A stretch of DNA of 64,000 bases. Source: Sipunculus nudus. Its lineage: Eukaryota > Annelida > Sipuncula > Golfingiida > Sipunculidae. Positions 1-64,000 of this stretch are shown here, in pieces (within the stretch, counting starts at the first letter, position 1; each line of letters begins with the position of its first letter). The notes beneath the pieces are model-generated. The model had not been told where the DNA came from. It did no database searches and saw only the letters and a program-made list of their open reading frames with translations. Both the position numbers and the translations under genes were made by a program. The stretch covers positions 4,046,019 to 4,110,018 of the forward strand of contig CM049306.1 in the NCBI GenBank assembly GCA_026874595.1. Direction: 5' to 3'.

Positions 1-416
1 CAGAGTCTGGTAAAGAATTCCATGCGGTGGCAGCGTACTTGGAAAATTGTCTGTCACCATATACATTATGGGAGCGAGGTACACAGACTATCCTGTGAGC
101 ATCAGAAGAACGAAGAGACCTGCGGGGAGAATATTCCACAAACAGTTTGCGCAAATACAGTGGATACAGGCTATCATTCAGCGCTTTATACACCTGTGTG
201 AGGACTTTAAATGTGATTCTCTTTTCGACAGGCAGCCAGTGAAGCTGTCTTAGAACAGGTCCAATGCTGTCGTACTTCCTGGACCTTGTAAGTAATCGGG
301 CTGATGCGTTTTGTGCAAGTTGGAGGCGATGGATGTTAGCATTGGAAGTTCCAGTTAGCAGGCTGTTGTTGTTGTCCAATCTTGATGTAATCAGTGCGTT
401 GATGGTCTTTGCAGCT
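1..416 (-). mobile_element. LINE fragment copy 1, cut by window edge (probable gamma slot)
   Basis: This is the 5'-truncated end of the non-LTR retrotransposon that recurs eight more times. Only the inner 416 bp are in view; compared with the copy at 3765-4341, the 3' tail, 3' UTR and last codons lie left of position 1. The truncation junction at 416/417 is followed by GATAAG (417-422), the right-hand target-site repeat. The satellite to its right carries the GACACTTACC variant near 831, also seen to the right of the copies ending at 10978 and 27726. That is why the gamma slot is assigned. Confidence 0.9.
1..416 (-). pseudogene. Reverse transcriptase C-terminal fragment, copy 1 (partial)
   Basis: The frame enters open at the truncation point (416) and runs leftward without a stop to the window edge. 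About the last 20 codons and the stop are outside the window. The visible part includes RLDNNNSLLTG, LQLAQNASARLLTR, LHWLPV and WNSLPDSVR, as in the complete copies. It has no start, no catalytic polymerase core and no endonuclease. Confidence 0.85.
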
Positions 417-3400
417 GATAAGACACCTACCTATTTATGCTTCAGTATTATTTTGTGACCAAAGTAGATAAGACACCTACCTCTTTATGCTTCAGTATTA
501 GTTTGTGGCCAAAGTAGATACACCTACCTATTCATGCTTCAGTATTAGTTTGTGGCCAAACTAGATAAGACACCTACCTCTTTATGCTTCAGTATTAGTA
601 TGTGGCCAAAGTAGATAAGACACCTACCTCTTTATGCTTCAGTATTAGTTTGTGGCCAAAGTAGATAAGACACCTACCTCTTTATGCTTCAGTATTAATT
701 TGTGACCAAAGTAGATAAGACACCTACCTCTTTATGCTTCAGTATTAGTTTGTGACCAAAGTAGATAAGACATCTACCTCTTTATGCTTCATTATTAGTA
801 TTTGGCCAAAGTAGATAAGACACTTACCTCTTTATGCTTCAGTATTAGTTTGTTGCCAAAGTAGATAAGACACCTACCTCTTTATGCTTCAGTATTAGTC
901 TGTGGCCAAAGTAGATACACCTACCTATTTATGCTTCAGTTTTAGTATGTGGCCAAAGTAGATAAGACACCTACCTCTTTATGCTTCAGTATTAGTTTGT
1001 GGCCAAAGTAGATAAGACACCTACCTCTTTATGCTTCAGTATTAGTCTGTGGCCAAAGTAGATACACCTACCTCTTTATGCTTCAGTATTAGTATGTGGC
1101 CAAAGTAGATAAGACACCTACCTCTTTATGCTTCAGTATTAGTTTGTGGCCAAAGTAGATAAGACACCTACCTATTTATGCTTCAGTATTAGTGTGTGGC
1201 CAAAGTAGATAAGACACCTACCTCTTTATACTTCAGTATTAGTTTGTGGCCAAAGTATATAAGACACCTACCTCTTTAGGCTTCAGTATTAGTTTGTGGT
1301 CAAAGTAGATAAGACACCTACCTCTTTATGCTTCAGTATTAGTTTGTGACCAAAGTAGATAAGACACCTACCTCTTTATGCTTCAGTATTAGTTTGTGGC
1401 CAAAGTAGATAAGACACCTACCTATTTATGCTTCAGTATTAGTTTGTGGCCAAAGTAGATAAGACACCTATTTCTTTATGCTTCAGTATTAGTTTGTGGC
1501 CAAAGTAGATAAGACACCTACCTATTTATGCTTCAGTATTAGTGTGTGGCCAAAGTAGATAAGACACCTACCTCTTTATACTTCAGTATTAGTTTGTGGC
1601 CAAAGTATATAAGACACCTACCTCTTTAGGCTTCAGTATTAGTTTGTGGTCAAAGTAGATAAGACACCTACCTCTTTATGCTTCAGTATTAGTTTGTGAC
1701 CAAAGTAGATAAGACACCTACCTCTTTATGCTTCAGTATTAGTTTGTGGCCAAAGTAGATAAGACACCTACCTATTTATGCTTCAGTATTAGTTTGTGGC
1801 CAAAGTAGATAAGACACCTATTTCTTTATGCTTCAGTATTAGTTTGTTGCCAAAGTAGATAAAACACCTACATAGTTATGCTTCTGTATTAGTTTGTGGC
1901 CAAAGTAGATAAGACATCTACTTCTTTATGCTTCAGTATTAGTTTGTGGCCAAAGAAGATAAGACACCTACCTATTTATGCTTCAGTATTAGTTTGTGGC
2001 CAAAGCAGATAAGACACCTACCTATTTATGCTTCAGTATTAGTTTGTGGCCAAAGTAGATAAGACATCTACTTCTTAATGCTTCAGTATTAGTTTGTGGC
2101 CAAAGTAGATAAGACACCTACCTCTTTATGCTTCAGTATACGTTTGTGGCCAAAGTAGATAAGAAACCTACCTCTTTATGCTTCAGTATTAGTTTGTGGC
2201 CAAAGTAGATAAGACACCTACCTCTTTATGCTTCAGTATTAGTTTGTGGCCAAAGTAGATAAGACACCTACCTCTTTATGCTTCAGTATACGTTTGTGGC
2301 CAAAGTAGATAAGAAACCTACCTCTTTATGATTCAGTATTAGTTTGTGGCCAAAGTAGATAAGACACCTACCTCTTAATGCTTCATTATTAGTTTGTGGC
2401 CAAAGTAGATAAGACACCTACCTCTTTATGCTTCAGTATTAGTTTGTGGCCAAAGTAGATAAGACACCTACCTCTTTATGCTTCAGTATTAGTTTGTGGC
2501 CAAAGTAGATAAGACATCTACTTCTTTATGCTTCAGTATTAGTTTGTGGCCAAAGTAGATAAGACACCTACCTCTTTATGCTTCAGTATACGTTTGTGGC
2601 CAAAGTAGATAAGAAACATACCTCTTTATGCTTCAGTATTAGTTTGTGGCCAAAGTAGATAAGAAACATACCTCTTTATGCTTCAGTATTAGTTTGTGGC
2701 CAAAGTAGATAAGACACCTACCTCTTAATGCTTCAGTATTAGTTTGTGGCCAAAGTAGATAAGACACCTACCTCTTTATGCTTCAGTATAAGTTTGTGGC
2801 CAAAGTAGATAAGACACCTACCTATTTATGCTTCAGTATTAGTTTGTGGCCAAAGTAGATAAGACACCTACCTCTTAATGCTTCAGTATAAGTTTGTGGC
2901 CAAAGTAGATAAGAAACCTACCTCTTTATGCTTCAGTATTAGTTTGTGGTCAAAGTAGATAAGACACCTACCTCTTTATGCTTCAGTATTAGTTTGTGGC
3001 CAAAGTAGATAAGACACCTACCTATTTATGCTTCAGTATTAGTATGTGGCCAAAGTAGATAAGACACCTATTTTTTTATGCTTCAGTATTAGTTTGTTGC
3101 CAAAGTAGATAAAACACCTACATAGTTATGCTTCTGTATTAGTTTGTGGCCAAAGTAGATAAGACACCTACCTCTTTATGCTTCAGTATAAGTTTGTGGC
3201 CAAAGTAGATAAGAAACCTACCTCTTTATGCTTCAGTATAAGTTTGTGACCAAAGTAGATAAGACACCTACCTCTTTATGCTTCAGTATTAGTTTGTGGC
3301 CAAAGTAGATAAGACACCTACCTCTTTATGCTTCAGTATTAGTATGTGGCCAAAGTAGATAAGACACCTACCTATTTATGCTTCAGTATTAGTTTGTGGC

Positions 3401-3764
3401 CAAAGTAGATAAGACACCTACCTATTTATGCTTCAGTATTAGTTTGTGGCCAAAGTAGATAAGACACCTACCTTTTTATGCTTCAGTATTAGTTTGCGGC
3501 CAAAGTAGATAAGACACCTACCTCTTAATGCTTCAGTACTTAGTATGTGTCAAAAGCTTATAAGCCACCTACCTGTTTATGCTTCAGTATTAGTTTGTTG
3601 CCAAAGTAGATAAGACACCTATATATTTATGCTTCAGGATTGGTTTGTGGCCAAAGTAGATAAGACATCTACCTATTTATGATTCAGTATTAGTTTCTGG
3701 CCAAAGTAGATAAGACACCTACCTCTTTATGCTTCAGTATTAGTTTGCGGCCACAGTAGATAAG
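417..3764. repeat. 50-bp satellite, block A (about 67 monomers)
   Basis: Head-to-tail 50-bp monomers fill the space between LINE copies 1 and 2. A few are 47-bp variants lacking AGA (GTAGATACACC, near 516, 913 and 1061). A seven-monomer segment is duplicated in tandem: the run of AGTGTGTGG, TTTATACTTC and TTTAGGCTTC variants near 1193-1270 recurs 350 bp later near 1543-1620. From about 1850 the block matches block D shifted by 13088 bp, sharing CTTCTGTATTAG, AAGCAGATAAG and GTATACGTTTG monomers. The last five or so monomers (3531-3764) are unusually divergent. No gene or RNA is seen. Confidence 0.97.
3759..3764. repeat. Target-site duplication, left copy (LINE copy 2)
   Basis: GATAAG lies directly left of the insert and again at 4342-4347 on its right. 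The uninterrupted monomer has a single GATAAG at this point, so the doubled hexamer is read as a 6-bp target-site duplication made on insertion. All complete copies show the same arrangement. Confidence 0.75.
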
Positions 3765-3806
3765 GGATATGATGATATGATATGATATGATATGATATGA
3801 TATGAT
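3765..3806 (-). repeat. Pentanucleotide 3' tail of LINE copy 2 (long form)
   Basis: ATATG/ATGAT repeats on the plus strand (TATCA units in the element's sense), with one internal ATG interruption near the outer end. It starts GGATATG and is one pentamer (5 bp) longer than the tail of beta and gamma copies. CR1/L2-group LINEs commonly end in short tandem repeats instead of poly-A. Confidence 0.9.
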
Positions 3807-3863
3807 AGAGTTCATTTATAAAGCGCAAATATAATATACATTTCTATGCGCTGATACAAAGGG

Positions 3864-4341
3864 TTAAGAAAATAAGTATGTCTTGAGAGCACGCTTAAAT
3901 GATTCAATATGTGTACACGCTCTAACAGAGTCTGGTAAAGAATTCCATGCGGTGGCAGCGTACTTGGAAAATTGTCTGTCACCATATACATTATGGGAGC
4001 GAGGTACACAGACTATCCTGTGAGCATCAGAAGAACGAAGAGACCTGCGGGGAGAATATTCCACAAACAGTTTGCGCAAATACAGTGGATACAGGCTATC
4101 ATTCAGCGCTTTATACACCTGTGTGAGGACTTTAAATGTGATTCTCTTTTCGACAGGCAGCCAGTGAAGCTGTCTTAGAACAGGTCCAATGCTGTCGTAC
4201 TTCCTGGACCTTGTAAGTAATCGGGCTGATGCGTTTTGTGCAAGTTGGAGGCGATGGATGTTAGCATTGGAAGTTCCAGTTAGCAGGCTGTTGTTGTTGT
4301 CCAATCTTGATGTAATCAGTGCGTTGATGGTCTTTGCAGCT
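3864..4341 (-). pseudogene. Reverse transcriptase C-terminal domain, 5'-truncated (copy 2)
   Basis: The frame is open from the truncation point through 158 codons to TAA. Translation from the TTG at 4302-4304 as a start would give 146 residues, but that codon is an internal leucine: the frame continues 12 codons further upstream (AAKTINALITSR). Visible motifs counted from the truncation are RLDNNNSLLTG at 12-22, RLQLAQNASARLLTR at 30-44, LHWLPV at 58-63, SPRRSLRSSD at 96-105, AWNSLPDSVR at about 131-140 and SFKRALKTYLF at 147-157. These mark the region downstream of the polymerase core in CR1/L2-type LINE ORF2 proteins. The palm motif with the catalytic aspartates and the endonuclease are absent, so it has no enzymatic activity. 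There is no promoter; expression is not expected. Confidence 0.88.
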
Positions 4342-6545
4342 GATAAGACACCTACCTATTTATGCTTCAGTATTAGTTTGTGGCCAAAGTAGATAAGACA
4401 CCTACCTCTTTATGCTTCAGTATTAGTTTGTGGCCAAAGTAGATAAAACACCTACCTCTTTATGCTTCAGTATTAGTTTGTGGCCAAAGTAGATAAGACA
4501 CCTACCTCTTTATGCTTCAGTATTAGTTTGTGGCCAAAGTAGATAAGACACCTACCTATTTATGCTTCAGTATTAGTGTGTGGCCAAAGTAGATAAGACA
4601 CCTACCTCTTTATACTTCAGTATTAGTTTGTGGCCAAAGTAGATAAGACACCTACCTCTTTAGGCTTCAGTATTAGTTTGTGGCCAAAGTAGATAAAACA
4701 CCTACTTCTTTATGCTTCAGTATTAGTTTGTGGCCAAAGTAGATAAGACACCTTCCTAGTTATGCTTCAGTATTAGTCTGTGGCCAAAGTAGATAAGACA
4801 CCTACCTATTTATGCTTCAATATTAGTCTGTGGCCAAAGTAGATAAGACACCTACCTCTTTATGCTTCAGTATTAGTTTGTGACCAAAGTATATAAGACA
4901 CCTACCTCTTTATGCTTCAGTATTAGTTTGTGGCCAAAGAAGATAAGACACCTACCTATTTATGCTTCAGTATTAGTTTGTGGCCAAAGTAGATAAGACA
5001 CCTACCTATTAATGCTTCAGTATTAGTTTGTGGCCAAAGTAGATAAGACGTCTACCTCTTTATGCTTCAGTATTAGTTTGTGGCCAAAGTAGATAAGACA
5101 CCTTCCTCTTTATGCTTCAGTATTAGTTTGTGGCCAAAGTAGATAAGACACCTGCCTATTTATGCTTCAGTATTAGTTTGTGGCCAAAGTAGATAAGACA
5201 CCTACCTCTTTATGCTTCAGTATTAGTCTGTGGCCAAAGTAGATAAGACACCTACCTCTCTATGCTTCAGTATTAGTTTTTGGCCAAAGTAGATAAGACA
5301 CCTACCTCTTTATGCTTCAGTATTAGTTTGTGGCCAAAGTAGATAAGACACCTACCTCTTTATGCTTCAGTATTAGTTTGTGACCAAAGTAGATAAGACA
5401 CCTACCTCTTTATGCTTCAGTATTAGTTTGTGACCAAAGTAGATAAGACACCTAACTCTTTATGCTTCAGTATTAGTCTGTGGCCAAAGTAGATACACCT
5501 ACCTCTTTATGCTTCAGTATTAGTATGTGGCCAAAGTAGATAAAACACCTACCTCTTTATGCTTCAGTATTAGTTTGTGACCAAAGTAGATAAGACACCT
5601 ACCTCTTTATGCTTCAGTATTAGTTTGTGGCCAAAGTAGATAAGACACCTACCTATTTATGCTTCAGTATTAGTTTGTGGCCAAAGTAGATAAGACACCT
5701 ATTTCTTTATGCTTCAGTATTAGTTTGTTGCCAAAGTAGATAAAACACCTACATAGTTATGCTTCTGTATTAGTTTGTGGCCAAAGTAGATAAGACACCT
5801 ACCTCTTTATGCTTCAGTATAAGTTTGTGGCCAAAGTAGATAAGAAACCTACCTCTTTATGCTTCAGTATAAGTTTGTGACCAAAGTAGATAAGACACCT
5901 ACCTCTTTATGCTTCAGTATTAGTTTGTGGCCAAAGTAGATAAGACACCTACCTCTTTATGCTTCAGTATTAGTATGTGGCCAAAGTAGATAAGACACCT
6001 ACCTATTTATGCTTCAGTATTAGTTTGTGGCCAAAGTAGATAAGACACCTACCTCTTAATGCTTCAGTATTAGTTTGTGGCCAAAGTAGATAAGACACCT
6101 ACCTCTTTATGCTTCAGTATTAGTATGTGGCCAAAGTAGATAAGACACCTACCTATTTATGCTTCAGTATTAGTTTGTGGCCAAAGTAGATAAGACACCT
6201 ACCTCTTAATGCTTCAGTATTAGTTTGTGGCCAAAGTAGATAAGACACCTACCTATTTATGCTTCAGTATTAGTTTGCGGCCAAAGTAGATAAGACACCT
6301 ACCTCTTAATGCTTCAGTACTTAGTATGTGTCAAAAGCTTATAAGCCACCTACCTGTTTATGCTTCAGTATTAGTTTGTTGCCAAAGTAGATAAGACACC
6401 TATATATTTATGCTTCAGGATTGGTTTGTGGCCAAAGTAGATAAGATATCTACCTATTTATGATTCAGTATTAGTTTCTGGCCAAAGTAGATAAGACACC
6501 TACCTCTTTATGCTTCAGTATTAGTTTGCGGCCACAGTAGATAAG
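4342..6545. repeat. 50-bp satellite, block B (about 44 monomers)
   Basis: Satellite between LINE copies 2 and 3. It is the longest version of a block also present at 17430-19483 and 21340-23243, sharing the variants TTAGGCTTC, CACCTTCCTAG, GACGTCTACC and CTCTCTATGC in the same order. Relative to block E it carries one extra three-monomer (150-bp) tandem duplication near 5950-6250, where the AGTATGTGG / CTATTTATG / CTCTTAATG trio occurs twice. The left-of-insert variant GATATCTACC near 6444 is diagnostic of the beta slot. No gene is seen. Confidence 0.97.
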
Positions 6546-6582
6546 TGATATGATGATATGATATGATATGATATGATATGAT
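6546..6582 (-). repeat. Pentanucleotide 3' tail of LINE copy 3 (short form)
   Basis: Short 37-bp version of the pentamer tail, starting TGATATG, with the same ATG interruption as the long form. Confidence 0.88.
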
Positions 6583-6639
6583 AGAGTTCATTTATAAAGC
6601 GCAAATATAATATACATTTCTATGCGCTGATACAAAGGG

Positions 6640-7117
6640 TTAAGAAAATAAGTATGTCTTGAGAGCACGCTTAAATGATTCAATATGTGTACACGCTCTA
6701 ACAGAGTCTGGTAAAGAATTCCATGCGGTGGCAGCGTACTTGGAAAATTGTCTGTCACCATATACATTATGGGAGCGAGGTACACAGACTATCCTGTGAG
6801 CATCAGAAGAACGAAGAGACCTGCGGGGAGAATATTCCACAAACAGTTTGCGCAAATACAGTGGATACAGGCTATCATTCAGCGCTTTATACACCTGTGT
6901 GAGGACTTTAAATGTGATTCTCTTTTCGACAGGCAGCCAGTGAAGCTGTCTTAGAACAGGTCCAATGCTGTCGTACTTCCTGGACCTTGTAAGTAATCGG
7001 GCTGATGCGTTTTGTGCAAGTTGGAGGCGATGGATGTTAGCATTGGAAGTTCCAGTTAGCAGGCTGTTGTTGTTGTCCAATCTTGATGTAATCAGTGCGT
7101 TGATGGTCTTTGCAGCT
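6640..7117 (-). pseudogene. Reverse transcriptase C-terminal domain, truncated (copy 3)
   Basis: 158 open codons plus TAA, encoding the same residues as copy 2. No frameshift or stop distinguishes it. Confidence 0.87.
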
Positions 7118-10100
7118 GATAAGACACCTACCTATTTATGCTTCAGTATTATTTTGTGACCAAAGTAGATAAGACACCTACCTCTTTATGCTTCAGTATT
7201 AGTTTGTGGCCAAAGTAGATACACCTACCTATTCATGCTTCAGTATTAGTTTGTGGCCAAACTAGATAAGACACCTACCTCTTTATGCTTCAGTATTAGT
7301 ATGTGGCCAAAGTAGATAAGACACCTACCTCTTTATGCTTCAGTATTAGTTTGTGGCCAAAGTAGATAAGACACCTACCTCTTTATGCTTCAGTATTAAT
7401 TTGTGACCAAAGTAGATAAGACACCTACCTCTTTATGCTTCAGTATTAGTTTGTGACCAAAGTAGATAAGACATCTACCTCTTTATGCTTCATTATTAGT
7501 ATTTGGCCAAAGTAGATAAGACACCTACCTCTTTATGCTTCAGTATTAGTTTGTTGCCAAAGTAGATAAGACACCTACCTCTTTATGCTTCAGTATTAGT
7601 CTGTGGCCAAAGTAGATACACCTACCTATTTATGCTTCAGTTTTAGTATGTGGCCAAAGTAGATAAGACACCTACCTCTTTATGCTTCAGTATTAGTTTG
7701 TGGCCAAAGTAGATAAGACACCTACCTCTTTATGCTTCAGTATTAGTCTGTGGCCAAAGTAGATACACCTACCTCTTTATGCTTCAGTATTAGTATGTGG
7801 CCAAAGTAGATAAGACACCTACCTCTTTATGCTTCAGTATTAGTCTGTGGCCAAAGTAGATACACCTACCTATTTATGCTTCAGTATTAGTATGTGGCCA
7901 AAGTAGATAAGACACCTACCTCTTTATGCTTCAGTATTAGTTTGTGACCAAAGTAGATAAGACACCTAACTCTTTATGCTTCAGTATTAGTCTGTGGCCA
8001 AAGTAGATACACCTACCTCTTTATGCTTCAGTATTAGTATGTGGCCAAAGTAGATAAAACACCTACCTCTTTATGCTTCAGTATTAGTTTGTGGCCAAAG
8101 TAGATACACCTACCTATTCATGCTTCAGTATTAGTTTGTTGCCAAAGTAGATAAGACACCTTCCTAGTTATGCTTCAGTATTAGTCTGTGGCCAAAGTAG
8201 ATAAGACACCTACCTATTTATGCTTCAATATTAGTCTGTGGCCAAAGTAGATAAGACACCTACCTCTTTATGCTTCAGTATTAGTTTGTGACCAAAGTAT
8301 ATAAGACACCTACCTCTTTATGCTTCAGTATTAGTTTGTGGCCAAAGAAGATAAGACACCTACCTATTTATGCTTCAGTATTAGTTTGTGGCCAAAGTAG
8401 ATAAGACACCTACCTATTAATGCTTCAGTATTAGTTTGTGGCCAAAGTAGATAAGACGTCTACCTCTTTATGCTTCAGTATTAGTACGTGGCCAAAGTAG
8501 ATAAGACACCTTCCTCTTTATGCTTCAGTATTAGTTTGTGGCCAAAGTAGATAAGACACCTGCCTATTTATGCTTCAGTATTAGTTTGTGGCCAAAGTAG
8601 ATAAGACACCTACCTCTTTATGCTTCAGTATTAGTCTGTGGCCAAAGTAGATAAGACACCTACCTCTCTATGCTTCAGTATTAGTTTTTGGCCAAAGTAG
8701 ATAAGACACCTACCTCTTTATGCTTCAGTATTAGTTTGTGGCCAAAGTAGATAAGACACCTACCTCTTTATGCTTCAGTATTAGTTTGTGACCAAAGTAG
8801 ATAAGACACCTACCTCTTTATGCTTCAGTATTAGTACGAGGCAAAAGTAGATAAGACACCTACCTATTTATGCTTCAGTATTAGTACGTGGCCAAAGTAG
8901 ATAAGACACCTACCTATTTATGCTTCAGTATTAGTACGTGGCCAAAGTAGATAAGACACCTACCTGTTTGTGCTTCAGTATTAGTTTGTGGCCAAAGTAG
9001 ATAAGACACCTACCTCTTTATGCTTCAGTATTAGTACGTGGCCAAAGTAGATAAGACACCTACCTATTTGTGCTTCAGTATTAGTTTGTGGCCAAAGTAG
9101 ATAAGACACCTACATATTTATGCTTCAGTATTAGTTTGTGACCAAAGTATATAAGACACCTACCTCTTTATGCTTCAGTATTAGTTTGTGACCAAAGTAG
9201 ATAAGACACCTACCTCTTAATGCTTCAGTATTAGTTTGTGGCCAAAGTAGATAAGACACCTATTTCTTTATGCTTCAGTATTAGTTTGTGGCCAAAGTAG
9301 ATAAGACACCTACCTCTTTATGCTTCAGTATTATTTTGTGACCAAAGTAGATAAGACACCTCCCTCTTTATGCTTCAGTATTAGTTTGTGGCCAAAGTAG
9401 ATAAGACACCTATTTCTTTATGCTTCAGTATTAGTTTGTGGCCAAAGTAGATAAGACACCTACCTCTTTATGCTTCAGTATTATTTTGTGACCAAAGTAG
9501 ATAAGACACCTCCCTCTTTATGCTTCAGTATTAGTTTGTGGCCAAAGTAGATAAGACACCTACCTCTTTATGCTTCAGTATTAGTATGTGGCCAAAGTAG
9601 ATAAGACACCTACCTCTTTATGCTTCAGTATTAGTTTGTGGCCAAAGTAGATAAGACACCTACCTATTTATGCTTCAGTATTAGTTTGTGGCCAAAGTAG
9701 ATAAGACACCTATTTCTTTATGCTTCAGTATTAGTTTGTTGCCAAAGTAGATAAAACACCTACATAGTTATGCTTCTGTATTAGTTTGTGGCCAAAGTAG
9801 ATAAGACACCTACCTCTTTATTCTTCAGTATAAGTTTGTGGCCAAAGTAGATAAGAAACCTACCTCTTTATGCTTCAGTATAAGTTTGTGACCAAAGTAG
9901 ATAAGACACCTACCTCTTTATGCTTCAGTATTAGTTTGTGGCCAAAGTAGATAAGACACCTACCTCTTTATGCTTCAGTATTAGTATGTGGCCAAAGTAG
10001 ATAAGACACCTACCTATTTATGCTTCAGTATTAGTTTGTGGCCAAAGTAGATAAGACACCTACCTCTTAATGCTTCAGTATTAGTTTGTGGCCAAAGTAG

Positions 10101-10406
10101 ATAAGACACCTACCTATTTATGCTTCAGTATTAGTTTGCGGCCAAAGTAGATAAGACACCTACCTCTTAATGCTTCAGTACTTAGTATGTGTCAAAAGCT
10201 TATAAGCCACCTACCTGTTTATGCTTCAGTATTAGTTTGTTGCCAAAGTAGATAAGACACCTATATATTTATGCTTCAGGATTGGTTTGTGGCCAAAGTA
10301 GATAAGACATCTACTTATTTATGATTCAGTATTAGTTTCTGGCCAAAGTAGATAAGACACCTACCTCTTTATGCTTCAGTATTAGTTTGCGGCCACAGTA
10401 GATAAG
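7118..10406. repeat. 50-bp satellite, block C (about 66 monomers)
   Basis: Satellite between LINE copies 3 and 4, containing several 47-bp monomers (near 7220, 7616, 7762, 7859, 8006 and 8105). It is matched nearly monomer for monomer by block H (23816-27154), which is 50 bp longer. Distinctive monomers include a run of TACGTGGCC variants (about 8830-9050) and paired CTATTTC / CTCCCTC monomers (about 9260-9530). The gamma-slot variant GACATCTACTTATT is near 10306. No coding potential is seen. Confidence 0.97.
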
Positions 10407-10443
10407 TGATATGATGATATGATATGATATGATATGATATGAT
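10407..10443 (-). repeat. Pentanucleotide 3' tail of LINE copy 4 (short form)
   Basis: 37-bp pentamer tail of the TGATATG-start type. Confidence 0.88.
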
Positions 10444-10500
10444 AGAGTTCATTTATAAAGCGCAAATATAATATACATTTCTATGCGCTGATACAAAGGG

Positions 10501-10978
10501 TTAAGAAAATAAGTATGTCTTGAGAGCACGCTTAAATGATTCAATATGTGTACACGCTCTAACAGAGTCTGGTAAAGAATTCCATGCGGTGGCAGCGTAC
10601 TTGGAAAATTGTCTGTCACCATATACATTATGGGAGCGAGGTACACAGACTATCCTGTGAGCATCAGAAGAACGAAGAGACCTGCGGGGAGAATATTCCA
10701 CAAACAGTTTGCGCAAATACAGTGGATACAGGCTATCATTCAGCGCTTTATACACCTGTGTGAGGACTTTAAATGTGATTCTCTTTTCGACAGGCAGCCA
10801 GTGAAGCTGTCTTAGAACAGGTCCAATGCTGTCGTACTTCCTGGACCTTGTAAGTAATCGGGCTGATGCGTTTTGTGCAAGTTGGAGGCGATGGATGTTA
10901 GCATTGGAAGTTCCAGTTAGCAGGCTGTTGTTGTTGTCCAATCTTGATGTAATCAGTGCGTTGATGGTCTTTGCAGCT
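10501..10978 (-). pseudogene. Reverse transcriptase C-terminal domain, truncated (copy 4)
   Basis: Open frame from the truncation point to TAA at 10501-10503; translation identical to the other complete copies. Confidence 0.87.
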
Positions 10979-13900
10979 GATAAGACACCTACCTATTTAT
11001 GCTTCAGTATTATTTTGTGACCAAAGTAGATAAGACACCTACCTCTTTATGCTTCAGTATTAGTTTGTGGCCAAAGTAGATACACCTACCTATTCATGCT
11101 TCAGTATTAGTTTGTGGCCAAACTAGATAAGACACCTACCTCTTTATGCTTCAGTATTAGTATGTGGCCAAAGTAGATAAGACACCTACCTCTTTATGCT
11201 TCAGTATTAGTTTGTGGCCAAAGTAGATAAGACACCTACCTCTTTATGCTTCAGTATTAATTTGTGACCAAAGTAGATAAGACACCTACCTCTTTATGCT
11301 TCAGTATTAGTTTGTGACCAAAGTAGATAAGACATCTACCTCTTTATGCTTCATTATTAGTATTTGGCCAAAGTAGATAAGACACTTACCTCTTTATGCT
11401 TCAGTATTAGTTTGTTGCCAAAGTAGATAAGACACCTACCTCTTTATGCTTCAGTATTAGTCTGTGGCCAAAGTAGATACACCTACCTATTTATGCTTCA
11501 GTTTTAGTATGTGGCCAAAGTAGATAAGACACCTACCTCTTTATGCTTCAGTATTAGTTTGTGGCCAAAGTAGATAAGACACCTACCTCTTTATGCTTCA
11601 GTATTAGTCTGTGGCCAAAGTAGATACACCTACCTCTTTATGCTTCAGTATTAGTATGTGGCCAAAGTAGATAAGACACCTACCTCTTTATGCTTCAGTA
11701 TTAGTCTGTGGCCAAAGTAGATACACCTACCTATTTATGCTTCAGTATTAGTATGTGGCCAAAGTAGATAAGACACCTACCTCTTTATGCTTCAGTATTA
11801 GTTTGTGACCAAAGTAGATAAGACACCTAACTCTTTATGCTTCAGTATTAGTCTGTGGCCAAAGTAGATACACCTACCTCTTTATGCTTCAGTATTAGTA
11901 TGTGGCCAAAGTAGATAAAACACCTACCTCTTTATGCTTCAGTATTAGTTTGTGGCCAAAGTAGATACACCTACCTATTCATGCTTCAGTATTAGTTTGT
12001 TGCCAAAGTAGATAAGACACCTACCTATTTATGCTTCAGTATTAGTCTGTGGCCAAAGTAGATAAGACACCTACCTATTTATGCTTCAGTATTAGTCTGT
12101 GGCCAAAGTAGATAAGACACCTACCTCTTTATGCTTCAGTATTAGTTTGTGACCAAAGTAGATAAGACACCTACCTCTTTATGCTTCAGTATTAGTTTGT
12201 GGCCAAAGAAGATAAGACACCTACCTATTTATGCTTCAGTATTAGTTTGTGGCCAAAGTAGATAAGACACCTACCTCTTTATGCTTCAGTATTAGTACGA
12301 GGCCAAAGTAGATAAGACACCTACCTATTTATGCTTCAGTATTAGTACGTGGCCAAAGTAGATAAGACACCTACCTATTTATGCTTCAGTATTAGTACGT
12401 GGCCAAAGTAGATAAGACACCTACCTGTTTGTGCTTCAGTATTAGTTTGTGGCCAAAGTAGATAAGACACCTACCTCTTTATGCTTCAGTATTAGTACGT
12501 GGCCAAAGTAGATAAGACACCTACCTATTTGTGCTTCAGTATTAGTTTGTGGCCAAAGTAGATAAGACACCTACATATTTATGCTTCAGTATTAGTTTGT
12601 GACCAAAGTAGATAAGACACCTACCTCTTTATGCTTCAGTATTAGTTTGTGACCAAAGTAGATAAGACACCTACCTCTTAATGCTTCAGTATTAGTTTGT
12701 GGCCAAAGTAGATAAGACACCTATTTCTTTATGCTCCAGTATTAGTTTGTGGCCAAAGTAGATAAGACACCTACCTCTTTATGCTTCAGTATTATTTTGT
12801 GACCAAAGTAGATAAGACACCTCCCTCTTTATGCTTCAGTATTAGTTTGTGGCCAAAGTAGATAAGACACCTATTTCTTTATGCTTCAGTATTAGTTTGT
12901 GGCCAAAGTAGATAAGACACCTACCTCTTTATGCTTCAGTATTATTTTGTGACCAAAGTAGATAAGACACCTCCCTCTTTATGCTTCAGTATTAGTTTGT
13001 GGCCAAAGTAGATAAGACACCTACCTCTTTATGCTTCAGTATTAGTATGTGGCCAAAGTAGATAAGACACCTACATATTTATGCTTCAGTATTAGTTTGT
13101 GGCCAAAGTAGATAAGACACCTACCTATTTATGCTTCAGTATTATTACGTGGCCAAAGTAGATAAGACACCTACCTCTTTATGCTTAAGTATTAGTACGT
13201 GGCGAAAGTAGATAAGACACCTACCTCTTTATGCTTCAGTATTAATTTGTGACCAAAGTAGATAAGACACCTACCTCTTTATGCTTCAGTATTAGTTTGT
13301 GACCAAAGTAGATAAGACATCTACCTCTTTATGCTTCATTATTAGTATTTGGCCAAAGTAGATAAGACACTTACCTCTTTATGCTTCAGTATTAGTTTGT
13401 GGCCAAAGTAGATAAGACACCTACCTCTTTATGCTTCAGTATTAGTCTGTGGCCAAAGTAGATACACCTACCTATTTATGCTTCAGTTTTAGTATGTGGC
13501 CAAAGTAGATAAGACACCTACCTCTTTATGCTTCAGTATTAGTTTGTGGCCAAAGTAGATAAGACACCTACCTCTTTATGCTTCAGTATTAGTCTGTGGC
13601 CAAAGTAGATACACCTACCTCTTTATGCTTCAGTATTAGTATGTGGCCAAAGTAGATAAGACACCTACCTCTTTATGCTTCAGTATTAGTCTGTGGCCAA
13701 AGTAGATACACCTACCTATTTATGCTTCAGTATTAGTATGTGGCCAAAGTAGATAAGACACCTACCTCTTTATGCTTCAGTATTAGTTTGTGACCAAAGT
13801 AGATAAGACACCTAACTCTTTATGCTTCAGTATTAGTCTGTGGCCAAAGTAGATACACCTACCTCTTTATGCTTCAGTATTAGTATGTGGCCAAAGTAGA

Positions 13901-16852
13901 TAAAACACCTACCTCTTTATGCATCAGTATTAGTTTGTGGCCAAAGTAGATACACCTACCTATTCATGCTTCAGTATTAGTTTGTTGCCAAAGTAGATAA
14001 GACACCTACCTATTTATGCTTCAGTATTAATCTGTGGCCAAAGTAGATAAGACACCTACCTATTTATGCTTCAGTATTAGTCTGTGGCCAAAGTAGATAA
14101 GACACCTACCTCTTTATGCTTCAGTATTAGTTTGTGACCAAAGTAGATAAGACACCTACCTCTTTATGCTTCAGTATTAGTTTGTGGCCAAAGAAGATAA
14201 GACACCTACCTATTTATGCTTCAGTATTAGTTTGTGGCCAAAGTAGATAAGACACCTACCTCTTTATGCTTCAGTATTAGTACGAGGCCAAAGTAGATAA
14301 GACACCTACCTATTTATGCTTCAGTATTAGTACGTGGCCAAAGTAGATAAGACACCTACCTATTTATGCTTCAGTATTAGTACGTGGCCAAAGTAGATAA
14401 GACACCTACCTGTTTGTGCTTCAGTATTAGTTTGTGGCCAAAGTAGATAAGACACCTACCTCTTTATGCTTCAGTATTAGTACGTGGCCAAAGTAGATAA
14501 GACACCTACCTCTTTATGCTTCAGTATTAGTTTGTGACCAAAGTAGATAAGACACCTACCTCTTTATGCTTCAGTATTAGTTTGTGACCAAAGTAGATAA
14601 GACACCTACCTCTTAATGCTTCAGTATTAGTTTGTGGCCAAAGTAGATAAGACACCTATTTCTTTATGCTCCAGTATTAGTTTGTGGCCAAAGTAGATAA
14701 GACACCTACCTCTTTATGCTTCAGTATTATTTTGTGACCAAAGTAGATAAGACACCTACCTCTTTATGCTTCAGTATTAGTTTGTGACCAAAGTAGATAA
14801 GACACCTACCTCTTTATGCTTCAGTATTAGTTTGTGGCCAAAGTAGATAAGACACCTACCTATTTATTCTTCAGTATTAGTTTGTGGCCAAAGTAGATAA
14901 GACACCTATTTCTTTATGCTTCAGTATTAGTTTGTTGCCAAAGTAGATAAAACACCTACATAGTTATGCTTCTGTATTAGTTTGTGGCCAAAGTAGATAA
15001 GACATCTACTTCTTTATGCTTCAGTATTAGTTTGTGGCCAAAGAAGATAAGACACCTACTTCTTTATGCTTCAGTATTAGTTTGTGGCCAAAGCAGATAA
15101 GACACCTACCTATTTATGCTTCAGTATTAGTTTGTGGCCAAAGTAGATAAGACATCTACTTCTTAATGCTTCAGTATTAGTTTGTGGCCAAAGTAGATAA
15201 GACACCTACCTCTTTATGCTTCAGTATACGTTTGTGGCCAAAGTAGATAAGAAACCTACCTCTTTATGCTTCAGTATTAGTTTGTGGCCAAAGTAGATAA
15301 GACACCTACCTCTTTATGCTTCAGTATTAGTTTGTGGCCAAAGTAGATAAGAAACCTACCTCTTTATGCTTCAGTATACGTTTGTGGCCAAAGTAGATAA
15401 GAAACCTACCTCTTTATGATTCAGTATTAGTTTGTGGCCAAAGTAGATAAGACACCTACCTCTTAATGCTTCATTATTAGTTTGTGGCCAAAGTAGATAA
15501 GACACCTACCTCTTTATGCTTCAGTATTAGTTTGTGGCCAAAGTAGATAAGACACCTACCTCTTTATGCTTCAGTATTAGTTTGTGGCCAAAGTAGATAA
15601 GACATCTACTTCTTTATGCTTCAGTATTAGTTTGTGGCCAAAGTAGATAAGACACCTACCTCTTTATGCTTCAGTATACGTTTGTGGCCAAAGTAGATAA
15701 GAAACATACCTCTTTATGCTTCAGTATTAGTTTGTGGCCAAAGTAGATAAGAAACATACCTCTTTATGCTTCAGTATTAGTTTGTGGCCAAAGTAGATAA
15801 GACACCTACCTCTTAATGCTTCAGTATTAGTTTGTGGCCAAAGTAGATAAGACACCTACCTCTTTATGCTTCAGTATAAGTTTGTGGCCAAAGTAGATAA
15901 GACACCTACCTATTTATGCTTCAGTATTAGTTTGTGGCCAAAGTAGATAAGACACCTACCTCTTAATGCTTCAGTATAAGTTTGTGGCCAAAGTAGATAA
16001 GAAACCTACCTCTTTATGCTTCAGTATTAGTTTGTGGTCAAAGTAGATAAGACACCTACCTCTTTATGCTTCAGTATTAGTTTGTGGCCAAAGTAGATAA
16101 GACACCTACCTATTTATGCTTCAGTATTAGTATGTGGCCAAAGTAGATAAGACACCTATTTCTTTATGCTTCAGTATTAGTTTGTTGCCAAAGTAGATAA
16201 AACACCTACATAGTTATGCTTCTGTATTAGTTTGTGGCCAAAGTAGATAAGACACCTACCTCTTTATGCTTCAGTATAAGTTTGTGGCCAAAGTAGATAA
16301 GAAACCTACCTCTTTATGCTTCAGTATAAGTTTGTGACCAAAGTAGATAAGACACCTACCTCTTTATGCTTCAGTATTAGTTTGTGGCCAAAGTAGATAA
16401 GACACCTACCTCTTTATGCTTCAGTATTAGTATGTGGCCAAAGTAGATAAGACACCTACCTATTTATGCTTCAGTATTAGTTTGTGGCCAAAGTAGATAA
16501 GACACCTACCTATTTATGCTTCAGTATTAGTTTGTGGCCAAAGTAGATAAGACACCTACCTTTTTATGCTTCAGTATTAGTTTGCGGCCAAAGTAGATAA
16601 GACACCTACCTCTTAATGCTTCAGTACTTAGTATGTGTCAAAAGCTTATAAGCCACCTACCTGTTTATGCTTCAGTATTAGTTTGTTGCCAAAGTAGATA
16701 AGACACCTATATATTTATGCTTCAGGATTGGTTTGTGGCCAAAGTAGATAAGACATCTACCTATTTATGATTCAGTATTAGTTTCTGGCCAAAGTAGATA
16801 AGACACCTACCTCTTTATGCTTCAGTATTAGTTTGCGGCCACAGTAGATAAG
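10979..16852. repeat. 50-bp satellite, block D (about 118 monomers)
   Basis: This is the longest satellite stretch between two LINE copies. The first part (10979-14500) is a C-type sequence that goes round nearly twice: TACGAGGCC occurs at about 12298 and 14281, and GCTCCAGTATT at about 12733 and 14670, giving an internal higher-order period close to 1985 bp. The last part, from about 14940, matches the end of block A at an offset of 13088 bp, including GTATACGTTTG and GAAACATACC monomers. The block therefore looks like a junction between two array types. No gene is seen. Confidence 0.97.
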
Positions 16853-16894
16853 GGATATGATGATATGATATGATATGATATGATATGATATGAT
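16853..16894 (-). repeat. Pentanucleotide 3' tail of LINE copy 5 (long form)
   Basis: 42-bp pentamer tail of the GGATATG-start type. Confidence 0.88.
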
Positions 16895-16951
16895 AGAGTT
16901 CATTTATAAAGCGCAAATATAATATACATTTCTATGCGCTGATACAAAGGG

Positions 16952-17429
16952 TTAAGAAAATAAGTATGTCTTGAGAGCACGCTTAAATGATTCAATATGT
17001 GTACACGCTCTAACAGAGTCTGGTAAAGAATTCCATGCGGTGGCAGCGTACTTGGAAAATTGTCTGTCACCATATACATTATGGGAGCGAGGTACACAGA
17101 CTATCCTGTGAGCATCAGAAGAACGAAGAGACCTGCGGGGAGAATATTCCACAAACAGTTTGCGCAAATACAGTGGATACAGGCTATCATTCAGCGCTTT
17201 ATACACCTGTGTGAGGACTTTAAATGTGATTCTCTTTTCGACAGGCAGCCAGTGAAGCTGTCTTAGAACAGGTCCAATGCTGTCGTACTTCCTGGACCTT
17301 GTAAGTAATCGGGCTGATGCGTTTTGTGCAAGTTGGAGGCGATGGATGTTAGCATTGGAAGTTCCAGTTAGCAGGCTGTTGTTGTTGTCCAATCTTGATG
17401 TAATCAGTGCGTTGATGGTCTTTGCAGCT
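16952..17429 (-). pseudogene. Reverse transcriptase C-terminal domain, truncated (copy 5)
   Basis: 158 open codons then TAA; no difference from copy 2 in the translation. Confidence 0.87.
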
Positions 17430-19483
17430 GATAAGACACCTACCTATTTATGCTTCAGTATTAGTTTGTGGCCAAAGTAGATAAGACACCTACCTCTTTA
17501 TGCTTCAGTATTAGTTTGTGGCCAAAGTAGATAAAACACCTACCTCTTTATGCTTCAGTATTAGTTTGTGGCCAAAGTAGATAAGACACCTACCTCTTTA
17601 TGCTTCAGTATTAGTTTGTGGCCAAAGTAGATAAGACACCTACCTATTTATGCTTCAGTATTAGTGTGTGGCCAAAGTAGATAAGACACCTACCTCTTTA
17701 TACTTCAGTATTAGTTTGTGGCCAAAGTAGATAAGACACCTACCTCTTTAGGCTTCAGTATTAGTTTGTGGCCAAAGTAGATAAAACACCTACTTCTTTA
17801 TGCTTCAGTATTAGTTTGTGGCCAAAGTAGATAAGACACCTTCCTAGTTATGCTTCAGTATTAGTCTGTGGCCAAAGTAGATAAGACACCTACCTATTTA
17901 TGCTTCAATATTAGTCTGTGGCCAAAGTAGATAAGACACCTACCTCTTTATGCTTCAGTATTAGTTTGTGACCAAAGTATATAAGACACCTACCTCTTTA
18001 TGCTTCAGTATTAATTTGTGGCCAAAGAAGATAAGACACCTACCTATTTATGCTTCAGTATTAGTTTGTGGCCAAAGTAGATAAGACACCTACCTATTAA
18101 TGCTTCAGTATTAGTTTGTGGCCAAAGTAGATAAGACGTCTACCTCTTTATGCTTCAGTATTAGTTTGTGGCCAAAGTAGATAAGACACCTTCCTCTTTA
18201 TGCTTCAGTATTAGTTTGTGGCCAAAGTAGATGAGACACCTGCCTATTTATGCTTCAGTATTAGTTTGTGGCCAAAGTAGATAAGACACCTACCTCTTTA
18301 TGCTTCAGTATTAGTCTGTGGCCAAAGTAGATAAGACACCTACCTCTCTATGCTTCAGTATTAGTTTTTGGCCAAAGTAGATAAGACACCTACCTCTTTA
18401 TGCTTCAGTATTAGTTTGTGGCCAAAGTAGATAAGACACCTACCTCTTTATGCTTCAGTATTAGTTTGTGACCAAAGTAGATAAGACACCTACCTCTTTA
18501 TGCTTCAGTATTAGTTTGTGACCAAAGTAGATAAGACACCTAACTCTTTATGCTTCAGTATTAGTCTGTGGCCAAAGTAGATACACCTACCTCTTTATGC
18601 TTCAGTATTAGTATGTGGCCAAAGTAGATAAAACACCTACCTCTTTATGCTTCAGTATTAGTTTGTGACCAAAGTAGATAAGACACCTACCTCTTTATGC
18701 TTCAGTATTAGTTTGTGGCCAAAGTAGATAAGACACCTACCTATTTATGCTTCAGTATTAGTTTGTGGCCAAAGTAGATAAGACACCTATTTCTTTATGC
18801 TTCAGTATTAGTTTGTTGCCAAATTAGATAAAACACCTACATAGTTATGCTTCTGTATTAGTTTGTGGCCAAAGTAGATAAGACACCTACCTCTTTATGC
18901 TTCAGTATAAGTTTGTGGCCAAAGTAGATAAGAAACCTACCTCTTTATGCTTCAGTATAAGTTTGTGACCAAAGTAGATAAGACACCTACCTCTTTATGC
19001 TTCAGTATTAGTTTGTGGCCAAAGTAGATAAGACACCTACCTCTTTATGCTTCAGTATTAGTATGTGGCCAAAGTAGATAAGACACCTACCTATTTATGC
19101 TTCAGTATTAGTTTGTGGCCAAAGTAGATAAGACACCTACCTCTTAATGCTTCAGTATTAGTTTGTGGCCAAAGTAGATAAGACACCTACCTATTTATGC
19201 TTCAGTATTAGTTTGCGGCCAAAGTAGATAAGACACCTACCTCTTAATGCTTCAGTACTTAGTATGTGTCAAAAGCTTATAAGCCACCTACCTGTTTATG
19301 CTTCAGTATTAGTTTGTTGCCAAAGTAGATAAGACACCTATATATTTATGCTTCAGGATTGGTTTGTGGCCAAAGTAGATAAGATATCTACCTATTTATG
19401 ATTCAGTATTAGTTTCTGGCCAAAGTAGATAAGACACCTACCTCTTTATGCTTCAGTATTAGTTTGCGGCCACAGTAGATAAG
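17430..19483. repeat. 50-bp satellite, block E (about 41 monomers)
   Basis: Equivalent of block B, exactly 150 bp shorter, lacking the three-monomer duplication. Private changes separate it from B, for example GATGAGACACCTGCC near 18231, AAATTAGATAAAAC near 18822 and ATTAATTTGTGGCC near 18011 (the last shared with block G). The beta-slot marker GATATCTACC is near 19383. Confidence 0.96.
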
Positions 19484-19520
19484 TGATATGATGATATGAT
19501 ATGATATGATATGATATGAT
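19484..19520 (-). repeat. Pentanucleotide 3' tail of LINE copy 6 (short form)
   Basis: 37-bp pentamer tail of the TGATATG-start type. Confidence 0.88.
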
Positions 19521-19577
19521 AGAGTTCATTTATAAAGCGCAAATATAATATACATTTCTATGCGCTGATACAAAGGG

Positions 19578-20055
19578 TTAAGAAAATAAGTATGTCTTGA
19601 GAGCACGCTTAAATGATTCAATATGTGTACACGCTCTAACAGAGTCTGGTAAAGAATTCCATGCGGTGGCAGCGTACTTGGAAAATTGTCTGTCACCATA
19701 TACATTATGGGAGCGAGGTACACAGACTATCCTGTGAGCATCAGAAGAACGAAGAGACCTGCGGGGAGAATATTCCACAAACAGTTTGCGCAAATACAGT
19801 GGATACAGGCTATCATTCAGCGCTTTATACACCTGTGTGAGGACTTTAAATGTGATTCTCTTTTCGACAGGCAGCCAGTGAAGCTGTCTTAGAACAGGTC
19901 CAATGCTGTCGTACTTCCTGGACCTTGTAAGTAATCGGGCTGATGCGTTTTGTGCAAGTTGGAGGCGATGGATGTTAGCATTGGAAGTTCCAGTTAGCAG
20001 GCTGTTGTTGTTGTCCAATCTTGATGTAATCAGTGCGTTGATGGTCTTTGCAGCT
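19578..20055 (-). pseudogene. Reverse transcriptase C-terminal domain, truncated (copy 6)
   Basis: Same 158-codon open frame, ending in TAA at 19578-19580; no disabling change apart from the shared truncation. Confidence 0.87.
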
Positions 20056-20762
20056 GATAAGACACCTACCTATTTATGCTTCAGTATTAGTTTGTTGCCA
20101 AAGTAGATAAAACACCTACATAGTTATGCTTCTGTATTAGTTTGTGGCCAAAGTAGATAAGACACCTACCTCTTTATGCTTCAGTATAAGTTTGTGGCCA
20201 AAGTAGATAAGAAACCTACCTCTTTATGCTTCAGTATAAGTTTGTGACCAAAGTAGATAAGACACCTACCTCTTTATGCTTCAGTATTAGTTTGTGGCCA
20301 AAGTAGATAAGACACCTACCTCTTTATGCTTCAGTATTAGTATGTGGCCAAAGTAGATAAGACACCTACCTATTTATGCTTCAGTATTAGTTTGTGGCCA
20401 AAGTAGATAAGACACCTACCTATTTATGCTTCAGTATTAGTTTGTGGCCAAAGTAGATAAGACACCTACCTTTTTATGCTTCAGTATTAGTTTGCGGCCA
20501 AAGTAGATAAGACACCTACCTCTTAATGCTTCAGTACTTAGTATGTGTCAAAAGCTTATAAGCCACCTACCTGTTTATGCTTCAGTATTAGTTTGTTGCC
20601 AAAGTAGATAAGACACCTATATATTTATGCTTCAGGATTGGTTTGTGGCCAAAGTAGATAAGACATCTACCTATTTATGATTCAGTATTAGTTTCTGGCC
20701 AAAGTAGATAAGACACCTACCTCTTTATGCTTCAGTATTAGTTTGCGGCCACAGTAGATAAG
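20056..20762. repeat. 50-bp satellite, block F (14 monomers, deletion-fused)
   Basis: Much the shortest spacer. It begins with the usual right flank of the insert but then joins monomers that sit at the far end of blocks A and D (TTTGTTGCC, CTACATAG, TATAAGTTTG, CTTTTTATG), finishing with the alpha-slot marker GACATCTACCTATT near 20663. The simplest reading is one large deletion that removed the start-to-end interior of a C-gamma-D stretch. Confidence 0.95.
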
Positions 20763-20804
20763 GGATATGATGATATGATATGATATGATATGATATGATA
20801 TGAT
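20763..20804 (-). repeat. Pentanucleotide 3' tail of LINE copy 7 (long form)
   Basis: 42-bp pentamer tail of the GGATATG-start type. Confidence 0.88.
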
Positions 20805-20861
20805 AGAGTTCATTTATAAAGCGCAAATATAATATACATTTCTATGCGCTGATACAAAGGG

Positions 20862-21339
20862 TTAAGAAAATAAGTATGTCTTGAGAGCACGCTTAAATGA
20901 TTCAATATGTGTACACGCTCTAACAGAGTCTGGTAAAGAATTCCATGCGGTGGCAGCGTACTTGGAAAATTGTCTGTCACCATATACATTATGGGAGCGA
21001 GGTACACAGACTATCCTGTGAGCATCAGAAGAACGAAGAGACCTGCGGGGAGAATATTCCACAAACAGTTTGCGCAAATACAGTGGATACAGGCTATCAT
21101 TCAGCGCTTTATACACCTGTGTGAGGACTTTAAATGTGATTCTCTTTTCGACAGGCAGCCAGTGAAGCTGTCTTAGAACAGGTCCAATGCTGTCGTACTT
21201 CCTGGACCTTGTAAGTAATCGGGCTGATGCGTTTTGTGCAAGTTGGAGGCGATGGATGTTAGCATTGGAAGTTCCAGTTAGCAGGCTGTTGTTGTTGTCC
21301 AATCTTGATGTAATCAGTGCGTTGATGGTCTTTGCAGCT
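20862..21339 (-). pseudogene. Reverse transcriptase C-terminal domain, truncated (copy 7)
   Basis: Open 158-codon frame to TAA at 20862-20864, with the same translation as the other copies. Confidence 0.87.
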
Positions 21340-23243
21340 GATAAGACACCTACCTATTTATGCTTCAGTATTAGTTTGTGGCCAAAGTAGATAAGACACC
21401 TACCTCTTTATGCTTCAGTATTAGTTTGTGGCCAAAGTAGATAAAACACCTACCTCTTTATGCTTCAGTATTAGTTTGTGGCCAAAGTAGATAAGACACC
21501 TACCTCTTTATGCTTCAGTATTAGTTTGTGGCCAAAGTAGATAAGACACCTACCTATTTATGCTTCAGTATTAGTGTGTGGCCAAAGTAGATAAGACACC
21601 TACCTCTTTATACTTCAGTATTAGTTTGTGGCCAAAGTAGATAAGACACCTACCTCTTTAGGCTTCAGTATTAGTTTGTGGCCAAAGTAGATAAAACACC
21701 TACTTCTTTATGCTTCAGTATTAGTTTGTGGCCAAAGTAGATAAGACACCTTCCTAGTTATGCTTCAGTATTAGTCTGTGGCCAAAGTAGATAAGACACC
21801 TACCTATTTATGCTTCAATATTAGTCTGTGGCCAAAGTAGATAAGACACCTACCTCTTTATACTTCAGTATTAGTTTGTGACCAAAGTATATAAGACACC
21901 TACCTCTTTATGCTTCAGTATTAATTTGTGGCCAAAGAAGATAAGACACCTACCTATTTATGCTTCAGTATTAGTTTGTGGCCAAAGTAGATAAGACACC
22001 TACCTATTAATGCTTCAGTATTAGTTTGTGGCCAAAGTAGATAAGACGTCTACCTCTTTATGCTTCAGTATTAGTCTGTGGCCAAAGTAGATAAGACACC
22101 TACCTCTCTATGCTTCAGTATTAGTTTTTGGCCAAAGTAGATAAGACACCTACCTCTTTATGCTTCAGTATTAGTTTGTGGCCAAAGTAGATAAGACACC
22201 TACCTCTTTATGCTTCAGTATTAGTTTGTGACCAAAGTAGATAAGACACCTACCTCTTTATGCTTCAGTATTAGTTTGTGACCAAAGTAGATAAGACACC
22301 TAACTCTTTATGCTTCAGTATTAGTCTGTGGCCAAAGTAGATACACCTACCTCTTTATGCTTCAGTATTAGTATGTGGCCAAAGTAGATAAAACACCTAC
22401 CTCTTTATGCTTCAGTATTAGTTTGTGACCAAAGTAGATAAGACACCTACCTCTTTATGCTTCAGTATTAGTTTGTGGCCAAAGTAGATAAGACACCTAC
22501 CTATTTATGCTTCAGTATTAGTTTGTGGCCAAAGTAGATAAGACACCTATTTCTTTATGCTTCAGTATTAGTTTGTTGCCAAAGTAGATAAAACACCTAC
22601 ATAGTTATGCTTCTGTATTAGTTTGTGGCCAAAGTAGATAAGACACCTACCTCTTTATGCTTCAGTATAAGTTTGTGGCCAAAGTAGATAAGAAACCTAC
22701 CTCTTTATGCTTCAGTATAAGTTTGTGACCAAAGTAGATAAGACACCTACCTCTTTATGCTTCAGTATTAGTTTGTGGCCAAAGTAGATAAGACACCTAC
22801 CTCTTTATGCTTCAGTATTAGTATGTGGCCAAAGTAGATAAGACACCTACCTATTTATGCTTCAGTATTAGTTTGTGGCCAAAGTAGATAAGACACCTAC
22901 CTCTTAATGCTTCAGTATTAGTTTGTGGCCAAAGTAGATAAGACACCTACCTATTTATGCTTCAGTATTAGTTTGCGGCCAAAGTAGATAAGACACCTAC
23001 CTCTTAATGCTTCAGTACTTAGTATGTGTCAAAAGCTTATAAGCCACCTACCTGTTTATGCTTCAGTATTAGTTTGTTGCCAAAGTAGATAAGACACCTA
23101 TATATTTATGCTTCAGGATTGGTTTGTGGCCAAAGTAGATAAGATATCTACCTATTTATGATTCAGTATTAGTTTCTGGCCAAAGTAGATAAGACACCTA
23201 CCTCTTTATGCTTCAGTATTAGTTTGCGGCCACAGTAGATAAG
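21340..23243. repeat. 50-bp satellite, block G (about 38 monomers)
   Basis: Equivalent of blocks B and E. It is 150 bp shorter than E because three monomers are missing near 22072: the GACGTCTACC monomer joins directly to the AGTCTGTGG monomer, whereas in E the TTCCTC and CTGCC monomers lie between (about 18167-18317). The beta-slot marker GATATCTACC is near 23143. Confidence 0.96.
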
Positions 23244-23280
23244 TGATATGATGATATGATATGATATGATATGATATGAT
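23244..23280 (-). repeat. Pentanucleotide 3' tail of LINE copy 8 (short form)
   Basis: 37-bp pentamer tail of the TGATATG-start type. Confidence 0.88.
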
Positions 23281-23337
23281 AGAGTTCATTTATAAAGCGC
23301 AAATATAATATACATTTCTATGCGCTGATACAAAGGG

Positions 23338-23815
23338 TTAAGAAAATAAGTATGTCTTGAGAGCACGCTTAAATGATTCAATATGTGTACACGCTCTAAC
23401 AGAGTCTGGTAAAGAATTCCATGCGGTGGCAGCGTACTTGGAAAATTGTCTGTCACCATATACATTATGGGAGCGAGGTACACAGACTATCCTGTGAGCA
23501 TCAGAAGAACGAAGAGACCTGCGGGGAGAATATTCCACAAACAGTTTGCGCAAATACAGTGGATACAGGCTATCATTCAGCGCTTTATACACCTGTGTGA
23601 GGACTTTAAATGTGATTCTCTTTTCGACAGGCAGCCAGTGAAGCTGTCTTAGAACAGGTCCAATGCTGTCGTACTTCCTGGACCTTGTAAGTAATCGGGC
23701 TGATGCGTTTTGTGCAAGTTGGAGGCGATGGATGTTAGCATTGGAAGTTCCAGTTAGCAGGCTGTTGTTGTTGTCCAATCTTGATGTAATCAGTGCGTTG
23801 ATGGTCTTTGCAGCT
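23338..23815 (-). pseudogene. Reverse transcriptase C-terminal domain, truncated (copy 8)
   Basis: 158 open codons and TAA at 23338-23340; translation unchanged. Confidence 0.87.
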
Positions 23816-26800
23816 GATAAGACACCTACCTATTTATGCTTCAGTATTATTTTGTGACCAAAGTAGATAAGACACCTACCTCTTTATGCTTCAGTATTAG
23901 TTTGTGGCCAAAGTAGATACACCTACCTATTCATGCTTCAGTATTAGTTTGTGGCCAAACTAGATAAGACACCTACCTCTTTATGCTTCAGTATTAGTAT
24001 GTGGCCAAAGTAGATAAGACACCTACCTCTTTATGCTTCAGTATTAGTTTGTGGCCAAAGTAGATAAGACACCTACCTCTTTATGCTTCAGTATTAATTT
24101 GTGACCAAAGTAGATAAGACACCTACCTCTTTATGCTTCAGTATTAGTTTGTGACCAAAGTAGATAAGACATCTACCTCTTTATGCTTCATTATTAGTAT
24201 TTGGCCAAAGTAGATAAGACACCTACCTCTTTATGCTTCAGTATTAGTTTGTTGCCAAAGTAGATAAGACACCTACCTCTTTATGCTTCAGTATTAGTCT
24301 GTGGCCAAAGTAGATACACCTACCTATTTATGCTTCAGTTTTAGTATGTGGCCAAAGTAGATAAGACACCTACCTCTTTATGCTTCAGCATTAGTTTGTG
24401 GCCAAAGTAGATAAGACACCTACCTCTTTATGCTTCAGTATTAGTCTGTGGCCAAAGTAGATACACCTACCTCTTTATGCTTCAGTATTAGTATGTGGCC
24501 AAAGTAGATAAGACACCTACCTCTTTATGCTTCAGTATTAGTCTGTGGCCAAAGTAGATACACCTACCTATTTATGCTTCAGTATTAGTATGTGGCCAAA
24601 GTAGATAAGACACCTACCTCTTTATGCTTCAGTATTAGTTTGTGACCAAAGTAGATAAGACACCTAACTCTTTATGCTTCAGTATTAGTCTGTGGCCAAA
24701 GTAGATACACCTACCTCTTTATGCTTCAGTATTAGTATGTGGCCAAAGTAGATAAAACACCTACCTCTTTATGCTTCAGTATTAGTTTGTGGCCAAAGTA
24801 GATACACCTACCTATTCATGCTTCAGTATTAGTTTGTTGCCAAAGTAGATAAGACACCTTCCTAGTTATGCTTCAGTATTAGTCTGTGGCCAAAGTAGAT
24901 AAGACACCTACCTATTTATGCTTCAATATTAGTCTGTGGCCAAAGTAGATAAGACACCTACCTCTTTATGCTTCAGTATTAGTTTGTGACCAAAGTATAT
25001 AAGACACCTACCTCTTTATGCTTCAGTATTAGTTTGTGGCCAAAGAAGATAAGACACCTACCTATTTATGCTTCAGTATTAGTTTGTGGCCAAAGTAGAT
25101 AAGACACCTACCTATTAATGCTTCAGTATTAGTTTGTGGCCAAAGTAGATAAGACGTCTACCTCTTTATGCTTCAGTATTAGTTTGTGGCCAAAGTAGAT
25201 AAGACACCTTCCTCTTTATGCTTCAGTATTAGTTTGTGGCCAAAGTAGATAAGACACCTGCCTATTTATGCTTCAGTATTAGTTTGTGGCCAAAGTAGAT
25301 AAGACACCTACCTCTTTATGCTTCAGTATTAGTCTGTGGCCAAAGTAGATAAGACACCTACCTCTCTATGCTTCAGTATTAGTTTTTGGCCAAAGTAGAT
25401 AAGACACCTACCTCTTTATGCTTCAGTATTAGTTTGTGGCCAAAGTAGATAAGACACCTACCTCTTTATGCTTCAGTATTAGTTTGTGACCAAAGTAGAT
25501 AAGACACCTACCTCTTTATGCTTCAGTATTAGTACGAGGCAAAAGTAGATAAGACACCTACCTATTTATGCTTCAGTATTAGTACGTGGCCAAAGTAGAT
25601 AAGACACCTACCTATTTATGCTTCAGTATTAGTACGTGGCCAAAGTAGATAAGACACCTACCTGTTTGTGCTTCAGTATTAGTTTGTGGCCAAAGTAGAT
25701 AAGACACCTACCTCTTTATGCTTCAGTATTAGTACGTGGCCAAAGTAGATAAGACACCTACCTATTTGTGCTTCAGTATTAGTTTGTGGCCAAAGTAGAT
25801 AAGACACCTACATATTTATGCTTCAGTATTAGTTTGTGACCAAAGTATATAAGACACCTACCTCTTTATGCTTCAGTATTAGTTTGTGACCAAAGTAGAT
25901 AAGACACCTACCTCTTAATGCTTCAGTATTAGTTTGTGGCCAAAGTAGATAAGACACCTATTTCTTTATGCTTCAGTATTAGTTTGTGGCCAAAGTAGAT
26001 AAGACACCTACCTCTTTATGCTTCAGTATTATTTTGTGACCAAAGTAGATAAGACACCTCCCTCTTTATGCTTCAGTATTAGTTTGTGGCCAAAGTAGAT
26101 AAGACACCTATTTCTTTATGCTTCAGTATTAGTTTGTGGCCAAAGTAGATAAGACACCTACCTCTTTATGCTTCAGTATTATTTTGTGACCAAAGTAGAT
26201 AAGACACCTCCCTCTTTATGCTTCAGTATTAGTTTGTGGCCAAAAAAGATAAGACACCTACCTCTTTATGCTTCAGTATTAGTATGTGGCCAAAGTAGAT
26301 AAGACACCTACCTCTTTATGCTTCAGTATTAGTTTGTGGCCAAAGTAGATAAGACACCTACCTATTTATGCTTCAGTATTAGTTTGTGGCCAAAGTAGAT
26401 AAGACACCTATTTCTTTATGCTTCAGTATTAGTTTGTTGCCAAAGTAGATAAAACACCTACATAGTTATGCTTCTGTATTAGTTTGTGGCCAAAGTAGAT
26501 AAGACACCTACCTCTTTATTCTTCAGTATAAGTTTGTGGCCAAAGTAGATAAGAAACCTACCTCTTTATGCTTCAGTATAAGTTTGTGACCAAAGTAGAT
26601 AAGACACCTACCTCTTTATGCTTCAGTATTAGTATGTGGCCAAAGTAGATAAGACACCTACCTATTTATGCTTCAGTATTAGTTTGTGGCCAAAGTAGAT
26701 AAGACACCTACCTCTTTATGCTTCAGTATTAGTATGTGGCCAAAGTAGATAAGACACCTACCTATTTATGCTTCAGTATTAGTTTGTGGCCAAAGTAGAT

Positions 26801-27154
26801 AAGACACCTACCTCTTAATGCTTCAGTATTAGTTTGTGGCCAAAGTAGATAAGACACCTACCTATTTATGCTTCAGTATTAGTTTGCGGCCAAAGTAGAT
26901 AAGACACCTACCTCTTAATGCTTCAGTACTTAGTATGTGTCAAAAGCTTATAAGCCACCTACCTGTTTATGCTTCAGTATTAGTTTGTTGCCAAAGTAGA
27001 TAAGACACCTATATATTTATGCTTCAGGATTGGTTTGTGGCCAAAGTAGATAAGACATCTACTTATTTATGATTCAGTATTAGTTTCTGGCCAAAGTAGA
27101 TAAGACACCTACCTCTTTATGCTTCAGTATTAGTTTGCGGCCACAGTAGATAAG
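23816..27154. repeat. 50-bp satellite, block H (about 67 monomers)
   Basis: Counterpart of block C, with the same order of 47-bp, TACGTGGCC, CTATTTC and CTCCCTC monomers, and one monomer longer. Small private changes exist, such as CAAAAAAGATAAG near 26241 and CTTCAGCATTAG near 24384. The net extra monomer lies near 26620-26770, where AGTATGTGG / CTATTTATG pairs alternate twice. The gamma marker GACATCTACTTATT is near 27055. Confidence 0.97.
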
Positions 27155-27191
27155 TGATATGATGATATGATATGATATGATATGATATGAT
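27155..27191 (-). repeat. Pentanucleotide 3' tail of LINE copy 9 (short form)
   Basis: 37-bp pentamer tail of the TGATATG-start type. Confidence 0.88.
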
Positions 27192-27248
27192 AGAGTTCAT
27201 TTATAAAGCGCAAATATAATATACATTTCTATGCGCTGATACAAAGGG

Positions 27249-27726
27249 TTAAGAAAATAAGTATGTCTTGAGAGCACGCTTAAATGATTCAATATGTGTA
27301 CACGCTCTAACAGAGTCTGGTAAAGAATTCCATGCGGTGGCAGCGTACTTGGAAAATTGTCTGTCACCATATACATTATGGGAGCGAGGTACACAGACTA
27401 TCCTGTGAGCATCAGAAGAACGAAGAGACCTGCGGGGAGAATATTCCACAAACAGTTTGCGCAAATACAGTGGATACAGGCTATCATTCAGCGCTTTATA
27501 CACCTGTGTGAGGACTTTAAATGTGATTCTCTTTTCGACAGGCAGCCAGTGAAGCTGTCTTAGAACAGGTCCAATGCTGTCGTACTTCCTGGACCTTGTA
27601 AGTAATCGGGCTGATGCGTTTTGTGCAAGTTGGAGGCGATGGATGTTAGCATTGGAAGTTCCAGTTAGCAGGCTGTTGTTGTTGTCCAATCTTGATGTAA
27701 TCAGTGCGTTGATGGTCTTTGCAGCT
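27249..27726 (-). pseudogene. Reverse transcriptase C-terminal domain, truncated (copy 9)
   Basis: 158 open codons and TAA at 27249-27251; translation unchanged. Confidence 0.87.
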
Positions 27727-30180
27727 GATAAGACACCTACCTATTTATGCTTCAGTATTATTTTGTGACCAAAGTAGATAAGACACCTACCTCTTTATGC
27801 TTCAGTATTAGTTTGTGGCCAAAGTAGATACACCTACCTATTCATGCTTCAGTATTAGTTTGTGGCCAAACTAGATAAGACACCTACCTCTTTATGCTTC
27901 AGTATTAGTATGTGGCCAAAGTAGATAAGACACCTACCTCTTTATGCTTCAGTATTAGTTTGTGGCCAAAGTAGATAAGACACCTACCTCTTTATGCTTC
28001 AGTATTAATTTGTGACCAAAGTAGATAAGACACCTACCTCTTTATGCTTCAGTATTAGTTTGTGACCAAAGTAGATAAGACATCTACCTCTTTATGCTTC
28101 ATTATTAGTATTTGGCCAAAGTAGATAAGACACTTACCTCTTTATGCTTCAGTATTAGTTTGTTGCCAAAGTAGATAAGACACCTACCTCTTTATGCTTC
28201 AGTATTAGTCTGTGGCCAAAGTAGATACACCTACCTATTTATGCTTCAGTTTTAGTATGTGGCCAAAGTAGATAAAACACCTACCTCTTTATGCTTCAGT
28301 ATTAGTTTGTGGCCAAAGTAGATACACCTACCTATTCATGCTTCAGTATTAGTACGTGGCCAAAGTAGATAAGACACCTACCTCTTTATGCTTCAGTATT
28401 AGTACGTGGCCAAAGTAGATAAGACACCTACCTATTTGTGCTTCAGTATTAGTTTGTGGCCAAAGTAGATAAGACACCTACATATTTATGCTTCAGTATT
28501 AGTTTGTGACCAAAGTAGATAAGACACCTACCTCTTTATGCTTCAGTATTAGTTTGTGACCAAAGTAGATAAGACACCTACCTCTTAATGCTTCAGTATT
28601 AGTTTGTGGCCAAAGTAGATAAGACACCTATTTCTTTATGCTCCAGTATTAGTTTGTGGCCAAAGTAGATAAGACACCTACCTCTTTATGCTTCAGTATT
28701 ATTTTGTGACCAAAGTAGATAAGACACCTCCCTCTTTATGCTTCAGTATTAGTTTGTGGCCAAAGTAGATAAGACACCTATTTCTTTATGCTTCAGTATT
28801 AGTTTGTGGCCAAAGTAGATAAGACACCTACCTCTTTATGCTTCAGTATTATTTTGTGACCAAAGTAGATAAGACACCTCCCTCTTTATGCTTCAGTATT
28901 AGTTTGTGGCCAAAGTAGATAAGACACCTACCTCTTTATGCTTCAGTATTAGTATGTGGCCAAAGTAGATAAGACACCTACATATTTATGCTTCAGTATT
29001 AGTTTGTGGCCAAAGTAGATAAGACACCTACCTATTTATGCTTCAGTATTATTACGTGGCCAAAGTAGATAAGACACCTACCTCTTTATGCTTAAGTATT
29101 AGTACGTGGCGAAAGTAGATAAGACACCTACCTCTTTATGCTTCAGTATTAATTTGTGACCAAAGTAGATAAGACACCTACCTCTTTATGCTTCAGTATT
29201 AGTTTGTGACCAAAGTAGATAAGACATCTACCTCTTTATGCTTCATTATTAGTATTTGGCCAAAGTAGATAAGACACTTACCTCTTTATGCTTCAGTATT
29301 AGTTTGTGGCCAAAGTAGATAAGACACCTACCTCTTTATGCTTCAGTATTAGTCTGTGGCCAAAGTAGATACACCTACCTATTTATGCTTCAGTTTTAGT
29401 ATGTGGCCAAAGTAGATAAGACACCTACCTCTTTATGCTTCAGTATTAGTTTGTGGCCAAAGTAGATAAGACACCTACCTCTTTATGCTTCAGTATTAGT
29501 CTGTGGCCAAAGTAGATACACCTACCTCTTTATGCTTCAGTATTAGTATGTGGCCAAAGTAGATAAGACACCTACCTCTTTATGCTTCAGTATTAGTCTG
29601 TGGCCAAAGTAGATACACCTACCTATTTATGCTTCAGTATTAGTATGTGGCCAAAGTAGATAAGACACCTACCTCTTTATGCTTCAGTATTAGTTTGTGA
29701 CCAAAGTAGATAAGACACCTAACTCTTTATGCTTCAGTATTAGTCTGTGGCCAAAGTAGATACACCTACCTCTTTATGCTTCAGTATTAGTATGTGGCCA
29801 AAGTAGATAAAACACCTACCTCTTTATGCTTCAGTATTAGTTTGTGGCCAAAGTAGATACACCTACCTATTCATGCTTCAGTATTAGTTTGTTGCCAAAG
29901 TAGATAAGACACCTACCTATTTATGCTTCAGTATTAATCTGTGGCCAAAGTAGATAAGACACCTACCTATTTATGCTTCAGTATTAGTCTGTGGCCAAAG
30001 TAGATAAGACACCTACCTCTTTATGCTTCAGTATTAGTTTGTGACCAAAGTAGATAAGACACCTACCTCTTTATGCTTCAGTATTAGTTTGTGGCCAAAG
30101 AAGATAAGACACCTACCTATTTATGCTTCAGTATTAGTTTGTGGCCAAAGTAGATAAGACACCTACCTCTTTATGCTTCA
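27727..30180. repeat. 50-bp satellite, C/D-type section of the element-free array
   Basis: Continues from LINE copy 9 exactly as block D continues from copy 4 (GACACTTACC near 28131), until about 28265. There an interior stretch present in D (about 11520-11920) is missing and similar monomers are joined. From there on it follows an internal period of about 1985 bp: GCTTAAGTATT occurs near 29092 and 31077, and GCTCCAGTATT near 28641 and 30626. No gene, RNA or insert is seen. Confidence 0.96.
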
Positions 30181-33100
30181 GTATTAGTACGAGGCCAAAG
30201 TAGATAAGACACCTACCTATTTATGCTTCAGTATTAGTACGTGGCCAAAGTAGATAAGACACCTACCTATTTATGCTTCAGTATTAGTACGTGGCCAAAG
30301 TAGATAAGACACCTACCTGTTTGTGCTTCAGTATTAGTTTGTGGCCAAAGTAGATAAGACACCTACCTCTTTATGCTTCAGTATTAGTACGTGGCCAAAG
30401 TAGATAAGACACCTACCTATTTGTGCTTCAGTATTAGTTTGTGGCCAAAGTAGATAAGACACCTACATATTTATGCTTCAGTATTAGTTTGTGACCAAAG
30501 TAGATAAGACACCTACCTCTTTATGCTTCAGTATTAGTTTGTGACCAAAGTAGATAAGACACCTACCTCTTAATGCTTCAGTATTAGTTTGTGGCCAAAG
30601 TAGATAAGACACCTATTTCTTTATGCTCCAGTATTAGTTTGTGGCCAAAGTAGATAAGACACCTACCTCTTTATGCTTCAGTATTATTTTGTGACCAAAG
30701 TAGATAAGACACCTCCCTCTTTATGCTTCAGTATTAGTTTGTGGCCAAAGTAGATAAGACACCTATTTCTTTATGCTTCAGTATTAGTTTGTGGCCAAAG
30801 TAGATAAGACACCTACCTCTTTATGCTTCAGTATTATTTTGTGACCAAAGTAGATAAGACACCTCCCTCTTTATGCTTCAGTATTAGTTTGTGGCCAAAG
30901 TAGATAAGACACCTACCTCTTTATGCTTCAGTATTAGTATGTGGCCAAAGTAGATAAGACACCTACATATTTATGCTTCAGTATTAGTTTGTGGCCAAAG
31001 TAGATAAGACACCTACCTATTTATGCTTCAGTATTATTACGTGGCCAAAGTAGATAAGACACCTACCTCTTTATGCTTAAGTATTAGTACGTGGCGAAAG
31101 TAGATAAGACACCTACCTCTTTATGCTTCAGTATTAGTTTGTGACCAAAGTAGTTAAGACACCTCCCTCTTTATGCTTCAGTATTAGTTTGTGGCCAAAG
31201 TAGATACACCTACCTCTTTATGCTTCAGTATTAGTTTGTGGCCAAAGTAAATAAGACACCTACCTCTTTATGCTTCAGTATTAGTTTGTGGCCAAAGTAG
31301 ATAAGACACCGACCTCTTTATGCTTCATTATTAGTTTGTGGCCAAAGTAGATAAGACACCTACCTATTTATGCTTCAGTATTAGTTTGTGGCCAAAGTAG
31401 ATAAGACACCTACCTATTTATGCTTCAGTATTAGATTGTGGCCAAAGTAGATAAGACACCTACCTCTTAATGCTTCAGTATTAGTTTGTGGCCAAAGTAG
31501 ATAAGACACCTACCTATTAATGCTTCAGTATTAGTTTGTGGCCAAAGTAGATAAGACACCTACCTCTTAATGCTTCAGTATTAGTTTGTGACCAAAGTAG
31601 ATAAGACACCTACCTATTAATGCTTCAGTATTAGTTTGTGGCCAAAGTAGATAAGACACCTACCTCTTAATGCTTCAGTATTAGTTTGTGACCAAAGTGG
31701 ATAAGACACCTACCTCTTAATGCTTCAGTATTAGTTTGTGACCAAAGTAGATAAGACACCTACCTATTAATGCTTCAGTATTAGTTTGTGGCCAAAGTAG
31801 ATAAGACACCTACCTCTTAATGCTTCAGTATTAGTTTGTGACCAAAGTAGATAAGACACCTACCTCTTTATGCTTCAGTATTATTTTGTGACCAAAGTAG
31901 ATAAGACACCTCCCTCTTTATGCTTCAGTATTAGTTTGTGGCCAAAGTAGATAAGACACCTACCTCTTAATGCTTCAGTATTAGTTTGTGACCAAAGTAG
32001 ATAAGACACCTACCTATTAATGCTTCAGTATTAGTTTGTGGCCAAAGTAGATAAGACACCTACCTATTTATGCTTCAGTATTAGTTTGTGTAGATAAGAC
32101 ACCTACCTCTTAATGCTTCAGTATTAGTTTGTGACCAAAGTAGATAAGACACCTACCTATTAATGCTTCAGTATTAGTTTGTGGCCAAAGTAGATAAGAC
32201 ACCTACCTCTTAATGCTTCAGTATTAGTTTGTGACCAAAGTAGATAAGACACCTACCTCTTTATGCTTCAGTATTATTTTGTGACCAAAGTAGATAAGAC
32301 ACCTACCGCTTAATGCTTCAGTATTAGTTTGTGACCAAAGTAGATAAGACACCTACCTCTTAATGCTTCAGTATTAGTTTGTGACCAAAGTAGATAAGAC
32401 ACCTACCTCTTAATGCTTCAGTATTAGTTTGTGACCAAAGTAGATAAGACACCTACCTCTTTATGCTTCAGTATTATTTTGTGACCAAAGTAGATAAGAC
32501 ACCTACCTCTTAATGCTTCAGTATTAGTTTGTGACCAAAGTAGATAAGACACCTACCTCTTAATGCTTCAGTATTAGTTTGTAACCAAAGTAGATAAGAC
32601 ACCTACCTCTTAATGCTTCAGTATTAGTTTGTGACCAAAGTAGATAAGACACCTACCTCTTAATGCTTCAGTATTAGTTTGTGACCAAAGTAGATAAGAC
32701 ACCTACCTCTTTATGCTTCAGTATTATTTTGTGACCAAAGTAGATAAGACACCTACCTCTTAATGCTTCAGTTTTAGTTTGTGACCAAAGTAGATAAGAC
32801 ACCTACCTCTTTATGCTTCAGTATTAGTTTGTGACCAAAGTAGATAAGACACCTACCTCTTAATGCTTCAGTATTAGTTTGTGACCAAAGTAGATAAGAC
32901 ACCTACCTCTTAATGCTTCAGTATTAGTTTGTGACCAAAGTAGATAAGACACCTACCTATTAATGCTTCAGTATTAGTTTGTGGCCAAAGTAGATAAGAC
33001 ACCTACCTCTTAATGCTTCAGTATTAGTTTGTGACCAAAGTAGATAAGACACCTACCTCTAAATGCTTCAGTATTAGTTTGTGACCAAAGTAGATAAGAC

Positions 33101-36100
33101 ACCTACCTCCTAATGCTTCAGTATTAGTTTGTGACCAAAGTAGATAAGACACCTACCTCTTAATGCTTCAGTATTAGTTTGTGACCAAAGTAGATAAGAC
33201 ACCTACCTCTTAATGCTTCAGTTTTAGTTTGTGACCAAAGTAGATAAGACACCTACCTCTTAATGCTTCAGTATTAGTTTGTGACCAAAGTAGATAAGAC
33301 ACCTACCTATTTATGCTTCAGTATTAGTTTGTGGCCAAAGTAGATAAGACACCTACCTCTTCATGCTTCAGTATTAGTTTGTGGCCAAAGTAGATAAGAC
33401 ACCTACGTCTTTATGCTTCAGTATTAGTTTGTGGCCAAAGTAGATAAGACACCTGCCTATTTATGCTTCAGTATTAGTTTGTGGCCAAAGTAGATAAGAC
33501 ACCTACCTCTTTATGCTTCAGTATTAGTCTGTGGCCAAAGTAGATAAGACACCTACCTCTCTATGCTTCAGTGTTAGTTTTTGGCCAAAGTAGATAAGAC
33601 ACCTACCTCTTTATGCTTCAGTATTAGTTTGTGGCCAAAGTAGATAAGACACCTACCTCTTTATGCTTCAGTATTAGTTTGTGACCAAAGTAGATAAGAC
33701 ACCTACCTCTTTATGCTTCAGTATTAGTACGAGGCCAAAGTAGATAAGACACCTACCTATTTATGCTTCAGTATTAGTACGTGGCCAAAGTAGATAAGAC
33801 ACCTACCTATTTATGCTTCAGTATTAGTACGTGGCCAAAGTAGATAAGACACCTACCTGTTTGTGCTTCAGTATTAGTTTGTGGCCAAAGTAGATAAGAC
33901 ACCTACCTCTTTATGCTTCAGTATTAGTACGTGGCCAAAGTAGATAAGACACCTACCTATTTGTGCTTCAGTATTAGTTTGTAGCCAAAGTAGATAAGAC
34001 ACCTACATATTTATGCTTCAGTATTAGTTTGTGACCAAAGTAGATAAGACACCTACCTCTTTATGCTTCAGCATTAGTTTGTGACCAAAGTAGATAAGAC
34101 ACCTACCTCTTAATGCTTCAGTATTAGTTTGTGGCCAAAGTAGATAAGACACCTATTTCTTTATGCTCCAGTATTAGTTTGTGGCCAAAGTAGATAAGAC
34201 ACCTACCTCTTTATGCTTCAGTATTATTTTGTGACCAAAGTAGATAAGACACCTCCCTCTTTATGCTTCAGTATTAGTTTGTGGCCAAAGTAGATAAGAC
34301 ACCTATTTCTTTATGCTTCAGTATTAGTTTGTGGCCAAAGTAGATAAGACACCTACCTCTTTATGCTTCAGTATTATTTTGTGACCAAAGTAGATAAGAC
34401 ACCTCCCTCTTTATGCTTCAGTATTAGTTTGTGGCCAAAGTAGATAAGACACCTACCTCTTTATGCTTCAGTATTAGTATGTGGCCAAAGTAGATAAGAC
34501 ACCTACATATTTATGCTTCAGTATTAGTTTGTGGCCAAAGTAGATAAGACACCTACCTATTTATGCTTCAGTATTATTACGTGGCCAAAGTAGATAAGAC
34601 ACCTACCTCTTTATGCTTCAGTATTAGTACGTGTCGAAAGTAGATAAGACACCTACCTCTTTATGCTTCAGTATTAGTTTGTGACCAAAGTAGTTAAGAC
34701 ACCTCCCTCTTTATGCTTCAGTATTAGTTTGTGGCCAAAGTAGATACACCTACCTCTTTATGCTTCAGTATTAGTTTGTGGCCAAAGTAAATAAGACACC
34801 TACCTCTTTATGCTTCAGTATTAGTTTGTGGCCAAAGTAGATAAGACACCGACCTCTTTATGCTTCATTATTAGTTTGTGGCCAAAGTAGATAAGACACC
34901 TACCTATTTATGCTTCAGTATTAGTTTGTGGCCAAAGTAGATAAGACACCTACCTATTTATGCTTCAGTATTAGTTTGTGGCCAAAGTAGATAAGACACC
35001 TACCTCTTAATGCTTCAGTATTAGTTTGTGGCCAAAGTAGATAAGACACCTACCTATTAATGCTTCAGTATTAGTTTGTGACCAAAGTAGATAAGACACC
35101 TACCTCTTAATGCTTCAGTATTAGTTTGTGACCAAAGTAGATAAGACACCTACCTATTAATGCTTCAGTATTAGTTTGTGGCCAAAGTAGATAAGACACC
35201 TACCTCTTAATGCTTCAGTATTAGTTTGTGACCAAAGTAGATAAGACACCTACCTCTTAATGCTTCAGTATTAGTTTGTGACCAAAGTAGATAAGACACC
35301 TACCTATTAATGCTTCAGTATTAGTTTGTGGCCAAAGTAGATAAGACACCTACCTCTTAATGCTTCAGTATTAGTTTGTGACCAAAGTAGATAAGACACC
35401 TACCTCTTTATGCTTCAGTATTATTATGTGACCAAAGTAGATAAGACACCTCCCTCTTTATGCTTCAGTATTAGTTTGTGGCCAAAGTAGATAAGACACC
35501 TACCTCTTAATGCTTCAGTATTAGTTTGTGACCAAAGTAGATAAGACACCTACCTATTAATGCTTCAGTATTAGTTTGTGGCCAAAGTAGATAAGACACC
35601 TACCTATTTATGCTTCAGTATTAGTTTGTGGCCAAAGTAGATAAGACACCTACCTCTTAATGCTTCAGTATTAGTTTGTGACCAAAGTAGATAAGACACC
35701 TACCTATTAATGCTTCAGTATTAGTTTGTGGCCAAAGTAGATAAGACACCTACCTCTTAATGCTTCAGTATTAGTTTGTGACCAAAGTAGATAAGACACC
35801 TACCTCTTTATGCTTCAGTATTATTTTGTGACCAAAGTAGATAAGACACCTACCGCTTAATGCTTCAGTATTAGTTTGTGACCAAAGTAGATAAGACACC
35901 TACCTCTTAATGCTTCAGTATTAGTTTGTGGCCAAAGTAGATAAGACACCTACCTCTTAATGCTTCAGTATTAGTTTGTGACCAAAGTAGATAAGACACC
36001 TACCTCTTTATGCTTCAGTATTATTTTGTGACCAAAGTAGATAAGACACCTACCTCTTAATGCTTCAGTATTAGTTTGTGACCAAAGTAGATAAGACACC

Positions 36101-36895
36101 TACCTCTTAATGCTTCAGTATTAGTTTGTAACCAAAGTAGATAAGACACCTACCTCTTAATGCTTCAGTATTAGTTTGTGACCAAAGTAGATAAGACACC
36201 TACCTCTTAATGCTTCAGTATTAGTTTGTGACCAAAGTAGATAAGACACCTACCTCTTTATGCTTCAGTATTATTTTGTGACCAAAGTAGATAAGACACC
36301 TACCTCTTAATGCTTCAGTATTAGTTTGTGACCAAAGTAGATAAGACACCTAACTCTTAATGCTTCAGTATTAGTTTGTGACCAAAGTAGATAAGACACC
36401 TACCACTTAATGCTTCAGTATTAGTTTGTGACCAAAGTAGATAAGACACCTACCTATTAATGCTTCAGTATTAGTTTGTGGCCAAAGTAGATAAGACACC
36501 TACCTCTTAATGCTTCAGTATTAGTTTGTGACCAAAGTATATAAGACACCTACCTCTAAATGCTTCAGTATTAGTTTGTGACCAAAGTAGATAAGAAACC
36601 TACCTCTTAATGCTTCAGTATTAGTTTGTGACCAAAGTAGATAAGACACCTACCTCTTAATGCTTCAGTATTAGTTTGTGACCAAAGTAGATAAGACACC
36701 TACCTCTTAATGCTTCAGTTTTAGTTTGTGACCAAAGTAGATAAGACACCTACCTCTTAATGCTTCAGTATTAGTTTGTGACCAAAGTAGATAAGACACC
36801 TACCTATTTATGCTTCAGTATTAGTTTGTGGCCAAAGTAGATAAGACACCTACCTCTTCATGCTTCAGTATTAGTTTGTGGCCAAAGTAGATAAG
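30181..36895. repeat. 50-bp satellite with a 3540-bp higher-order repeat, nearly two copies
   Basis: Diagnostic variants recur at a fixed distance: TACGAGGCC near 30189 and 33729, GTAGTTAAG near 31153 and 34693, and GACACCGACC near 31309 and 34849 are all 3540 bp apart. After a 7-bp deletion at about 32088 (TTTGTGTAGATAAG, a 43-bp monomer) the offset becomes 3547 (TACCGCTTAATG, TTTGTAACC). After loss of one monomer from the second copy it is about 3497 (CTCTAAATGC, CTCTTCATGC). The core of each copy is rich in CTCTTAATGC plus GTGACC monomers, the latter lacking GGCC. No gene is seen. Confidence 0.93.
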
Positions 36896-39400
36896 ACACC
36901 CCTCTTTATGCTTCAGTATTAGTTTGTGGCCAAAGTAGATAAGACACCTACCTCTTTATGCTTCAGTATTATTTTGTGACCAAAGTAGATAAGACACCTA
37001 CCTATTTATGCTTCAGTATTAGTTTGTGGCCAAAGTAGATAAGACACCTACCTATTTGTGCTTCAGTATTAGTTTGTGGCCAAAGTAGATAAGACACCTA
37101 CCTCTTAATGCTTCAGTATTAGTTTGTGACCAAAGTAGATAAGACACCTACCTCTTTATGCTTCAGTATTATTTTGTGACCAAAGTAGATAAGACACCTA
37201 CCTATTTATGCTTCAGTATTAGTTTGTGGCCAAAGTAGATAAGACACCTACCTATTTGTGCTTCAGTATTAGTTTGTGGCCAAAGTAGATAAGACACCTA
37301 CCGCTTTATGCTTCAGTATTATTTTGTGACCAAAGTAGATAAGACACCTCCCTCTTTATGCTTCAGTATTAGTTTGTGACCAAAGTAGATAAGACACCTA
37401 CCTATTTATGCTTCAGTATTAGTTTGTGGCCAAAGTAGATAAGACACCTACCTATTTATGCTTCAGTATTAGTTTGTGGCCAAAGTAGATAAGACACCTC
37501 CCTCTTTATGCTTCAGTATTAGTTTGTGACCAAAGTAGATAAGACACCTACCTATTTATGCTTCAGTATTAGTTTGTGGCCAAAGTAGATAAGACACCTA
37601 CCTATTTATGCTTCAGTATTAGTTTGTGGCCAAAGTAGATAAGACACCTACCTCTTTATGCTTCAGTATTATTTTGTGACCAAAGTAGATAAGACACCTA
37701 CCTATTTATGCTTCAGTATTAGTTTGTGGCCAAAGTAGATAAGACACCTACCTATTTATGCTTCAGTATTAGTTTGTGGCCAAAGTAGATAAGACACCTA
37801 CCTCTTAATGCTTCAGTATTAGTTTGTGGTCAAAGTAGATAAGACACCTACCTCTTTATGCTTCAGTATTAGTTTGTGGCCAAAGAAGATAAGACACCTC
37901 CCTCTTTATGCTTCAGTATTAGTTTGTGACCAAAGTAGATAAGACACCTACCTATTTGTGCTTCAGTATTAGTTTGTGGCCAAAGTAAATAAGACACCTA
38001 CCTCTTTATGCTTCAGTATTATTTAGTGACCAAAGTAGATAAGACACCTCCTTCTTTATGCTTCAGTATTAGTTTGTGACCAAAGTAGATAAGACACCTA
38101 CCTATTTATGCTTCAGTATTAGTTTGTGGCCAAAGTAGATAAGACACCTACCTATTTATGCTTCAGTATTAGTTTGTGGCCAAAGTAGATAAGACACCTC
38201 CCTCTTTATGCTTCAGTATTAGTTTGTGACCAAAGTAGATAAGACACCTACCTATTTATGCTTCAGTATTAGTTTGTGGCCAAAGTAGATAAGACACCTA
38301 CCTATTTATGCTTCAGTATTAGTTTGTGGCCAAAGTAGATAAGACACCTACCTATTTATGCTTCAGTATTAGTTTGTGGCCAAAGTAGATAAGACACCTC
38401 CCTCTTTATGCTTCAGTATTAGTTTGTGACCAAAGTAGATAAGACACCTACCTATTTAGGCTTCAGTATTAGTTTGTGGCCAAAGTAGATAAGACACCTA
38501 CCTATTTATGCTTCAGTATTAGTTTGTGGCCAAAGTAGATAAGACACCTACCTCTTTATGCTTCAGTATTATTTTGTGACCAAAGTAGATAAGACACCTA
38601 CCTATTTATGCTTCAGTATTAGTTTGTGGCCAAAGTAGATAAGACACCTACCTATTTATGCTTCAGTATTAGTTTGTGGCCAAAGTAGATAAGACACCTA
38701 CCTCTTAATGCTTCAGTATTAGTTTGTGGTCAAAGTAGATAAGACACCTACCTCTTTATGCTTCAGTATTAGTTTGTGGCCAAAGTAGATAAGACACCTC
38801 CCTCTTTATGCTTCAGTATTAGTTTGTGACCAAAGTAGATAAGACACCTACCTATTTGTGCTTCAGTATTAGTTTGTGGCCAAAGTAGATAAGACACCTA
38901 CCTCTTTATGCTTCAGTATTATTTAGTGACTAAAGTAGATAAGACACCTCCCTCTTTATGCTTCAGTATTAGTTTGTGACCAAAGTAGATAAGACACCTA
39001 CCTATTTATGCTTCAGTATTAGTTTGTGGCCAAAGTAGATAAGACACCTACCTATTTATGCTTCAGTATTAGTTTGTGGCCAAAGTAGATAAGACACCTA
39101 CCTATTTATGCTTCAGTATTAGTTTGTGGCCAAAGTAGATAAGACACCTACCTCTTAATGCTTCAGTATTAGTTTGTGGTCAAAGTAGATAAGACACCTA
39201 CCTCTTTATGCTTCAGTATTAGTTTGTGGCCAAAGTAGATAAGACACCTCCCTCTTTATGCTTCAGTATTAGTTTGTGACCAAAGTAGATAAGACACCTA
39301 CCTATTTGTGCTTCAGTATTAGTTTGTGGCCAAAGTAGATAAGACACCTACCTCTTTATGCATCAGTATTAGTTTGTGGTCAAAGTAGATAAGACACCTA
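36896..39400. repeat. 50-bp satellite with 450/900-bp higher-order repeats
   Basis: The section starts at a monomer with a 2-bp deletion (GACACCCCTC near 36897). CTCCCTC, CTATTTATG and CTATTTGTG monomers alternate regularly. The TTTGTGGTCAAAG variant recurs near 37825, 38725 and 39175 (spacings 900 and 450), and ATTTAGTGAC near 38022 and 38922 (900). This fits 9-monomer and 18-monomer units. No coding content is seen. Confidence 0.9.
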
Positions 39401-40560
39401 CCTCTTTATGCTTCAGTATTAGTTTGTGACCAAAGTAGATAAGACACCTACCTATTTATGCTTCAGTATTAGTACGTGGCCAAAGTAGATAAGACACCTA
39501 CCTATTTATGCTTCAGTATTAGTATGTGGCCAAAGTAGATAAGACACCTACATATTTATGCTTCAGTATTTGTTTGTGGCCAAAGTAGATAAGACACCTA
39601 CCTATTTATGCTTCAGTATTAGTACGTGGCCAAAGTAGATAAGACACCTACATATTTATGCTTCAGTATTAGTTTGTGGCCAAAGTAGATAAGACACCTA
39701 CATATTTATGCTTCAGTATTAGTACGTGGCCAAAGTAGATAAGACACCTACATATTTATGCTTCAGTATTAGTTTGTGGCCAAAGTAGATAAGACACCTA
39801 CATATTTATGCTTCAGGATTAGTTTGTGGCCAAAGTAGATAAGACACCTACATATTTATGCTTCAGTATTAGTTTGTGGCCAAAGTAGATAAGACACCTA
39901 CATATTTATGCTTCAGTATTAGTTTGTGGCCAAAGTAGATAAGACACCTACATATTTATGCTTCAGTATTAGTATGTGGCCAAAGTAGATAAGACACCTA
40001 CATATTTATGCTTCAGTATTAGTTTGTGGCCAAAGTAGATAAGACACCTACCTATTTATGCTTCAGTATTAGTACGTGGCCAAAGTAGATAAGACACCTA
40101 CTTCTTTATGCTTCAGTATTAGTACGTGGCGAAAGTAGATAAGAAACCTACCTCTTTATGCTTTCGTATTAGTTTGTGACCAAAGTAGATAAGACACCTA
40201 CCTCTTTATGCTTCAGTATTAGTACGTGGCCAAAGTAGATAAGACACCTACCTATTTGTGCTTCAGTATTAGTTTGTGGCCAAAGTAGATAAGGCACCTA
40301 CCTCTTTATGCTTCAGTATTAGTACGTGGCCAAAGTAGATAAGACACCTACCTATTTGTGCTTCAGTATTAGTTTGTGGCCAAAGTAGATAAGACACCTA
40401 CCTCTTTATGCTTCAGTATTAGTTTGTGACCAAAGTAGATAAGACACCTACCTCTGAATGCTTCAGTATTAGTTTGTGGCCAAAGTAGATGAGACACCTA
40501 CCTCTTTATGCTTTAGTATTAGTTTGTGGCCAAAGTAGATAAGACACCTACCTCTTAATG
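39401..40560. repeat. 50-bp satellite, CTACATATTT-rich section
   Basis: A run of monomers with CTACATATTTATG spans roughly 39545-40020, with private variants AGTATTTGTTTG (near 39567) and CAGGATTAG (near 39815). The same run reappears inside the right-hand array near 48830-49200, showing that this segment was copied or moved by about 9.2-9.3 kb. No gene is seen. Confidence 0.9.
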
Positions 40561-40973
40561 CTTCATTTTTTTTGTGGCCAAAGTAGATAAGACACCTACC
40601 TATTTATGCTTCAGTATTAGTTTGTGGCCAAAGTAGATAAGACACCTACCTATTTATGCTTCAGTATTAGTATGTGGCCAAAGTAGATAAGACACCTACC
40701 TATTTATGCTTCAGTATTGGTATGTGGCCAAAGTAGATAAAACACCTACCTATTTATGCTTCAGTATTAGTTTGTGGCCAAAGTAGATAAGACACCTACC
40801 TATTTATGCTTCAGTATTAGTTTGTGGCCAAAGTAGATAAGACACCTACCTCTTTATGCTTCAGTATTAGTTTGTGGCCAAAGTAGATAAGACACCTACC
40901 TCTTTATGCTTCAGTATTAGTTTATGGCCAAAGTAGATAAGACACCTACCTCTTTATGCTTCAGTATTAGTTT

Positions 40974-40991
40974 GCGGCCACAGTAGATAAG
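40974..40991. repeat. Empty-site-like monomer 1
   Basis: GCGGCCACAGTAGATAAG, the same 18 bases that end at the left edge of every LINE insertion, but here running straight on into ACACCTACCTATTTATG, the sequence found at the right edge of the insert. Confidence 0.7.
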
Positions 40992-41872
40992 ACACCTACC
41001 TATTTATGCTTCAGTATTAGTTTGCGGCCAAAGTAGATAAGACACCTACCTATTTATGCTTCAGTATTAGTTTGTGACCAAAGTAGATAAGACACCTACC
41101 TATTTATGCTTCAGTATTAGTACGTGGCCAAAGTAGATAAGACACCTACCTATTTATGCTTCAGTATTAGTATGTGGCCAAAGTAGATAAGACAATACAT
41201 ATTTATGCTTCAGTATTAGTTTGTGGCCAAAGTAGATAAGACACCTACCTATTTATGCTTCAGTATTAGTTTGTGGCCAAAGTAGATAAGACCCCTACCT
41301 CTTTATGCTTCAGTATTAGTACGTGGCCAAAGTAGATAAGACACCTACTTCTTTATGCTTCAGTATTAGTACGTGGCGAAAGTAGATAAGAAACCTACCT
41401 CTTTATGCTTTCGTATTAGTTTGTGACCAAAGTAGATAAGACACCTTCCTATTTGTGCTTCAGTATTAGTTTGTGGCCAAAGTAGATAAGACACCTACCT
41501 CTTTATGCTTCAGTATTAGTTTGTGGTCAAAGTAGATAAGACACCTACCTCTTTATGCTTCAGTATTAGTTTGTGACCAAAGTAGATAAGACACCTACCT
41601 ATTTATGCTTCAGTATTAGTACGTGGCCAAAGTAGATAAGACACCTACCTATTTAGGCTTCAGTATTAGTATGTGGCCAAAGTAGATAAGACACCTACAT
41701 ATTTATGCTTCAGTATTAGTTTGTGGCCAAAGTAGATAAGACACCTACCTCTTCATGCTTCAGTATTAGTTTGTGGCCAAAGTAGATAAGACACCTACCT
41801 CTTTATGCTTCAGTATTAGTTTATGGCCAAAGTAGATAAGACACCTACCTCTTTATGCTTCAGTATTAGTTT

Positions 41873-41890
41873 GCGGCCACAGTAGATAAG
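41873..41890. repeat. Empty-site-like monomer 2
   Basis: Second occurrence, 899 bp after the first, within a tandemly duplicated stretch of about 0.9 kb that also repeats GACAATACAT near 41191 and 42090. Confidence 0.7.
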
Positions 41891-44318
41891 ACACCTACCT
41901 ATTTATGCTTCAGTATTAGTTTGCGGCCAAAGTAGATAAGACACCTACCTATTTATGCTTCAGTATTAGTTTGTGACCAAAGTAGATAAGACACCTACCT
42001 ATTTATGCTTCAGTATTAGTACGTGGCCAAAGTAGATAAGACACCTACCTATTTATGCTTCAGTATTAGTATGTGGCCAAAGTAGATAAGACAATACATA
42101 TTTATGCTTCAGTATTAGTTTGTGGCCAAAGTAGATAAGACACCTACCTATTTATGCTTCAGTATTAGTTTGTGGCCAAAGTAGATAAGACCCCTACCTC
42201 TTTATGCTTCAGTATTAGTACGTGGCCAAAGTAGATAAGACACCTACTTCTTTATGCTTCAGTATTAGTACGTGGCGAAAGTAGATAAGAAACCTACCTC
42301 TTTATGCTTTCGTATTAGTTTGTGACCAAAGTAGATAAGACACCTTCCTATTTGTGCTTCAGTATTAGTTTGTGGCCAAAGTAGATAAGACACCTACCTC
42401 TTTATGCTTCAGTATTAGTTTGTGGTCAAAGTAGATAAGACACCTACCTCTTTATGCTTCAGTATTAGTTTGTGACCAAAGTAGATAAGACACCTACCTA
42501 TTTATGCTTCAGTATTAGTACGTGGCCAAAGTAGATAAGACACCTACCTATTTAGGCTTCAGTATTAGTATGTGGCCAAAGTAGATAAGACACCTACATA
42601 TTTATGCTTCAGTATTAGTTTGTGGCCAAAGTAGATAAGACACCTACCTATTTATGCTTCAGTATTAGTACGTGGCCAAAGTAGATAAGACACCTACCTC
42701 TTTATGCTTCAGTATTAGTTTGTGGCCAAAGTAGATAAGACACCTACCTCTTTATGCTTCAGTATTAGTTTGTAGCCAAAGTAGATAAGACACCTACCTC
42801 TTAACGCTTCAGTATTAGTTTGTGACCAAAGTAGATAAGACACCTACCTATTTGTGCTTCAGTATTAGTACGTGGCCAAAGTAGATAAGACACCTACCCA
42901 TTTATGCTTCAGTATTAGTACGTGGCCAAAGTAGATAAGACACCTACCTATTTATGCTTCAGTATTAGTACGTGGCCAAAGTAGATAAGACACCTACCTA
43001 TTTGTTCTTCAGTATTAGTTTGTGGCCAAAGTAGATAAGGCACCTACCTCTTTATGCTTCAGTATTAGTACGTGGCCAAAGTAGATAAGACACCTACCTA
43101 TTTGTGCTTCAGTATTAGTTTGTGGCCAAAGTAGATAAGACACCTACCTCTTTATGCTTCAGTATTAGTTTGTGACCAAAGTAGATAAGACACCTACCTC
43201 TGAATGCTTCAGTATTAGTTTGTGGCCAAAGTAGATGAGACACCTACCTCTGAATGCTTCAGTATTAGTTTGTGGCCAAAGTAGATGAGACACCTACCTC
43301 TTTATGCATTAGTATTAGTTTGTGGCCAAAGTAGATAAGACACCTACCTCTTAATGCTTCATTTTTTTTTGTGGCCAAAGTAGATAAGACACCTACCTAT
43401 TTATGCTTCAGTATTAGTTTGTGGCCAAAGTAGATAAGACACCTACCTATTTATGCTTCAGTATTAGTATGTGGCCAAAGTAGATAAGACACCTACCTAT
43501 TTATGCTTCAGTATTGGTATGTGGCCAAAGTAGATAAGACACCTACCTATTTATGCTTCAGTATTAGTTTTTGGCCAAAGTAGATAAGACACCTACCTAT
43601 TTATGCTTCAGTATTAGTTTGTGGCCAAAGTAGATAAGACACCTACCTATTTATGCTTCAGTATTAGTTTGTGACCAAAGTAGATAAGACACCTACCTAT
43701 TTATGCTTCAGTATTAGTACGTGGCCAAAGTAGATAAGACACCTACCTATTTATGCTTCAGTATTAGTTTGTGGCCAAAGTAGATAAGACACCTACCTCT
43801 GAATGCTTCAGTATTAGTTTGTGGCCAAAGAAGATGAGACACCTACCTCTTTATGCTTTAGTATTAGTTTGTGGCCAAAGTAGATAAGACACCTACCTCT
43901 TAATGCTTCATTTTTTTTGTGGCCAAAGTAGATAAGACACCTACCTATTTATGCTTCAGTATTAGTTTGTGGCCAAAGTAGATAAGACACCTACCTATTT
44001 ATGCTTCAGTATTAGTATGTGGCCAAAGTAGATAAGACACCTACCTATTTATGCTTCAGTATTGGTATGTGGCCAAAGTAGATAAAACACCTACCTATTT
44101 ATGCTTCAGTATTAGTTTGTGGCCAAAGTAGATAAGACACCTACCTATTTATGCTTCAGTATTAGTTTGTGGCCAAAGTAGATAAGACACCTACCTCTTT
44201 ATGCTTCAGTATTAGTTTGTGGCCAAAGTAGATAAGACACCTACCTCTTTATGCTTCAGTATTAGTTTATGGCCAAAGTAGATAAGACACCTACCTCTTT
44301 ATGCTTCAGTATTAGTTT

Positions 44319-44336
44319 GCGGCCACAGTAGATAAG
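44319..44336. repeat. Empty-site-like monomer 3
   Basis: Follows the 8-T marker at 43911 by about 0.4 kb. Confidence 0.7.
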
Positions 44337-45265
44337 ACACCTACCTATTTATGCTTCAGTATTAGTTTGCGGCCAAAGTAGATAAGACACCTACCTATTT
44401 ATGCTTCAGTATTAGTTTGTGACCAAAGTAGATAAGACACCTACCTATTTATGCTTCAGTATTAGTACGTGGCCAAAGTAGATAAGACACCTACCTATTT
44501 ATGCTTCAGTATTAGTATGTGGCCAAAGTAGATAAGACAATACATATTTATGCTTCAGTATTAGTTTGTGGCCAAAGTAGATAAGACACCTACCTATTTA
44601 TGCTTCAGTATTAGTTTGTGACCAAAGTAGATAAGACACCTACCTATTTATGCTTCAGTATTAGTACGTGGCCAAAGTAGATAAGACACCTACCTATTTA
44701 TGCTTCAGTATTAGTTTGTGGCCAAAGTAGATAAGACACCTACCTCTGAATGCTTCAGTATTAGTTTGTGGCCAAAGTAGATGAGACACCTACCTCTTTA
44801 TGCTTTAGTATTAGTTTGTGGCCAAAGTAGATAAGACACCTACCTCTTAATGCTTCATTTTTTTTGTGGCCAAAGTAGATAAGACACCTACCTATTTATG
44901 CTTCAGTATTAGTTTGTGGCCAAAGTAGATAAGACACCTACCTATTTATGCTTCAGTATTAGTATGTGGCCAAAGTAGATAAGACACCTACCTATTTATG
45001 CTTCAGTATTGGTATGTGGCCAAAGTAGATAAAACACCTACCTATTTATGCTTCAGTATTAGTTTGTGGCCAAAGTAGATAAGACACCTACCTATTTATG
45101 CTTCAGTATTAGTTTGTGGCCAAAGTAGATAAGACACCTACCTCTTTATGCTTCAGTATTAGTTTGTGGCCAAAGTAGATAAGACACCTACCTCTTTATG
45201 CTTCAGTATTAGTTTATGGCCAAAGTAGATAAGACACCTACCTCTTTATGCTTCAGTATTAGTTT

Positions 45266-45283
45266 GCGGCCACAGTAGATAAG
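45266..45283. repeat. Empty-site-like monomer 4
   Basis: Follows the 8-T marker at 44858; 947 bp from occurrence 3. Confidence 0.7.
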
Positions 45284-48200
45284 ACACCTACCTATTTATG
45301 CTTCAGTATTAGTTTGCGGCCAAAGTAGATAAGACACCTACCTATTTATGCTTCAGTATTAGTTTGTGACCAAAGTAGATAAGACACCTACCTATTTATG
45401 CTTCAGTATTAGTACGTGGCCAAAGTAGATAAGACACCTACCTATTTATGCTTCAGTATTAGTATGTGGCCAAAGTAGATAAGACAATACATATTTATGC
45501 TTCAGTATTAGTTTGTGGCCAAAGTAGATAAGACACCTACCTATTTATGCTTCAGTATTAGTTTGTGGCCAAAGTAGATAAGACCCCTACCTCTTTATGC
45601 TTCAGTATTAGTACGTGGCCAAAGTAGATAAGACACCTACTTCTTTATGCTTCAGTATTAGTACGTGGCGAAAGTAGATAAGAAACCTACCTCTTTATGC
45701 TTTCGTATTAGTTTGTGACCAAAGTAGATAAGACACCTTCCTATTTGTGCTTCAGTATTAGTTTGTGGCCAAAGTAGATAAGACACCTACCTCTTTATGC
45801 TTCAGTATTAGTTTGTGGTCAAAGTAGATAAGACACCTACCTCTTTATGCTTCAGTATTAGTTTGTGACCAAAGTAGATAAGACACCTACCTATTTATGC
45901 TTCAGTATTAGTACGTGGCCAAAGTAGATAAGACACCTACCTATTTAGGCTTCAGTATTAGTATGTGGCCAAAGTAGATAAGACACCTACATATTTATGC
46001 TTCAGTATTAGTTTGTGGCCAAAGTAGATAAGACACCTACCTATTTATGCTTCAGTATTAGTACGTGGCCAAAGTAGATAAGACACCTACCTCTTTATGC
46101 TTCAGTATTAGTTTGTGGCCAAAGTAGATAAGACACCTACCTCTTTATGCTTCAGTATTAGTTTGTAGCCAAAGTAGATAAGACACCTACCTCTTAACGC
46201 TTCAGTATTAGTTTGTGACCAAAGTAGATAAGACACCTACCTATTTGTGCTTCAGTATTAGTACGTGGCCAAAGTAGATAAGACACCTACCCATTTATGC
46301 TTCAGTATTAGTACGTGGCCAAAGTAGATAAGACACCTACCTCTTAATGCTTCAATATTAGTTTGTGACCAAAGTAGATAAGACACCTACCTCTTTATGC
46401 TTCAGTATTAGTTTGTGGCCAAAGTAGATAAGACACCTACCTATTTATGCTTCAGTATTAGTACGTGGCCAAAGTAGATAAGACACCTACCTATTTATGC
46501 TTCAGTATTAGTACGTGGCCAAAGTAGATAAGACACCTACCTATTTATGCTTCAGTATTAGTACGTGGCCAAAGTAGATAAGACACCTACCTATTTGTTC
46601 TTCAGTATTAGTTTGTGGCCAAAGTAGATAAGGCACCTACCTCTTTATGCTTCAGTATTAGTACGTGGCCAAAGTAGATAAGACACCTACCTATTTGTGC
46701 TTCAGTATTAGTTTGTGGCCAAAGTAGATAAGACACCTACCTCTTTATGCTTCAGTATTAGTTTGTGACCAAAGTAGATAAGACACCTACCTCTGAATGC
46801 TTCAGTATTAGTTTGTGGCCAAAGTAGATGAGACACCTACCTCTTTATGCTTTAGTATTAGTTTGTGGCCAAAGTAGATAAGACACCTACCTCTTAATGC
46901 TTCATTTTTTTTTGTGGCCAAAGTAGATAAGACACCTACCTATTTATGCTTCAGTATTAGTTTGTGGCCAAAGTAGATAAGACACCTACCTATTTATGCT
47001 TCAGTATTAGTATGTGGCCAAAGTAGATAAGACACCTACCTATTTATGCTTCAGTATTGGTATGTGGCCAAAGTAGATAAGACACCTACCTATTTATGCT
47101 TCAGTATTAGTTTTTGGCCAAAGTAGATAAGACACCTACCTATTTATGCTTCAGTATTAGTTTGTGGCCAAAGTAGATAAGACACCTACCTATTTATGCT
47201 TCAGTATTAGTTTGTGACCAAAGTAGATAAGACACCTACCTATTTATGCTTCAGTATTAGTACGTGGCCAAAGTAGATAAGACACCTACCTATTTATGCT
47301 TCAGTATTAGTATGTGGCCAAAGTAGATAAGACAATACATATTTATGCTTCAGTATTAGTTTGTGGCCAAAGTAGATAAGACACCTACCTATTTATGCTT
47401 CAGTATTAGTTTGTGGCCAAAGTAGATAAGACCCCTACCTCTTTATGCTTCAGTATTAGTTTGTGACCAAAGTAGATAAGACACCTACCTATTTATGCTT
47501 CAGTATTAGTACGTGGCCAAAGTAGATAAGACACCTACCTATTTATGCTTCAGTATTAGTATGTGGCCAAAGTAGATAAGACAATACATATTTATGCTTC
47601 AGTATTAGTTTGTGGCCAAAGTAGATAAGACACCTACCTATTTATGCTTCAGTATTAGTTTGTGGCCAAAGTAGATAAGACCCCTACCTCTTTATGCTTC
47701 AGTATTAGTACGTGGCCAAAGTAGATAAGACACCTACTTCTTTATGCTTCAGTATTAGTACGTGGCGAAAGTAGATAAGAAACCTACCTCTTTATGCTTT
47801 CGTATTAGTTTGTGACCAAAGTAGATAAGACACCTTCCTATTTGTGCTTCAGTATTAGTTTGTGGCCAAAGTAGATAAGACACCTACCTCTTTATGCTTC
47901 AGTATTAGTTTGTGGTCAAAGTAGATAAGACACCTACCTCTTTATGCTTCAGTATTAGTTTGTGACCAAAGTAGATAAGACACCTACCTATTTATGCTTC
48001 AGTATTAGTACGTGGCCAAAGTAGATAAGACACCTACCTATTTATGCTTCAGTATTAGTATGTGGCCAAAGTAGATAAGACACCTACATATTTATGCTTC
48101 AGTATTAGCTTGTGGCCAAAGTAGATAAGACACCTACCTATTTATGCTTCAGTATTAGTACGTGGCCAAAGTAGATAAGACACCTACCTCTTTATGCTTC

Positions 48201-50609
48201 AGTATTAGTTTGTGGCCAAAGTAGATAAGACACCTACCTCTTTATGCTTCAGTATTAGTTTGTGGCCAAAGTAGATAAGACACCTACCTCTTAACGCTTC
48301 AGTATTAGTTTGTGACCAAAGTAGATAAGACACCTACCTATTTGTGCTTCAGTATTAGTACGTGGCCAAAGTAGATAAGACACCTACCCATTTATGCTTC
48401 AGTATTAGTACGTGGCCAAAGTAGATAAGACACCTACCTCTTAATGCTTCAATTTTAGTTTGTGACCAAAGTAGATAAGACACCTACCTCTTTATGCTTC
48501 AGTATTAGTTTGTGGCCAAAGTAGATAAGACACCTACCTATTTATGCTTCAGTATTAGTACGTGGCCAAAGTAGATAAGACACCTACCTATTTATGCTTC
48601 AGTATTAGTACGTGGCCAAAGTAGATAAGACACCTACCTATTTATGCTTCAGTATTAGTACGTGGCCAAAGTAGATAAGACACCTACCTATTTGTTCTTC
48701 AGTATTAGTTTGTGGCCAAAGTAGATAAGGCACCTACCTCTTTATGCTTCAGTATTAGTACGTGGCCAAAGTAGATAAGACACCTACCTATTTATGCTTC
48801 AGTATTAGTATGTGGCCAAAGTAGATAAGACACCTACATATTTATGCTTCAGTATTTGTTTGTGGCCAAAGTAGATAAGACACCTACCTATTTATGCTTC
48901 AGTATTAGTACGTGGCCAAAGTAGATAAGACACCTACATATTTATGCTTCAGTATTAGTTTGTGGCCAAAGTAGATAAGACACCTACATATTTATGCTTC
49001 AGGATTAGTTTGTGGCCAAAGTAGATAAGACACCTACATATTTATGCTTCAGTATTAGTTTGTGGCCAAAGTAGATAAGACACCTACATATTTATGCTTC
49101 AGTATTAGTTTGTGGCCAAAGTAGATAAGACACCTACATATTTATGCTTCAGTATTAGTATGTGGCCAAAGTAGATAAGACACCTACATATTTATGCTTC
49201 AGTATTAGTTTGTGGCCAAAGTAGATAAGACACCTACCTATTTATGCTTCAGTATTAGTACGTGGCCAAAGTAGATAAGACACCTACTTCTTTATGCTTC
49301 AGTATTAGTACGTGGCGAAAGTAGATAAGAAACCTACCTCTTTATGCTTTCGTATTAGTTTGTGACCAAAGTAGATAAGACACCTACCTCTTTATGCTTC
49401 AGTATTAGTTTGTGGCCAAAGTAGATAAGACACCTACCTCTTTATGCTTCAGTATTAGTTTGTGGCCAAAATAGATAAGACACCTACCTCTTTATGCTTC
49501 AGTATTAGTTTGTGACCAAAGTAGATAAGACACCTACCTATTTGTGCTTCAGTATTAGTACGTGGCCAAAGTAGATAAGACACCTACCCATTTATGCTTC
49601 AGTATTAGTACGTGGCCAAAGTAGATAAGACACCTACCTCTTAATGCTTCAATATTACTTTGTGACCAAAGTAGATAAGACACCTACCTCTTTATGCTTC
49701 AGTATTAGTTTGTGGCCAAAGTAGATAAGACACCTACCTATTTATGCTTCAGTATTAGTACGTGGCCAAAGTAGATAAGACACCTACCTATTTATGCTTC
49801 AGTATTAGTACGTGGCCAAAGTAGATAAGACACCTACCTATTTATGCTTCAGTATTAGTACGTGGCCAAAGTAGATAAGACACCTACCTATTTGTGCTTC
49901 AGTATTAGTTTGTGGCCAAAGTAGATAAGGCACCTACCTCTTTATGCTTCAGTATTAGTACGTGGCCAAAGTAGATAAGACACCTACCTATTTGTGCTTC
50001 AGTATTAGTTTGTGGCCAAAGTAGATAAGACACCTACCTCTTTATGCTTCAGTATTAGTTTGTGACCAAAGTAGATAAGACACCTACCTCTGAATGCTTC
50101 AGTATTAGTTTGTGGCCAAAGTAGATGAGACACCTACCTCTTTATGCTTTAGTATTAGTTTGTGGCCAAAGTAGATAAGACACCTACCTCTTAATGCTTC
50201 ATTTTTTTTGTGGCCAAAGTAGATAAGACACCTACCTATTTATGCTTCAGTATTAGTTTGTGGCCAAAGTAGATAAGACACCTACCTATTTATGCTTCAG
50301 TATTAGTATGTGGCCAAAGTAGATAAGACACCTACCTATTTATGCTTCAGTATTGGTATGTGGCCAAAGTAGATAAAACACCTACCTATTTATGCTTCAG
50401 TATTAGTTTGTGGCCAAAGTAGATAAGACACCTACCTATTTATGCTTCAGTATTAGTTTGTGGCCAAAGTAGATAAGACACCTACCTCTTTATGCTTCAG
50501 TATTAGTTTGTGGCCAAAGTAGATAAGACACCTACCTCTTTATGCTTCAGTATTAGTTTATGGCCAAAGTAGATAAGACACCTACCTCTTTATGCTTCAG
50601 TATTAGTTT

Positions 50610-50627
50610 GCGGCCACAGTAGATAAG
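50610..50627. repeat. Empty-site-like monomer 5
   Basis: Follows the 8-T marker at 50202. Confidence 0.7.
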
Positions 50628-53255
50628 ACACCTACCTATTTATGCTTCAGTATTAGTTTGCGGCCAAAGTAGATAAGACACCTACCTATTTATGCTTCAG
50701 TATTAGTTTGTGACCAAAGTAGATAAGACACCTACCTATTTATGCTTCAGTATTAGTACGTGGCCAAAGTAGATAAGACACCTACCTATTTATGCTTCAG
50801 TATTAGTATGTGGCCAAAGTAGATAAGACAATACATATTTATGCTTCAGTATTAGTTTGTGGCCAAAGTAGATAAGACACCTACCTATTTATGCTTCAGT
50901 ATTAGTTTGTGGCCAAAGTAGATAAGACCCCTACCTCTTTATGCTTCAGTATTAGTACGTGGCCAAAGTAGATAAGACACCTACTTCTTTATGCTTCAGT
51001 ATTAGTACGTGGCGAAAGTAGATAAGAAACCTACCTCTTTATGCTTTCGTATTAGTTTGTGACCAAAGTAGATAAGACACCTTCCTATTTGTGCTTCAGT
51101 ATTAGTTTGTGGCCAAAGTAGATAAGACACCTACCTCTTTATGCTTCAATATTAGTTTGTGGTCAAAGTAGATAAGACACCTACCTCTTTATGCTTCAGT
51201 ATTAGTTTGTGACCAAAGTAGATAAGACACCTACCTATTTATGCTTCAGTATTAGTACGTGGCCAAAGTAGATAAGACACCTACCTATTTAGGCTTCAGT
51301 ATTAGTATGTGGCCAAAGTAGATAAGACACCTACCTCTTTATGCTTCAGTATTAGTTTGTGGCCAAAGTAGATAAGACACCTACCTATTTATGCTTCAGT
51401 ATTAGTACGTGGCCAAAGTAGATAAGACACCTACCTCTTTATGCTTCAGTATTAGTTTGTGGCCAAAGTAGATAAGACACCTACCTCTTTATGCTTCAGT
51501 ATTAGTTTGTAGCCAAAGTAGATAAGACACCTACCTCTTAACGCTTCAGTATTAGTTTGTGACCAAAGTAGATAAGACACCTACCTATTTGTGCTTCAGT
51601 ATTAGTACGTGGCCAAAGTAGATAAGACACCTACCCATTTATGCTTCAGTATTAGTACGTGGCCAAAGTAGATAAGACACCTACCTCTTAATGCTTCAAT
51701 ATTAGTTTGTGACCAAAGTAGATAAGACACCTACCTCTTTATGCTTCAGTATTAGTTTGTGGCCAAAGTAGATAAGACACCTACCTATTTATGCTTCAGT
51801 ATTAGTACGTGGCCAAAGTAGATAAGACACCTACCTATTTATGCTTCAGTATTAGTACGTGGCCAAAGTAGATAAGACACCTACCTATTTATGCTTCAGT
51901 ATTAGTACGTGGCCAAAGTAGATAAGACACCTACCTATTTGTTCTTCAGTATTAGTTTGTGGCCAAAGTAGATAAGGCACCTACCTCTTTATGCTTCAGT
52001 ATTAGTACGTGGCCAAAGTAGATAAGACACCTACCTATTTGTGCTTCAGTATTAGTTTGTGGCCAAAGTAGATAAGACACCTACCTCTTTATGCTTCAGT
52101 ATTAGTTTGTGACCAAAGTAGATAAGACACCTACCTCTGAATGCTTCAGTATTAGTTTGTGGCCAAAGTAGATGAGACACCTACCTCTGAATGCTTCAGT
52201 ATTAGTTTGTGGCCAAAGTAGATGAGACACCTACCTCTTTATGCTTTAGTATTAGTTTGTGGCCAAAGTAGATAAGACACCTACCTCTTAATGCTTCATT
52301 TTTTTTTGTGGCCAAAGTAGATAAGACACCTACCTATTTATGCTTCAGTATTAGTTTGTGGCCAAAGTAGATAAGACACCTACCTATTTATGCTTCAGTA
52401 TTAGTATGTGGCCAAAGTAGATAAGACACCTACCTATTTATGCTTCAGTATTGGTATGTGGCCAAAGTAGATAAGACACCTACCTATTTATGCTTCAGTA
52501 TTAGTTTTTGGCCAAAGTAGATAAGACACCTACCTATTTATGCTTCAGTATTAGTTTGTGGCCAAAGTAGATAAGACACCTACCTATTTATGCTTCAGTA
52601 TTAGTTTGTGACCAAAGTAGATAAGACACCTACCTATTTATGCTTCAGTATTAGTACGTGGCAAAAGTAGATAAGACACCTACCTATTTATGCTTCAGTA
52701 TTAGTTTGTGGCCAAAGTAGATAAGACACCTACCTCTGAATGCTTCAGTATTAGTTTGTGGCCAAAGTAGATGAGACACCTACCTCTTTATGCTTTAGTA
52801 TTAGTTTGTGGCCAAAGTAGATAAGACACCTACCTCTTAATGCTTCATTTTTTTTGTGGCCAAAGTAGATAAGACACCTACCTATTTATGCTTCAGTATT
52901 AGTTTGTGGCCAAAGTAGATAAGACACCTACCTATTTATGCTTCAGTATTAGTATGTGGCCAAAGTAGATAAGACACCTACCTATTTATGCTTCAGTATT
53001 GGTATGTGGCCAAAGTAGATAAAACACCTACCTATTTATGCTTCAGTATTAGTTTGTGGCCAAAGTAGATAAGACACCTACCTATTTATGCTTCAGTATT
53101 AGTTTGTGGCCAAAGTAGATAAGACACCTACCTCTTTATGCTTCAGTATTAGTTTGTGGCCAAAGTAGATAAGACACCTACCTCTTTATGCTTCAGTATT
53201 AGTTTATGGCCAAAGTAGATAAGACACCTACCTCTTTATGCTTCAGTATTAGTTT

Positions 53256-53273
53256 GCGGCCACAGTAGATAAG
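53256..53273. repeat. Empty-site-like monomer 6
   Basis: Follows the 8-T marker at 52848. Confidence 0.7.
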
Positions 53274-56200
53274 ACACCTACCTATTTATGCTTCAGTATT
53301 AGTTTGCGGCCAAAGTAGATAAGACACCTACCTATTTATGCTTCAGTATTAGTTTGTGACCAAAGTAGATAAGACACCTACCTATTTATGCTTCAGTATT
53401 AGTACGTGGCCAAAGTAGATAAGACACCTACCTATTTATGCTTCAGTATTAGTATGTGGCCAAAGTAGATAAGACAATACATATTTATGCTTCAGTATTA
53501 GTTTGTGGCCAAAGTAGATAAGACACCTACCTATTTATGCTTCAGTATTAGTTTGTGGCCAAAGTAGATAAGACCCCTACCTCTTTATGCTTCAGTATTA
53601 GTACGTGGCCAAAGTAGATAAGACACCTACTTCTTTATGCTTCAGTATTAGTACGTGGCGAAAGTAGATAAGAAACCTACCTCTTTATGCTTTCGTATTA
53701 GTTTGTGACCAAAGTAGATAAGACACCTTCCTATTTGTGCTTCAGTATTAGTTTGTGGCCAAAGTAGATAAGACACCTACCTCTTTATGCTTCAGTATTA
53801 GTTTGTGGTCAAAGTAGATAAGACACCTACCTCTTTATGCTTCAGTATTAGTTTGTGACCAAAGTAGATAAGACACCTACCTATTTATGCTTCAGTATTA
53901 GTACGTGGCCAAAGTAGATAAGACACCTACCTATTTAGGCTTCAGTATTAGTATGTGGCCAAAGTAGATAAGACACCTACATATTTATGCTTCAGTATTA
54001 GTTTGTGGCCAAAGTAGATAAGACACCTACCTATTTATGCTTCAGTATTAGTACGTGGCCAAAGTAGATAAGACACCTACCTCTTTATGCTTCAGTATTA
54101 GTTTGTGGCCAAAGTAGATAAGACACCTACCTCTTTATGCTTCAGTATTAGTTTGTAGCCAAAGTAGATAAGACACCTACCTCTTAACGCTTCAGTATTA
54201 GTTTGTGACCAAAGTAGATAAGACACCTACCTATTTGTGCTTCAGTATTAGTACGTGGCCAAAGTAGATAAGACACCTACCCATTTATGCTTCAGTATTA
54301 GTACGTGGCCAAAGTAGATAAGACACCTACCTCTTAATGCTTCAATATTAGTTTGTGACCAAAGTAGATAAGACACCTACCTCTTTATGCTTCAGTATTA
54401 GTTTGTGGCCAAAGTAGATAAGACACCTACCTATTTATGCTTCAGTATAAGAACGTGGCCAAAGTAGATAAGACACCTACCTATTTATGCTTCAGTATTA
54501 GTACGTGGCCAAAGTAGATAAGACACCTACCTATTTATGCTTCAGTATTAGTACGTGGCCAAAGTAGATAAGACACCTACCTATTTGTTCTTCAGTATTA
54601 GTTTGTGGCCAAAGTAGATAAGGCACCTACCTCTTTATGCTTCAGTATTAGTACGTGGCCAAAGTAGATAAGACACCTACCTATTTGTGCTTCAGTATTA
54701 GTTTGTGGCCAAAGTAGATAAGACACCTACCTCTTTATGCTTCAGTATTAGTTTGTGACCAAAGTAGATAAGACACCTACCTCTGAATGCTTCAGTATTA
54801 GTTTGTGGCCAAAGTAGATGAGACACCTACCTCTTTATGCTTTAGTATTAGTTTGTGGCCAAAGTAGATAAGACACCTACCTCTTAATGCTTCATTTTTT
54901 TTTGTGGCCAAAGTAGATAAGACACCTACCTATTTATGCTTCAGTATTAGTTTGTGGCCAAAGTAGATAAGACACCTACCTATTTATGCTTCAGTATTAG
55001 TATGTGGCCAAAGTAGATAAGACACCTACCTATTTATGCTTCAGTATTGGTATGTGGCCAAAGTAGATAAGACACCTACCTATTTATGCTTCAGTATTAG
55101 TTTTTGGCCAAAGTAGATAAGACACCTACCTATTTATGCTTCAGTATTAGTTTGTGGCCAAAGTAGATAAGACACCTACCTATTTATGCTTCAGTATTAG
55201 TTTGTGACCAAAGTAGATAAGACACCTACCTATTTATGCTTCAGTATTAGTACGTGGCCAAAGTAGATAAGACACCTACCTATTTATGCTTCAGTATTAG
55301 TATGTGGCCAAAGTAGATAAGACAATACATATTTATGCTTCAGTATTAGTTTGTGGCCAAAGTAGATAAGACACCTACCTATTTATGCTTCAGTATTAGT
55401 TTCTGGCCAAAGTAGATAAGACCCCTACCTCTTTATGCTTCAGTATTAGTTTGTGACCAAAGTAGATAAGACACCTACCTATTTATGCTTCAGTATTAGT
55501 ACGTGGCCAAAGTAGATAAGACACCTACCTATTTATGCTTCAGTATTAGTATGTGGCCAAAGTAGATAAGACAATACATATTTATGCTTCAGTATTAGTT
55601 TGTGGCCAAAGTAGATAAGACACCTACCTATTTATGCTTCAGTATTAGTTTGTGGCCAAAGTAGATAAGACCCCTACCTCTTTATGCTTCAGTATTAGTA
55701 CGTGGCCAAAGTAGATAAGACACCTACTTCTTTATGCTTCAGTATTAGTACGTGGCGAAAGTAGATAAGAAACCTACCTCTTTATGCTTTCGTATTAGTT
55801 TGTGACCAAAGTAGATAAGACACCTTCCTATTTGTGCTTCAGTATTAGTTTGTGGCCAAAGTAGATAAGACACCTACCTCTTTATGCTTCAGTATTAGTT
55901 TGTGGTCAAAGTAGATAAGACACCTACCTCTTTATGCTTCAGTATTAGTTTGTGACCAAAGTAGATAAGACACCTACCTATTTATGCTTCAGTATTAGTA
56001 CGTGGCCAAAGTAGATAAGACACCTACCTATTTAGGCTTCAGTATTAGTATGTGGCCAAAGTAGATAAGACACCTACATATTTATGCTTCAGTATTAGCT
56101 TGTGGCCAAAGTAGATAAGACACCTACCTATTTATGCTTCAGTATTAGTACGTGGCCAAAGTAGATAAGACACCTACCTCTTAACGCTTCAGTATTAGTT

Positions 56201-59200
56201 TGTGACCAAAGTAGATAAGACACCTACCTATTTGTGCTTCAGTATTAGTACGTGGCCAAAGTAGATAAGACACCTACCCATTTATGCTTCAGTATTAGTA
56301 CGTGGCCAAAGTAGATAAGACACCTACCTCTTAATGCTTCAATTTTAGTTTGTGACCAAAGTAGATAAGACACCTACCTCTTTATGCTTCAGTATTAGTT
56401 TGTGGCCAAAGTAGATAAGACACCTACCTATTTATGCTTCAGTATTAGTACGTGGCCAAAGTAGATAAGACACCTACCTATTTATGCTTCAGTATTAGTA
56501 CGTGGCCAAAGTAGATAAGACACCTACCTATTTATGCTTCAGTATTAGTACGTGGCCAAAGTAGATAAGACACCTACCTATTTGTTCTTCAGTATTAGTT
56601 TGTGGCCAAAGTAGATAAGGCACCTACCTCTTTATGCTTCAGTATTAGTACGTGGCCAAAGTAGATAAGACACCTACCTATTTGTGCTTCAGTATTAGTT
56701 TGTGGCCAAAGTAGATAAGACACCTACCTCTTTATGCTTCAGTATTAGTTTGTGACCAAAGTAGATAAGACACCTACCTCTGAATGCTTCAGTATTAGTT
56801 TGTGGCCAAAGTAGATGAGACACCTACCTCTTTATGCTTTAGTATTAGTTTGTGGCCAAAGTAGATAAGACACCTACCTCTTAATGCTTCATTTTTTTTT
56901 GTGGCCAAAGTAGATAAGACACCTACCTATTTATGCTTCAGTATTAGTTTGTGGCCAAAGTAGATAAGACACCTACCTATTTATGCTTCAGTATTAGTAT
57001 GTGGCCAAAGTAGATAAGACACCTACCTATTTATGCTTCAGTATTGGTATGTGGCCAAAGTAGATAAGACACCTACTTCTTTATGCTTCAGTATTAGTAC
57101 GTGGCGAAAGTAGATAAGAAACCTACCTCTTTATGCTTTCGTATTAGTTTGTGACCAAAGTAGATAAGACACCTTCCTATTTGTGCTTCAGTATTAGTTT
57201 GTGGCCAAAGTAGATAAGACACCTACCTCTTTATGCTTCAATATTAGTTTGTGGTCAAAGTAGATAAGACACCTACCTCTTTATGCTTCAGTATTAGTTT
57301 GTGACCAAAGTAGATAAGACACCTACCTATTTATGCTTCAGTATTAGTACGTGGCCAAAGTAGATAAGACACCTACCTATTTAGGCTTCAGTATTAGTAT
57401 GTGGCCAAAGTAGATAAGACACCTACCTCTTTATGCTTCAGTATTAGTTTGTGGCCAAAGTAGATAAGACACCTACCTATTTATGCTTCAGTATTAGTAC
57501 GTGGCCAAAGTAGATAAGACACCTACCTCTTTATGCTTCAGTATTAGTTTGTGGCCAAAGTAGATAAGACACCTACCTCTTTATGCTTCAGTATTAGTTT
57601 GTAGCCAAAGTAGATAAGACACCTACCTCTTAACGCTTCAGTATTAGTTTGTGACCAAAGTAGATAAGACACCTACCTATTTGTGCTTCAGTATTAGTAC
57701 GTGGCCAAAGTAGATAAGACACCTACCCATTTATGCTTCAGTATTAGTACGTGGCCAAAGTAGATAAGACACCTACCTCTTAATGCTTCAATATTAGTTT
57801 GTGACCAAAGTAGATAAGACACCTACCTCTTTATGCTTCAGTATTAGTTTGTGGCCAAAGTAGATAAGACACCTACCTATTTATGCTTCAGTATTAGTAC
57901 GTGGCCAAAGTAGATAAGACACCTACCTATTTATGCTTCAGTATTAGTACGTGGCCAAAGTAGATAAGACACCTACCTATTTATGCTTCAGTATTAGTAC
58001 GTGGCCAAAGTAGATAAGACACCTACCTATTTGTTCTTCAGTATTAGTTTGTGGCCAAAGTAGATAAGGCACCTACCTCTTTATGCTTCAGTATTAGTAC
58101 GTGGCCAAAGTAGATAAGACACCTACCTATTTGTGCTTCAGTATTAGTTTGTGGCCAAAGTAGATAAGACACCTACCTCTTTATGCTTCAGTATTAGTTT
58201 GTGACCAAAGTAGATAAGACACCTACCTCTGAATGCTTCAGTATTAGTTTGTGGCCAAAGTAGATGAGACACCTACCTCTGAATGCTTCAGTATTAGTTT
58301 GTGGCCAAAGTAGATGAGACACCTACCTCTTTATGCTTTAGTATTAGTTTGTGGCCAAAGTAGATAAGACACCTACCTCTTAATGCTTCATTTTTTTTTG
58401 TGGCCAAAGTAGATAAGACACCTACCTATTTATGCTTCAGTATTAGTTTGTGGCCAAAGTAGATAAGACACCTACCTATTTATGCTTCAGTATTAGTATG
58501 TGGCCAAAGTAGATAAGACACCTACCTATTTATGCTTCAGTATTGGTATGTGGCCAAAGTAGATAAGACACCTACCTATTTATGCTTCAGTATTAGTTTT
58601 TGGCCAAAGTAGATAAGACACCTACCTATTTATGCTTCAGTATTAGTTTGTGGCCAAAGTAGATAAGACACCTACCTATTTATGCTTCATTATTAGTTTG
58701 TGACCAAAGTAGATAAGACACCTACCTATTTATGCTTCAGTATTAGTACGTGGCAAAAGTAGATAAGACACCTACCTATTTATGCTTCAGTATTAGTTTG
58801 TGGCCAAAGTAGATAGGACACCTACCTCTGAATGCTTCAGTATTAGTTTGTGGCCAAAGTAGATGAGACACCTACCTCTTTATGCTTTAGTATTAGTTTG
58901 TGGCCAAAGTAGATAAGACACCTACCTCTGAATGCTTCAGTATTAGTTTGTGGCCAAAGTAGATGAGACACCTACCTCTTTATGCTTTAGTATTAGTTTG
59001 TGGCCAAAGTAGATAAGACACCTACCTCTTAATGCTTCATTTTTTTTTGTGGCCAAAGTAGATAAGACACCTACCTATTTATGCTTCAGTATTAGTTTGT
59101 GGCCAAAGTAGATAAGACACCTACCTATTTATGCTTCAGTATTAGTATGTGGCCAAAGTAGATAAGACACCTACCTATTTATGCTTCAGTATTGGTATGT

Positions 59201-59398
59201 GGCCAAAGTAGATAAGACACCTACCTATTTATGCTTCAGTATTAGTTTGTGGCCAAAGTAGATAAGACACCTACCTCTTTATGCTTCAGTATTAGTTTGT
59301 GGCCAAAGTAGATAAGACACCTACCTCTTTATGCTTCAGTATTAGTTTATGGCCAAAGTAGATAAGACACCTACCTCTTTATGCTTCAGTATTAGTTT

Positions 59399-59416
59399 GC
59401 GGCCACAGTAGATAAG
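59399..59416. repeat. Empty-site-like monomer 7
   Basis: The only occurrence that follows a 9-T marker (59040), suggesting a recombinant higher-order unit. Confidence 0.7.
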
Positions 59417-60345
59417 ACACCTACCTATTTATGCTTCAGTATTAGTTTGCGGCCAAAGTAGATAAGACACCTACCTATTTATGCTTCAGTATTAGTTTGT
59501 GACCAAAGTAGATAAGACACCTACCTATTTATGCTTCAGTATTAGTACGTGGCCAAAGTAGATAAGACACCTACCTATTTATGCTTCAGTATTAGTATGT
59601 GGCCAAAGTAGATAAGACAATACATATTTATGCTTCAGTATTAGTTTGTGGCCAAAGTAGATAAGACACCTACCTATTTATGCTTCAGTATTAGTTTGTG
59701 ACCAAAGTAGATAAGACACCTACCTATTTATGCTTCAGTATTAGTACGTGGCCAAAGTAGATAAGACACCTACCTATTTATGCTTCAGTATTAGTTTGTG
59801 GCCAAAGTAGATAAGACACCTACCTCTGAATGCTTCAGTATTAGTTTGTGGCCAAAGTAGATGAGACACCTACCTCTTTATGCTTTAGTATTAGTTTGTG
59901 GCCAAAGTAGATAAGACACCTACCTCTTAATGCTTCATTTTTTTTGTGGCCAAAGTAGATAAGACACCTACCTATTTATGCTTCAGTATTAGTTTGTGGC
60001 CAAAGTAGATAAGACACCTACCTATTTATGCTTCAGTATTAGTTTGTGGCCAAAGTAGATAAGACACCTACCTATTTATGCTTCAGTATTGGTATGTGGC
60101 CAAAGTAGATAAAACACCTACCTATTTATGCTTCAGTATTAGTTTGTGGCCAAAGTAGATAAGACACCTACCTATTTATGCTTCAGTATTAGTTTGTGGC
60201 CAAAGTAGATAAGACACCTACCTCTTTATGCTTCAGTATTAGTTTGTGGCCAAAGTAGATAAGACACCTACCTCTTTATGCTTCAGTATTAGTTTATGGC
60301 CAAAGTAGATAAGACACCTACCTCTTTATGCTTCAGTATTAGTTT

Positions 60346-60363
60346 GCGGCCACAGTAGATAAG
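60346..60363. repeat. Empty-site-like monomer 8
   Basis: Follows the 8-T marker at 59938. Confidence 0.7.
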
Positions 60364-63300
60364 ACACCTACCTATTTATGCTTCAGTATTAGTTTGCGGC
60401 CAAAGTAGATAAGACACCTACCTATTTATGCTTCAGTATTAGTTTGTGACCAAAGTAGATAAGACACCTACCTATTTATGCTTCAGTATTAGTACGTGGC
60501 CAAAGTAGATAAGACACCTACCTATTTATGCTTCAGTATTAGTATGTGGCCAAAGTAGATAAGACAATACATATTTATGCTTCAGTATTAGTTTGTGGCC
60601 AAAGTAGATAAGACACCTACCTATTTATGCTTCAGTATTAGTTTGTGGCCAAAGTAGATAAGACCCCTACCTCTTTATGCTTCAGTATTAGTACGTGGCC
60701 AAAGTAGATAAGACACCTACTTCTTTATGCTTCAGTATTAGTACGTGGCGAAAGTAGATAAGAAACCTACCTCTTTATGCTTTCGTATTAGTTTGTGACC
60801 AAAGTAGATAAGACACCTTCCTATTTGTGCTTCAGTATTAGTTTGTGGCCAAAGTAGATAAGACACCTACCTCTTTATGCTTCAGTATTAGTTTGTGGTC
60901 AAAGTAGATAAGACACCTACCTCTTTATGCTTCAGTATTAGTTTGTGACCAAAGTAGATAAGACACCTACCTATTTATGCTTCAGTATTAGTACGTGGCC
61001 AAAGTAGATAAGACACCTACCTATTTAGGCTTCAGTATTAGTATGTGGCCAAAGTAGATAAGACACCTACATATTTATGCTTCAGTATTAGTTTGTGGCC
61101 AAAGTAGATAAGACACCTACCTATTTATGCTTCAGTATTAGTACGTGGCCAAAGTAGATAAGACACCTACCTCTTTATGCTTCAGTATTAGTTTGTGGCC
61201 AAAGTAGATAAGACACCTACCTCTTTATGCTTCAGTATTAGTTTGTAGCCAAAGTAGATAAGACACCTACCTCTTAACGCTTCAGTATTAGTTTGTGACC
61301 AAAGTAGATAAGACACCTACCTATTTGTGCTTCAGTATTAGTACGTGGCCAAAGTAGATAAGACACCTACCCATTTATGCTTCAGTATTAGTACGTGGCC
61401 AAAGTAGATAAGACACCTACCTCTTAATGCTTCAATATTAGTTTGTGACCAAAGTAGATAAGACACCTACCTCTTTATGCTTCAGTATTAGTTTGTGGCC
61501 AAAGTAGATAAGACACCTACCTATTTATGCTTCAGTATTAGTACGTGGCCAAAGTAGATAAGACACCTACCTATTTATGCTTCAGTATTAGTACGTGGCC
61601 AAAGTAGATAAGACACCTACCTATTTATGCTTCAGTATTAGTACGTGGCCAAAGTAGATAAGACACCTACCTATTTGTTCTTCAGTATTAGTTTGTGGCC
61701 AAAGTAGATAAGGCACCTACCTCTTTATGCTTCAGTATTAGTACGTGGCCAAAGTAGATAAGACACCTACCTATTTGTGCTTCAGTATTAGTTTGTGGCC
61801 AAAGTAGATAAGACACCTACCTCTTTATGCTTCAGTATTAGTTTGTGACCAAAGTAGATAAGACACCTACCTCTGAATGCTTCAGTATTAGTTTGTGGCC
61901 AAAGTAGATGAGACACCTACCTCTTTATGCTTTAGTATTAGTTTGTGGCCAAAGTAGATAAGACACCTACCTCTTAATGCTTCATTTTTTTTTGTGGCCA
62001 AAGTAGATAAGACACCTACCTATTTATGCTTCAGTATTAGTTTGTGGCCAAAGTAGATAAGACACCTACCTATTTATGCTTCAGTATTAGTATGTGGCCA
62101 AAGTAGATAAGACACCTACCTATTTATGCTTCAGTATTGGTATGTGGCCAAAGTAGATAAGACACCTACCTATTTATGCTTCAGTATTAGTTTTTGGCCA
62201 AAGTAGATAAGACACCTACCTATTTATGCTTCAGTATTAGTTTGTGGCCAAAGTAGATAAGACACCTACCTATTTATGCTTCAGTATTAGTTTGTGACCA
62301 AAGTAGATAAGACACCTACCTATTTATGCTTCAGTATTAGTACGTGGCCAAAGTAGATAAGACACCTACCTATTTATGCTTCAGTATTAGTATGTGGCCA
62401 AAGTAGATAAGACAATACATATTTATGCTTCAGTATTAGTTTGTGGCCAAAGTAGATAAGACACCTACCTATTTATGCTTCAGTATTAGTTTGTGGCCAA
62501 AGTAGATAAGACCCCTACCTCTTTATGCTTCAGTATTAGTTTGTGACCAAAGTAGATAAGACACCTACCTATTTATGCTTCAGTATTAGTACGTGGCCAA
62601 AGTAGATAAGACACCTACCTATTTATGCTTCAGTATTAGTATGTGGCCAAAGTAGATAAGACAATACATATTTATGCTTCAGTATTAGTTTGTGGCCAAA
62701 GTAGATAAGACACCTACCTATTTATGCTTCAGTATTAGTTTGTGGCCAAAGTAGATAAGACCCCTACCTCTTTATGCTTCAGTATTAGTACGTGGCCAAA
62801 GTAGATAAGACACCTACTTCTTTATGCTTCAGTATTAGTACGTGGCGAAAGTAGATAAGAAACCTACCTCTTTATGCTTTCGTATTAGTTTGTGACCAAA
62901 GTAGATAAGACACCTTCCTATTTGTGCTTCAGTATTAGTTTGTGGCCAAAGTAGATAAGACACCTACCTCTTTATGCTTCAGTATTAGTTTGTGGTCAAA
63001 GTAGATAAGACACCTACCTCTTTATGCTTCAGTATTAGTTTGTGACCAAAGTAGATAAGACACCTACCTATTTATGCTTCAGTATTAGTACGTGGCCAAA
63101 GTAGATAAGACACCTACCTATTTATGCTTCAGTATTAGTATGTGGCCAAAGTAGATAAGACACCTACATATTTATGCTTCAGTATTAGCTTGTGGCCAAA
63201 GTAGATAAGACACCTACCTATTTATGCTTCAGTATTAGTACGTGGCCAAAGTAGATAAGACACCTACCTCTTTATGCTTCAGTATTAGTTTGTGGCCAAA

Positions 63301-64000
63301 GTAGATAAGACACCTACCTCTTTATGCTTCAGTATTAGTTTGTGGCCAAAGTAGATAAGACACCTACCTCTTTATGCTTCAGTATTAGTTTGTGGCCAAA
63401 GTAGATAAGACACCTACCTATTTATGCTTCAGTATTAGTACGTGGCCAAAGTAGATAAGACACCTACCTATTTATGCTTCAGTATTAGTACGTGGCCAAA
63501 GTAGATAAGACACCTACCTATTTATGCTTCAGTATTAGTACGTGGCCAAAGTAGATAAGACACCTACCTATTTGTGCTTCAGTATTAGTTTGTGGCCAAA
63601 GTAGATAAGGCACCTACCTCTTTATGCTTCAGTATTAGTACGTGGCCAAAGTAGATAAGACACCTACCTATTTGTGCTTCAGTATTAGTTTGTGGCCAAA
63701 GTAGATAAGACACCTACCTCTTTATGCTTCAGTATTAGTTTGTGACCAAAGTAGATAAGACACCTACCTCTGAATGCTTCAGTATTAGTTTGTGGCCAAA
63801 GTAGATGAGACACCTACCTCTTTATGCTTTAGTATTAGTTTGTGGCCAAAGTAGATAAGACACCTACCTCTTAATGCTTCATTTTTTTTGTGGCCAAAGT
63901 AGATAAGACACCTACCTATTTATGCTTCAGTATTAGTTTGTGGCTAAAGTAGATAAGACACCTACCTATTTATGCTTCAGTATTAGTATGTGGCCAAAGT

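What the first reader, a model, noticed from the sequence alone, without database searches (positions are those of the whole stretch)
1..27726. One LINE insertion captured by a satellite and amplified to nine copies
Nine inserts share the same 5' truncation point, the same satellite position, the same GATAAG boundaries and, in the eight complete copies, the same translated protein. Independent insertions would differ in truncation length and target position. The direct reading is a single target-primed insertion into one monomer, then copying of insert plus flanks by unequal exchange or segmental amplification, so that a dead retrotransposon became a component of a higher-order satellite unit.
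Basis: partly seen in the sequence, partly recalled or inferred. Interest (0 to 1): 0.8.

Follow-up and report, generated by a model that had tools for sequence, protein, structure and literature searches.

The report
LINE fragment multiplied within satellite
A broken piece of a young mobile element landed once in a 50-base satellite array and was copied along with the satellite around it, so its copies now act as markers that record how the array grew; the process is of a known kind, but this is an unusually readable case.

Summary
Nine inserts (eight complete, 572 or 577 bp; one cut by the window edge) lie in a 50-bp satellite, with the same 5' truncation, orientation and GATAAG boundaries. 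The array is about 228 kb at one place and holds 18 such inserts. The insert is the 3' end of a young ~3.17-kb non-LTR retrotransposon with endonuclease and reverse-transcriptase domains. Of 35 dispersed copies found by an exact probe, 35 continue upstream as LINE, so none shares the truncation. The nearest 300 bp on the left differ by 0.5% on average, against 6.5% for random satellite stretches. With one recombinant (c15) left out, markers near the insert fit a single tree (0 of 66 pairs conflict; 5 of 66 with c15); conflicts rise with distance. Insert classes follow the order G2-T1-T2, so a multi-insert unit was itself amplified. Best reading: one target-primed insertion, then repeated out-of-register copying within the satellite. 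New member of a known kind.

The parts
1..64000 (+). 50-bp satellite array (nearly all of the window apart from the inserts; continues on both sides, about C1:3897.4-4125.7 kb)
   Evidence: TRF period 50, 1270 copies over 417-64000; 1495 of 1495 exact genome-wide hits of a 31-bp monomer probe lie in the fetched stretch C1:3885019-4131000
1..416 (-). insert c10 (T1 class), its tail side cut by the window start; right GATAAG at 417-422
3765..4341 (-). insert c11 (G2), LINE 3' end with ATGAT microsatellite; GATAAG at 3759-3764 and 4342-4347
6546..7117 (-). insert c12 (T1)
10407..10978 (-). insert c13 (T2)
16853..17429 (-). insert c14 (G2)
19484..20055 (-). insert c15 (T1) with a replaced right flank, whose best matches (99.3%) lie 701 bp left of six other G2 copies
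20763..21339 (-). insert c16 (G2)
23244..23815 (-). insert c17 (T1)
27155..27726 (-). insert c18 (T2), last copy found; no further match to the insert query to the right within the array stretch searched
3249..3758 (+). left flank of c11 (example): about 500 bp that stay alike in all 18 copies; c01, c12 and c18 depart further out
   Evidence: left 460 bp: mean 0.5%, max 1.3% difference; 600 bp: mean 0.8%, max 2.2%; outer sites
1..5724 (+). part of the second copy of a perfect tandem duplication of 14,207 bp (starts C1:4023308 and 4037515); includes c10 and c11
   Evidence: 14,228-bp exact match, 21-bp overlap

Best explanation
One 5'-truncated retrotransposition of a young non-LTR element (about 3.17 kb; endonuclease plus RT; ATATC-type microsatellite tail) hit a single monomer of a pre-existing 50-bp satellite at CTTATC/GATAAG, leaving a 6-bp target-site duplication. 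The insert was then a passenger of the satellite's own turnover. Misaligned exchange or copying in 50-bp register duplicated it with flank, giving two lineages that differ at the left junction (G or T) and in the right flank. A multi-insert unit in the order G2-T1-T2 was later duplicated several times, most recently as a perfect 14.2-kb tandem copy. Shown: shared junctions, shared left flank, class order, exact duplications, this truncation not found in the 35 dispersed copies. Inferred: that the copying step was unequal exchange, that the insert is only a passenger, and that the G type has the original right flank.
For: 18 copies share truncation, phase, orientation and GATAAG. 35 of 35 dispersed exact-probe copies are not truncated there. 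Left 300 bp: mean difference 0.0050, max 0.0133; in 40 draws of 18 random satellite stretches the mean is 0.0649 and 0.34% of random pairs are at or under 0.0133 (a first single draw gave 0.068). Insert body: four changes in all, one of them shared by c06 and c09, plus the G/T site. The left-junction G/T matches the right-flank class in 17 of 17 copies with c15 set aside. Site compatibility is complete near the insert without c15 and decays with distance. Class order: 9 of 9 possible G2-T1 and T1-T2 adjacencies, reached by 36 of 200,000 shuffles; 8 of 8 after removing c09-c11, reached by 28 of 200,000. The right flank of c15 matches the sequence 701 bp left of six other G2 copies at 99.3% and of other copies at 98.5-98.7%, as a misaligned exchange would leave. 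Long exact repeats also occur in the insert-free part (9,633 bp), so the satellite does this without inserts.
Against: No complete empty allele was found: the best uninterrupted relatives of the joined flanks are 94-96% alike. The right flanks of the two lineages differ by 4% already in the first monomer and 3.7% at 300 bp, against 0-0.7% on the left, which needs an extra replacement step. Near-insert markers conflict in 5 of 66 pairs if c15 is kept. The perfect 14.2-kb duplicate could be an assembly over-count. Some random satellite pairs are also nearly identical (minimum 0.17% at 600 bp), because the array is full of recent duplications. Unequal exchange was not separated from break-induced replication or reinsertion of a circle.
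Confidence: 0.93

Rival explanations
1. One insertion, but copy number rose mainly through circles excised from the array, rolling-circle amplification and reinsertion, or break-induced replication, rather than unequal crossover.
For: A perfect 14,207-bp tandem unit with 21-bp overlap and multi-kilobase exact blocks fit these routes as well.
Against: Breakpoints at many distances from the insert and same-class spacers that differ by multiples of 50 bp look like repeated in-register exchange; no copy of the satellite elsewhere by the exact probe. None of this is decisive.
Confidence: 0.3
2. Two independent insertions (G and T lineages) at the same monomer type, with bodies homogenised by gene conversion.
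For: The two lineages differ at the left junction base and by 3.7% in the right 300 bp.
Against: The left flank is alike in all 18 copies over about 500 bp; the truncation is identical and not seen in 35 dispersed copies; replacement of a right flank is documented by c15; the right flanks of the two lineages are still closer than most random pairs (4.0% of random pairs at or under 0.04 at 300 bp).
Confidence: 0.03
3. Assembly artefact: some or all extra copies are over-duplicated haplotypes or expanded repeats.
For: One 14.2-kb duplication is letter-perfect, so c09-c11 could be a false repeat of c06-c08.
Against: Other copies differ in microsatellite length, private changes, flanks or spacing; removing c09-c11 leaves 15 copies and the same class order.
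Confidence: 0.05

Closest known systems
G5 (Jockey-type non-LTR element) clusters inside the Responder satellite of Drosophila melanogaster
   Same: Non-LTR elements interspersed with satellite repeats as small clusters within one array (PMC12871663, passages seen)
   Different: There two small islands; here 18 copies of one truncated fragment with a readable class order. Whether the G5 copies descend from one insertion is not in the passages seen, and Khost 2017 is not held
Centromeric CRM retrotransposons of Brachypodium, suggested to be duplicated post-integration
   Same: Element copies thought to multiply after integration into satellite-rich centromeres (PMC10910784, passages seen)
   Different: LTR elements at centromeres; here a 5'-truncated LINE fragment in a single-locus array of unknown chromosomal role
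Gorilla alpha-satellite monomers sharing one small insertion within a higher-order unit
   Same: One insertion present in certain monomer types of a higher-order unit and carried to many monomers (PMC4585704, passages seen)
   Different: The insertion is a local duplication of about 20 bp, not a transposable element
CR1/L2-type non-LTR retrotransposons ending in a microsatellite
   Same: Endonuclease and RT domains, microsatellite 3' end, 5' truncation
   Different: Clade not tested by a tree; the CR1/L2 name and its hallmarks rest on recall

Membership tests
APE-type non-LTR retrotransposon (LINE) | Reverse transcriptase domain | tested here: met
   RVT_1 E=4.7e-27 in the L014 frame; LINE-1 ORF2 and R2 chains matched
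APE-type non-LTR retrotransposon (LINE) | APE-type endonuclease domain | tested here: met
   Exo_endo_phos E=1.2e-10, Exo_endo_phos_2 E=2.5e-7
APE-type non-LTR retrotransposon (LINE) | Variable 5' truncation, fixed 3' end with simple tail | tested here: met
   Of five fetched dispersed copies three start at different points and two at a shared 5' end; tails are ATATC repeats; six copies plus L014 itself start at that 5' end, two more 17-18 bases later
CR1/L2 clade | Placement in a tree of RT sequences | not tested
   No reference set of clades on hand; the name is recalled from the tail type
Target-primed insertion of the array copy | Target-site duplication flanking a 5'-truncated, tail-bearing copy | tested here: met
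   GATAAG on both sides in 18 of 18; it is only 6 bp, and every satellite monomer type carries GATAAG or a close form, so the call rests on the empty monomers
Higher-order satellite repeat | Recurring ordered unit of distinguishable subunits more alike between units than within | tested here: met
   Order G2-T1-T2; same-class spacers 97.6-100% alike (98.2% for the shortened c15-c16 spacer), one cross-class control 96.1%
Higher-order satellite repeat | Regular period | tested here: not met
   Insert-to-insert distances run from 1,279 to 15,134 bp, with recurrent values near 2.6, 3.9 and 6.4 kb
Amplification by unequal crossover | Reciprocal products or allelic length variants | not testable with these tools
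   One assembly, no population or pedigree data

The most novel reading that the evidence does not exclude
The insert is more than a passenger: as a block of about 575 bp almost identical in every copy, inside monomers that differ by about 6-7%, it became a preferred anchor for recombination and drove growth of the insert-bearing domain, so that a truncated LINE acts as the engine of a higher-order satellite unit.
Probability: 0.07. Interest if true: 0.55.

Novelty: new member of a known kind. Interest (0 to 1): 0.3.

Why it matters
A single insertion tags a satellite array, so the order and breakpoints of later exchanges can be read from 18 marked copies, which is hard in homogeneous satellites. 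It offers a test bed for how higher-order units arise. The kind of event is not new: post-integration duplication has been suggested for plant centromeric retrotransposons, and non-LTR clusters inside a fly satellite are known.

Tried and rejected
Independent insertions: rejected by the shared left flank and by the truncation not being found in 35 dispersed copies. Finding an intact empty allele: not found. Fifteen places hold the last-left monomer variant directly followed by a normal monomer; in two of them (C1:3993149, 3994049) the 92 bases that follow differ from the G right flank at one base, but their left sides are out of register by about two monomers. With 250 bp on each side, joined G flanks match uninterrupted satellite slightly better (95.6%) than joined T flanks (94.4%), and the six best places listed for G lie within about 6 kb of c01; with 450 bp five of six do. 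This is weak support for a G-type origin near c01. Crossover inside the insert as the driver: no G-left/T-right or T-left/G-right recombinant among 17 copies, though exchanges between two G or two T copies would be invisible. Likewise the BLAST extension lengths run through ordinary satellite and are not used as a measure of shared flank. Mantel tests of distance matrices were weak and mixed (left-right r=0.39, p=0.005 at 300 bp and r=0.22, p=0.08 at 600 bp; insert-left r=0.15, p=0.18 and r=0.24, p=0.10; insert-right r=0.15, p=0.18 and r=0.23, p=0.04) and are not used as evidence. Formal insert and flank trees were not built, since the inserts hold too few changes; site compatibility was used instead. 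Pfam gave no family for the 159-aa insert fragment itself. Flanks of the array were compared with each other; the only inverted match among the rows printed is a 98-bp, 74% one near the edges and was not pursued.
Full report
WHAT IS THERE. The window is C1:4046019-4110018 of an unnamed 1.43-Gb genome of 153 contigs. Apart from the inserts it is satellite with a 50-bp period (the commonest monomer spacing counted, 742 times, is 50). All 1495 exact genome-wide hits of a 31-bp monomer probe fall within the fetched stretch C1:3885019-4131000, so by that probe the satellite exists at one place, about 3897.4 to 4125.7 kb (edges read by eye). A 401-bp satellite query gave 309 matches; the 150 or so listed are all there too. 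Divergent relatives elsewhere were not excluded.

THE INSERTS. The insert query finds nine places in the window and 18 in the array, C1:3995813-4073745, all in one orientation. I name them c01-c18; the window holds c10-c18. Each has GATAAG on both sides and the same 5' truncation (18 of 18); the LINE part is 567 to 582 bp. An exact junction pattern finds 15 of them and nothing else in the genome; the three it misses, c02, c06 and c09, have a base change beside the junction. The insert bodies are nearly identical: one private change in c01, two in c02, one shared by c06 and c09. Besides these, the copies differ by G or T after the left GATAAG (nine copies each) and by 5 to 8 microsatellite units. 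Fifteen of 18 encode the same 158-aa end of the LINE protein; c02, c06 and c09 differ. With so few changes, the open frame says nothing about selection.

THE SOURCE ELEMENT. Twenty-two dispersed matches appear, at 99-100% identity, in a capped list of the best 40; I fetched five of the 22. Three begin at different points and two (L013, L014) at the same 5' end. A search with that end finds six copies starting at the same base besides L014 itself, and two starting 17-18 bases later, so I take the full-length element to be about 3.17 kb. The L014 frame, which runs in from flanking DNA, has RVT_1 and two endonuclease matches. The fetched copies are 98.5-99.3% identical to each other, so the family is young. 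The tail is ATATC repeats. By eye, L015 has a target-site duplication of about 8 bp that begins with letters of the tail, which resembles the CTTATC target in the array. CR1/L2 affinity is recalled from the tail type and was not tested.

IS THE TRUNCATION UNIQUE? The 42-mer at the truncation point has 50 exact hits, 15 in the array and 35 dispersed. With 12 more upstream LINE bases and up to 3 mismatches, 38 hits are found, all dispersed, and they include all 35. So none of 35 shares the truncation. Copies with mismatches in the 42-mer were not examined beyond those 38.

COMMON DESCENT OF THE FLANKS. On the left, copies differ by 0% over 50 bp, 0.5% on average over 300 bp (max 1.3%) and 0.8% over 600 bp (max 2.2%); random satellite stretches (40 draws of 18) differ by 6.5%, and 0.34% of random pairs at 300 bp are at or under 1.3%. 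The outer part of the left flank, beyond about 500 bp, departs in c01, c12 and c18. On the right there are two classes, which follow the G or T of the left junction in 17 of 17 copies; c15 is the exception with a third right flank. Between the two classes the right side differs by 4% in the first monomer, 3.7% at 300 bp and 5.4% at 600 bp: more than the left, less than random. I read this as replacement of the right flank in one lineage, probably by related neighbours. The third flank, of c15, matches at 99.3% the sequence 701 bp left of six other G2 copies, and at 98.5-98.7% the same place left of other copies; c16, a G2 copy, follows c15 after a 701-bp spacer. That is a direct trace of a misaligned exchange between the monomer right of a T1 insert and one left of a G2 insert. 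Within 340 bp left, the insert and 200 bp right, 0 of 66 informative site pairs conflict without c15 (5 of 66 with it); at 340/300 bp 9 of 136 (16 with c15), and at 640/460 bp 232 of 780 (244 with c15). That is what one origin followed by exchange outside the core predicts.

HIGHER-ORDER STRUCTURE. Near sites sort the copies into a basal pair (c01, c02), G2 (c03, c06, c08, c09, c11, c14, c16), T1 (c04, c07, c10, c12, c15, c17) and T2 (c05, c13, c18). Along the array the order is: basal, basal, then G2-T1-T2, G2-T1, G2, G2-T1, G2-T1-T2, G2-T1, G2-T1-T2. All six T1 follow a G2 and all three T2 follow a T1; 36 of 200,000 label shuffles of c03-c18 reach this, and 28 of 200,000 when the duplicate block c09-c11 is removed. 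The classes were defined after seeing the data, but from flank and junction sites, not from order. Same-class spacers are 97.6-100% alike and, save for the shortened c15-c16 one, differ in length by multiples of 50; the one cross-class control is 96.1%. Insert-to-insert distances are irregular (1,279-15,134 bp) with recurrent values near 2.6, 3.9 and 6.4 kb. The latest event is a perfect 14,207-bp tandem duplication carrying c06-c08 to c09-c11; it could be real or an assembly over-count.

MECHANISM. Shown: one junction, one orientation, shared left flank, ordered classes, exact duplications, spacer lengths in steps of 50 bp. Inferred: a single target-primed insertion with 6-bp duplication, then repeated out-of-register exchange. 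Long exact repeats are also present in the insert-free part (9,633 bp), so the insert is most likely a passenger. Break-induced replication or circle reinsertion would leave similar traces and was not separated.

LITERATURE. I made nine answered searches and saw passages, not whole texts, of nine papers (with 60, 59). Closest: G5 non-LTR islands within the Responder satellite (PMC12871663), CRM elements suggested to be duplicated post-integration in Brachypodium centromeres (PMC10910784), and a small insertion shared by certain gorilla alpha-satellite monomers (PMC4585704). The other six gave nothing closer in the passages shown. Recalled only, not held: post-integration duplication of ATHILA in Arabidopsis centromeres.

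VERDICT. It is a new member of a known kind, of moderate interest as a marked array.

Noticed in passing
C1:4023308-4051742 (window 1-5724 is part of it): A perfect 14,207-bp tandem duplication with 21-bp overlap; it is either very recent or an assembly over-duplication.
   Followed up: partly
L016 (C9:73049500-73054500): A dispersed copy of the same LINE lies between copies of another tandem repeat (a unit like TATGATCTGTTTCACTGACC, seen by eye), so this element may land in tandem repeats more than once.
   Followed up: no
C1:3897326-3897422 and C1:4129986-4130082: A 98-bp inverted match (74%) lies near the left edge of the array and about 4 kb beyond its right edge; it may be a common dispersed repeat or a trace of an older element.
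   Followed up: no
C1:3890-3894 kb and C1:4126-4127 kb: Both flanks of the array carry copies of a repeat that match each other at 66-79%, many times over on the left.
   Followed up: no
C1:3886-3888 kb (L018): Sequence left of the array looked to me, by eye, like a decayed non-LTR reverse transcriptase on the minus strand (printed); not translated or searched.
   Followed up: no
window 40974-60346; also C1:4110-4124 kb and C1:3993-3994 kb: Fifteen uninterrupted copies of the monomer variant that carries the insert: eight in the window, five to its right and two near c01; the target monomer type survives empty.
   Followed up: partly
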